Source: Tetradesmus obliquus
Lineage: Eukaryota > Chlorophyta > Chlorophyceae > Sphaeropleales > Scenedesmaceae
Direction: 5' to 3'
Assembly: GCA_030272155.1 (NCBI GenBank)
Contig: CP126195.1
Location: 2,463,001 to 2,527,000, forward strand
Length of the DNA: 64,000 nucleotides
This document shows positions 1-64,000 of the stretch, one piece after another (within the stretch, counting starts at the first letter, position 1; the number at the start of each line of letters is the position of its first letter). The translations under genes were made by a program, and so were the position numbers. The notes under the pieces are model-generated. The model was not told where the DNA came from, ran no database searches, and saw nothing but the letters and a program-made list of their open reading frames with translations.

Positions 1-3000
1 AGCTGCAGCTGCTTCCAGATCACCCTCAGTTCCTCACCAGCGACACTCTTGAAAACTTTCAGGAGCTCGTCAATAGGCAGGATGCTGATAATCTTCTTGA
101 CCCAGCCCTGTAGCCAAGACGCAGCGCCAAATGACATGATATGTGAAGGTTAATTAGGTTGACTTGCTCCTAAGACTGATGCAAGTGGCAGACTCGTTTA
201 AGCTGGGAGCTTGCTCCGCACGTAACAAAGCCAAGCGCACGCAGACGGGAAATGGCAGGCACACCTAGATGCGTTACAAGAAACTGTCTAATGATGAGGC
301 AACGTTGCTGGAGCGTTCTCCCTAACGTTCACTGACCCAGAGAACGACCCAAGTATACAAAGTGGGGCACCTGCAGACCTCACAGTGATTTCTCATACAA
401 AGTGGGGCACCTGCAGACCTCACAGTGATGTTCATCTTGCAGTGCCTGCTGATGCACAAAATCAAGCCGTCTGCAGCCCGTACTGTGTGCTTGTGTGGCT
501 TCATGACGTAACCACCATCTCTTTGAACATGTGCTGCAAGACAATCAAACCCCACTCACCTCCAAGTCGACAGCATCCTCTATGGCTTTAAGAATGTCTT
601 TGATCGCGCCTTGAATGAGGTCGCCAATGACGCAGATGAAGGAGATCTCCTCAGGACACCTGCACACAAGAAGATTAAGGAAATCAGGCCACCTTCACGC
701 GCTGATGTTACGCAACATCAACCAGTGTTCTCTTTAACTCAGCTTTATCAACCAAAACAGTTGTCAATCGTGCTGTGGCTGATTGCGCATGTTGTTCAGT
801 TGCAGGAAATTGCATTTGGAGCAAGGCTAACAGCTGGGAAACAGGCGCTGCCAGCCATAGTACGTAATGCAGAGACAGCAATGCGCTTGGATACTGCATG
901 GGTGCACTCCTGCTAAGTGACTGCACTCCTTCTCGGCAGTTTCTCTCCCACTCACTGGATGTGCTGCAGCGCATTGACAATCTTGTCCACGATTGAGATG
1001 ATGATGTCCAATGTATTGAGCAGCTGGTTCTTCACAAGGTCAACGATGCCCATCACAAAGTTGAGGAACTCCTTGAGGTCGTTCCAGCCGATCATGGTCA
1101 GCACGTTGTCAATCATGGGCAGCAGCTTGGTGGACTCGCGCACCACGCCTATGAGTAGCAGCGGCGGCAGCAGCGCAGCAGTGCACGGCAGCAGAAGGTA
1201 CCAAGATGTTTGCAACGAACAAGCAAGGTTGCCGATCATGGGCAGCAGCTTGGTTGTCTCTCGCACCACGCTATGAGTAGCAGCAGCGGCGGCAGCAACA
1301 GTAGCAGCAACGGCAGCAGACGGTAAGCAGATGCTTGTAACCAACCAGCAAGGTTGCCGGTCATGGGCAACAGCTTGGTCGACTCGCGCAGCACACCTAC
1401 GAGCAGCAGCGGCAACAGCGGCAGACGAACGTGTGGTGGTAGGCCGCGCACTGCTGCTCGTCGCAAGTTGCACCCACCAGAGGTAGACGCCAGCATGGAC
1501 GCTGCAACTTCTTTTATTATGAATCAAACTTTCAAGGCAAACCAGTCCGATTACGCTGCGCACCTGCTGCAGTATCGATGATGACGGCTGCTGCCTCGAT
1601 GGGTGCGGATGCGTCCACGTCCAGGGTGAGGTTGGGCAGGCTCAGCGAGAACCAGGGGATGTCAACGTTGACCGGCGGCAGGCTGAAGTTGAAGCCTGCG
1701 GCAGTGCATAGTTCAATTTGAATAAATTTACTTGATTGTAAGACGAAATGGCTTGTCAGGTGGGAAGCTCAGCGTGATATCAGAGCAGAGCTGTCACGGA
1801 GGCCTTCATGACACTGGCTGCGTCGCATCCCAAACAGCCTGACATGCACAACTCACGAGGTTGAGCGATTAGTGCAAGCTCTTTGATGACGTTTAGACAT
1901 GCGTGCGCACCACTCAGCAGTAACGGCTGCTGCTTTCAGTTCATCCGTCCCACCCACCACCGCATGTACAGCAGCTGCCGCCGTTTTGCACTCACTAGGA
2001 AGCTCGAGGTTGATGGGCGGGAAGAATGGCGTGATGGCCAGGTTGAGGTTTGGCAGGCTGGGTGTAGGGATCCGCAGCTTGGGGAAGCCCTGTGTTGCAG
2101 TGTAAGAGACCAGCAAATGCACATGTACATCATGTGGTTATTGCCTGATTGTGTACGTGCATGGGTAGATACTCTACATCCTGCAGACTTTTTAGCCATG
2201 AAATGGTCGCCAACTTTGTAATGCGTAGTGACTGCCTGCCGCAAGATGCTGTGTGAATGTTGTCTCTGGTAGGCTACTGGCTCAACAGACAGCATACAGC
2301 TGTGTCTAATCAAAGTTCCAACCGCCACGCACCCAGAGGTCGCCAAGGTCAATCTTGAACCAGTCAAAGATGTCGCTCAGGTCCACCTTGAACAGCGCGA
2401 ACAGCTGCCGCAGGCCAATCTTGAGCTGCCGCAGCAGAGGATCAATGTTGAGCGACACGCGGGGCAGCTTGGGCAGCCGGATGCGCGGCAGCGCAGGCAG
2501 GCGCAGGTCCAGGTTGATGCTGAGGTTGATGTTGGGCAGCAGGTCCTTGAGGGAGATCTCCTGCAGGTGATGAACATAGGCACATCAAGCGGCGCAGCAC
2601 TCGGCATGTACGTCAAAATGACGTGTGATTATCATGGAAAAGAAAGGCAGTACTGCCAGGTGCACGCGAGGAGTGGCGACTGGCGTCGCCGACAGCAGGT
2701 TGCCAAGTCACTTATTACATGCAGCCAAGTAACTTGTTGCTGCAAGCTTGCAGTGTTGTTGTGTCATGCTGCCACCCACCAGGAAGGGAGTAGGCATGGG
2801 TGGCATGTTAGGTATGTTCAGCCGTGGAATCAGGTCTCCCAGGTTGATCTTGATGTCACCCAACAGGTCCGGCAGCCGCAGCGGCGGCTGCAGGCCAGCC
2901 AGCAGGTCTGGCAGTGTCACATCTGGCAGCTGCGGCAGGTCTGGCAGGGAGAGCCTGAAGCCCCTAAAGAGCTCTGGGAGGGTGATGTTGACTGAAGGCA

Positions 3001-3453
3001 GCTGCAGGTGGGAGTGTCAGGAGGTATACAGCAAGGCAGCAGGGGGTCAGCATATGCGTGACAATGTAAGGGGTTCTGTGGGTTCAGATGTGACCGGCAG
3101 GGTTGCATTGGTGGCGCAGCGCTTGCAAGGTCTTTGCAACCACCTGGTAAACACGACAGCGCTAGAGCTGCAACATGTTGAAACTGTACAGTGTCAACAA
3201 ACGCCTGCTGCAATGTCAGAAGTGCAAGTCTTGGCACAGTGCACGAAGCATCATGCTGCAAAGTGTTGCAGGTTGGCAGCATGCAGCGGCTTTGAGTTGT
3301 ATCCCGCTTGACAAATGGGTCCGAGCTAAAATATTATGCTTGAGCAAAACTGAATGGAGTGTGCTTACCAGGTCTGGCAGGATGAATCCAGAGAGGCCCA
3401 TGGCTGTGCATACACACCAGAGCATTGGCAGCAGCAGCGGCAGTAGTGAACAG

Positions 3454-3487
<34 letters not shown>

Positions 3488-6400
3488 GCAGCAGCAGCAG
3501 CAGCAGCAGCAGCGGCAACAGCAGCAGCAACAGCAGTCAAAGAAGGAGACTCATTGGTGCCATGGCTGCCAGCTGCAGACGTACACATAGCTGCCAGCTT
3601 CATTCAAATTGCAAGTGTATAGTTGCTGTCACATTCGACAACAGCAGCACTCCAGGCAACTGATTTAAGCGTTTTGCCATGCAGTAACTTGGCGACGCAG
3701 ACGAAGTTTGCTGGGTAGCGTCGTACCTGAGACGTACATGCGTGGCAGCGTGACGTTCCCAAACTTTGGCAAGTCTGGAAGATTGATGTCGAAGCCAGCG
3801 AACACATCCGGCTGCATATGCAACATAGCGGCAGCCAACAGTGAGCATGATGGTGCACAGTGCGACATTCTGTGTGTTGGACACCAGACAACCACATTGG
3901 GCAACACATTGACCAGAAAATGGTTGGCGCAGTAGTGATTATTCATAACAATGCAGCAGGATGGTTGCCACGGTGCGCCCTGCGATGTGGCGCCGCCTCA
4001 CCAGCCTAATCTTGTAGGGGTTGGGGAAGCCAAGAGGGAACTGGATGCGGGGGTCCAGCTTCTTCAGCAGCGCCACCAGATCGATCTCAACATCAGGCAG
4101 CAGCACTGCAGCAAGCATGAAGAGGCATGTGCCCGGCGTGAGTTTAGGGTGCAGCAGCCGTGTGTTGACTCCTTGATGTGCATGCAAGTGCCCTTCAACA
4201 GGAACTCATTTGGACGGTTTTGACTGCAGAAAGGAGCAGCTGCATGAAGAGATGCGCTGCGGGTTACAGGAATGCCAGAAGAACGCATGGGTAACTGCTG
4301 CATTTCGGGCAGTCCAGGCATTTTATGAATTGGATTGCATTGTGTGCATTTAAGGCTATTTGGCCAGCTAGTGGCTTACATGACAGGCTTATTCTGAAGC
4401 CTGGGATGTTGGGCAGGCTTGGCCAGTTGATGTCCAGCGCTGGCATCAGATCAGGCAGGCCAATGGGCGGTTGGATGCCAAGGAACATCCTCGGCAGCTC
4501 AACGTTGGGGTAGGGGATCTTTGGCAGGGTGATCTTGAACGCCTGCACAATAGATGCAGCAGCAGGCAGTTGCTCTGTAGCCGTAGCATTTCCAGCAGGT
4601 GACATGGAGCACCTGTTTTTTTATTTAACGGAGAGTAGACAACATAAAGTAAAGCTGAACTAGCACTTGACCTGTCTTCTAGCTGCATTTAGCGTTGCGT
4701 GAAGAGACGTTCAAAAGCAGTGTGATGCTGCCAATGCTCTTGGTACACATACCATCACTTAGGCAAAGCCACAGCTGCCATGCTGCCTCACCTGCAGCAG
4801 CTCAATGATGGGGGGGGGGGGTTGCCAGGAACTGCTTGCGCTGTAGTTGCAACCCATGCGCAAAAACCCACTCAAAATAACCTGAACCTGAACCTGAACT
4901 CCTATGCCGCCTCACCTGCAGCAGCTCTATGATGGTGACCGACCACTTCTTCAGGAAGCGCCACAGGTCAACATTCACGCTCGGCAGCGCCGGCAGCCGC
5001 ACAGTGACCTTTGGCAGCAGCCCACTCAGCGACAACGGCGGCGAGATGCCCGGAATCAGCGGCAGGAAGTCTGGCAAGCCGATCTTGATCTTGGGCAGCG
5101 GGGGCAGCGGCGGCAGATTCGGCATGTTGATGCGCAAGTTGCGAAGCAGGGCGTCCATATCAATTGTGATGGGGCCGAAGAGGTCAGGGAGGCTTGGGGG
5201 TGGGCTCAGGCCAGCGAGGAGGGTGCTGAGGCGGATGCTGACAGCAGGGATGCTCGGGAGCGTGATGTTGACGCCGCCGAAGATGTCCGTGATGTTGACG
5301 TCGAGGTTTGGAAGGAATGTGAGGAGGTTTGGGGCTGGGCTCATGCCCGCTATGATGATGTGAGGGACGTCGATGCCGAAGCGTGGCAGCAGGTCGCCTA
5401 GGTTGAGGTTGATGCCTCGCAGCAGCAGCCGCAGGTTGACGGTGGGCAGGTCGGGGACTGGCAGCGTGATGTTGAGTTTGGCGTAGAGGGCCCTGTAGAG
5501 CGCGGTGAGGTCAACATCCACGTCTGGCAGGAAATCTGTGCAGCGTAACACATGCAGCAGCAGCAGTAGTGAGAACCTGTTGTGTGCATGCTGAACCTGT
5601 GATAACAATGCTGTCACAGATCCAGAGAGAGGCAAAGCACGCTGTTTCCAACACAGAGGACAACACACAGTTGACACAAGAGCATGCTATATTTTGATGG
5701 CCTTGCAAGAATGGTGGCACCCTGCTGGCCCATAGTTTTGCAGTTGCGCACTGACCTGGCAGTGACACGTTGAGGCCAGGGATGTCAGGCAGGCGGGGCA
5801 GGCCGGGGAACTCCGGGATGAGGTCAGGCAGGCCGATGGGTGGCGACAGCGCTGGCAGCAGGTCTGGCACCCTGAGCCTTGGCAGAGGCTTGGGCAGGCC
5901 TGGCAGGTCAATGTCGAAATCTGCAGCAACAGGTAGAATTATTGTGAGATGCACGAAGCTTGGTAAGTGCATGAGGCGGTCTGCTCGGACGGGGTGCAGC
6001 TGTGTAGTAGTTTAAGCGTAAGTGTGGCAGTTGATCAGGTGAGCACGTTGTGAGCAACCTGGACCCAAGAACGGCTGCTCCATCCATACATGAGCTATGC
6101 AATGCCTGGAAGATAGGCATAATCAGTCATGTTTGACTTCAACTTGCTGTGCAGCAAGTGGCTTGACATGTTGTGCTCACCGAAGTCTGGCAGGCTGACG
6201 TTGAGCGCTGGCAGGTCAGGGATTGACACGTCGATGGGTGGGAAACTGGGGAACCTGCACAAGACAAGCAGCATGCACAGCTTACAGCTGCTGATGCACA
6301 GATATACGCCCACCAGGCTCCAACTAAACGTGTACCATATGCAGTACTTTGTCACACACACACAGCCAAGCAAGTTATCTCATGCTGGAGTTGAATTATT

Positions 6401-8149
6401 GTTCTGTTATGATGTTGGCAGAGCAGGCAATGGATGCACTTCACCGCTGCTGGCGCTGTGAGGGTACTACTTTTGACACTTTGGCCGCTGCCCAACGTGT
6501 GGCCAAGCGGCTGCAGCAACACACTTGAGTTTGAAGCCAGACAGTCCAGGAACCGTGACAATCCAGTCGTCCAGATCAATGTTGAAGTCTGGAAGATCAG
6601 TGTTGAAGCCTGCAGCGAGCAAACAAGTCAGTCCAGGCAGCACAATGCATGAATACATATATTTGCGCTCAGTCCCAGATTAAAGGCAAACACTCAGCAA
6701 ATGCCGTGGCGGGGCTGCAATGTCAGTGAAACATATGAAGGGTTACATTGTCAAGATGCTGCTGGTTTTGGCAAATCCATTCCCTTTTTCATAGTTGGCA
6801 GCTGCCAGCAGGTGCTTTCAAAAGTGCAGTGCAGGCCAGCCAACAGCAACTCATCCTGGGTTCACACAATCGTGTTTGTGCCCATGTACGCCCACCTGGC
6901 AGCGAAATCTTGAAGCCGGGGATCTTCAGGGGGCTGATGCCTGGGATGCGGATGTCAAAGTCTGGCAGCTGTGGCACTGGGATCTGCAAACATGCAGAGA
7001 TCACACATCATGCGGCTTGCCTGAAGGCTCACTGGCCCTCACAAGCGAAGATAGCATGCATCATCTGACACGCAGAAACGATGCACATGGTGTGCCAGGA
7101 ATGGGCACAAAGACAAAGTTCAAGCATGCCAGCTCACCTCCATGTCAGGCAGCTTCAGGTTGAGCTTGAAACCTGCACAGTATAACGAAAATGAAAAAGC
7201 AGACATTGCGTCAATTTTACATGAAGATCCATCTGATAACAAGCAAGAAAGAGGCCTGCACACGCCTCTGGGTCACACCTGCGTGGCCGTGCCGCCATCC
7301 TTGTCACACCTTGTGCAAGTACGCTGCTTACAAAAAGCTTGTAAGCGATTGACGATTGCATGCTGGACACAAGAGCTTACCGAAACGATGTTGCTGCAGC
7401 TGCCACTTGGCATACAATTGCAAGTCAGGTCAGTGCTCACTTGGGATGCCTGGGATGGGGATGGTGAAGCCGACATCTGGCAGGGGCAGCTTGGGCAGGT
7501 CGGGCCAGCCTGGCATGGGCGTGGGCAGGGGGATCCTGTGCGAAAGCAATGAAAAAATGATACAATGAATGTTACCTGGTGTCCTGTGCATGCATATGAT
7601 GCCTGTACAGGCGTGGGCAGTGGGATCCTGTGCAGCAACAGCCAACACAAGTTGCACAGTTGTACATGGGGGCTACGCATTGGCGACACAAAGAACAGTG
7701 CAAAAAATTCCTACTGAGAGTGTGCAGCGGGTACAGCATGGTGTCCTGCGCATGGGTGATGGTGGCATGTGCACGGTTTTGCAGGGAGACGGTGCAAGAA
7801 GTAGCATCAAGGAGGTCATTCGCACCCTGGTAGGTCTGGTAGAGTGATCTTGAAGCCAGGCAGTGACGACAGCCGCCACGACTTGGGGAAACCTGCAAGG
7901 GCAGTGCACAACTGCACATTGGTATGACCACCGCAGCTTGCATGCGGCTGCGCACCGCATGCCATGCAACCAGCACGACAAAATGCACAGAATCAGCACT
8001 ATGCAGGTGACGTAAACTTCCTTGCCAAACAGACTGCAGTGCCTGAGTCAAACATACAATAAATCTTACCTGGGATGTCCAGGTCAAAGCCCGGCAGTGT
8101 CCAGTCGTAGCCGGCCAGCTCCAGGTCGAGGTCTGCAGTGGCACGACAG

Positions 8150-8183
<34 letters not shown>

Positions 8184-11100
8184 GGCGGCGGCGGTAGCAG
8201 CAGCAGCAGCAGCAGGTTTGTGTGCTAATCATCAGCTGGTTTGATCAACTGTCCAGGCACAGGGCACGCCAATCGTCAGTGGTGCTGGCATATTGTGGAT
8301 GTGGGCAGATGGTTTCACAGCTGAGCTTCTTATCTGTCATGAAGCGCGTGCCTGTGCGCATTCTGCACCAGGTGCAACAATGCTTTAGTAATGACTATAA
8401 CACAACTATTACTCTTTGTGGCAGTGCTGTGCTGCTGACCTGGAATGGTGATGCTCAGCTTGGGGAAGGTGAAGTTGATGCCTGGCAGGTTGGGGATGCT
8501 GATGTTGAGGCCTGCATGCAGCAAGAAACAGGACAGCACACATGTCAGCACAGCCAAGATGCAGCATGCTCCGTCTCATGCAGAATCCACCCTGTACAGT
8601 AGCAAGATCTTGCGCTCGGCATTACGCTTGGAAGTCGCACATCGTCCCGTTCACCGCAACCCTTCCACATGTGTGCTGCTAGCATGCTTCTCAGGTTTGC
8701 ATTGTCCTAGCGCAGTACTGCACTACAGCCAAGTGCTGTGCACCACTCGGGCATGCGTGCTTACCTGAGAAGGGGTTTTTGATTGTCACGTTCACCCACG
8801 GCAGTGGCGGCAGTTCCAGGTCAAAGCTGGGCAGGGCAGGCAGGCTGGGCAGGGGGATGGGCCCTGGCAGGCCTGCAGCGGCAATCATCATCATCATCAT
8901 CATGTTATCCACCACGCCATAGCATCAACGCCATCGGCCCCGCGCCCCAATGCAGCCACAATCATGTGGAGGTGTTGTGGCATGAGCGCAGGCAGGTCAC
9001 AGTTGCGGAGCGGTAAACATTGCAGAAGTGCACATGATGCTTTGCAAGCTGCAATTGGTAACAACCACAGAAGTGCCAACTCCTCTAGCACCCCAGGCTG
9101 CACTTGTCCACAGGATGCTGTGAACAAAATGCAGCATGCACAGCAATACTGCGTGCACAAGAGCGATGTTTAGAGCTAAACTCTGCCCACCTGGGAACCT
9201 GAAGGGGTCAACCGCTGGGAACTCCAGGTTCAGGGCTGGGATCCTCAGCGTCAGGTCTGGCAGGGTAGGCCTGGCAGCAGATATGACAGCACCACAGCCA
9301 CAGCAGCAGCAGCAGTCTGAAGTGTTCTGGATGTCTGTCCTTTGTGTGGTCTGTGTGGCAGCTGAAGCTGCTAAAAGCCCCCATTGCAAACGCATGCCTG
9401 GCAGGGAAACTTTTGACTTTTGCAACCAATTGCAACGGATAATTGTTTGGATGGAAACAGCACGCAAACAGAACATCCTGCATGGCTCTGAGCAGATGCT
9501 GCGAGGCTGTTACACGTACAAGGCTGAAGCAGCAATGGCTGTGGCAGCAGCACTCACCAAGCAAGGCAAAAGCTGCCCTCCTCCTGTAACGTCCTGGACG
9601 GGCCGTGAATGCCGCTGCTGTTGAGGTAGGGACCGTAGGGGCTGTGAGCAGTCTGCTGCAGCCTTGACTGCACGTGGACGTGGTACTGGGACATGTCTGC
9701 TGGCTGCGGCTTGAAGCCAGCTGGCATCTGCAGCAGCCTGCAGGTAGATAATGGTGTGATCGAGCGAGTGAGCGAGATAGTGTGTCAGTGAGTGAGTGGG
9801 TAAACACGTAGAGCCACTGCAGCTGCAGCTGCCGGACGTCACATGTCTATCCATTTGGTGCACAGGTGACTTACTTGACCTTCTGCCTGCTGTGCTTGCT
9901 ATGCTGGCTGTGTAGACAGCTCTGCAGCCTGCGCTGCGCGAAGCAGGGAAAGGCCATAGGCAGGTCAAGCTGCGTGATGCCCTTGCCCTTTGGCTAGCTT
10001 TCTACAACGCTAACACTGCAGCCACTGCGGCTGCAGCTACGAAATACATCCTACTCTGTAGTGCTCAGGTGATCTACCTTACCTTCTGCCTGTGCTGGCT
10101 ATGCCTGTGCCGGTGAAGCCAGCCCTGCAGGCTGCGCTGCGTGAAGCAGGGAAGCTCTTGGGCAGGTCGCGCTGCGTGAGGCCCCTGGCCCTCAACGCAG
10201 CCAGGATGAAGTCGTTCTCAATGGAGGCCAGGAAGCCGTTGATGCTCTGCAGCTCCATGTTGATCACCTGCACGTACTTGACGGCCCTGCGGCAGCACCA
10301 GCAGCAGCAGCACAAAGAAATGTGGCATCTAGTATCGAAAGGAAGCTGTTGATGCTGTGCAGCTCCATGTTAATCACCTGCACGTACTTGACGGCCGTGT
10401 GGCAGCAGCAGCAGCACAACAAATGAGTTGAGGTTTAGTGACAAGTGCCAACAGGAAGCCGTTGATGCTCTGCAGCTCCATGTTGATGAGCTGCGCGTAC
10501 TTGACAGCCATGCGGCAGCAGCAGCAGCAGCACAAAGGAATGTGGCATCTGACATCAACAGGAATCCGTTGATGCTCTGCAGCTCCAGGTTGATCACCTG
10601 CACGTACTTGACAGCCCTGCCGCGGCAGCAGCAGCAGCACAACAAATGAGTTGAGGTTTAGTGACAAGTGCCAACAGGAAGCCGTTGATGCTCTGCAGCT
10701 CCATGTTGATGAGCTGCGTGTACTTGACAGCCCTGCGGCGGCAGCAGCAGCAGCAGCAGCACAAAGGAATGTGGCATCTGACATCAACAGGAATCCGTTG
10801 ATGCTCTGCAGCTCCATGTTAATCACCTGCACGTACTTGACGGCCGTGTGGCAGCAGCAGCAGCACAACAAATGAGTTGAGGTTTAGTGACAAGTGCCAA
10901 CAGGCAGCCGTTGATGCTCTGCAGCTCCATGTTGATGAGCTGCGCGTACTTGACAGCCCTGCGGCAGCAGCAGCAGCACAAAGGAATGTGGCATCTGACA
11001 TCAACAGGAATCCATTGATGCTCTGCAGCTCCATGTTGATCACCTGCACGTACTTGACAGCCCTGCGGCGGCAGCAGCAGCAGCAGCAGCACAAAGAAAT

Positions 11101-12316
11101 GTGACATCTAGTATCAACTGGCAGGCGTTCATGCTCTGCAGCATCAAGTTCATGACCTGCACGTACTTGACAGCCCTGCGGCAGCAGCAGCAGCAGCGGC
11201 GGCAGCGCCGCAAAACAGTTCTTGTTTAGTGACAAGTGACAACAGGAAGCCGTTGTTGCTCTGCAGCTCCATGTTGATGACCTGCACGTACTTGACGGCC
11301 CTGCGGCAGCACCAGCAGCAGCAGCAGCAGCAGAAGCAGCAGCAGCGGCAACAAGAACCAACACGCCAGCAGGTTCAAACACCCAATCTTTTGTGTTGGA
11401 CAAAACAACAGGAAAAGCATACAGATTCATGTTCAAGCTCAGTCACCATGCCTGTGGAGACCATGCCTGCTGCAGGTTTTATCTTGGCCTCTTCTGCTGC
11501 AACTCCGCACCTCAACACGCAACCTCCCAAGCACGGCTTTGTTTCAAGCCTGTCCCAGCTGCATGCAGAGGCTGTGCAGCCACATGTGATGTGCCGCTGT
11601 CAGCAAGCTCCAACTCTAGGTGCCTGCCCATTTCTGCTATCTTCTAAACATAGTATGAGTCATATATATATGCCTGAGCTTGCTGCCAAGAACCTGTCAA
11701 GGAAGGGCCGGAAGCACTTGACGGCGGGGTGCCTGATCTTGTCGACAGGTGGCTCCTTGTAATCTGGCTCCACCGGTTTGCAGAGCCCTGTTGTCTCGCG
11801 CACATACTGCACGCCCAGCCCCGCAATGAGCTCGATCTGCACAAGGATGCAGCAGCAAGGTGTGTAAGAGTGTGCATCGTGTTCCAAGGTGCCCACTCTC
11901 TTGTGTGGTCTTTGACCTTGTGATCATCCTGTTGTGGCCCATACCATCCAGTTGGTGCCTGGATCCACGTGTAACTCGCCTTTGTCTAAATGTATGCTTC
12001 ATGCTTTGGCGAGACGCGAAGGAAAGGGAGGTGCTGCTGTGCCCTGTGCCCTGTTCACGGATGCACTAAAGATAATTCTGCTGCACAGGTGCCTCTGTTC
12101 AAGCCAGATTGCAATGAATGATACTCACATTGTCCAGCGCAACGTTCATCAGCGCAAACTTTGAGGTGACGGATGTGGGGATGGGTGTGCGCAGGTCCAC
12201 GCCTTTCTTGACAACCTTCTTTGCATCTTTCACTGCAGGGCCGATGGCAAGGGTGTCAATGACAAACTGGCCGTTGCTCTTGATGTCTTTGAAGCTGGGA
12301 AGCATCTTCTTTTGGC

Positions 12317-12350
<34 letters not shown>

Positions 12351-14141
12351 GGCAACACACAAGCACAGCACTTGGCATGGCGCCTTGCTGCTGATAGACA
12401 TGCTTACCAGAGTATGTGCCCGCTGGACGTGACAAGCTTGTCGAGACAAGGACACACTTCGTGCTTCATAACAGGAGAAAAGACAACCTGCATTGCCAGC
12501 TAGCAGCCCAAGCACAGGAGCAAGCACGCGTCTTTGTTCCTCCCTTGTTGTTCTCAACTTACACCACACAGAGCTATCTAAGCTAGCGCTCATTGTGGCA
12601 AGCCAGGTTTTCAAAACACTGGCAGGCTGCACAGCAGTACTTACCTTCCTCAAGCTCCTTGCCGCAAACAAAATCTGCACAAAGCAAACACAGGGGTGTC
12701 AATGCCGGAGCAAAAATGGCAGCATGTGGCCTCAAAGCGGCATTGTGACTGTCTCGCACGCCTGAAATGTATTGCTGCTGCCAGCACTAAAGACAAAACA
12801 TGCAGTGCTGCATGTGCTGTCATGTCAGCGGAGCAGCAGACAGACCGCAGACGGGGCATTCCCTGTCAACAGCGTGCAGCGTGCACCTGCACCAATTAGA
12901 CACCATACTCATGTCAACAGCGTGACGCACACAATATTGCAAAGGACCGCCACTCCGCTGGCATGGTAGCAAAGACACCACAGCATGTCCTGTTCCAACT
13001 GCATGCCAACCGACAGGGATGCGGTAGGATGCCCTCTGTTGCTGCGTGAACAGGCATGCAGTGTCTTCACGCTGGACACTGCCTGTGTTTTTCGGCATAA
13101 TTATGTTATCACTCACCTGCCACGAAGAGTGCCAGGTCAATGGCTGAGGTGATGGGCTTGCCGGATGTTATTTGCACGATGAGGTCCTGAGACAGCGGCA
13201 CACAGTCTGTGCGAGTCTCCCCAGACACCTGCAGCAGCACAGCCACTGCGTTGGCGACTTTTAAAGTGCATCTCAGCCGGGCATCTGTGGTGAAGCACAG
13301 TAGTAGCCAGCAGTCATTGAGATGCCAGCTGGTGTGAGGACAAGAAACTGCACCATGGGCAATGCGTCAGCCAACCTTGGCGCAGGGCGGCTTGATCAGG
13401 TAGGGGGCTGTCTGGTTCACCAGGAAGTTCGTAGCACTGGCAAACTTCTCACTGGCTATGAAGTACTTGTCAATGGCCTTCAGCGTCTTCACAATGCCCT
13501 CAGGAACCTGCACGGCGTATGAGGGTTTGAGTAGGGTCACGGTGTTTATGCAGTGCAACAGACAGATGATTGCAAGCGTGGTGTGAAAATGGGTGTGTGC
13601 AGCTGCGCAGCTGGCATGCCAGGAGCATGAGAGCTTCTTGCTACGTGTCTGTTAACTGTTGTAGGCTTGGAAAGGCGCACTGCCCATCACAAATGCAGCC
13701 CTGCGACATCCGCAGAACAAGGAACCAGCCGCCTGCCAGCTCTCCTGTGAATGTCGGAGTGTATGACTATGCGCTGCTGTCACAGTGTAGTGAGTGAGTG
13801 AGTGAGTGACTATTCAGGCAGCTCTGCAGCTCCTGGGTAAGTTAAGGCTAAGAGGGTGTGTGTGGCCAGGGGCGGCGCACCTGGGCTCCACACCCTCTAC
13901 CCGTCCCACAGTATAGTAACACCAATTGTGCTGTAGTAGGCTGGCTGCAAGCAGCCAGCAGACAGCGTGTGCAGCATGAAAAAGACCAGCCTGCTGAGCG
14001 GTGTTGTTTGGCCGGCATAACACTAACATTAGTAACACCCTTTGTGCTGCCAGATGCGGATGCAGCTGGCTCTCACCCCCAGCCACTGCTCCATCTCACA
14101 GTAGCTGACATACTGGCTGCTGCGTGAGCTGCGCATCACCT

Positions 14142-14199
<58 letters not shown>

Positions 14200-15311
14200 A
14201 ATGAGGAAGGAAGGCAGTGTTACAACAAAGGCGCCTCCACAAGCAGAGCAGCCCACCCAGTGAGGCATGCTGCACGTGTGCCAAGATCAAACTGAAAGCT
14301 GCACTGTAGGCCAGCACCACGCAAGTAATGTCATGCTAGCCATTGCTACTGCCCTGCTGGCTTGGCTTGCCAAATGAACAGCCCAGCTGCATGACTGCAC
14401 GTGGCTGAGGCATCAGTCTCCAGCAACAGCAAGCACCAAATGCAGCTATGCTGCAGGCTTCAAGACCCCAAGCGACACAGCTACGTAGCTCAGTTGCTAC
14501 CGCAATGGAGTTCTGCTGCGGTGCAGCGGGGCATGATAGCGGCCTAGTGCAAATGCAGCAAGTACTTACATGCCACGCATTGCAGCTGCTGGCCCTGCAT
14601 GCCGCTGAACAACTGCAGCTGTTCCTGTGTACAAATGCTGGATGGATTTGTGCTAAGATGCGGATGAGGGATACCAGCATGAGCACAAACTGCCATGCTC
14701 TGCAGTTCTGGACTCACAGGAGTTCCCAAGCTGCTTGTGGTGTAGGCCCCGACAGACATGGTAGACGCAGAGAACTTCTGGCCTTCACAGGTGCCTTTCC
14801 CTGGGTCGCATGATTTGGGGCACTGGATCACTTTCGTCTTCTTAGGTGGAGGGGCTGGTGCAGCAGCGCTCTGCACAGAGCAGGCAGTACATAGTTTCAG
14901 GAGGCAGAAGTGCAGCTGCAGCCACAGCAGCAGAGCAACTGCGCCAATCCGCTGCCAGGCAGTCAATTGGTACAATGTGAACTTCAATGTTCATCTGCTA
15001 TTCCTGGCTGCATGATTTCAGCTAAACACCTGAGCAGACTAGCAGGCACGGCCATGGCTTGACACCATTTACTTCAGGTGTTACTCATTCACGCCTCACT
15101 GAGTCAGCACCACCAGCTTCTGATCTTTGTCCACCATGTGAAGCAGAACTCAGCAATGTAAAGCTGCTAGTTCCGCTAGCGCAACATTCGGTGAGCTCAC
15201 CACAGGGTGAAGCACTGGGATGAGGATCAGGGCCAGCAGGAGCAGCAGCAGCAGCGGGTTGCTGCTGCTGTGGCCAGGCGCTAGGCGCCTGCCCATCAGC
15301 ACACGCTTCAT
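1..15311 (-). CDS. Large secreted proline/hydrophobic-repeat protein, 3' end outside window
   Basis: I do not recognise a named family. The first exon (15311-15201) starts at ATG and encodes 37 residues ending in a strong leucine-rich hydrophobic stretch, so the product should enter the secretory pathway. More than 30 further exons follow on the minus strand and all join in phase, giving over 1,460 residues before the window ends inside an exon (107-1). The order is: signal peptide, a Pro/Lys/Cys linker, a unique folded-looking region, a tandem 57-base exon array, then a long region where Pro-bounded alternating hydrophobic strands repeat (typical motifs LPDLPALNVSLP, IPNLPGINFTFP). The style recalls AHNAK or periaxin repeats, but that is an analogy, not proven homology. 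A cell-wall or extracellular role is an inference. It is divergent from the cysteine-rich gene at 16163. Confidence 0.75.
355..429. repeat. 40-base direct repeat, two copies
   Basis: Two nearly perfect tandem copies of a 40-base unit (from 355 and from 395) lie in the intron between exons 659-560 and 107-1 of the repeat-protein gene. Confidence 0.85.
956..1410 (-). repeat. Triplicated 3' splice junction
   Basis: Exon 1148-956 begins with VVRESTKLLPMIDN. Two near copies of its acceptor and first 40 or so bases lie upstream, near 1270 (VVRETTKLLPMIGN) and near 1400 (VLRESTKLLPMTGN), spaced roughly 120-130 bases. Each is preceded by CTG-rich DNA and an AG. Only the copy nearest the rest of the exon continues into a long open frame (IGWNDLKEFLNFVM), so the others look like decoys or alternative first parts. 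Confidence 0.7.
3459..3532. repeat. CAG triplet run (CTG on the coding strand of gene 1)
   Basis: An interrupted CAG run lies in the intron upstream of the acceptor of exon 3403-3369. On the transcribed minus-strand gene it reads CTG. The long poly-Ala, poly-Ser and poly-Leu frames here are repeat artefacts. Confidence 0.9.
4786..4935 (-). repeat. Duplicated 5' splice junction after the 620-base exon
   Basis: The exon end and donor at 4916 (IELLQ, then GTGAGG) recur 124 bases downstream, with the copied exon end at 4792. The copy is preceded by a run of ten Gs on the plus strand (4811-4820) and does not extend into a usable exon. Confidence 0.6.
7441..7650 (-). repeat. Duplicated 3' splice junction in the repeat-protein gene
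   Basis: The acceptor and first bases of exon 7535-7441 (reading RIPLPTPMPG) are repeated 92 bases upstream in the intron at 7627, where the copy reads RIPLPTPVQ after its own GCACAG acceptor and then diverges. Confidence 0.6.
9880..10286 (-). repeat. Exon tail duplicated about 203 bases downstream, with a new acceptor
   Basis: The last 54 bases of exon 10286-10083 (residues ending TGTGIASTGRR) recur as exon 9933-9880 (ending TASIASTAGRR), followed by a diverged copy of the same donor and intron start. The bases before the copy still resemble the upstream exon (DLPKSFPASR versus DLPMAFPAS, with a one-base indel) but would now lie in the intron. A coding CGCAG has become the acceptor. Copy and original are in the same phase. 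Confidence 0.7.
10340..11300 (-). repeat. Tandem array of 57-base exon units encoding a 19-residue repeat
   Basis: Nine units of exactly 57 bases lie at 11300-11244, 11175-11119, 11062-11006, 10958-10902, 10845-10789, 10732-10676, 10616-10560, 10509-10453 and 10396-10340. The first 57 bases of the exon starting at 10286 are a tenth copy. Each unit reads AVKYVQVINMELQSINGFL with small changes. Units start with one base completing a codon and end two bases into one, so any number can be spliced together in frame. Six keep both a CAG acceptor and a GTT donor (11300, 11175, 11062, 10958, 10732, 10616). Those at 10845 and 10509 have lost the acceptor AG, and the one at 10396 has lost both ends. 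Two spacer types mostly alternate, giving a higher-order period near 225 bases. Some implied introns are only 47-68 bases, so the whole array could instead be spliced out as one intron (11693-10287). Confidence 0.85.
11694..15311 (-). other. Exons 1-8 of the repeat protein (signal peptide and unique N-terminal region)
   Basis: Exons, in transcript order: 15311-15201 (signal peptide), 14870-14718 (Ala/Pro/Lys linker, then a short CPKSCDPGKGTCEG cysteine motif), 14139-14077, 13507-13376, 13228-13117, 12674-12645 (only 30 bases), 12316-12129 and 11836-11694. Their phases (0,0,0,0,1,1,0,2) agree at every junction. Most donors are GTGAG or GTAAG. Two are weak: GTTGGC after 13376 and GTTCTT after 11694. 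The latter leaves phase 2, exactly what the repeated exons downstream need. The region has several cysteines and amphipathic helices but no domain I can name. Confidence 0.7.
14141..14198. repeat. CAG triplet run touching a 3' splice site
   Basis: About 19 consecutive CAG units (CTG on the gene-1 strand) run directly into the CAG acceptor of exon 14139-14077. The repeat occupies the place of the pyrimidine tract and its last unit forms the acceptor. Confidence 0.9.
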
Positions 15312-16162
15312 TTACAGTGATAACAGAATCAAATATTCTGCTGCGTGGGCGGTTACGCGGCTGCCTTGCAACAGCAACAACTGAGGTAAAGCCCGATCAG
15401 TAATGCACGGCTGTTGGTACACCAGATTGGAAAAGTCGATGTGGTGACCGAGAGTATTCAAAACGCTTGGCAGGTCGGGAGCTGAAAAACAGCATCAGGG
15501 CGATCATGTACTATCGCGGCACTTCTGGTCGTCGGGCGTGAGAAAGTGCAGATAAATGCATGCATGCACAGCCCACAGGTCACATCCCTGTAACCGCATA
15601 GAAACAAACAAAGAAGTCATCTTTGACTTTTTAGTTCTGCACGAACTATGAAAAAGACGCCATGCAATAACCACGAGGCTACGCTACTGCGACTTATCAG
15701 TTTTGCTAAACGCGTGTGACGGCATGCATCCCGCAATCCCGTGTGAAAATTTTTTTTATTACAATATTTTTCAACTCTGGTAAGTTTTTGATTACGATCA
15801 GGCAAGCAATGATTGCGTTGACGGCCTGGCACAGCTCTTACTTCTGGTCCAGTGGGTACCAAGCCGCAATAGGTACGCTCTAAACATCGTTATTACAGGT
15901 TTCATAAGGCCAGCAATTGATACAAGACATCTCACTCATATTCTCTGGGCTCACACTTGCATCTTGATAACCCTGGCCAGACCGCGACTGCAGCGGTCGA
16001 TCCCATTGAAGCCAAACTGTAGGAGTGAACACGTGTTTCAGTCACATAATACAACGATCAACTCAATACTAGTTGTTTTCAGGTGGTGGTTCACGTGTTC
16101 TTCTCTTGAAATTTGTTCATATTGCTTGAACGTGCCACGCCGGCGACTTCAAAATAGTACAT
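15312..16162. promoter_or_regulatory. Divergent intergenic region between two secreted-protein genes
   Basis: These 851 bases separate the start codons of the minus-strand repeat protein (15311) and the plus-strand cysteine-rich protein (16163), so both promoters and 5' UTRs should lie here. It is poorer in CAG/CTG than the genes and has an A/T-rich patch near 15741-15775. I see no convincing gene and can place no TATA box or operator with confidence. Confidence 0.5.
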
Positions 16163-19100
16163 ATGTCGATCGGGCAGATTTGGGCGCTGCTGGCGCTCAT
16201 ATGCCTGTGCTTCGGGCGTACTTGGGCTGGTGAGTGCTCCGTGGCTCATGTAGATCAAGCACTACGCAGCTACGGAATTCCAAACAATGCATCGTATCAT
16301 TGGTTAGATTTTCTGGGTCTGGGAAATCTGTCAGCTGCGACTCGCCGGCAAAGTGCGCTGATTGCATGTCACTCCCAAGTAGCAGTGTTGATCACGGTTC
16401 AGCTTGATCAACAGAGGGCACTCAGTATCAGTTTGCTACTTTAGAACTCGTGCTTCACTACATCACTACATAGCTGTCCGAACAGCCTCTTCAGCGTGAG
16501 CAGCATCATGTCAATTGAGTGCAGCAGCAGCACTGCAGCAGCGGCTGTGGCAGCAGCATATGCGGGGGCAGCAGCATATGCGGGGGCAGCAGCAGATCAC
16601 AGCATCCACAAATGCATCAGCAGCAACAGTGACAGCAGAAGCACACCAGCAGCAGCAGCAGCAGCAGCAGATCCAGCTGTGCTTGAGTGGCACCTGAATG
16701 GCGGACAGGGCAGCCATGCTTCACTCCAGCCATTTAAATCTCGGCTGTCTGCTGCTCCATTGCCTGCTGTGTTTTGCCCTACAGCACCCTGCACTGGCCA
16801 GGGGTGCCCGCCTGGAACACAGGCACGGTATTCCTTCATCGATTCAACGAACCTGGTCGCATGTGACCGCTGCCCAAGCAACAGCGTGTCAGAGGGCGGC
16901 TGCGCAACGAACATATGCAGGCAATGCGTGGCACCAGCGTTCGTGCCAAACGACGACAACTCGCAATGTGGTGCGCGGAAGTTGCTGAGAGATGAACCCA
17001 GATGCAGCACGGTCATAGCAACCTAAGGACATGTACATGCATGCTGTGTCAAATTGCACCCAGCACTCTGCACGGCTGCACAACCTGCTCCTTGTATGAA
17101 GGGGTTGTCAGCCTCCTGTTGCCAACCGTAGTACACTCAAAGCCACTACCTGCTGTGGGGGAACGTCTGCTGTGTGCCTGCAGTGTGTGCGCCCGGCAGA
17201 GGCGGCGTCGGATGCACAGTGTGCCCTGAAGGGTAGGTATGCTTGGACAATTGCAGCAGCAGCAGCAGCAGCAGCAGTATTTGGCTTGTGTTGTTCTTGC
17301 TGAGGGAGTCACATACATTTAAGCAGGCCTGTAACAGGCGTCAGCAAACACACCTCAGCTCCACTCAGTGTCTCAAAACCCACCAGCGCTTGTCTGATAT
17401 AAGGCGGCTGCGCATGGCATGCATAGCCAAAATTTTTTGCCCCTCTTGCCCGCAGGTGGTACTCCCCAGGAGGCAATCAAGTTCGCGGAGAATGTACCAA
17501 GTGAGTGGCCATCAGCATGCCTAGCTGGCTTCATGTACCACCGTACTGCTGCATGCTGCTGGAGCTTTGGGTATCAAAGAAGCTTGGCTGCTCCCTGCAG
17601 GCGTTTTGTGCTAGTGTTGCTGCAGCAGTTGCGGCATGTGTTTGTTCATGCCATGTAGCTGCCTCGACTGCGGCAGCAGCGGCTCCGCTTGTGCTGTCCG
17701 AGGCCTTGTGTTGGCACCTTGCTGCTGCTTGCTGCTGCGACTGCTGCTGCTGCTGCATGCTGCGGCGGCGGCTGCTTGTTGCTGCGGCTGCTGCTTCCTG
17801 CTGCTGCGCCTGCTGCTGCTGCTGCTCCTGCTGTTGTGCTTGTGATGGGCTGTGCCAGCAAGAGATGTGCCATCAGTTGTTGATGCTGACAACCGCTGAA
17901 CCAACTCGCTGTGCAGGTGCCCACCTGGAATGAAGTCTCCAGCTGGATCCATCAGTATTCAAGACTGCCTGTGCATCCCCGGCACTGGATACAACAGCAG
18001 CTGGGGGCCCCAGGGTGCCTGCCTTACCTGCTGGGCCGGCCAGTGGAGGTGAGCTGCACAGGGAGTGCAGTTCCTCTGCTTCCTTTTGACGCCAGTTTAG
18101 GTCCTCTGCTTACTTGTCATGAAAATGTATGTAATCTCTAAGTCTACAGGGCATTTCACTCAGCATGCAGCATGCACAGCACACTATATTGTGTTGCTTG
18201 CTGCTGCGGGTGTTGTTGGTTGTGCTGCCTCACCTGCTGGGTCCGCCGGCCAGTGGTGTTGAGCTGCACAGGGCATGGCATGCAGTGTGCACAGCACAAA
18301 GGGATGCTGGGCTTGCTGCTGCACTTGCTGCCAGTTGTGCGAGACGGCTCGCTAATGCAAACTCCAAATACAACAACACATGCAGGAGGAAGTATGCAGG
18401 TTGACAAGGTGAACAGTGAAAAGGCCTTGAAGAGCGGTTGCTGCAGCTACAGCTGCGCGACGCACATGTGCTGAACACCGCATCATGTGTACACCCGTGC
18501 CTGCCTGCAGCCTCGGCAACAGCCTGGGCGTCTGCTTCCCCTGTGGCAACAACAAGACAACTCCAGGGGAGGGCTCCACCACCAGGGCTCAGTGCACGCT
18601 GTGTGCCCCAGGTGCGCCGCCATACTGCAGCACAGCAAAGGAGTGCTAGATTTGCCAGCCCTACCATCTAGTATTTTGTGCAAGCAGCATGCCAGTGGCA
18701 CTCTAGCCTGCTGAGGTAGCTTGGCAACTAAACAAAAAGGTGCCAGCTGTGATGGACTGTTCTTCATCATGTGGATGAGCATGGGGCTGTCAGTGCTGCA
18801 CCTGCCTGCGTTTTGAAGGCATACCAGGGGCTCGACCCTTCTGTGCAATGACTCAATGCTTTGCACACGCCTACTTGATCATGATGCTGCTTCTGCTCTG
18901 TCCTCACATGCGTCCACGCTGCGGCTTTGCAACTGCCTCGTGCTCAGGTTATGGCGGCCCGCGGTGCCAGCTGTGCCCCCTGGGAACGTACAGCAACAAC
19001 AACAGCGAGTGTGTGCCCTGTGACGGCCCAAATGAGACAAGCCCCGCGGGCTCCAACAGCAAGGCATCATGTACATGTGCACCAGGTGGGCGCTGTGAAT

Positions 19101-19300
19101 GTGAACACATGCAGCATGGTTCGACACTGCACGGACAACGCAACAGCACACATCCAGAACAGCACAGGTCAGGTTGCAAGATATAGCAACCCCCAAGGCC
19201 GATTGTTGCCGACATTCCAGGACATGATTCCTATCATAGCCCACGGTGAAGAACATGCCAACCACACCAGAGAGCATGCCTTGGCGCTCATCAGATTCCA

Positions 19301-19346
<46 letters not shown>

Positions 19347-19452
19347 ATTAGGCTTTGGCGGCTCCACCTGCCAGCGCTGCCCCAGGAACTCCTGGAGCGC
19401 TGGCGGCAGCCGCGCGCCTTGCGTGGCTTGCGGCTACGGGCTCATCAGCCAG
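16163..19452 (+). other. Cysteine-rich gene, exons 1-8
   Basis: Exons: 16163-16229 (signal peptide), 16785-16970, 17184-17232, 17456-17500, 17917-18048, 18511-18611, 18948-19085 and 19352-19452. Exon 2 carries a head domain (PCTGQGCPPGTQ and later CRQCVAPAF) whose CVAP motif recurs near the C-terminus. Exons 3-4 read CPEGWYSPGGNQ across an intron, which fixes the GAAGG donor. Exons 7-8 start the repeating YGG..C..CP pattern. Introns of 200-560 bases hold only low-complexity DNA, including CTG runs at 17739-17836 and 19302-19343. Confidence 0.8.
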
Positions 19453-19639
19453 GTGGGTGGCTGGGTTGCTCCATGCTACATGCTGGGTTGCAGGAACCCT
19501 TTGGTGACTGTGGTGAACTCTGCTTTGATCATGGGGTATTGCCGCAATCCAGGTGAACTTGGTATCTAACTGTACAACACACGCCAGTTGAGTGGCGATC
19601 ACTGCAATGTGCTGCTGCTGCTGGTGCTGCTGCTGCTGG

Positions 19640-19685
<46 letters not shown>

Positions 19686-22600
19686 GCTGCCCACAGAGTG
19701 GCGCCTCAGGCATCGAGTACTGCCAGTGCCCAGCTGGCTACGGAGCAGTCAGTGGCGCCAGGCAGATAACAAACTCCATGTGCTCCCTGTGCCCTGCGGT
19801 GAGTAGCAGGACAGGGCCCTGGTACCGGGTTCGGCATAGTGCACCGGTGCTTAAGCACTTGTGGCACTGCATATGCTGTAAGACCGAGCTTGGTGTTATA
19901 GAAGGGTCTGCACCTTGCATTCTGATGAACTCCATCTGCTCCCTCTGCTTTGCGGTGAGTAGCAGCTAGAGCACTGGCGTGTGAGCTCTCGTGGCACTGA
20001 ATGTGCCGCAAGAACGAAATTGGTGTCTTAGTCTTGGTTGTAAACATTGCGGTCAATGTTGGATGTGCATGCGGTTTGGCAGGCATGTGCACATGCATGT
20101 GCTTGCGATGGAGCAGGTTGCTGCAAGCCTCTCCCTGACGCTGATATGCCACCTTGCAGCTGTGAGGGCTTTGCTTTGGGCTCAGGCAAGCTTGGCTGTT
20201 GTGCCTTGCCATGTTTCTTGCAGGGAACCTTCTCGATGGGCCTGCCAACAGATGCACAGCTGCAAAGGGCTGCCAGGGCAAGGAATGCCGTGCTGTCACA
20301 GCTGGCCCCCGTATCAGTGCGGCTGGCTGGTGGCGCACGGAATAATGCAACAGTGGCGGTTCAGATCAAGCCTAAGGACAGGATCGCCGTGCTAAGGGCG
20401 ACTGTCGCATCCTGCACCTTCTGCCCAGATGGCAAAACCTCGGACATGGGAGCCAACTCGCCAGACATGTGCTATGTGAGTACTGCGCTGCGCAGCATGC
20501 TGCGGCAGAAGCGTCAGCGCAGCAGCAGATGTGTGTCTGTGCATTCGCGCTCACAGCAGCCTCGACGTGTTGCGTGTGCAAGCACTTGCAGCTGATACTG
20601 TTTTTGCAAGTAGCAGACCTCACTCGAGAACGGCATGGCAGCCAGGCCACCATAATTTTCAGCACGACACGTGGCAGACTTGGTCGGTTGGTTAGATGTG
20701 GCAGGCTGAGCAAACTAGCAGAGAATCTCATAACTTCACTCACACTGCTGCTGTGTGGGCTGTGTTGCACCTGTTTGCAGTGCCGTGCTGGTACATACGG
20801 TCCCTCCTGCAAAATGGTGAGCTTTGGAAATTACTCGGCGCGCTTGTTTGGCACCCTTGCGCTCAGCACCATGCTGCCTTTCAGCACGCTGAAGCCGCAG
20901 CAGCAGCTGCTGCAGCGGCACATGTTACACGTGCGTGATGTCTAGTAGAGATTTCACAGCACGCAGCCCACAGTCCATTTGGCTGCTTGTTTCTAAGTTG
21001 TAAGGACAGTCGGGCACAGAAAGCAACCTTCTGGCACTGTTGTGCAACATGTGCTGTGCCTGGCAACCCCACCACATCTCTTCTGAGCCAGCAGCAAACA
21101 CTGCTCTTTCAATAACAATGCTTTCCTCACTCGCTACATTTTGTGTATACTTGCAGTGCCTGGCCTCATCGTTCTGCCCTGGTGGCCGGCAGAGGACTCT
21201 GGCGCAGTACCAATCGGCAGAGGCTCCTATTGTGCAGTGCGCGGAGACAGAGGTGTCCTTGCCAGGCGCAGCCACGCCCGCTGCCTGTGTTTGTGCTCCA
21301 GGTACGACTGAACATCACACTGGCAGCTCAAGAACATGCGAACGCTGTACGCACACTACAGCCACAGGCTTTACTAAGTGGCATCTTGAAACAATGGCGT
21401 TGTATAAGTGCATATGCTTGGTGCCATCTACAACATGGCTTTTGTACAGCGCACAGTCTCCATGCTGCGTCACAGGACATCATGTGTTGCACAACCTTGA
21501 TTTGGTTTGTGTCTGTCTCTATGTGCAGGCTACGGAGGCGCGCGCTGCTCGCAGTGCCCAATCGGCACGTGGCACCCAGGAGGCGACCGCACGCCGTGCA
21601 AGAGGTGAGAGCAACCAGGAGCTGCAGCGAAGCTGGTTTCTCAGTTTCCCACTATCACAGCTGCACCACTGCACAAGTCCCTGTCGCCAGTGACGCCTCA
21701 CAGCGCAATGCATGTTGTGTGTACCGCACGCTGTGCTGGCTGAAGTCGAACCCACGTGCCCCGACTGTGCAACCCGAGGCGCGCCTGGTTGTCATCCGCT
21801 GTGCAACCTGCTGCTTTCCTGCAGGTGCGGTCCTGGTCTGACCACCACAGTGGCGGGCGCTGACAGCCGCGACTACTGCCAGTGCACGCCAGGCACAGCA
21901 GCATGCAACGCGTGCAGGTGAGACTGCAAGCAACAGGTGACAGCTGCGCTGGCTGATTCTAGTGATGGTGACCTCTCAAGCCTTGAGAGCGACGGTCAAG
22001 CCTTGAGAGCGACGGTCAGCTGGAAGCAGCACAGGCAGCGGATGTGCCAGCCACTGACATACCAATGAAACGGCTATCTCTAAAACATAAGGGATTGCCT
22101 CAAGATAATCTAGGCACTACGCTGCCGGCACTTGTTCCCACAATGGCATGGCCCATCTGCTTGCACCGTATCGTGTTTATTGCAGGCCTGGCACGTGGTC
22201 CAACGCGCTGCCCAGCAGCAGCAGCAGCCCTGCAGCGTGCAACCCCTGCCCCGGCAACAGAACCAGTGACCCCAGCGCTACTGACCCCTCCCAGTGCTGT
22301 GAGTTGCAAGTGACAGCTCTACGCAACATGCACCATTATAGCAAGTTTGAGCTAGCCACCATTTTGGGGGACGGGTTGTTTGCAGTTTACCACAACAGAA
22401 CCTGCTTGAACCGCAATGTAGCTACCACAGGGTGCTCACAAGAGAACCGCACTGCTGGCACAGCGACATGCAAGCAACTCGCCAACTCAACATCAGTACT
22501 CACTAAGCATACGTATGGCTGCTGGTGTTGTTGTGTGCAGACTGCCCTGCCGGCACATATGACCAGAGTGGCGGCTGCGTGCCTTGCCCAACTGGCCGCT

Positions 22601-25600
22601 GGTGCCCCGGTGGCAGCAGCAGCAAGCCCACAGGCGCAGTCAGCAATGCATGTGGCCCCAACCAGATATCAAAGCCTGGATCAACCACAGAGTCTGACTG
22701 TGTGTGCCAAGCAGGTGTGTTGCCTGGCGGCAGGACAGCAGCACAGTGGAAGATTTTGCCGTTGAAGGTTTTAATAGACACTGCTGTACTTCCTGGTCCT
22801 GGCCTGCTGCTGCTGCTGCTGCTGCTGCTAGTGCTGCTGCAGCAGAGACAGTGCATTGGTTCATTGCCAGAAACCGCGCAGTGCGCTATGAAGAGCTCAT
22901 TTATGTTGCTAATGTAATGTAATGTAATGCTAATCTCTATGCTGCCGCCCTTTGCCACACACAGGCACGGGCAGCTTTCCTGCCTGCACGCCCTGCCCCT
23001 CCGGCTCCTTCAACCGAGGAGACTCTCGGCTGTGCACTCCCTGCGGCTACGGCCTCGTCAGCCTGCCGGGCGCCACAGGGCCTGAGTACTGCCAGGTGAG
23101 GCGGCTGTTGTGTTGTGTTAGTACCAGCTGCTAGTACTGCCAAAGCGCAGCGTAGCAGCAATGCAGCCGGCAGGTTGTCACGTGCCAGATGGCCTGATTA
23201 CTGCCAGGCAAGGCTCCTGTTGTGTCATATTGGAATATTGCAGGGTGGGGCGTCCATTGAATTCGTGAATTCTGTCAGGTCAAATTATCGTTGCATAATG
23301 TTTGACAGCTGCCAGATGAGGCGCGTCAGCTGATGCAGCCTGCAGCCGCCCAGAGCTTCAGTGCTGCCAGGTGAGGCACAACTGCTGCACCAGCTGTAAA
23401 AAGTCGGCCTGCGATCTAGGCTGCCACAGCAAGGCCGCAGCTGGGCATCTGCGCAGGGATGGTGGCTAGTTTATGCCTGCTGACGTCCTGTACTGTCTGC
23501 TGTTGCCGTTGTCGATGATGTACTGCAGTGTCCGGCCGGTTATGGCGCTTCGGGCGCCAGTTCGTGCTCTCTCTGTCCGCCAGGTAGGCTGCAGCAAGGG
23601 TAGCTCAACGCATGCATCTCCTCTGCCTGAGCAGTTGAAGAAGGGGTTGTTCTATGCATAGTGTTTGTAGCGTAATCTGGTTTTCGTGCAGTTTAGAGCT
23701 TTCACAGAGTGCAGCTGCTGCAACCTGCTGCCTGGTGAAAAGCCAACTGCGGCACCTTGTGCTGTCATGCAAAACTGCACTTTTGCAATGTCCTGTCTGT
23801 CGACAGCAAGCTTTCCACAGAGAGATGCCAGCTTATTGGCTGTCAGCGACGAGCATCCACAACAATCAAAAAAATTGCTCGTGTTCTGTAAACGTGCTTG
23901 CCCCTGTCCACAGGTTCGTTCGGCAAGGGCCCAGTCACTGCCATCACCTCAGCCCCAGCCAACACAAGCACAAGGTCAGCATCCAACACAGGCGGCGCCC
24001 GCAGCCTACTGGAGCTGCCTCAAGTGGCTGCACGGGGCCCCTCTAGGACACTGGCCCAGACCCAGCCTCCAAGCCCGCTGCTGTCGCTGCTGCCGTGCAC
24101 TGCCTGCTTCAACGGCATGCTCAGCAAGCCAGGGTCAAAGGACGCAAGCGATTGCGGTGAGTGCAGCAAAGCCGTCTAACAGCAGCTGGAGTGGCGCAGG
24201 ATAGTGAGTTTCGCCTCACAAACCCTCTTCTTTGATTTACACACACCGGGATAAGCCAGGGATGCTGTAGATCTTGTGATCTGTGGTTTACCGCGACAGT
24301 ATGTGGCACAGCAGGCAAAGCAGTGTGTAGATGCGCATGGTGTCTGTGCGGTGCCGGTTGCAAGCCAACCTACAAGCCAGATCAATGTCACAGCATTGGG
24401 CAATGTGCATTGCAACCCAACATCTCACGGCTGGGTGTGTGCTGCTGTGAATGCTGCTGACCGCAGAGTGTGCACCCGGGACATTTGGGCCAGACTGCCG
24501 GCCGTGCCCCCAGGGCTCCTTCTGTGAAGGTGGCAAGCCCACGCCCACGCCCTGCCCAGGCAACACAACCTCCAACATTGGATCAAGGACATCAGCCGAC
24601 TGCTGGTGCCTGCCTGGTGAGCCCCTGCTGGCTGCTGGGCAGTGTTGGAAGCGCACGTGTTTTGGTTTGGCAGTTGTTCTGCAATGTCTCATTGTGCCAG
24701 GCCATTGTTCTGCTTCACTACGTGAATGAATGAATGAATGAGCTACGCGTGGTGTGTTCACACTTAACACCCGCGTAAGTTAAGGAAGGGGACGTGTGTG
24801 GCGATGAGGGTACCTTATGCGCCTCCACGCCTCCTACCGTTTTTACTACGTTGATAGAGACAGTGTGACTGACATCCCAAACGGCTGTTAACCTGGCATC
24901 CTGCAAGGCACCTGCCTCAAGGCAAGGCAGTGTGAGCTCACCACGTGAGCCTGAGCATGCCCGGTTATCGCCTGCATTGTGCAGGTTACGGCGGCAGGAG
25001 CTGCGGGGTGTGCCCGCTGGGCAGCTACTCAGGTGGTGGCGACTTCAAGGCCTGCACCACCTGCCCCCTCGGCTTCACCACTGCAGCAACAGCATCCACT
25101 GTCAGGGAGCAGTGCATCTGCAGTGAGGGGTCCGGCAACGGCAACCCTGTCTTGACTGGAAGCTGCACGCTGTGCCCGCCAGGAACCTGGTGAGAGATGC
25201 AGAAGACATGCTGTGGTGTCAACGCGTTTTTCTCATATGCAAGCCGTGGCAGTGCGGTTAGCTCCAGCAGCAGTGTCAATGCATGTTAGGCTGGTGTGGT
25301 TGTTATGAATTATTTTGTTATGATTCTACATAAGCAGCGTGTGCGCTTGGTTGAAGCATGCATGATGCAGTGCAGACAGGCTTGAGCACCAGAGGAAGCA
25401 GCATGCAAAACATATGTGTAGCAGCAATACGATTATCTGTGGAACATCAGTCCTGAAGCTGGCTAGCATGTGCTGACCCAACAAACTGCTGGCCACTGCT
25501 ACAAACAGTGCAAACAGCACATACAGTCTTTAGGTGCTTGATGTATACCTACAAAGGTGCTTAGGCTAAGCTTAGCAGCGGTCATGAGATGCATATGTGC

Positions 25601-28600
25601 ATGCCCGTTTTTGTTACGACGTGCTGCTTTGCAGGGCAAGGAATGCACAGGGGTCACTGGCTGCCAACACCGCCCGCGAGTGCGCGCCCTGCCCAACCGG
25701 CAAGACCTCCGACTTTGGCATCAGCAACCCTGGCCTCTGCTACTGCCCACCTGGCACATACGGCAAGGACACCTGCCAAACATGCCTGGCCGGCCGCTGG
25801 TGAGCTGGCAGCAGGCTACCTCCAACACACAGCACCATGTATTGATATCCAGAGGCTGTTTTGCATAGCCAGGCCCCAGCTGCAGACACGTGTTGCTATG
25901 CCACAGGACTGCACTGAACTGGATGCATCCAGCACCAGCACACCATCAAACAAATGCAGTTAGTTCAACCCAGAGAGCGTGTGCTTGGCTGCTGTGCTGC
26001 TGCAGGTGCCCAGGAGGCTCTCCAAACACCTCTGCGCCCATCTTTGCATGCAACGGACCAAGCGAGACGTCCCTGCCTGGAGCGCAGTCACAGCAGGACT
26101 GTGTGTGCGCAGCCGGGTGAGCACATGCTGCCATAAAGAGCCCCAACATTGTGCCGTCTCTGGAATTCCAAACGCCTGCTGAAACATGGAATGAAACTGG
26201 TTGAATGTAGTGCTGTACTGTCAGCGCTCATCACAATCGCCTGTACGCTGATAAGGCTTGCTGCCAACACTAGGACCGCAAACTGATCATCCACATGTGT
26301 GGTTGCAATGCATCTGCAGGTATGGCGGCCCAAGCTGCGAGCTGTGCCCCTTGAACACCTTCTCCACTGGCGGCAGCAGGGCCCCCTGCAGCCCCTGCGG
26401 CTATGGCATCATCACACGGCAGCCTGGGGCCACCAGCAAGGACATGTGCACATGCACGCCTGGCTATGGCAGCTGCACCAGCTGCGCAGCAGGTACGAGT
26501 GCTTTCACATTGAGAGAGGATAGTTACAAGTGAGTCCTGGCACCATCTTTGACGGTATGAGACCAGAAAAGGAGAGTGAGCACCGCAGAACACAATGCAC
26601 ACCCTTGAACGCCAAGTCTCTCATGTGCTAAGACATTGTGCTGCGCATTGTCTGCAAGTATCGCAAGTAACAAAGGCTAAGAGCATGGCTTGCCGGACAT
26701 CATTGTTCAGTGTGAAATGCACGGGGCAACAGACTGGCTACCTTCTTTGTCCGTGCACAACTGCAGGAACTTATGCGACCTATGGGGCAAACGGCACAGA
26801 CATCGTCTGCAAGGCCTGCCCAGGAGGCCGCACCAGCGACTTTGGGGCAACAGGACCAGAGCAGTGCTTCTGCCCTGCAGGCACCTTTGGTCCGACCTGC
26901 CAGAACTGCACAGCCAACTTCTACTGGTGAGCATAGGGGCGTGTGTTGAGACGCATGGGGGCTACTACTCATCACAAGGCAGAGGCAAGCAGGGAAACAC
27001 AATGCCAGCGCCCAGGCTGAGAGAAGAATACTGCACAGTAGTTGCAGCCGTACCATGCACTGCACTGCAGCACTGCTGTTACTCCGCAGCATGGGCCACT
27101 GCTTGGCTTTGTCAGTGGTCGATATCATGTGTAGCTGATTAATGGTACGTTATCAACTGCACATGTTATATCTTTGTGAAACCCTGTGTTGCTGTGCCCT
27201 GCAGCCCTGGTGGGTCTCCCAAGAGCACCGACGCGCCTGCCATTGCTTGTGGGCCCAACCAATCATCAGCAGCTGGGGCAAAGTCACAAGGAGACTGCAC
27301 CTGCGCCCCAGGTAAGCATGTGTTGCAGCAGGGAGTGTTTGAGGACAGCAATGTAACGTGTGCGTCTCACAAATGCCTCTGATTCGCCCACGATCACAGC
27401 ACGAGACAGATAAACAACATTGACCCTGGCGGTGTGTAGCCTTTCTCACACAACAGTATACGATCTGCAGGGCTCTGCTCAAAGAACATCTGCAAGCACG
27501 TTTATAGTGTGAACACGCTCACCACCAACATGCTTTGAGGCTCACCATTGTGGCTTGGTTCTTTGCCTGCACCTTCTGCTGCGCCACTGCAGGGTACGGA
27601 GGCAGCAGCTGTGCTATCTGCGGCCTGGGCTTCTTCAGTGCCGGGGGCAGCAGGGACCCCTGCAGCAAGTGTGATTTCGGCACAAGTACAACACAGCAGG
27701 GAGCCACAAGCAAGAACCAGTGCCAGGTGCGCAGCACCAAAGCTGCCTAAACAGACAACACCGCCGTAGTATTGCAATGAAGTGCTGCATGATGGCTTGC
27801 GGATGAACCATATCACAATGCTATCTGTACTCTGCGGCCGCTAGCATCGCTTTTACAGCATTTCATCTGCACCTCAAGTGGCGATGTAAATGCATGGCGC
27901 ATTTGAGGGCAACGTGTCATACACATATGCTAACTAGCAAAGTGTGCAGCAGCTCACAAATCTCTGCTGCAATCATCAAGATTTGTTGCCTTGCTACTTA
28001 TGTTATGTACGCACACTTCGTGCCTGCAGTGCCAGCCAGGCTACGGAGTCAACTGCACATCCTGCCCAGCAGGCACCTACCAGAACGGCGTGCCTACAGT
28101 CAATGCAACCGGCAGTGCTCTGCCGTGCGTGGCATGCCCAAGCGGCAAGACCAGCGACCCAGGGGCAACAGACGTCTCCCAGTGCTACTGCCCAGCAGGC
28201 ACATTCGGCTCCACCTGCCAGAACTGCACGGCCAACTTCTACTGGTGAGGTCAAATCACACCAAGGGCTTGAACTTGTGTAAGCACAGCAAGCAAGAGCA
28301 GGATTTTGCCAAGGAGGCTGCTTCGAAAAAAAGCACACAATTGGCACAACGAGCATAGCCAGTTCAATCCAACAGGCGGTGTCTTGCTTGCTGCCGCACT
28401 TCGTTGAGCTAAAACTTCACTAGTACGCTACCCCAACACTCTCTATATGCATCTGTCTGCTGCAGCCCTGGTGGGTCCTCCAAGGCCACCGACGCGCCTG
28501 CCATTGCGTGCGGGCCCAACCAGTCGTCAGCGCCAGGAGCAAAGGCTCAAGCGGAGTGCGCATGTGCCCCAGGTGAGCCTGTGGCACGGAGTTTTACAGA

Positions 28601-31600
28601 GGAGAGCTTAAGGTGTATTCCAGTCACAAGCTCTGATCGGCAGCTGTTGTGACGGCGTGCAACCTATAACACAACACTTGCCTGGACCTGTGCAAAGCAC
28701 GCTTTGTTTATTGTGCAGGCGTCAAAGCAGAGCCGCAGCAGAGATAACAGCGCGACTGACAACTCACGCCCGCACCTCTCACCGACCAGATCGGCCCTCA
28801 GCTGTTGCTCTGCGACTTCTGCTGCGCCACTGCAGGGTACGGAGGCAGCAGCTGTGCTATCTGCGGCCTGGGCTTCTTCAGTGCTGGGGGCAGCAGGGAC
28901 CCCTGCAGCAAGTGTGACTTTGGCACCAGTACAACACAGGCAGGAGCCACGAGCAAGAGCCAGTGCCAGGTGTGCAGCACAGCTGCTCTGTGTTTTCTTA
29001 GTCGTTGTGCTGTGACAAACACCTGTTAGGCTTAGAATACTGTGGTTGGCTCAGCCCAAGAGGATTTGTTGTTGTGCTTACAGCCGATGCTGCTTTCACA
29101 GTAATACGCGAGCGCCTACTGCCATGCTGTGACACCATTGCAACCAACAGCTTCTGTCGATGTAACAGCCAACATCTGCCGACTCTGACTGAAGTGCTTT
29201 GTTTCAACGTTGACCTGCAGTGCCAGCCAGGCTACGGCGTCAACTGCGCAGCCTGCGCAGCAGGCACTTACCAGAACGGCGTGCCCACGGTTAATGCCAC
29301 TGGGACCGCCTTGCAGTGCGTGGCATGCCCTGGCAGCAAGACCAGCGACCCAGGGGCAACAGACGTCTCCCAGTGCTACTGCCCAGCAGGCACATTCGGC
29401 TCCGACTGCCGGAGCTGCACCCCCAACTTCTACTGGTGAGCATGGAGCATAGTGCCATGCTGTTAAGCACGGCACTTGTTGGTTGAACACACGGCAATAG
29501 AGGTCAGACCTGCGTGCAGCACTGCCGATAAGCTGGACCTCGACGAGTACGCTGTTCAAATAATATGTGCATGCCTCTGCCTGCTGCAGCCCTGGTGGGT
29601 CCTCCAAGGCCACTGACGCGCCTGCAATGGCATGCGGCCCCACCCAGATGTCAGCACCGGGTGCAAAGGCGCAGGCAGACTGTGTGTGTGCCCCAGGTGA
29701 GCCCGCTGCAGCAGGGAATGTTTGAGGACAGCAATGTAATGTGTGCTTCAAATAAGTGCCGCTGATTCGCCAACGATCACAGCACGAGACGGACAAACAG
29801 CATTGCCCCTGGTGCCCCAGGTGAGCTCGCTGCAGCACGCCAGTGACAGAAGCTGCACACTCAACACGCACAGATCTGTTTCTAGAAACCATGCTGCATT
29901 ATGAGCTGCCGATGGCGTTCCATGAAACCACACCTGGCTGTGGAAGCTCAAGACAGCCACGAAAAGGTTGACGCTTGCTACATGCAACGACAGCAGTTAG
30001 CAAAGCTAGTGGTGTCTTATACTGGCATCTGGGCTGGACGGCGTCACATTCGCTAGCGTGATGCACAAACATGATGATGCTGTTTGTTCCATGCTCAGCT
30101 TAAAGTTGTGCACCCGTCACAGATTGCCAAGGTCCTGTGTGCACCTGTCAGGCGCTCAGCTGTTGCCCGCCGTCGCTGTTGCGTCTCTGCAGGGTTTGGT
30201 GGCAGCAGCTGCAACATCTGCGGCTTGGGCTATTTCAGTGCCGGGGGCAGCAGGGACCCCTGCAGCAAGTGTGACTACGGCACCAGCACAACACAGCAAG
30301 GAGCCACAAGCAGTAACCAGTGCCAGGTGCGCAGCTGCAAGTTCCTTGGCTTTTCCACAACTCTGGCCGCACTTCCTTGGCAACCGCTTTGGTGTGTCAT
30401 CTGCACTCAACTCACACACATGTTATGCTCTGCTTGCAGCTTGTGACACGCTTTAAAGCCCGCCTTGCTGCTGTGCTGTTACAACTGCAGTGCCAGCCAG
30501 GCTATGGTGCCAACTGCGCAACGTGCCTAGCAGGCACCTACCAGGACGGCGTGCCTCTAGTCAATGCCAACGGAGCATCCCTGCCGTGTGTGGCATGCCC
30601 TGGCAGGAAGACCAGCAACCCTGGAGCATCCAATGTCTCGCAGTGCTTCTGCCCTCCTGGTGAGTTTTAGCGGCAACCAATGTTACACCCCAGAAATAAC
30701 GGGCGGGCTGATCAGCAGCAGGAGGCTCCAGAACTGATCTTCCATATCGTCTGCCCTCCCAGAAAACACGCCCAGGCTGGCATCTTTTAAGCGCAAAGCT
30801 ATACCTGTTGCTGCACAGGCAACTGTACAGCAAATGTACCAGGGCTGCAGCTGCCGTGACAGACCCTGCATGTTTTGACAGGTTGCGCACTGCCGCCTTG
30901 TAAGTTTAGGCTCCTACTAGGTTAGTGACACAAAGCTGACGAGGCTATTCACAAAACACCAACAACCCACTTGGGTTCTGCTGCGTGAGGAGGTGGTGTA
31001 CTTTTGTTATGTCAGTAGCTCTCGTTTTCTGGTCTCAGGCCATATGTTCACCCTGTTGTGGCTCATACCGGCTAAGATGCTGCCAGGACCCACATGTAAC
31101 CATCCTCTCTCTCAAATATCTGCAACATTACAGCGCCATAAAGTTCGGTCCTCCTTTGCAACTCAGACTGATTCAGCAGACAAAGCAGCTTGTTCACCAG
31201 CTGCGCACAACATGCGCCAGCCAGGTGCTTCTGTCTCGATTGCACACCACTGTGCTGCACATGTGTACACCTCTGTTTGCTGTCTGCCCTGCAGGCACAT
31301 TTGGCCTCGACTGCACCGACTGTGTGGCGGGCTCCTGGTGTCCTGGAGGCTTTGCTGCGCCCATCACCAGCTGTGCTGCCAACATGCAGAGCCCGCCAGG
31401 CTCAAAAACTGAGTCCACCTGTGTATGCGTGGCAGGTGAGGGGGTTGGCTGCTGTTGTGGCCGAGGTGGTTGTTGCTACTGTAGAGCCAACACAGTTTGT
31501 CCATCACTGCCGCAGTAGCATGACAGCTGGGGTCTCTTGCACTGCGCGGATGCAGCTGCTAGCTGGTGGCAGAAGCGCTGCTGACAGAGCGTACTGCCGC

Positions 31601-34600
31601 ATAATGATGACCATCTCCAGTTGTGTCAGCGGTGTTGATGGTGCTGGCGTGCGTCTTACAAGCACCATGTAAGTATGTTGAGTTTCGCGTGTGCTGCAGT
31701 GCCCACAGGCATGCAGGATCCTAATGCAACTGATGAAGGTGGCGCCCGAGCCACATGCAACTATCCTGCCTCAAAGCAAAACTTACGAACAATGTGCTGT
31801 TGCAGGTTTCGGCTGGGATGGCTACCAGTGCTCGCGGTGCAGCAGGGGTCAGTTCTCCACTGGCAACAGCCGCCAGCCATGCAGCCAGTGCCCCAGCGGC
31901 ACCACCAGCATTGAGGGATCCACCTCTGCTGCTGCATGCGTGTGTTTGCCTGGATCTGGAGGCAACTGCACTGTCTGCCCACCAGGTGAGCTGGCAGTGT
32001 CCAGCAGTTCCTGGCAGTACTGTGCTATTAGCAGTACTGTAGCTTGCAGATGGCATGCTCACACTGTGAGCTGGCAGCTGCAGGTGTGCAGCACAGTTTG
32101 TGGGCTGATGCAGCAGCAGCTGGCTATGTGCATGAGCCTGCAACTGATGTTGCAGTGGTCTGCTGCCTAGTACAGCGCTGCTGCAGCTGACAGCTTGCCG
32201 TATCTTGTGACATCACAAGCATCGGCTTTCACCAACCCTACCCACGATGCCACAAGCAGCGACTTCCCTCAGCTACAACCCAACAGAACATGTAAAGCTG
32301 CAGTCTGGTGGCGCTGTAAATGTATTTAGGATGCTGCTGCTGAGACTTGTGCTCGGGACGTGGCTGTTGCCGCTGCTGTTGCTGCTGTGTTGTCCAGGCA
32401 CATGGAGCAGTGGGCTGCCCAGCAACACTGGCTCCCCTGATGTGCTGTGCCAGAACTGCCCTGCTGGACAGACCAGCGACACAGGCGCCACCTCCCCTGA
32501 CGACTGCTGTGAGTGCTCAAACAGTCGATACTTGCAGGCTTGCAGTCATCACTTACATTGAAGTGCAGTGGAGCCACACCTGCATGCCCATTGCAACGCC
32601 GTGCTGTATGTAACACGCTGCAGTGCATGCACATTGGCTTTGGTGCCGCTGGCTTCTGCAGCAGCTGTCCCTGCTGATCATGATGGGACAGCATGCTGTC
32701 AACCGTTGTGCTTTGCGCTGTGCTGCGGACAGGGCGTATGGACATCGCTTCTACTGGTGCAGTGCACTGCACCAGAGCTCACGAAGAGCATGGCTTGCCC
32801 TGCAAAATCCCATCCGTACCACACACATGTAACTGAAGGCGCCGCTGCTGTTAATCAGCATCACAACGCCAGCCGTTTGCAGCTGTGCAATGCTGAGTTT
32901 CAGCCCCACCTCAACCCTATAGCTTGGCTGGCATGATCACCGGCATGATCACCGGCGTGATCCTCTTGAACATGTTGCATGCAGACTGCCCTGCCGGGAC
33001 GTATGGCACTGCATGTGACCCCTGCCTGGCTGGCTCCTACTGCCCTGCCGGAGGCACAATCACACGCTGCCCCACCAACATGTACTCGCCAGCCAGGGCC
33101 AAGTCAGTGGATGAGTGTGTTTGCAACCCAGGTGCGCAATGGTGAATGCGCTGCGAAGAGACGCGCAGAGCTGGTTTGAAGCTTGATCATCTGACGCAGC
33201 TGGGAGCGGCTTGGCTGTTCATAGCAAATGTCACAGCTCTTTGCAAAATCATGGATGCCACTGCCTTTCAGCACAGCCAGCTCTGCTGTGGAAGCGCACA
33301 ACAACAGCAGCAGCAGCAGCAGCAGTAGCACACCTTCTTCTGCATCTGCATGCAGATGTGCATGTTATTGCGCAAAACCCCTGCAGTTCAGCCAGCTGCT
33401 GACGCAGCAAAACTGTTTGGTTCGTATGTATGCAGGCTATGGTGGGCAAGACTGTGACATCTGCGCGCCCGGGACCTTCGCAGTAGGCGGCAACCGCAGC
33501 AGCTGCAGGTGAGGCGCCGGCCGCAAACACGCTGCTGCAATGTCACAGCAGCATGACAGCTTTCTGTGTTTGCCGTCTTGTATAATCTCCTCTGTTCATT
33601 GCCACACTGGCAAGCTTATGGACTTGAGTCAAGCTTGTGGTTTTGAGGCCCAGCTTAACCTGCAGCTTGAAAGCATCAACGTGCCTTGATGACTGTCTGC
33701 TGCCATGCTGTTCTCTTGCAGTGTGTGTCCCTTGGGTCTTACCACTGCAATCAGCGGTGCTCCAAGCGCATCGTACTGCCAGTGCCCAGCTGGCTCTGGT
33801 GCCGCTGCCAGCAATGCCGCCGCCAAATGTGCTCTGTGCTTACCAGGTAGGGCGATGATATCCCCTCATGGTATATGCAGGCAATTAATGGAATATCAAG
33901 CAGCACAACTGACCACTTGTTGTCATGTAGTAGGGTGGTTGTTGCAGTGGCAGTAGATAGTGCCTGCTGCCTGCTAAGCATGCAGGGCATGGAGTGCACA
34001 GACAGCAAACGATGTGTGCTGTGACAAATGCATGCAGGCTATTGGAGCAACGGACTGCCAAATGGTGGCCTCGTGGGCACCACTCTCACTTGCCAAGCAT
34101 GCCCGAGTGCCACGCAGACATCCAACATGGGTGCAAAAGACCCATCTGAATGCTGTGAGTTGACTCATCAAAACAGCTGTCTGTCTAGGTGCAGTTTGCA
34201 CTGTGGAACAGCCTGTGTGCAGGACACTTCCTCCCAGCTGCAGCCCAATCAATATTGCTGCAGTCACCTGCTCATTGAGCCAACTCATTAGGCAGCCAGC
34301 CCTCATCGCGCAGCACAGACAACCTGCACGTGCATCGTACCACCTGGCAAGTGCACTGTGCTTACCTTGGCTTGCCATATACAGAGCTGCTGGCATGCCA
34401 TCTGCATTGTGTGGTGGCAACTTTGTGTCTTTCCTGCGCGATTATGGAGCTGGAGCTGACGTGGTCCTGTCTTGCTGGTTGCCTGGCTTGCAGACTGTGC
34501 CCAGGGGTACTACCAGACGGAAACGGGCTGCACCATTTGCCCACTCGACTCTTACTGTCCAGGGGGGCCACCTGCCCCGCGTATCAGCTGTGGTAGCAAC

Positions 34601-36338
34601 CAAAAAACAGTCACCAATGGCGCAGGCTCGGCAGACTTGTGTGTGTGCAAGCCAGGGTGAGCAAGCATTAGTCACCGGCATTGATCGGCTTGCTTGCAGC
34701 CATGAGTTGTGTTGCACAGCCGTTGTGGTGCATTGTGACGTTGTTGGTGCTGCCATTAGAATCTCTTGCACCCTGTAGTTGTTGTAATCTGCAGTCAATG
34801 TGCCGGCGGCGCAATTTGTTACGGCTCCAGCTGCTGTTGCAATTGTTCCAGCAGTATGCGCATTACTCAGAACGATGTTTCATGTTGCAGTTGATTAACA
34901 TGTATGATGCCCCGCCACTGCTGCGATTGCTGCTGGTGCTGCAGGTATGGTGGGCCTGATTGCACACTGTGCAGCTCAGGATCTTGCAGTGCCGGCGGAA
35001 CCTTGGATGATTGTAAAAAGTGCCCAACCACCATGTCCACCGAAATAGTGGGAGCTACATCATTTAGTGCTTGTTCGTGCATGGGAGGGTACGGTGCCCC
35101 AGCATCAGGGCCGCTGTCGGAAACTAACCCTTGGTGAGCTGCCCAGCACAAGGATCAAAGCAATGTATGCACCCTGCTGTTGCAGAGTGCAGCAGGTTGT
35201 GCTGGGCCTGGATCTACATGCTGTTGATTTGGTTGAATCACAAGCCCACAATCCAATCATACAGCAGTCAGACAAAATCATTGCGTGCACTGTGCAAACT
35301 TGCTGCGCTGAACTGTTGCATCAGCCCCTTGACAAGCAGGGGGTGTGAAGCCTAAAGAGCACGCCTTTCAATGTGCATGCTGTATATTTGCTGTCACTAT
35401 CATCTGGTGGTGCACAGTATGTTGTTTCTGTGCTGCGCTGTGTTCCTGTTGTGCACTCTATTGCAGCATGCTGCAAGCTGCAATGCATGGATCATGACTT
35501 TAACCCTGTCAAGATCGATTGATCGTGTCCACTGTTGTGCCTGATGCTCTGCTGCAGCGTGATGTGCGACCTGAACATGTATGGGGTTCCGGGCAACCGT
35601 GATGTCTGCCAGTCTTGCCCAGCAAACACGCAAACACCAGGCATGATGGCCACACAGTTGAAGGAATGCATGTGCATGCCGGTGAGATGCGCTGCCGCAT
35701 ATGCATATAGTGTCTGGACACCAGCTGGATAATAATCAAAAACCCTCATGTGGACAGAAACTGTATTCTATTGCGCGGCAAAGAACCCCCTGCAGCAAGC
35801 AGTAGCACACACCAGACAAAGCTGTGTGGCTATGTTCTTGGTTCAAGAGTTCAGCGAGGAATGTCTGTAGCACGCCAAGTTGTTTCTTGTCAATCGTGAG
35901 AAGGCCGCTCCCTGGGGGGACGCTATAACAGACACATTGCGCATGTGTGAGGCACGCAGCTCTGATTGCAGCTGCTTGGTGGTTTCAGGCTGTTGCCTGC
36001 GTGCAAGCTGTGCTGGTCCTGCGGTAGTGACCAATGCTGCTGCCCTCAAAAACAAAGTACCTGCTGACTGTTGCTATTGTGCGCACTTCTGGCGACTTGA
36101 TGTGCAGGGTTATGGCTGGGTGGAGAACGTCAGCAGCCTTTCCAACCCTTGTCAGAAGTGTGTTGCGCCAAAGGCGTCCTACCCGAACCCGCCCAACACA
36201 GCCAACCCGTGGCCACCTTGCACAGTGTGCCCTAGTGGCACGTCAGCAGCTGACATCAATGGGGTCTGCCTGACTGCCGACGAACAAAAACCTGCTGCCA
36301 CATGTAAAGACACTTTCAATTGCTTGGAACAGAATTGA
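16163..36338 (+). CDS. Secreted cysteine-rich protein with GCC2/GCC3 (ephrin-receptor-like) modules
   Basis: Forty-five exons join in phase from ATG at 16163 to TGA at 36336-36338, giving 2,041 residues. Residues 1-22 (MSIGQIWALLALICLCFGRTWA) form a clear signal peptide. The rest is cysteine-rich modules of the kind CPAGTY..C..CP.G..S..GA....C.C.PG, close to the Pfam GCC2/GCC3 (ephrin-receptor-like) repeat, alternating with GYGG..C..CPLG..S.GG....C..C.YG units. I see no transmembrane segment, kinase or lipid-anchor signal, so the product is probably secreted to the wall or matrix and held by disulphides. Function is unknown. Exons roughly match half-modules, and intron phases vary but always agree. 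Neighbouring modules near 28-30 kb are almost identical, showing recent expansion. Exon coordinates are in the following entries. Confidence 0.85.
19611..19690. repeat. CTG triplet run before exon 9 acceptor
   Basis: A CTG/GTG run of about 80 bases ends just before the CCCACAG acceptor of exon 19697-19798. It sits on the coding strand, in the pyrimidine-tract position. Confidence 0.9.
19760..19966 (+). repeat. Duplicated 5' splice junction after exon 9
   Basis: The exon end and donor at 19798 (NSMCSLCPA, then GTGAGTAGCAG) recur with the exon end at 19954 (NSICSLCFA, same donor), 156 bases on. Intron sequence after each copy is also similar (a CGTGGCACTG- or TGTGGCACTG-like stretch). Confidence 0.65.
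21976..22018. repeat. 20-base direct repeat in an intron
   Basis: Two perfect tandem copies of a 20-base unit lie in the intron after exon 21825-21917. No function is evident. Confidence 0.85.
23060..23380 (+). repeat. Exon-17 donor region repeated four times
   Basis: The real exon ends at 23095 (EYCQ, then GTGAGG). Decayed copies of the exon end and donor end at 23207 (donor changed to GCAAGG), 23315 (changed to ATGAGG) and 23370 (GTGAGG kept), at spacings of 112, 108 and 55 bases. The CTGTTGTGT stretch after the donor is also copied in the second. Confidence 0.6.
23914..26926 (+). other. Cysteine-rich gene, exons 19-25
   Basis: Exons: 23914-24156, 24467-24616, 24985-25189, 25635-25799, 26006-26116, 26320-26492 and 26767-26926. 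Exon 19 contains a Ser/Thr/Ala/Pro-rich spacer of about 55 residues, a likely O-glycosylated stalk, before returning to cysteine modules. Exons 23-25 set the order CPGGS, YGG and GTYATY..CKACPGGRTSDFGA that is copied in the next block. Exon 25 ends CQNCTANFYW, with an N-glycosylation sequon. Confidence 0.8.
27205..30659 (+). other. Cysteine-rich gene, exons 26-34: recently duplicated three-exon modules
   Basis: Exons: 27205-27311, 27593-27726, 28030-28244, then 28466-28572, 28836-28969, 29221-29435, then 29590-29696, 30193-30326 and 30491-30659. The three-exon set is repeated three times with identical lengths (107, 134, 215 bases). Only the last exon is shorter (169), ending at CFCPPG. Proteins are nearly identical (GYGGSSCAICGLGFFSAGGS; CQPGYGVNC). 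The introns after 27311 and 29696 also still align for more than 100 bases, so duplication was recent and included introns. Confidence 0.85.
31295..36338 (+). other. Cysteine-rich gene, exons 35-45 and stop
   Basis: Exons: 31295-31435, 31806-31985, 32398-32508, 32985-33131, 33436-33508, 33722-33846, 34038-34154, 34494-34656, 34945-35133, 35558-35681 and 36108-36338. The module order GTFG / YGG / GTWSSGLP / CPAGTYG repeats with more divergence than the block before. The last exon returns to a CQKCVAP motif like that of exon 2 and ends at TGA after CLEQN. The head and tail may be a related pair of caps. I cannot exclude that the last 30 residues are mis-spliced. Confidence 0.75.
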
Positions 36339-37733
36339 TTGTAGAGATACTGTAATTACTATGGTGTTCCTATTGAGGTGTGGTTTTCTGGTGTCAGTGG
36401 TATGCACGTCATACATGTGCCACGTGGCACATGTTCGGCAAGGACACAGGCCTGACTCTTGCTGTCTACACCAAGCATCTGGTGGAGTCTAGCCATTCTC
36501 GGCAGGGACTTGCATCATGCTGCACAGCCCCACAAATCTTGGAAATGATTGCATTGTTTGGCGGCCTTGCTGGCAGTTCAACTGTGCTACCGTCTTTGAC
36601 TGTCTTCAGGCAGTTGAGTAGCTACAGTGGAGAAGAAAAAAGCTGCACATCACTATGTGATGCACTGCTTACTATCGTATTATCATTGATACATACCATA
36701 CATTATCACCATGAACTACATTAATGAACAGTTATGTATGTATGCTGCACAGCATATGCTTAACGGGCTTTGCCACTTCAAGTTTGGTTTGCCTGTTGTC
36801 TGTCCGCCGTCTTCAAATGCGCGAGTTTGGTGTTGGGAGTGCTAGCATTGGCTACATTGGTGCAGCACGCACCCTGCCATGACAGCCTGGTCAGACATCC
36901 TGACAACTTAGTATCAAAGCTATTTTCAAGCATATTATTAAAGCTATTCTCACAGCGTTGCGCGCGCACAGACAGTACTACAGTTTATGGCCCAGCTGCT
37001 ACCACGTATGAACATGATCATGTTGCCTTGCTTGGCAGCACTGGGGCCACGTAGCAGGCACACACATGTTGCGCTGCGCTGTAGAAAATTTGACGCACAG
37101 TTACTGTGTTGTGTTACGTTGTATACGCTCCCAGTTGCATATATTGCTGTCTATTTGTCTCTTGCTGGTGGTTGATAGACAGGTGATCACCTGGATCATG
37201 ACCTAGTATTTGAACATTGGGGGATTGCTGCTGTTGAGTAACATCATTAGGCGGTGACCTCTGTTAGAGGGCAAGGGGTGCTCTCGACCTGGTCAGCTTG
37301 CACTGATGACAGCCTCTGCAGATTCTGATATATTCATCAGCATGTTACCATGAAACAGCAGCAGCATCGGCATGGCATGCATGACTTGTCAACTCAGCGA
37401 TGACAGGAATTGCCCAGCAATTGACCGTTCTTCTGGCAGAAGAAACTATGCTTGTACCACAACATGTGTCAGTGCATAGGACAGGAGCAACGCCTGTTTC
37501 TTACACAGTAATTAAAAAGTAACAGGAGCACTGTGAAAACACTGAATCCTACAACCTCTAAGCATGATCAAGAAACCCCGCTGGTCGACGGCATGCGCCG
37601 ACTGTTGCTGTTGCCGCCACTCCAGAAAACAATGCCCAATGTTTGCCGCTGTCAGCTGCAGACCGGCTACAGACCGGCTACAGCCGATGACATTTGGTAA
37701 AGTTTGCGCCACACGCCAGTGTCTTGCTGCAGC
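36339..37733. other. Convergent intergenic region
   Basis: The cysteine-rich gene and NAP1 converge here, so their 3' UTRs share these 1.4 kb. A TGTAA, the usual poly(A) signal of chlorophycean algae, lies at 36351-36355 on plus, and one for NAP1 is at 37505-37501 on minus. The open frame at 36380-36724 lacks cysteine modules and any supported link to the gene before it. I see no further gene. Confidence 0.5.
37501..37505 (-). terminator. Candidate TGTAA poly(A) signal of NAP1
   Basis: TGTAA on the minus strand, about 230 bases after the NAP1 stop codon. It matches the known chlorophycean polyadenylation signal, but five bases alone are weak evidence. Confidence 0.3.
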
Positions 37734-40700
37734 TCACAGGGATGCCTGGCACAGCCCTGACCGCAGCCGCGTTGTCGGCAGCCATGCATCAGACAGCTGG
37801 CTGGCTGGCAGCTGCGGGCACGCCAGGCTCTCCAGCAGCAGCTGCTTCACAGTGCGCACGCCAACAGCATCGTTCCTGCAAGCGACAGAAACACAACGTG
37901 TGTGGAGCAGCGGTCAGCAACAGCGCGCAAACGAACTACGAACCCTAACAGCTCACAACACAGTGACTGAACAGAGCACGGCCGGCAGACACGCCTTTCA
38001 TGCTGTTCTACATAACTAACTTGGCCGCTCACCTGCCGTACAGCGTGGTCGCTGCCACCTTGGCAAAGCATGCCAGCATGTCTCCTGCCTGGTCTTCCGC
38101 CTCAGGGTGCAGGAACCTGCTGCCACACGTCAGCACGCGGTTGGCAGCTTGCTGCTGCGCCAGCGCCAGGCACTTGGCGGCATGCACCAGTGCATGCAGC
38201 TCGTTGGCCATGCTGTGCTCTGCCAGGGCGAGGCTGGTGGTGCTGATGGTGGCGCTGTTGAGGGTGAGGCCCAGCAGGGAATGCAGGTTGAACCAGGCCT
38301 TGTAGCGCTCGTAGTTGTTGCTCCCTGCAGGATGGCAGCGGCAGCATGAGTGCGAAGCATGAGACCAGCAAAAAACAGGCATGCCAGCTGGCAGTTGACA
38401 ACGTAAGATGTGTCACTCAAGCCACATGCAACATACAGCAGGCTCCTCAGCGGCATGCAGGACAATCATGCTAGCACCAGGGCAGCATCCTTGAGACCTA
38501 CTGCACATCTTGCCAAGCTGCAGAAGCAGTTTCGGTGCTCACCAACCAGTGTGTTGACCACTATGGGGTCCGCCACTGCTGGCGATCCCACGCCCTGCAG
38601 GCCAGGCCGCGGCAGCTCAAACACATCACACAGGTGCCGCCCAGCCACCAGCTCACTGCCGCCAGCCAGCGCTGACACGTCCCTCAGCACGCCACCTGCA
38701 GCCGCAGCAGCCGCCGCTGCATCATCCGCACAGCCGCCGGCCCTGCTGCCTACAACATCCAGCGCGACGTTGCTGGCCACTGCATCTACTGTTGCTGCTA
38801 CCACAGGGAAGGTGCTGCCGAGTGCTTGAGCCAGCGCCTCTCCTAGCAGCTGCCGGAAGGCCAGGCACCTGCTGAGCTGGCGCGCCTGTGTGAGCACCTG
38901 CCCCTCATCTGCCAGGCCCGCGCATGCAGCCGCCACTGCATCTGCACAGCTGTCGTCGCGCTGCAACAGCGCGGCAGTACACACAGTGGAGATGTGCACA
39001 CAGGCAGGTCAGCGCATGATGGACGCTGTAATAAAATGAAACTTCTGCCATGTTTGCCATGCATACGTTGCTGCTTGAGCATGGACAATGAAGCATGTCA
39101 GCAAGTCCTTTGTGCAGGAAGCCGCCGCTGCGCACCCCCAGCAATCAGCAAGCTGTGCAATGCCCCAACACCGCTGTCGCTAGCTTCACATACCCAGCAA
39201 CTGTCAGCGCACACCCAGCACACCCAGCAAAGCCAGCCGTACTCACCACCACTGCCATGGTCACGGGGTCCAGCAGCTCCTTCCATCGCGCCAGGCACTC
39301 GTCCAGCTGGCTGAGGCAGTCCAGCACCACGCCCTCGCTCAGCTCAGCAAGCTTCAGCGCAGCGTACGGGCCAAACATCTGCGGCGGCGGCAGCAGCAGC
39401 AGCAGAGTGGGCGGGTGGACAGCTGAGCATGGTTGACTGCCTCACTCTGCAAATAACAGTACATCCGGTGAGCCCATGCTTGCCTGCACGGCAACATTGC
39501 GGGCACATGCCTAACAGCTGAAGGCCACCGTCATGTGTGCCAGTCGCCGCATGCTGACACATCACGACCGTGTACGAGCACAAAGCGCTGCAGCCAGCTT
39601 CATCTCATGTTCCAGATGCGGCACCTGCCTCACCTGCAGCAGAGCAGTGAGCTCCTGCAGCGACGTGCGCGTCTGGATGAGCTCCTGCGCACCCCGCACG
39701 CACGTGAAGCGACGCAGCTGCGGCGCATACAGCACGCCCAGGCCCCTGCCATCCCGCACCACATGGTTCACATACCACTCCCCATACGCCAGCACCATGC
39801 CGTGCAGCTGCACAGGGATGCCGCTGCTGCTGCAGGCCTCCCCAGCAGCGCCCTGCGTCGCTGCGTCGCCTGGCCCATCAAAGCCGTCTTGCTGCCCGTC
39901 CTCAATGCGCGAAGCACGTGCTAGCTGTGGCGCTGCTCCTGCCATAGGCCCTTGCTTTGATGTAGATGCTGAGGGTGTGCAGGTGGGCGGCAGCACCCAG
40001 TCGGGCTGTGCATGGTTGAGCAGCACTTGCCACAGCTCCGGGCGCACGTCTATGCACAGCACCTGCTGCAGCTCTGCTGTGGCCCACAGCAGGTCGTGCA
40101 GGATGCGCACCAGCTGGGATGGAACAGGCGGCACCTGCAGGCACCAGCAGAGACAAAGCGGTTCCGACATCAACACGCGCATGGTCTCTGTACAAGATAT
40201 TTGGCAGCATCACATGCCGTGGATCAACAGCTTGCAGATGCTTCGGCATGCACAACCAGCCACCAACTTTCGACTGCCAAAACAGCTAGCTGCAGCAGGA
40301 GTAGCAGCAGCCACACAGCACAGCCGTGCCACTCACGTCTGATGCCATGACCATCTCGTTGATCTGCAGCAGCAGGCACTGCTGCAGCGCGGCGCGCAGG
40401 TACTCCACAGGCATCACCAGCCTGTCGCTGCTCACACGCACAGGGCCAACACGGTCCAAGGCATGCGCCAGCGCGACAGCCCTGCTGCGCACAGATGCAG
40501 CAGCAGCGCCGCCAGCAAGCTGCGTAGCACCTGGCAGGCCAGCGCCCCTGCAGCTGACAGGTGCTGCATCCATGTCGCGCGCGGCGGCTGTGTCTGCTGC
40601 TGCGCTGTCTGCAAAGCTGCTGGCGCGCTTGCTGAACTTGAAGCCAGCGCTGGAGTGTGTGACATACAGGCCATTGCGCAGCTCCTGCAGTGCAAAGCAC

Positions 40701-43700
40701 AGCGGCCTTGAGGTTTAGCACCACGTAGGAAGAGCTATTAGTCGAAAACAAGGATCTCCCAAGATGAAGCAACTCACAGTGCAATCGTTCAAGACAGGTC
40801 TGTTTGGCAGCAGAAATTGATTAGCAAGCTTGTGCTGCTGCCGGAGCACTTTTGTCCCCCTGCGCTACTGGCTTACAGGTGACACGCAAACAGCTGGGCT
40901 GCCGCAGCTGACACAACCATTCAGAGCAGTGATGATGATACTAGTGCTAAACAGTTGTACACAGTCCAGAGTAGTGGACAACATCTGACTCTCACTTTTG
41001 ACATGCTCGTCAGCATTAGCGCCACTGTGCCGCACTGCTCCTCCAGCAGGCGGCACGCCAGCAGCTTTGCCTCTGCGCCGTAGTCCCGCCCTCCATCACC
41101 GTCAGCAGCTACCACAGGCAGGTTGTGCTCAAACCAGTGCAGCACCTGACAGCAAGTACAGGCAACAGGGCGCACTGAGCGCAGTACGGATCTGGCTGCT
41201 GATAAGCAAGGTATGTAATCACAGCAACCGGAAGGACGCCATCAATTTATATTAATGCAGCGGTAGCAAAATACACTTCTAGAACAACGGATACGTGCAG
41301 CAATATGAACGCTTTCACACCTTGATGAGTGAGGGGCAGCCAGCCAGTGCCTCCCTTGCCGCCAGTGAGCTGGCTGCCAGCACGTGGCGCTGCAGGCGCA
41401 GCAGCTTGTCCTGGTAGAACGCCAGGTGGTTCAGGCAGCAGCTGCGCTCCAGAGCAGGCAGGAACGCTGTGGCAAACGGAAACAGCTCCAGCAGCTGCAA
41501 GGGGCACGAGAAGCAGGGTGCATTCATATTGGCCCAGCAGCATCATGCGTACCACGAGTTCTGCTGCAAGGGCAGGACAATGCAGCACAGTGAAACAGCC
41601 TTCTGCTAAAGCGGGTGCTGCTGGCACGCTGGGCTCACCCTGTGAATCGCCTCCAGGTACTGCGGGTCCTGCGCAGGCGCCTCCAGCACAGCAGGCCGCA
41701 TCCAGAGGTTCCTGCTGCTCAGCAGCATCGTGAGGTACACCATGCTCTGCTGCACAGCCTGCAGGACAGCGGCAGGGTGGCTGCTGGTGCTGACAGCAGC
41801 GCCTGTGGTGGCGAGCGCCGCCTCATCAGTGGATGAAACACGCGCAGTTGATGCCGTGGTGGCGCCTCCACTGGAGCCCCCTACTGATGACACTGCTTCA
41901 CCTGCTGCTGCTGCTTCACTGCCGCCCTCTGAGTCTCGTGCTGCTGCAGATGATGCGTCTGTTGTTGTGCTCTGTCGCCGCATCGAGCTGTCTGCTTGCT
42001 GGTACTGCACAGGGCTCTCTGGCCTGCCCAGTAGCAGGGTAGCATCCTCGGCATGCGCGAGCTCAGCTAGCGGGTACACCACAGCCTGCAGCGCACAGCA
42101 GCATGACATAGCAGCTTTGATGCAGGAAACACCTGTACAGTGCTTGCAGCAACCTGGGCATACAACGTGCAGCAGTTGTAGCAAATGGATGAGCTGACAG
42201 CCGAATGATGAGAAGTGCAGCAGTCCCAACAGCAGCTGCAGCCATGCCTGCGGTCTCGACAGGACCATGCACGCACCTTGACCAGAGGCACCAGAATGCG
42301 CGGCACGACTCTGTCCTTGCCAGTGGTTGGTATGACCTGTGCATTCCTGTCAGCGGTAGCCAGCACTGCTGCTGTCTCGGGCAGCACCTGCTGTTCCAGC
42401 AGTGCCCGCATGGTTGCCAGCTGGCAGCCCTGCAGCACCTCCTGGTGCTCCTCCTGCAGGATGCGTGACGCGATGGTGAATGTAAGCCTTCGGCGTGCGA
42501 TGGTTGGAGAAGGGAATAAGGATGGCGTGGCTCCCCAGCACGCTGCACGCTCTCAGAAACATGTCCTGCTGCCAACAGTGATGCGGAGACACGACACCAG
42601 GCACCAAATTGTGCAAGCACACGACCACAAGCAACCGCCCATCTTGCAAGCCACCAGCAAGTCCTTGACGTGACGCTCACTCACCAACAGGTCATACACG
42701 GCCGTGGTGGCTGCGACCAGAGTCACAACATGTGCATCCTCTGTCAGCTGGGGCGCGCTGGGCTTCTCAGCCAGCAGCGGCAGGCCCAGCTTGCTGGCAC
42801 CAGAGCCTGCAGCGGCTGACGCGCCTGGCAGCTTCTCCGCCACGTGCCTGAAGTACCACAGCAGCTCGCTTTTGGCGTACGCCTGCGCTGCCAGCGCCAT
42901 GGGCAGCGCCTCTGGCAGCAGTGACGCGTCATCCTGCAAAGTAGGAAACACGGTTGACAGCGCACTGAGTGGCCTGGAGCTTCACATGGGGGGGGGGGGT
43001 AGACCTTGAAATTGGCACCAGTAACCAGGCTGAGTAGTGCTGCTACTGCTACTGTTGCTGCTGCCATGAACACTTATGCAGAGTTCACTCACCTCGAGGC
43101 ACGCCAGCAAGTCCTGCAGCACCCGGCAGATATACCGGCGCCGCGCAGCATGCTCTGCCTCTGCTGCCTCAACAGCCGCCTGGTAGCACTTGCCCACGAG
43201 CTGCCGCGCGTCCTGCAGTTGCTGCTGCTTTGTGGCCTTGTTTGAGCTGCTGTCCAGCAGCACAGAAACCAGCTGCTCCAGTGCAGGCGTGACATGGTGC
43301 TGGTACATGCTGTGCAGCGGCAGCACAAAATCCCCGAACACTGGCAGCAGGAACGAGTCTCGCAGCAGCGCCGCCAGCAGATTCTGCGCATTCACGCCCT
43401 GCAGTGCTGCTGGGCACGCCAGGAAGCCCAGCTGCGCCCAGCTGCGGAAGTCATCCAGCCGCTGCAGGAAGCTGCGGTTCACAACACCAGCAGCAGACAC
43501 AGCAGCAGCAGCAGCAGCAGCAGCAGCCAGGTGTGATGAATGCTGTTGCTTGCAATGAAAGGAGGCGAGCCTGATGACATACAGCATTCAACTTGGCAAC
43601 AGCTGCAGGAAGCAGATGGCCACTGATGACGGTAAGCATCAATGTCGTGCTTTCCACCAGCACTGCTTGCAGCACAGAAGTGGTGGCTACCTGTACGTGC

Positions 43701-45990
43701 GCTGCAGCGAGAGGCCCGTGATGCCGAGCTGCGTCTGCCCCAGGCGCGACACATCAAACACGGAGGAGCACTCCAGCACCCTGGCTGTGGGCACATGGTC
43801 CAGCACAGCACTGACTGCCAGCTCCAGGATCTGCCAGGCAGAAACAAAGCAGCACAGGCAGCACGCACAATGAACACCAGCAAACACCCGCCACATGCTA
43901 CCACAGGCGTGCTGCTGGTGGATGAGCCAGCACTTATGCAGCAGACTGGGCGCTGCCAGTGACCCTCGAAACGGCTGCAAGTCGCCCAAACAGCAATGTT
44001 GCAGGCGCGGCCGAGCTGAGCTGCAGGGATGAGCAGCAAAGCTCAGCTGCATATGGTGTTGGCAGTTGCGAATGATACCCCACCTGCGACACACGCGAGC
44101 TGATGGGCTGGAAAAGCTCCTGCATGTATGCCACAGGCTCCTGCAGCTTCTCCAGCAGCTCACAGACAGCAGTCCTGCCTGGTGGCGAGCTGTTGTTTAG
44201 TGTGGCTGTCACAATGGTGTACACCTGTGGCGTTAGCAGCCAGCATTGACAGCAGCATGAGGGTAAGTGAAGTACCTGCACACATGGTTCTCGGCACCAT
44301 CTGAGCCTGAGCCACAACAGCGGTGAGACTGACCACAAAGGATCGCACCAAACAGCTGCAGAGAGCATGAACATGTACTGCTGGCAGGCAACATGGGAGC
44401 AGGCAGCTGCTGCACCTGTAAAGCTTTGTTACAGAAGGCTGCTGCTCAGTGTGGCCCAGTCATTGCTGCTTACCTGCACCAGCAGCCTCCATGGCACGCG
44501 CTCCATCAGCAGCACGATGCGAGTCGTGTTGCAGAACAGCGTCATAAAGAACTCAATTACTTGAGGCGCAGTTGCCATCTACAGCCATAACAGAAGCAGA
44601 AGCAGAGGCAGCAGAGGCGGCCGCATGACTTTGTATCTGAAACAGGGCCATGGTTGCTGGTGTCTAGAAACGCCGTGCACCTCTACACGGGGTGTTCCCG
44701 CACAGTACACCTGCTTCGGGCAGTTCAGAATTGCCAGACCCACGCTGCTGGCTGATGCGGCTGCAACGTCGGCACGTTTCCTGCGCATCTAGTGAAGCTG
44801 CTGCTCACCGTGACTGTGATCAGCAGCTGGTGCAGGTCCGCCAGCAGCCCGCTTGCACGCACCATGAACTTGCCTAGTTCCTGCAAGCAGCAGCAGCAGC
44901 AGCAGCAGTGTGTGGCAATCTGGCCAAGCCAGAGGCTTAACTGCCCCAGCTGGTGCAATCAGTTACTAAAGCATCTTGCCTGCAGGTGCAGCGCCAGCCT
45001 GCAGATGATGCTAGGCAGCTGGCACAGCATGCCAAACGTCAGCCTGTCCTGCAAGTGCTCATGCCAGCCCACCTGCAGAGCCTTGTACATTGGCTGCAGC
45101 ACCATGGCAAAGTTCTCTGCATTGGCCATGACTGCCTCCACTGCGTCTCCTTCCAACTGCAGCAAAGTCACGGCAACACCGATGATCGTTTGAGCCGTGC
45201 CATATGTTTGACACCAGACCAAGTGACTGAAGCACAGCGGACCAATGGCTGCAGCTGCGATAGGCAAGCATGGATTCACAGCTGCAGCCCTGCAGGCATG
45301 GCAGTTCTGGCCCAGTATTGTCAACAAAACACTTTATCTTGCGGCACATCTACGTAGCTGCTACTGCTGCAACTGCAGCCAGCGGTGCTCTCCCTAGCAT
45401 CAAACAGTTGCACACACACAACACCTACGCGTTCAGTTCGCACCATTGTGACATACACTATAGCTGCATCATAGCTTAACTAAAACCATGCACATACCTG
45501 CTCAACATGCAGCTCTTTCAGCGGATGGGGCTTGACAGACCGCTGCAGCTTGGCGGCAAACTGCAGGAAGGGAGCAGTGTGTGCTGCCAAGTGAGCTTGT
45601 GTTGCCCATGCTATGCAGCCTTTGGAGCACAGTCAGCATTTTCTGGTTGACAGCAACACCATGCTGCTATAGTCGATCATGGAGCATGGGTATTTCGTGG
45701 TTGCTGCCCTGGGTTGATCAGGTTGTGCTGGCCTCTGTGGGTCAGCTGCGTACCTCTGGAAAGGCTGCTGCTAGCTGTGTAAGGCAGCTGGCTGGCGTTT
45801 GGTGGTACTTCCCCAGCGCATACAGCGAGCTCAGCAGTTCAGAAGACAGCTGTGTCTCCTCGCACAGCTGCCGCTGCAGCGCCTGCAGCTGCTTGCAGAA
45901 CTGCAGGTGCTGGTTGTACCGCAGTGCTTCCTCCATGCCAGCGCCAGCACCACCGCCCGAAGTCCCACGCTTAAGTGGCGGATGAGGCAT
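37734..45990 (-). CDS. NAP1: NAP1/NCKAP1 (HEM family) SCAR/WAVE complex subunit
   Basis: About 1,485 residues from 19 exons, near the length of plant NAP1. Exons: 45990-45754, 45560-45498, 45156-44980, 44880-44809, 44578-44474, 44224-44084, 43830-43691, 43471-43093, 42933-42685, 42568-42277, 42085-41639, 41494-41321, 41145-40996, 40684-40337, 40134-39634, 39378-39247, 38960-38543, 38324-38033 and 37875-37734. Landmarks that align with plant NAP1/animal NCKAP1: DDFRSWAQLGFLACP, then LLRDSFLLPVFGDFVLPLH; SELLWYFRH; GEWYVNHVVRDGRGLGVLYAP; MFGPYAALKLAEL. NAP1 scaffolds the WAVE complex that turns on Arp2/3 actin branching at membranes. Alanine-rich insertions near 42 and 38.7 kb are extra. Exon 42568-42277 carries one extra base. 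The 44980 donor appears to be GC. I chose ATG at 45990; the frame upstream has only TTG. Confidence 0.85.
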
Positions 45991-46713
45991 CCTTGGGCTG
46001 CTCAAAGGCGGATAACTGCTTCACCTCATTGCCCACCCACTTTGTGCAACCCACTGCCGTCCGTGCCAGGAGACTAACAGCACGATGTGTTGTTCAAATT
46101 GAATGTGCGGTTGGATAAAAAGCTTTGAAGCTGTGATTGCGGCAGCCGAGACCGGAGAACGCACTCTTGCACCAGCAGCTGTTTAGCCGTTTAAATCCAT
46201 TATGCTCGACCCGAGCCAATCACTTCAACGAAACATATGTGAGATCAGTTTTATGATGATAAATGAGGTTACGTGAGTTAGAGTGTACGATGAGCTTGAA
46301 GCACTACAACCCAACCTGTGTTTCATGTGCACAACAGCACCTGGCGGTAGCCATCCCCGATCAAAGAAGGACTCAGCGGCACGATACACATGGTTTAAAC
46401 GACGAGTTGATAAGCGGTGCTTGAAGCTGGCAGTGCTGTACAGGGCAGCGCTGTGGCTGCTTGGCCAGCTGCTGCAGTGCAGGCTGCCCGGTCAAACCCC
46501 AGCACTGCAAACAACAAATGTGCCACAGCAGCCTGGAAAGCCACAATGGTTGACTTCCATGTATTTATACAGCAGCCTGATCTGCTAGAGCATCATCTAT
46601 ACATAGTTGTACAGCTGGCTGCCAGGCAGTGCCTGTGCAGCCAACATCAAGCCTGCTACCACGGTGGTCAAACCACTCGAAACATCCAGTTGCTGGCACC
46701 ACCACCAACCACA
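45991..46713. other. Intergenic: HAUS1 3' side and NAP1 promoter side
   Basis: These 723 bases lie between two genes read on the minus strand, so they should hold the HAUS1 3' UTR and the NAP1 promoter and 5' UTR. Plus-strand frames near 46283-46913 partly overlap HAUS1 antisense and have no support. No TATA or poly(A) signal can be placed. Confidence 0.5.
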
Positions 46714-48288
46714 TCATTCAATATCTGCCAGCCGCGACTGCAAGTTCGCCTGCTTCTCTACCAGCCGCTCTGATGCCTGCTGCAGCGCCAGCTCCGCGCC
46801 CAGCATGGAGGCAGGCAGGTGGTGGTAGCTCGCCAGCTTTGCCTGCAGCCCAGCCAGCCGCTGCTGCAGCTCGGTCACCCTGTTGTGATCGGCCTCCAGT
46901 GCTGCATGCGTGATCTGCGAGTGGCAGTGAAGCAGCCGGCAGCCAGCACAGGCATCTCAGGTGACAGAGAGCTGCATGTACACTGATGTGCCAGCTGGCA
47001 CGCAACCTCGTCCCAAGTAAAGCTACTTCCTGCATCAGCCTTGCAACTCGGCTAGCAGCAGGCGTCAGCTTGCGCTGCCAAAGTGAACGAGAGACATCCT
47101 TGCTTAGTCAGCACCAGCCGCGAATCACGTGAGCACCTGCACCAGCTCTGCTTTGGCTTCAGCCCCACTGCCGGTGCTGACCGCCTGCTGACAGCCACCG
47201 CACCATGTACATATGATCCAGCAAAGCCAGTGCATCACTTATCCTGCTGGTTTGTCGAGTCTATCCTGCAGCACTGATGAGCCACCTCCCTGCCTTACCT
47301 CTGGGGTGAAGCCATTGGCAGCCAGGCGCCGCTGGTACTTGGCCTGTGTCCTGCAGTACTCCTGCTGCTTCACGCGCATCTGCCCTGTCGTCTTGGCCTG
47401 CTCAGACACCTTGTCAGCCAGTCGCCGCTGCTGACTCTGCACGTCCTGCAAGATCTGCTGCAGCACCTGGTTCGTGGCCTGCGCTGCTGCCTTCTTCTGT
47501 GCTAGGCTGTCAATGCCTTCCTGCAGCTTGTGCTGTTGCAGAATTTCGGAGTACCAACCATGTGCAGAGTGCAGGCGATGGCAGCATGTTGGGGTTAGTG
47601 ATAACATTGAGGAGGACTTTTAACAACGGTTTGCGTAGCTGCGTCTAGCATAGTATTGGCTGTCTATGGCTGTGCTGATGGTGGGTGCCAGTGCTATGCA
47701 CGCCCAACAGTGCCTGCAAACTCGAAAAGCACTTAGTGCAAGGCAGCGCTGCTGCGCGGTGCGGGACAGGTGGCTCACCAGTACAGCAGTAGCTCTGCTC
47801 TCTTTGACAAGCAGATCAGCCCAAGCAGCAAGCACCAGCTCTGGCCGCGCCTCTGCCAGCTGCAGCTTGCTGGCAATACTGGCCAGCAGATGCAGGCTGA
47901 GCCGAGCTTTGCTGGAGAGGGCCTCCTTCTTGATGCCGCATAGGTCCAGCTGCTCTGCTAGCCGCTCAGCTGTTGTGAGTGCAGATGTGTTCAATCAGCA
48001 CGCAACACAGGCAAGGCCGTTTAGTGCTGTTGGGATGCATGAGTAAGCAGCTGCATGTTAACGGCACACAGCATGCAGCCTGTACCATGCGCTGCTGCGG
48101 GGCATACCTTCTGCGTTGTATTCCTCTGCCAATCTATCCATTTCCCTGTCTGCTGTTGGGGCCTGCACAGGCGTCTGTTGCTGCTGCCTGGTCTGCTGCT
48201 GCCCCAGCCTGGCCATGCTGCTGCCTATCGCCTGCGGTGAGCTTTGCTGCTGCGGTAGTAGCGTGAAGCTGTGAAATGTTGACGCCAT
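46714..48288 (-). CDS. HAUS1: HAUS1-like augmin complex subunit
   Basis: Four exons in phase: 48288-48108, 47969-47779, 47532-47299 and 46914-46714 (TGA at 46716-46714), giving 268 residues against 278 in human HAUS1. The protein is mostly coiled coil. The last exon (VTELQQRLAGLQAKLASYHH and on) matches the HAUS1 C-terminus in order and spacing (LARLKQQTIPLKKKLESYLDL), and AEEYNAEAERLAEQL matches its EYESEAKYLQDLL. Augmin recruits gamma-tubulin to spindle microtubules and builds branched microtubules. The 5' end is unsure: the first 50 residues from ATG 48288 are Gln/Pro/Ser-rich and do not match, while another frame upstream (48373, MPLAVASEAYLSLLHTQKRL) looks coding, so an exon may be missed. 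It is divergent from the gene at 48904. Confidence 0.7.
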
Positions 48289-48903
48289 GCTGCAGGTTGT
48301 GGTGTAGCTGGAGCAGGCGCTTCTGTGTATGCAGCAGTGAGAGGTAGGCTTCTGATGCAACAGCTAGTGGCAATGCCGATTATTAAGACGTGATCAAAAG
48401 CATGGAATTCGACGGGAGAATATAAACAAGGCAAGCCAGCTTGAAGTTTGAATCGACTGTCAGGTGGTTTTGGTGCTCTCACAAACCCTTGACAAATTTC
48501 TGCCCAGCACTTGCTTTTTAGGTCTTGCCGATTGGCTTATTTGTACAGAACGAGGCAGCCACTGACCTTGCAGCAACGTAGCCTGCCCCCATGTTGCAGT
48601 GACAACTTGCCAAGTGTGGACCCCTTCTGCTAGATCGCGAGTCTGCGTGATCAACATCGCTGTCGGCTGGCTATCTGTATAAGTCTCAGTATTGTTACCT
48701 CTGGCATAGTGCTTTCGCACAATTATTGATCAGGGAACACAGCACATTGTAAAGAAGAATGAGCGGGGCTTCACTCTCCACCAAATGTAAAGCAAACACT
48801 CACAACATGAATTGACGTGTGACGGCAGCTGCTGAATGCAGCACGCAGCACAGCTCCGCAGTCGTCCATAGCAGCAGCAGCAGCAGCAGCAGTAGCAGCA
48901 GCA
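48289..48903. promoter_or_regulatory. Divergent region between HAUS1 and the CCCH-GYF gene
   Basis: About 600 bases should hold promoters for both genes and possibly the missing first exon of HAUS1 (48373 or beyond). A CAG run at 48869-48903 touches the ATG at 48904, so the 5' UTR end is a triplet repeat. No motif can be named. Confidence 0.4.
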
Positions 48904-49680
48904 ATGCCCAAGCCCAAAGAGAGGCAGCAAGAGGACCCTCGTGCTCTTGCAGAGCGACGGCTGGTGCTGCGTGACTTAAAGGACAATGTGTTCAGGGCCA
49001 GTGTTGTGCCTGCCGCATACAGCTTGGAGGAGTATGCAGTGGGGCTGTGCCGCTTCAAGGAGCATAGGCTGCGGGTCATCAAGCTGCAGGAGGATGAGGT
49101 GGGTGCAAGAACATGCAAAGTCCAAATGCCTTGCCAAAAGCATTACTGTTACTGTGCAGGAAACAGCCTGAGGTGCAAGCTGTGTCTGCAGATGGTGTTG
49201 TACTGCTCCAAGGTTGGCGCATCGCACAGCAGAGCCGCAAGCTTACTCCAGCACGCCTCATCCTCTTACCGCGCTTCTTTGCGGCGCCAGCTTGCGATTG
49301 GGGTGTCTCAGCGGCCCCTCAGCGCAGCTGCCAAGCACCTGCATCGACTAGCCTTTCAGCACTTGACGGCAACAGCGCTTTTCGCAAGCACTGCAGATGC
49401 GCTGCCAGCACCAGAAGTATGAACGTGCCACTGCCAGCTGCTAAGCATGGCTTGCGAACTGGTCACTTTCGCTGGTTAAACCTCTTTGGCTGTGCTGGGC
49501 TGGGCTGTGCTGGGCTGGGCTGGGCTGTGCTGTGCTGTGCTGTGCTGTGCTGTGCTGTGCCTGCAGGTTGGCTTTGGGGGCTTTGCCATGAAGAACCTGA
49601 ACAAGCGCATCATGAGCGCCTACTTCAGCTCCAACCCAGCCTTGTTCAGCGAGATCTTCGGCTTCCACATGTGCGTGCCT

Positions 49681-49722
<42 letters not shown>

Positions 49723-49924
49723 CCTCATGCGAGCCTTGTGGTGCTCACAGATGCAGCCCTCATGGCAAATTGTATCTTGTGTTTGCAGCCATTTGTCACT
49801 TGTCGACAGGAAAAGAGCTGCTCCAGCAGTGCGGCAAGAGCCCCGCTCAGCAGAAGAAGTGCTCTGGCACAAAAACGCCAAAATGCAACTTATTGTCATT
49901 TCATTCTGCTGCTTGATGTCCTGC

Positions 49925-49958
<34 letters not shown>

Positions 49959-52900
49959 GCTGCTGCTGCTGCAGCTCCGACCTCAAGCCGGAAGGCCTGC
50001 TGTGCATCCGCCCCTGGCACGACGACACCATTGCAGTCATGGCCCCCAGCAAGTCAGGCAAGCTGCTCTTCAATGCCATCATACGGGAGACACTATCATC
50101 GACAGACCGAGAGCGGCTGGCATGGACTGGCAACATCCTGCTGCTGTCATCTTCGCTGCAGCCTGAGCTGGCGCCTGACCTGGGAGGCGTCACCTGCTAC
50201 GCACTGGAGCAGCTGCTGCAAGTGAGTCACCCAGCAGCAGCAGCAGCAGCAGCGGCGGCGGCGGCGGTGGCAGCTACTGTGTGTATAACCCCAGCGCCAG
50301 CTCTGGAAGTTCTTTGTAGCTGCGCGGTAACAGCTGGGTCTGCTGTATGTGGCGCCACCTGCTGCTATGCCGGTTGCACTTGGCAGCTGCGGCGAACTTG
50401 TGCTGCTGGCTCATCTTGCCTTGCTGATTAGCTCGACGGCCAGACAATCTGCTGGGTTTGCTGCAGGGCTGCCGGCTCAACACAAAAGTAACGCCTAGCT
50501 GCAGCCACCAGGCATTCAACTCACCAGATTGAACTCTGGCTGTGCAGTTGTGAACAATGCATAACACACGCGGACACTGTTCACACGCGGCGTGCGCCTG
50601 CAGGACAAGCTTTCAAAAGCTCACGCGCTAGAGGAGGTGACAGCCAGGTGGCAGCTGGCCCCAGGCATCGACCTGCAGACGCAGTTTGGCTGGCTGGCGC
50701 AGCAGCAGGCGGCGCCAGCTGTAGCGCCGCCGCCCGCAGCAGCGCCGCTGCAGCAGCAGCTGGAGTTCATGCTAACTGGCTGGAAGCTGAGCCGCTGCAT
50801 GAGCCCGCTGCGGCACGCCTTTGAGCGCTGCCCCGGCTACCACATCCTGCAGGTGCGGATAAGGATGGCACCTTTACATGCATCACACTGACGGCTTTAG
50901 CAGCTGTAAATGTTAATGCATTTCAGACAGCCTGCCTGTGCATAGTTGTAGAGCGGTGCCCCGGCTATCACATCCTGCAGGTGCGGCTGCAGCCAGCGCG
51001 CCAGATGAGGGCTGTCACTTACAGCAGCCAGGAGTGTGTTGGGTGATTGTTGTTTTGACAATCTGCATTTGCATAGTATTTTGAGTGCTGCCCCGGCTAT
51101 TACATCCGGCAGGTGCGGTTGCAGTCAGCACACTAGTTGATGGCTGTCGATATGTAGCAGCCAGGCGTGTGATTGCATTGCAGAATTGCCATCATTGCAT
51201 CTTGTTTTCAGTGCTGTCTTGGCTACCACTTCCTGCAAGTGCAGGCTTTAGGTGGAGCTTTGAGGGTCGCCATTGCTAATGTTGTTGCTGCAACCTGCTG
51301 CTTCAAGGCTTGAGAAAGCAGGTTGCAGCAGCAACATGGGCAGTTGCGAATTGGTGCAGTCAGCACGCCTGTTCTCAGCAGTAGACAACCTGTTTCTGCT
51401 GTGATAAACATGAGGTGAAGTGCCTCGCACGTTTGATTGCATCGCGCCACAGAGCTTCCATGAGTGCTGCTGATGACAGCTGCAAACAGCAGAGGGTGTT
51501 GTTCTCGCACAATCCTCAGCATTGCCGCACTTCACAGCACAAACCACAACATCCGCATCTCCTGCTGAACCCTTCTCTGCTGCTGCGCAGTACCGCCCAA
51601 ACATCACCACCCCCATCTTTGATGTGCGGCGCCCCGCCATCAAGGCAGGCAGCCTGTGCTACCATGGCTCCCTGTGTAAGGAGGTGCCGCCAGCAGTGAA
51701 GGAGGGCAGCCACGCCAGCCACTACTACAGCTGCGCTGCTGGCGCTGACTGCAGCAGCGCACACAGCCTCGTGGAGAGCCTGTACAACCCTGGTGCGTCA
51801 AATTAATTCTTTCACATCAAAGGCAGCAGTGTGGTTGCCGCCTAAAGAAAAGTTAGAACATTTTGGCTGCAGCGCTGTACTGTCCTTGTACTATCCTCTT
51901 GCCTTGCGCTGACATGTCAGCGATGCCATCATGTTACGTCACGGTGCAATGTAGCACAATGCAAGCATTCACGCGCCTGCTAGTGCTGAGTGTTGTAGCA
52001 ACACCTGTGGTCCAGGCTGTGTTACTGATAGCAGCACTGCCTGTGTGTGTGTTGCTGCCTGCCTGGCCGGTGCTGCAGAGCAGTTCAAGCGCCAGCGCTG
52101 CGAGGGTGTGGTGGGGGGCAAGTGCGTCAACTGCGAAGCAGGTGGGGGTGGGTCTGACCCGGCAGCAGCTCGTAGCGACAATATGCACTAGCAACTGCAG
52201 CGCTTGCCAGGTTTGCAGCTGTTTTGTAGGTTATGAGGTGCGTATTATGTGGTGCCTGTATGATGCAATGCAGCGCTGTCAGTGCTGCGCTTTGGAATGC
52301 TTGGCATCAACGGTACAGGACACGTGCTATTGCACTAGCGTGTTGTTGTGCAAGCAGCACACGTCACAGGCATGGACTGGTAGCGCACACAAGGCAAACA
52401 CACTGTTGCTGCTGATGTCGCTGCTGCCGCTGCTGTGCTGCCGCGTGCAGGCATGCCTGAGCACTGCTGTGCATTCTGGCACAGCGCTGCAGAGTATGAG
52501 GCTGTGCAGGCCATCACCAAGCGCCTTGCTCCAAAGATGAAGCAGGCGGCAGCAGCAGACCCGCCTCCCGCAGCCGCCAACGGCACAGCAGCAGCAGCAG
52601 CAGCAGCAGTAGCAGCAGAGAGCAGCAGCAGTGTAGCTGCTTTGCAGGCGCACGCTGCAGCAACAGCAGCAACAGCAGCGCTGAGCAGACCTGGCTCTGC
52701 AGCAAGCAGCACAGGAGGTGCAGCAGCAGATACAGCAGCAGCAGTGCCAGCTGGTAGGAGCTTTGCTGCAATGGCTGCAAAGGCAGGCAGCAGTGCTGTT
52801 GCTGCTGCCGCTGCTGCTGCTGCTGCTGTGACAGCACCTGCTCTGGCTGATCAGCAGCACTTCCCCATGCTGCCTGGATCCACCGCACAGCCAGCTCATA

Positions 52901-53017
52901 AGGCAGCAGCAACAACAAAGCAGGCAGCAGCAGCGGCGGGGGCAGCGGCAGCCGCCGGCGCATCACCTACAGCAGTGCTAGATGCAGCAGCTGCTGCAGA
53001 AGCAGCACTGCAGGCGT

Positions 53018-53051
<34 letters not shown>

Positions 53052-54246
53052 TCAGCAGGAACCAGCAGCAGCAGTGGATGCTGCACCGCCACAGTCGTAT
53101 GATGACGTAGATCCTGAGACGATTGCGTTCCTGTTCCAGGGCCCTGGCAGCAGCAGCGTGGATGTGAGCTGGTACTATGTGGACCCTGACCAGCAAATTC
53201 AGGTGGGCCATGGCTGCCTCGTGACTAACCTGCATGCCCTGATGCTGCTTCAAATGTAGTGCTTACTGTGCCACCACCACAGGCATGCTTGCTGCCGGAA
53301 TGCTGCTGCTGCGCATGTGTCATACAAGACATGGTAGCAATCTTTCACTGGCTCTCACCAGTGTTCCCACTGCAAGCCCCGCTTGCTTCACATCACGGCA
53401 CACATCACCCTTTGGCTGTGACACAGCGCTAGATACGTATCGTCTCTGCTGCTCTCCTGCCAACTGCTTCTGCAACTGCTCTGGCCTGCCTCTGCTGCCT
53501 GCTGTCCCTCTCGCCAAACATGCGTGGTGCAAGGGCCCTTTGCTGCCTCTGAGCTGGTGTGGTGCTGCAGCCACCAACACCAGTATCAGCCTGCAGTCAC
53601 CATATCAGCGCTTGCTGTACTGCTTCCCACACTTGTTGCTTGCTTCTGAGTTGTGCCATTTCATCTGTTCCCTCTGCCAAACATGCGCGCTGCAGGGGCC
53701 GTTTGCTCCCGCTGAGCTGGTGTGGTGGTGCAGCGAGCAGCTGCTGCCTGTGGACCTGCTGGTGTACCCATGCGGCCCTGGGGATGCCCCCGGAGGCATT
53801 GACAGCTTCTGGCCACTCAACCAGCTGCTGGCAGTGGCAGCAGACGCACGCGCAGCAGCGCCCGCAGCAGCAGCTGCAGCACCGGCAGCAGCAGCAGTAG
53901 CAGAGGCACCAGGTGCAGCGCCAGCAGCGGCAGCAGCAGCACCGCCAGCAGCTGCGGCAGCGGCGTCAGCAGCAGCAGTGCCAGCAGCAGCAGCTGCAGC
54001 GCCAGAGCAAGCAGCCGTCAGCAGCGCCGGCAGCAGCAGCAACAGCACTGTTGCAGCCCGTGTTACTGTGCCTTTGGCAGTTCCAGTGGTGGATCCAGCT
54101 TCCCCATCTCCATCAGCAGCAGCAGCAGCCCCTGTGGCAGCCCCTGTGGCAGTGCCTGTAGCAGTCCCTGTAGCAGTGCCTTTAGCAGTTCCGATAGCAG
54201 AGCCAGTAGCTGCTGCATCTGTGGCTGAGTCAGCAACAGCAGCAGC

Positions 54247-54289
<43 letters not shown>

Positions 54290-57200
54290 AAGCGGCAGCT
54301 GGATGCCTCTGCAAAGCCCTTTGAGTTCCAGCCCAGCAGCAGCAGCAGAAGCAGCACACCAAGTATAACACACAGCACAAGCACAGAGCAAGCAGCAGGA
54401 CAAGCCAGCAGCAGCAATAGTACTTCCCAGCAGCAGCAGCAGAAGTCCAATGTGCTTCGACCCTCGGCCAGCAGCTACAACCCAATCAGTGCTGCTGCTG
54501 CGCACGGTAGCTCAAGCTCCACAGCAGCAACAGCAGCAGCAGCAGCAGCAATCAAGCCTGGTGCAGATGCAGCAGCAGCTGCAGCATCGCTGTCCAGTGC
54601 AAGTGGCACAGCAGCATTGCTCGCCAAGTAAGGCATCAAGCAGCGTGGAACGGCTGTCGGTGTTTGTGCACACAGCAGCTGAGCGGTTAGAAGTGTCAAG
54701 CACACCTAGCCCAGCTCATACGGATGCATCTGTGCTGTTGCACACACAGCCCGCTTTCATCACCTGCACAGCACAAACTGGCAACAGCATCTGCAGCTTG
54801 TTTTGAATTTCTCAGCAAAAGCAAATCTCTTGTGCCTGACAGAGCCCGCTTTTCAGGTACAACATCAGCTTTATGCTAATCCGCTGGCGCTCCTACTGCA
54901 CTGCTGATCGTTCCACTGTTGTTATGTGTACACATTGCTATCTGCAGGCGGCTGAGGCTGAATGTCAATGCAGCGCCGTACTGTCCCAGCAGTAGCCCCG
55001 GCAGCAGCACAGCAGGCACACCCAATGCACCAGCAGCAGTGACAGCAGCAGTGGCTGCTGCCACAGCAGCAGCAGCTGGCCTTGCAAGCAGCAGCAGCAG
55101 CAATGGCACTGGCGTGTTCGTACCTCGCGCTCATGCAGCGGCAGCAGCAACAGCAGCAGCAGGAGCTCCTGCTGATGACGCGGCACAAAGGGCAGCAGCA
55201 GCACCAGCAGCAGCAGCAGACCCTGTTCTACAGGACGCACCAGCAGAGGAGCCTGCAGCAGTGGCAGATGCCAATGACGCAGACAGCACAGCAGTAGCAG
55301 CAGCAGCAGCAGCAGCGGCAGCACAGCAGGATGATGCAGACAGCTGGCAAGAGGTGGTGCACAGGCACTCTCGTCGACAGAGGATCAGCACTGATGCAGT
55401 GACACCCAACCACTTAGGCAGCAGCAGCAGCAGCAGCAGCAGCAATGCCATTGTGTCACAGCCGCTACAAGCAGCAGCAGCAGCAGCAGCAGTTGTCCAG
55501 AGTGAAGACATGACAGCTGCTTCACCAGCAGGGCCTGATAACTTGTATGATTTGCTGGGTAGGGTTTCGGATCCGGAAGCAACCACAGAGGAGCTGGCAG
55601 CAGCAGCAGCAGCAGCAGGCGGGGCAGGGCGCAGGTTATCGACGCCTGGCAGAACAGTATCACCTCCAGTTGTAGCATCAGCAGCAGATGCAGATGCAGC
55701 TGCAGGGCTACCGTCTGGCCTGCCGCATGTGACTATCACAGCGCGCGTGTATGACATGCATGCAGCGCGGCCAGGCCAGCCAATGCGGCAGCTGAAGCAG
55801 CAGCTGCCATGCCAGCTGCCATGCTCAGCACTGCTAGACTTGGTGCAGCGGATGCGGCCTCTGCATGGCCCTACTGCAGCAGCAGGCAATGGCAGCAGCA
55901 GCAGCAGCAGCAGCAGTGGCTGGCGCAGTGTGTTGAGTGTGTACTTGCGGCGCGGCTACCCCTTTCCTGCGCTGCAGCTTCTGCAGCGGGACTCTCTGCT
56001 GGCTGATGTGGCAGAGGGCAGTGGGGCTGAGCTGGAGGCAGAGTTGTACTGCAGGTGGGTGGGGAGGGTGTAGTGTGAAGCTGTATCCGCAAAGCAGTAT
56101 CGCTTATGGCACGGCAGCTGGGGCAGTACAGCTGCAGTTAGGTTAAGCTGGAGGCAAGAGGTACTGCAGATCGGCGAGCGCTCATGTTGCCATGCAATGC
56201 GCTCTTTTGCTTCCAGGTCACCGCTATTGCGCCGCAGGTCTAGCAGAAGTTAGTCGTCCTTCGCGTCTACTGTCTGTGCTGTAGACATCTTGTGCTGTTG
56301 CAATAGCACGTTGCAGTCTGCTGCAGCCGCTGCTGTTTCCACCTCTTCTGCGGTCTTCACTTGCAGCACTAAGGGCTTGGTGTATGGCGCGGCTAGCCGC
56401 TGCTGCTGCTGCTGCTGCACCACTCTGTGTGTGTCTGTCTCATCAACTGCTCCTCCCACCTGTGTTGCTGTTTACCTTGTATGTGCAGCACTGAGGACTT
56501 GATGCATGGTGCCAGCAAGCCGCTGCCGCTGCTGTTGTACCAGCTGCTGCTATGCCCCCGTCTCAACTGTCGCTGTCTACGCCCTTTGCTTCTTTTCACA
56601 CCACTGTTGCTGCCTCATCCACCCGCTTGTCAGGGTGCAGCGCTGAGCACTTGGTGCATGGTGCAGCCAGGCCGCTGCCGCTGTTGTACCTCTCTGTGCA
56701 TCTACGTCATTTGCTGCTGCTTCCACCTTTGTTGTTTTCTTCCTTGCTTGCAGCGCTGAGGACTTTGCGCATGGTGCCAGCAAGCCGCTGCCGCTGCTGT
56801 GCCACTCTGTGTGTCTACCTCATCGACTGCTTTTCCAACCTGTTGCTGCTACATTGTATGTGCAGCTCTGAAGACCTGGTGCATGGTGCCAGCAAGCCGC
56901 TGCCGCTGCTGTACCAGCTGGCCTGGCTTGGGGAGAAGTTCAGGGAGGGGCTGTACGCGGCAGTGGGGCCTGGCAGCAGCAGCAGCAGCAGCAGCGACAT
57001 GCCACACCTGGACAGGAAGCGGCAGATGGAGCTGCTGCTGCAGCGGCTGTGCAAGGTGAGTGGTGCTGGGCCTGACGCAGCTTGGCACAGCAGAGGAGTT
57101 GTTTGTTACGTGTTTGTTATGTGTTCTGGTTGCCCCTCATGATCATGCCGTGCGAGAAGAAAAACCCTCATTAGCGCATGTGTTAGCGTTGCATTTTCAG

Positions 57201-58081
57201 GCTGTGGCCTTTGCACCACCCATCCGCTTTGTTGGGCGCTGTTGTCCTGAAGTGCAGTTCTCGCCAGTCCTGCTGCTGCTGCTGCTGCTGTTGCTGCTGC
57301 TTGCGCTGCAGGTCTCTGAAGCCGCGCTGGATCAGGGCCTTGTGTGGAAGCACGACGTTCTGCTGAGCAATGTCTTTGAGCCCGCACTATTGGCGTTTGA
57401 AACACCCACCCACTGCAAACCCGGGGTTCAATAGCCACTCCTGAAGTTGGCAGCGTCTGCGTAAGGCGCTGCAGTCATGAAGTTCAGTTCTTACTACTGC
57501 TGCTGCTGCTGCTGCTGCTTATGCTGCAGGTCTTTGAAGCTGCACTGGATCAGGGCCTTGTGTGGAAGCACGATGCTGACTGGATCGTGTTCAACAGCGG
57601 CCTGGGCCGGCGCGGTGATGCCAGCCAGCCGCAGCTGGTGTTCCTGCAGCGGCGCGACTGGCAGCAGCCGAAGCTGGGTGGGGGTGTGGTGAAGCCATGG
57701 GTGGCGTCAGGCAAGGTGAGAAGAAGAAGGAAGGGATGGCTAGGTTAATCAGTGTGTATAGATTGCCAGAAGTTATCTGATTCCTTGTTGGGCTGCCTCG
57801 CTGGGGGCGTGGTGAAGCCATGGGTGGCGTCCGGCAACGTGAGAAGAGTTGGCCAGCAGCAGCGGCGGCGGCAGCAGCAGCAGCAATGAGACATGATATG
57901 ACATGCAGCCGAAGCTGGGGGCCGGGCTGAAGCCATGGGTGGCGTGCGGCAAGGTGAGAAGGGCACAGGCAGCAGCAGCAGCAGCAGCAGCGGTGAGACA
58001 TGAGTTGTGTACATGTCAGCCGAAGCTGGGTGGGGGTGCGCTGAAGCCCTGGGTGGCGTCAGGCAAGGTGAGAAAAGTGGG

Positions 58082-58114
<33 letters not shown>

Positions 58115-61100
58115 GTGAGACATGGTTTGTTGACATGGCAGCCCAAGCTGGGTGGGGGGGTGCTGAAGCCCTGGGTGGCGTCTGGCAAGGTGGGCAGCAG
58201 GGGAAAGGCGGCCAGGCTGGCCTGCATGCTAGAATGTATATAGTGAAATCTGAAATGTATGTGTGTTTGGAGACCCCTGAGCAGTGCTGCACATGGCTAG
58301 TTCTTGTTACTTGCTGCTTTGCACAAATGACACATTTATCAGTGCTTTCAGGTGTTAAGCAGGAGACCAGCAGACTCACATGTTGCTCGCCAGCGGCACC
58401 CACAGCAAGCAGAGTCGATGTAACGTCGCTTGGCCACTTATGATTTGGTCTTCTGCTCTGCTGCAGATGCTGAGCCTTTCTGAGGCAGCTGACTGGCTGT
58501 CAGGTGCCTCCAACATCCCACCAACGCCAGTTCTGGACGAACCCTGGATGCCAGCCGCCGGCAGCAGCAGCAGCATCAATGTGACGCGCACCTCCAGCCC
58601 TCTCAACAGCAGCAGCAGCCTAGGGGTAATCCCGGCAGCACCAAGCCTTGGGGCTCACAGTGCTGCTGCTGCTGGCAGCTCATCTGCTGCAGATGCAGCA
58701 AGATCCTGGTGCGGCCAGCAGCAGCAGCAGCAACGGCCAGCAAGTCCCCAGCAGCAGCAGCAGTTGCAGGGATGGGTGTGTCCTGCTGATGCCGCCAACG
58801 TAGTGACCAGCAGCGGCAGCAGCCTGAGCTACGGCCACTTTACAGGAAGCTACATACCAAGCAGCTTAGCAGCAGTACATGCAGCAGCTGCAGAAGCAGG
58901 CAGCAGCTCCTTCAGTAGCCACCCTGTGCTCAACAACATGTCAGCATTCCCAGGTGCTCCTCTTAGCGCGCTGCCAGTGCTGCCACAGCAGCCATCATCA
59001 GCAGTGGATGGCAACCCTGCAGCAGCGGCAGCAGCGGCAGCAGTAGATGAGTCTGGCAGCAGCAGCCTGCAGCAGCAGGTGGCGGCTGGTGAGCTGCCGC
59101 TGTTCAGGGACTTGACAGGCGGCTGTGAGGGGCTGCGGCTGCTGCTGCAGTGCAGCCTGCCTGGCCAGCCGCAGGCAGTGTGCAGGCTGCTGGTGGCTCA
59201 GGCCACTGCAGCTGAGGAGGTGGTGGCAGGTGGGTTGCAGCTTGACTTGCTTGCAGGAAAAGCTGCTTTTGTTGGCGAGTGAGGACCCTGGGCCACAAAA
59301 CCCTTGCAGGAAGCTTGCAGGAAGGCTGTTATCAAACCTTCAAGTACCCTGATGCGCCTTCTTGTTGTCTTGCTACACGTTCTGCATCATTTGTACTTAC
59401 GAAGACGCTTCTGCTGCTGTGCCGTGCCTTCTTCCTTGCTCTGCAGCTGTTAGCCAGTGGCTGTCTGAGCAGCAGCAGCAGCAGCAGCAGTTGGGTGCGC
59501 CGCTGCTGGCGTTCCGCCAGGCTGATCCAGGCAGCGGCCTGATGACCTGGCAGCTGCTCAACTCCGCGACTCTCTACAGCAGCAGCAGCAGCAGCAGCAG
59601 TGGAGATGCTGCTGCCAGTGGCAGCGGTGCTGCTGTGCTGCACCCCCTAGGAGCCCAGCTGCGGTTCCCAGCAGCACTTGGCTGCCTAGACTTAGAGGTG
59701 AGAGGGGCAGGAAGTCCTGCAGCTGTGCATGCGGTGGTCATCTTTGGCAGCTGTAGGCATGCGCAGCAGATGTGCGGATGTTGGTCACTGGTGGTCACCC
59801 GTGAACAACGTACCAAGTCCAGTGCACATATGCTGCTCAGCAGCTCTGATGCACACATGCTGCGCAAAGGGTGAGCTCAGGTGTCCAGCAGCGGTAGCAG
59901 CACTAGGCTGAAAAAGTAAAGAAAAAGTAAAAGTATCCACAGTACATTGTGGTATTGTGCTGCAGGTGCTTCCGCTGCTGCCTGGCCAGGGCGGCCTGCT
60001 TGCACTGCTGACCAGCTGCATCAGCTGCAGCCCCGGCCGGCTGCTGTCCGAGGTTGCAGCCACAGCAGAGACTGCCGAGTTCTGGGGCCCAGGCAGGCAA
60101 GCCCTACAGCAGTACCTGCTGCAGAACTTCCTGCGGGCGGCAGTACAGGGGCGCCTGTTTGTGCGGCCAGGCGCTGCGGCAACTAATAGCAGCAGCAGCA
60201 GTGGCGGCGGCAACAGCAGCAGGCTGTTTGGTGCTGCGGGGGCGCTGCTGGCGCTAAGGGAGCAGCGGGAGCAGGAAGCGCTGAGGGAGGCGCGACGAGC
60301 ATCGCTGCTGTTCAACACTGGGCTGGTGACGGCTGCTGGGCAGCAGGTGCTGCTGCTGCTCAAGGAGAGCAGCACTGCAGGCGGCAGGTGAGCAGCGGCT
60401 ACGCGCGAGTGACAGTTTGGCAGAGGGCAGTGACACGAGCATGCTGCAGTGATAAGAGGCACATGAGCAGCACGCCAGAAGCCACCTGCTTGGGCAAAGT
60501 TAGACCCACATACAGATGCGCCATGCACTGCGTTCACGGTCATGGTGTTGCAGGCAGGGGTTGCCTCAATCTGCAGCCTGGCTGTTGCCTGCTGCTGTTG
60601 CTCACCGTTTGTTTACGCTTGTTGCTTGCTTTCTCGCCTGATCAAGTACCGCCGTAACACCAACATCCGACCAACTGCTGCGCAAATGTTGCTGCATGCC
60701 ACCCACCCTCTGCCATATGCAGGGAGCCAGCAGCAGCTCCCTGGCAGTACCACAGCACCCTCAACAGCTTCACAGCAGCAGCCCTGCAGCCCCTGCCGGC
60801 ACCTGCAGCAGCCCCAGCCGCCGCATTCAACCCTGCGCTGCCGCTGCACCTTGACTTAGATGCTTTACTGGCCTCACCAGGCTCTCAGCAGCTGCTGCAG
60901 CAAGGCATGCAGTGCAGCGGGCAGCTGCTGCCTGCTGCTGCCTGGGAGAGCTTGCTGCATGGAGCAGTGTCACGCAGCTTGCTGATGCTGCAGCGGGCTC
61001 CTGGGATGGGGCTGCAGCTGATGCAGGGGCAGCGGCTGAAGCATGTGCTGCCGCTGTTTGTGTTCCAAGGGGAGCCTGTGCGGCTAGTGCTGCTAGTGGA

Positions 61101-61365
61101 GCAATTTGCAACTGCAGCTGATGGTGCGTCTGGTGCACAATCTGGCACAGCAGCAGCAGCAGCAGCAGGCGGCAAGGTGTTCTATGGCGGGGCTGAGCTG
61201 GCCGCGTTTGAGGATGTGTATGGAGGGGTACGGGCGCTTGGGCCTGTGAGCTGGGTAGGGTGGGTAGGGGAGGCGCTGGCTGTCATGCGGCGGGATTTTG
61301 TCGGAGTTGAAGTGGCTGTTGCAGGAGCTGGGAGCGGGGTTGTGCTGAGACTCCGGTGCGGGTAG
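48904..61365 (+). CDS. Large protein with CCCH-like zinc fingers, GYF-like domain and Ala/Gln/Ser runs
   Basis: Fifteen exons join in phase from ATG 48904 to TAG 61363-61365, giving about 2,101 residues before any optional microexons. I do not recognise an orthologue. Order: a conserved-looking N-terminal region (about 1-265), a CCCH-type region at about 265-370 resembling Unkempt or plant tandem zinc fingers (CSSAHSLVESLYNP, then QFKRQRC and CCAFWHSAAEY), a poly-Ala stretch, a GYF-like domain at about 590-640 (WYYVDPDQQIQGPFAPAELV), then long low-complexity Ala/Ser/Gln sequence mixed with compact segments. CCCH fingers usually bind RNA and GYF domains bind proline-rich partners, so a post-transcriptional role is an inference. 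The classic GYF tripeptide is replaced (EQLLP where EGYFP is usual). Confidence 0.75.
49921..49974. repeat. CTG run fused to a 3' splice site
   Basis: A nearly pure CTG run (one CTA) ends in the GCTGCAG acceptor of exon 49975-50221. The CAG run at 49679-49720 lies just after the donor of the exon before, so the two ends of the same intron carry complementary triplets that could pair. Confidence 0.9.
50822..51240 (+). repeat. Exon-4 end and donor repeated four times, with 27-base microexon candidates
   Basis: The real exon ends at 50852 (RCPGYHILQ, then GTGCGG). Copies end at 50980 (RCPGYHILQ), 51112 (CCPGYYIRQ) and 51238 (CCLGYHFLQ), spaced 128, 132 and 126 bases. Each copy can be read as a 27-base, phase-0 exon between an AG and a GT. 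The last has the best acceptor (TTGTTTTCAG). The copied unit also includes TGCATAGT-like intron sequence. Copies decay with distance. Confidence 0.7.
52079..54627 (+). other. CCCH-GYF gene, exons 6-8 (zinc finger, GYF, poly-Ala)
   Basis: Exons: 52079-52141 (QFKRQRCEGVVGGKCVNC), 52451-53202 and 53696-54627. Exon 7 starts with MPEHCCAFWHSAAEYEAVQA, the second finger, then becomes alanine-rich and ends in the first half of the GYF-like domain. Exon 8 opens with GPFAPAELVWW and completes it, so an intron splits the domain. It then runs into more than 250 residues of Ala, Val-Pro repeats, Ser and Gln. Exon 8 ends with an AA|GTAAGG donor whose next bases would otherwise form a stop codon. Confidence 0.75.
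56361..56900 (+). repeat. Exon-10 acceptor and start repeated five times
   Basis: Exon starts follow TGCAG at 56367, 56489, 56641, 56754 and 56866, spaced 122, 152, 113 and 112 bases. All read like SEDLVHGASKPLPLL in the phase of the upstream exon. Only the last continues into the full exon; earlier copies run into CTGCTG, TGTGCCAC or TGTACC sequence and lack an obvious donor. The oldest (56367) is the most diverged. Confidence 0.75.
57312..57580 (+). repeat. Exon-11 acceptor and start duplicated
   Basis: The start of exon 57530 (VFEAALDQGLVWKHD) is preceded 218 bases upstream by a copy at 57312 (VSEAALDQGLVWKHD) with its own CTG run and GCTGCAG acceptor. The copy loses similarity after about 50 bases. 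Confidence 0.75.
57664..58189 (+). repeat. Exon-11 end and donor repeated five times, with 48-base microexon candidates
   Basis: The real exon ends at 57715 (PKLGGGVVKPWVASGK). Copies end at 57838, 57953, 58067 and 58189, spaced 123, 115, 114 and 122 bases. The last three read as phase-0 exons of 45, 48 and 48 bases (57909-57953, 58020-58067, 58142-58189), each bounded by CAG and GTGAG or GTGGG. The 57838 copy has lost its acceptor and its AAG. In the original exon this CAG encodes glutamine, so the acceptor was made from coding DNA. Including all three would add 47 residues in frame. Confidence 0.75.
58467..61365 (+). other. CCCH-GYF gene, exons 12-15 and stop
   Basis: Exons: 58467-59229, 59447-59697, 59966-60387 and 60723-61365. 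After a Ser/Gln-rich start the protein becomes leucine-rich and compact (ELPLFRDLTGGCEGLRLLLQ; GGLLALLTSCISCSPGRLL; SLLMLQRAPGMGLQLMQGQR), with repeats of the GLRLLL kind. A folded helical C-terminal domain is likely but unidentified. The exon phases close exactly on the TAG at 61363. Confidence 0.75.
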
Positions 61366-62032
61366 GCTAGGATGACATGTTGTAGGACCCGCATTTTGGG
61401 GGGAGTGAGCGTAGTGCAGGGAGCTGTGCATGCATCATGCCGGGCTTGGCCACTGACCAAGTTGAACTTGCGTGGCGGATTGGCTGCGCTATGCTTTGAC
61501 CACCATTTTGGGTGCTTTGCCAGTTTTCCGTTGTTTGGGAAGCATGGGGAAGTTGTGCCACATGGATGTGGGCGAACCCTTTGTGCCACTGGCAGTGGTG
61601 TGCAGGCGACCGCCAGTTGAAAGTTGAAAGGGCCTACGCCGTCTTTTCAGAGGGCGGAATTAACGGAGGGAAGAGGGCAGGGCCGTGGCGACCCCCAGTT
61701 TGCCACTGCAAGTGGCAGTGGCCTGAAGGTGACCTGCCAGCCTGGCCTGCTGTGTATCACCGACTGGCATCCTTCCGTATTTACCGGTGCCGTGGCTACT
61801 GGAAAGAGAATATTCATTGAATGTTGATGTGTCGATGACGAAGGTCTGGAGCACGCGGGTGACCTTCGCCTTTAAGTCGTATCACAGCATGTCAGCACGC
61901 TGGCCTTCACCCGGCCTTCTGACAGCCTGGCGCATAAAGACGCATCACGTAACAGGTGCAGGACAATCGAAACGAGCTTCTTGTCGCATTTTTATACGCC
62001 CGCACCGACCCTAACCTTTCAGCTCACGAGAC
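61366..62032. other. Intergenic between two plus-strand genes
   Basis: It should hold the 3' UTR of the CCCH-GYF gene and the promoter of the small cysteine-rich gene. It is notably free of CAG/CTG. A TGTAG lies shortly after the stop (near 61380) but no TGTAA is seen. The short open frames here look random. Confidence 0.5.
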
Positions 62033-63203
62033 ATGGCCCCACCGCTTGCATCGAGACTGGTTGTGTTGGTCGCATCCTGCCTTCTTGCGTGCGTGACAGC
62101 TGAACACACAGATTTGCCTTTGGGTGAGTGTACAGAACCGGCACGACTCGTTGTGCATATGCATGCATGCATGCATTCGCATGCAGCGGGCCCCGAGGGG
62201 TCAGTACCAAGCCAAATACTGTGCATGAACGTTGCGGGGCAAACATAGCGACTCATCATCAACTAGGTTCATGAAAAGGAAATCTATATATAAAATAGGA
62301 GAAGTGACGGTGCCGAATGTCCGTGCAGCAGTGGCCAGTACCTGCCACAGCTGGAGCAATCTGCGGACTCTTCAAACTGGTTCAGACCCTCTGACAGGGA
62401 CAGAAGCAACTGCCCTGAAACTTCTGCAATATGTACAGGTTCTGTATATGTATTTAAAAATGTATATGTATTTCAAAGCTGGCCCCCTGCCCATGTTGCA
62501 ATGTACTGCAGGCCGCCGCGCCCTTCTCGGGACAGATGCTGCGCAGGGCTGCAGCTGTGGCTGCTTGGTGCGCAACCCCTTCAGTGGTGGCTGTTCCCAG
62601 TGCAAACCTGATATTCAGTGCAGAGCGGCTAGCTGCTCGTGCCCCACAGGACATGTCACCAACAAATGGGACAAGCAGGAAGCACTGGAGCGCCGTTTCT
62701 GTGCCGGCAACACCTGCGGACCCAACAGCTGCTGCGGCGGTGTGCGGTATGGCAGGCAGGAGGGAGGCACTGAACTACTAAACATAGCTGTGCCAACTGC
62801 GCTGGCATGTGTTAGCTGCACTGCTGGGTGTGGTGCATGTGCATCTGCTACTGCTCAGTACTTGATGGAGGAAGAATTGAAGAAGCAGATGTCCAGCATC
62901 TTGCAGGCCCTGGGTGATACCGCGATGGATTTGGGGAATGCAGCTGCTGAGTGGGGTTCAAACCTCACTGAGCAGCTGATGCGCGCAGTTGAGGCGATTG
63001 TAAGCGATATCTTTAGCAAGGGCAGAATAAACTTGGACGGGGTCAGCGCCATTCAGAATGTCAGGTTTGGGCGCTGCACGCTCAGCATTGAGCCTGGCAT
63101 GAACACTTACAGCAGCAAGACCTGCGTGTATTGCTGCAACTGTGTGAACAACTTGAACGCAGTGCGCATGTACCTGGCCTGGCGCCTGGATTGCAGGCCT
63201 TAG
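62033..63203 (+). CDS. Small secreted cysteine-rich protein
   Basis: Two exons, 62033-62123 and 62512-63203, joined in phase 1 and ending at TAG, give about 260 residues. The first encodes a signal peptide (MAPPLASRLVVLVASCLLAC, cleaved near VTA|EHT). The mature protein has about 25 cysteines in clusters (CSCGCLVRNPFSGGCSQC; NTCGPNSCCGG; CVYCCNCVNNLN) around a helical centre of about 60 residues (LQALGDTAMDLGNAAAEWGS) with one NLT sequon. I do not recognise the family. A 69-base stretch (62746-62814, GTATGG to GTTAG) looks like an extra in-frame intron whose removal would drop 23 residues, so two isoforms are possible. Confidence 0.7.
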
Positions 63204-64000
63204 GCCTATGTTGGGCAATGCATCGGGCTGCGGCAGGGCTGAAGCGGCAGGTTTAGACGATGTGCAAGTGCTGAAGGCGCGTTGCAGCTGCACAATCATT
63301 GTGTTTGCAGCTGCATGATCATTGATAACATCATCTGCCTCATCAGCATCGACATCTGCATAATCAACATCCTCGATACCACGCATCTTCAGCGTCCACC
63401 AAAGCATCATGATAACTAGCTACACGCTTGCTTGCTTTTGTTGTGCACCTGCATAGCCTGCAGATCACTACAACGACATCAACTTGTTTGACAGCTGTTG
63501 GACATAATGTCATATGCCGGCAAGGCTTGGACTGCACTATGTACACATCTTTGGCAAATGCATGTTACCCATCTCTGCAAGCGGTGCACCATCTCACATC
63601 TGATCACAGCCACTCAGCCATCAACCCTTTGAAACATACAAGGTGGGGTTACTGTGTGCGTGTGTTGTGGCGGCAAGTGGCCGGTTTTAGCTCCTCTGTG
63701 CTATGCCGCATGGCATGATTTTGCAAATATTCTTTTGCAAACGTGTTGTGCAGGAGCTTGGGTATATATTACAAACGCTGACCAGCGTGTGACGCCCTGT
63801 GGGTGCTTTGAGTCCTTGGGTTTTGTGTGGATGACCTCAGCCTGACGCTGAAATGGGTGGAACTCGTATGTCACATCATGACATTGCAATTTGCAGTTGG
63901 GTGTGTCCGTCTACGTATCTGCTGGTTTTGAGTGGTGCTGTGCCTGTGCCTGAGATGGCTTTGTTACCGCCGCTCGGCTGCATCTGCACACGCCTGACTG
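63204..64000. other. 3' flank, no gene seen
   Basis: About 800 bases with no supported exon. The minus-strand acidic frame near 63250-63410 comes from GAT/CAT-like repeats. The 3' UTR of the small cysteine-rich gene should be here, but no TGTAA is seen. Confidence 0.5.

Follow-up and report, generated by a model that had tools for sequence, protein, structure and literature searches.

A segment holding a single exon–intron junction appears to be repeated in tandem at site after site in a 64-kb stretch of the Tetradesmus obliquus genome, the whole of which was analysed and is here called the window. Are such arrays a general feature of splice junctions in this genome, which of the copies serves as the working exon, and do the extra copies create new introns or enlarge existing ones?

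Junction copies in the window

All 11 sites at which the initial annotation had reported recurrent one-junction tandem arrays indeed hold tandem copies of one exon–intron junction, two of them weak (7535 and 23095). Self-comparison of the window recovered nine of the 11. The pairs 7518/7610 (period 92, 24 bp, score 43) and 23072/23184 (period 112, score 49) came from directed alignment instead, and are considered weak because random window pieces (n = 400) reach 43 at the 95th percentile, in a null that itself includes real arrays. In line with the annotation, donor-side arrays lie behind their exon and acceptor-side arrays before it, with one junction per array. The features are listed below, including two that had not been cited earlier.

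1105..1419, minus strand: acceptor-side array, two to three copies, period ~123, true junction 1148/1149 (self-comparison, gene finder, alignment)
4780..4935, minus strand: donor-side copy of exon end 4916, period 124 (4780/4904; self-comparison, gene finder)
7518..7633, minus strand: acceptor-side copy of exon end 7535, period 92, weak (24 bp; directed alignment)
9812..10190, minus strand: donor-side copy of exon end 10083, period 203–208 (9812/10020; self-comparison, alignment)
10229..11331, minus strand: acceptor-side array, ten copies, period ~110 with a two-unit 223 pattern, exon-joined copy ending at 10286 (self-comparison, gene finder)
19772..19965, plus strand: donor-side copy of exon end 19798, period 156 (19772/19928; self-comparison, alignment; exon absent from gene-finder models)
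23072..23225, plus strand: donor-side copy of exon end 23095, period 112, weak (directed alignment)
29688..29837, plus strand: possible donor-side copy of exon end 29696, period 124, 26 bp, weak (29688/29812; self-comparison; not cited earlier)
50820..51242, plus strand: donor-side array of exon end 50852, period 128–131 (self-comparison, gene finder)
53505..53734, plus strand: acceptor-side copy of exon start 53696, period 164 (53505/53669; self-comparison; not cited earlier)
56329..56920, plus strand: acceptor-side array of exon start 56866, period 113 (self-comparison)
57235..57573, plus strand: acceptor-side copy of exon start 57530, period 230 (57235/57465; self-comparison)
57664..58212, plus strand: donor-side array of exon end 57715, period 114–123 (self-comparison)

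A further pair not cited earlier, 18019/18225, is ambiguous in nature. All gene models are predictions, made by a gene finder that was trained on the sampled genome itself and is blind to repeats. Its exon ends agree with the earlier calls at 1148, 4916, 7535, 10083, 23095, 50852, 56866, 57530 and 57715. The exon ending at 19798 was missed, and at 11300 the gene finder ends a 9-base 'exon' within the array whose exon body ends at 10286. Arrays of this kind could mislead splice predictors and annotators, as they misled the gene finder here. For the window alone, 9 of 12 arrays ran from exon to intron, against 4.5 ± 1.7 expected, a number reached by 8 of 1000 shuffles.

Tandem arrays at junctions across 284 kb

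Arrays were counted in 284 kb of one genome, consisting of the window and 22 other stretches; L002, L003 and L016, which have odd GC or satellite sequence and hold 0, 0 and 1 arrays, respectively, were excluded. Using only the sequence 15 bp outside each array for scoring and circular shift (1000 shuffles) as the null, we found 79 of 105 tandem arrays to run from exon to intron, against 35.2 ± 4.7 expected, and none of the 1000 shuffles reached 79. Intron-to-intron arrays numbered 5, with 28 expected. The refutation proposed beforehand, that arrays would be no commoner at junctions than elsewhere, was therefore not borne out in this sample. Outside the window, arrays were present in 18 of the 22 counted stretches, and array number tracked junction number across them (Spearman 0.63, p = 0.002). 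These data confirm that junction-straddling tandem duplication recurs in the sampled parts of the genome, beyond the window. After masking of exon-like sequence, 32 of 40 tandem arrays continued to flank an exon piece and 4 of the remaining 8 were also junction-associated; a more sensitive scan gave 14 of 16 arrays.

Nine of the 79 junction arrays had an implausible exon part (<15 bp or longer than the period), and 70 (exon part of at least 15 bp and no longer than the period) were kept for exon-part and period analyses. With tandem offsets searched from 45 upward, the unit measured 110–149 bp in 42 of these 70 arrays and less than 110 bp in 9, so that the preferred period, first given as 105–130, lies mostly at 110–150 in the larger sample. 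Exon divergence, intron-half similarity and splice dinucleotides were assessed in 67 of the 79 junction arrays, the rest being too short or unaligned. Intron halves were alike in 41 of the 67, and the unit therefore spans the junction there; in the other 26, intron similarity was gone and the exon part was still close. The exon-side break falls ~50–60 bp from the junction, a distance that does not correlate significantly with exon length (Spearman 0.17, p = 0.16, n = 70, exons of 36–2884 bp); an exon-midpoint rule was rejected, since the exon part does not scale with the exon. A strict exon ruler is likewise unnecessary once floors are set at 30 bp for the exon and 40 bp for the intron: with at least these lengths required, the comparison of exon-side position with a uniform distribution gave KS p = 0.23 for periods of 105–170 (n = 41) and p = 0.015 for all periods (n = 58). 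Inspection by eye and triplet counts revealed neither a breakpoint motif nor a GCA microsatellite at the breaks of 69 arrays. Genome-wide, each of the three fillers tested matches its own array and nothing else, none of the best 41 cross-stretch repeats corresponds to array fillers, and no shared family at arrays was found among the matches listed; an origin from mobile elements or introners was rejected on these grounds.

The working exon and the length of introns

In the 33 arrays with at least two intron copies, changes unique to the true exon occurred 7, 4 and 43 times at codon positions 1, 2 and 3, respectively, and changes unique to the copies 65, 64 and 114 times. Judged by codon position, coding constraint falls on the copy attached to the exon. 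The segment occurs two or three times in the predicted Snu114-like and 12-oxophytodienoate-reductase-like proteins but once in relatives of these proteins (for an Nckap1-like predicted protein, the first 541 residues served as query). Because the exon-attached copy is constrained and the segment is single in these two related proteins, the extra junction copies are most likely intronic. That single occurrence, together with periods divisible by 3 in just 19 of the 79 junction arrays, also led us to reject a coding minisatellite or protein repeat. The splice dinucleotide was kept in 54 of 62 donor copies and 47 of 53 acceptor copies, which by our estimate is about the general copy identity, and no selection destroying or saving copied splice sites was seen among them. 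Use of the copies as alternative exon ends found no clear support in the subset of arrays inspected by eye. The arrays may record past exon states, and the annotated trend for copies farthest from the exon to be the most decayed survived as a weak tendency: the nearest copy resembled the exon more closely in 17 of 32 arrays and the farthest in 9, with 6 ties, which was significant by the Wilcoxon test (p = 0.03) and not by the sign test (p = 0.17).

About a fifth of the predicted introns (78 of 383) overlap arrays, with a median length of 469 nt compared to 235 nt for the others. The visible effect of the arrays is thus longer introns. Should RNA and strain data agree, this would be a little-noticed way for introns to grow. 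It bears on the open question of what makes introns longer and on that of how splice-site choice copes with near-exact duplicates close by, for which one genome would offer many natural cases of at least two similar donor or acceptor sites ~110–150 nt apart, one of them preferred by coding evidence. An earlier link to the birth of new introns was not upheld. Among 216 introns flanked on both sides by exons of 60 nt or more, none had donor and acceptor flanks in register (offset within 2) at a score of at least 40, and intron birth of the Rogers type was rejected for introns between such sizeable exons. The 12 hits in these introns comprised six with offsets of 48–87, four trivial flank overlaps and two others (−39 and −60). 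Beside shorter predicted exons, which may be false, 4 of 67 hits were in register. Alike intron ends were present in 54 of 412 predicted introns at a score of at least 36 (null 0.4%), most of them not in register and adjacent to small predicted exons that lie within arrays. In some arrays, the gene finder proposes introns between copies, as predictions only.

The closest published parallel is the potato RdRp gene, for which a tandem duplication across an intron–exon boundary has been described (Ma, Lan and Niu 2016, PMC4974935); it was the one single case, and no genome-wide report of junction tandem duplication appeared, among the titles and abstracts of the matches listed. In both systems, the duplicated segment crosses one exon–intron boundary and carries splice signals along. 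The potato case, however, concerns one gene and the acceptor side, with a new intron backed by RNA reads, whereas the arrays here touch 78 predicted introns, at donors as well as acceptors, and most of the copies seem to become additional intron. Tandem genomic duplication of an AGGT exon segment, as in the Rogers/Hellsten model (PMC3443670; described in PMC4974935), similarly lets a duplication within a gene interact with splice sites, but there the sequence between the original and duplicated AGGT becomes an intron with its ends in register, the arrangement we found in none of the 216 introns. Novel introns in Drosophila (PMC2891723) likewise involve local tandem duplication close to splice sites, there of coding sequence that carries a proto-splice site; those cases create new intron positions, whereas here positions appear to stay and introns to lengthen. 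Introners are reported to bring recurrent intron change mainly to fast-evolving lineages such as green algae (PMC9860276). Recurrent intron change is shared with our arrays, but introners form dispersed families, in contrast to arrays that are local, with fillers unique to each of the three tested.

Tolerated or aimed duplication

We consider it somewhat less than an even chance that junction-straddling duplications arise repeatedly, that the exon-joined copy stays in use and that the extras become intron and persist through homology. A short tandem duplication, mostly with a 110–150-bp unit across one splice junction, would arise again and again in genes, with nick repair, replication slippage and end joining as candidate sources of the first event. 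The spliceosome would keep to the copy joined to the exon body; the message would stay as it was, and the surplus exon end would turn into intron together with its splice site. Junction duplications would be tolerated because splicing ignores the extra copy; exon-only duplications would usually break the frame. With its sequence kept constant through selection acting on the true exon, the exon half could remain as homology for copying and unequal exchange, such that junction arrays would last and re-amplify and arrays lacking exon would fade. Counted in favor of this explanation were the excess of exon-to-intron arrays, the constraint on the exon-attached copy, the single segment in the related proteins, the out-of-frame periods, the near-background retention of splice dinucleotides, the likeness of intron halves in 41 of 67 arrays, the signs of re-amplification in three arrays and the greater length of introns with arrays. 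The masked scans (32 of 40 and 14 of 16) count against it, because tolerance alone predicts many intron-only or intergenic arrays. So does the slow change of exon copies, whose codon positions 1 and 2 diverge at 0.47 times (95% CI 0.22–0.81) the expectation for a free copy, a value biased downward by use of the best-matching copy. The 26 arrays without intron similarity also count against it, because plain decay of a tandem unit predicts such a pattern poorly.

In a rival reading, the duplication itself is aimed at splice junctions. Some factor associated with transcription, with splicing or with the chromatin of exon borders, such as nicks or R-loops at a rough distance, might generate tandem duplications from ~−55 to +70 around the junction, which we regard as possible but less probable than tolerance. 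Aiming would fit the paucity of arrays confined to introns or intergenic DNA, which persists when exons are masked, an exon-side break without significant correlation with exon length, the correlation of array number with junction number, and the sharp period peak despite offsets searched from 45. However, exon-side position is no longer distinguishable from uniform under the 30/40-bp floors for periods of 105–170 (n = 41), simple two-copy arrays with intron halves still alike are few by hand count, the breaks show no motif by eye or triplet count, and no physical agent is known. We give the same standing to the further reading that a process linked to splicing or transcription, and physically aimed at the working junction, repeatedly copies ~55 bp on the exon side and ~70 bp on the intron side, which would make each array a time series of earlier synonymous states of its exon and a main contributor to intron growth in this lineage.

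Retention of the extra copies for function, either to help or tune splicing or for occasional use as exons, strikes us as unlikely. It would agree with exon copies diverging by 4.5, 4.7 and 16.8% at codon positions 1, 2 and 3 (67 arrays). In the 27 of these with the clearest intron similarity, the values were 3.3, 4.3 and 14.0%, against 15.5% for intron, with 0.39 gaps per 100 columns in exon and 2.4 in intron; the exon values are biased downward, as the best-matching copy was taken. Polarised copy changes, however, were equally common at positions 1 and 2, with only a 1.75-fold excess at position 3 that older copies recording earlier synonymous states would also give. Moreover, the periods do not preserve the reading frame, copied splice sites decay about as fast as the background, and allelic recombination or gene conversion could yield the same divergence pattern. 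We think it very improbable that coding repeats or false exons account for the arrays, even though the same DNA had served to train the gene finder, which calls some copies small exons, as in 10229–11331, and nine junction arrays have implausible exon parts. The main test uses only flanking sequence, and the codon-position pattern, homology and periods not divisible by 3 favor real junctions.

The assembly has not simply stuttered, because most copies are diverged. Three arrays (L014 3505, L014 5798 and L018 2627) are 96–100% identical over most of their length, and the duplication process is likely to be ongoing in the lineage; the arrays would provide a countable signal of local duplication in strain comparisons. 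In L018 2627, L015 7480 and L022 6298, the fillers are 95–100% alike and the outer flank is without detectable relatedness, which fits re-amplification.

Tandem arrays at splice junctions

We read 25 stretches of 10 kb (labelled L, as in L018) from the 104.66 Mb genome (17 contigs) that contains the window (contig C5, 2463001–2527000). Twenty were taken at set coordinates (1,000,001 on all 17 contigs, plus 3,000,001 on three of them), and the remaining five were drawn randomly. Three stretches with atypical composition were excluded before counting, giving a counted total of 284 kb (the window and 22 stretches). This sample contained 105 tandem arrays with offsets of 45–350 bp, spread over the window and 18 of the 22 stretches. 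Each array was classed by the sequence 15 bp beyond each of its two ends, because false exons within arrays should not count, and the classes were compared with a circular-shift null (1000 shuffles). In all, 79 of the 105 arrays ran from exon to intron, against 35.2 ± 4.7 in the null (0 of 1000 shuffles as high), comprising 47 at donors (null 18.2) and 32 at acceptors (null 17.0). The other classes were exon-to-exon (14 against 20.2), intron-to-intron (5 against 28.1), intergenic (1 against 9.6) and mixed with intergenic (6 against 11.9). The same picture emerged from the 51 arrays with at least one pair at least 88% identical (40 exon-to-intron, null 17.2). Arrays in the 284 kb are thus commoner at junctions, as the initial annotation had proposed from the window.

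That annotation had cited tandem copies at 11 junctions, nine of which were recovered by self-comparison of the window, several being called by Tandem Repeats Finder as well. The other two (7535 and 23095) were found by directed alignment, with scores at about the 95th percentile of random pieces. A gene finder whose training on this genome included no repeat information converged on the donor CAG|GTGAGT and the acceptor TGCAG|G (median exon 113, intron 220). It reproduced the cited exon ends except at 19798, which is absent from its models, and at 11300, where it closes a 9-base exon inside the array of the exon ending at 10286.

Inspection of ten of the non-junction arrays revealed that the array at window 19772 is an exon of the initial annotation missed by the gene finder. 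The array at L011 3336 lies between exons matching the old-yellow-enzyme family and, judging by a motif, is presumably a missed exon of such a gene. Two others (L013 1–153 and L006 9745) contain a predicted acceptor and were classed as mixed because one end lies at the stretch edge or in predicted intergenic DNA, and four of the five intron-to-intron arrays hold predicted exon pieces of doubtful reality. Nine of the 79 junction arrays have an exon part that is under 15 bp or exceeds the period, such as L018 290, where the repeat begins 14 bp into the intron.

To test whether exon conservation eases detection, we masked predicted exons and look-alike pieces and reran the search. Of the 40 arrays left, 32 have their copies separated by an exon or a piece resembling one. 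Two of the other eight were at missed exons and two within counted junction arrays (L010 6434 and L021 7128); the last four (L004 1, L012 5, L013 2795 and L018 290) may be placed away from junctions. Scanned at higher sensitivity, 1318 non-coding windows (675 intron, 643 other) yielded 16 arrays with scores of at least 20, 14 of them at junctions, with about four windows expected by chance. The scarcity of wholly intronic or intergenic arrays may reflect tolerance, together with survival through exon homology; the bolder reading, a duplication process aimed at junctions, seems to us somewhat less probable.

Array anatomy and the copy read as protein

Among 70 junction arrays, periods were below 110 in 9, 110–149 in 42, 150–199 in 7 and 200–264 in 12; 19 of the 79 had periods divisible by three. 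For periods of 70–170, the median exon part was 58 bp at acceptors (n = 27) and 49 bp at donors (n = 37); the exon part did not track exon length. With floors of 30 bp for exon and 40 bp for intron, it fits uniform placement for periods of 105–170 (p = 0.23, n = 41; all periods, p = 0.015, n = 58), and a fixed ruler in the exon is therefore possible, yet unneeded. Of 67 arrays, 41 have intron halves that are recognisably alike, and the remaining 26 retain nothing recognisable beyond the exon end and its splice site.

Changes were polarised in 33 arrays with at least two intron copies. Those unique to the exon-attached copy, which is joined to the exon body, numbered 7, 4 and 43 at codon positions 1, 2 and 3, and those unique to intron copies 65, 64 and 114. 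The exon-attached copy has therefore been read as protein, and change in the intron copies has been freer; the position-3 excess in the latter is expected if older copies preserve older synonymous exon states. At the level of predicted proteins, homology agrees with this pattern on which copy works. The L018 prediction aligns with the Snu114 family (top match chain 8xi2_C, which bears the label 'Elongation factor Tu, chloroplastic', then 9l5r, SNU114), and VVGAL..HGKTT and VTAAMRLADGVLLV each occur three times in it and once in the relative. Two segments of the L011 prediction are likewise repeated and single in 12-oxophytodienoate reductase 3, and the alignment of the L022 subtilase continues across a donor bearing an array.

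In 27 arrays with clearly alike intron halves, taking the best-matching copy, which biases divergence downward, introns diverged at 15.5% of aligned sites and exon copies at 3.3, 4.3 and 14.0% at codon positions 1, 2 and 3. Positions 1 and 2 changed at about half the rate of free decay (ratio 0.47, 95% CI 0.22–0.81, lowered by the best-match bias), and gaps per 100 were 0.39 in exon copies against 2.4 in introns. Any one of three processes could explain this slow change: partial use of the copies, gene conversion by the exon, or recombination between diverged alleles.

Probable mechanism and consequences for introns

Our data support a chain in which a local duplication would span a splice junction, coding use would stay with the exon-attached site, the rest of the duplicated DNA would change within the intron, and re-amplification would occur now and then. 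The closest precedent among the publications listed is the potato RdRp case; those publications, which cover few subscription journals, include no account of tandem duplication at splice junctions across a whole genome.

Counting predicted exons wholly within arrays as intron, arrays overlap 78 of 383 introns, with a median length of 469 nt against 235 nt for the others. The link to intron birth drawn in the initial annotation was not supported: among the 216 introns whose flanking exons both measure 60 nt or more, no in-register duplication signature was found. Beside predicted exons shorter than 60 nt, it occurred in 4 of 67 hits. The fillers of three arrays each match their own array alone.

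Other repeats and genes

Two genes lie in a part of the window with no local tandem pairs among the matches listed in self-comparison:
Window 37734–45990, match to Nckap1 (PF09735; first 541 residues searched)
Window 46714–48288, match to augmin subunit HAUS1 (PF25762)

A cysteine-rich gene (Ephrin_rec_like, PF07699) contains repeats of ∼1.2–1.3 kb at 25680–30654, with exon stretches 70–91% identical. Most alignments stop within ∼30 bases of the exon, one extending some 118 bases into the intron, and intron turnover here seems rapid. Among the matches listed was also a dispersed intronic and intergenic repeat (pieces of ∼50–95 bp, 80–93% identity), possibly a SINE or MITE:
Window 26510–26624, dispersed repeat
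Window 31019–31111, dispersed repeat
Window 11924–11991, dispersed repeat
L013 9304–9376, dispersed repeat
L018 6697–6839, dispersed repeat
L022 154–229, dispersed repeat

A 115 bp intronic segment is shared, at 96.5% identity and in opposite orientation, between L012 1873–1987 and window 13792–13906, on different contigs. Satellite-like arrays at L016 1–6039 (an excluded stretch) and L004 1–1135, with offsets of ∼275/551, 351 and 191, differ from the junction arrays. Throughout the window, GCA/CAG runs are very abundant, both within exons, where they encode poly-Ala, Gln or Ser, and within introns.
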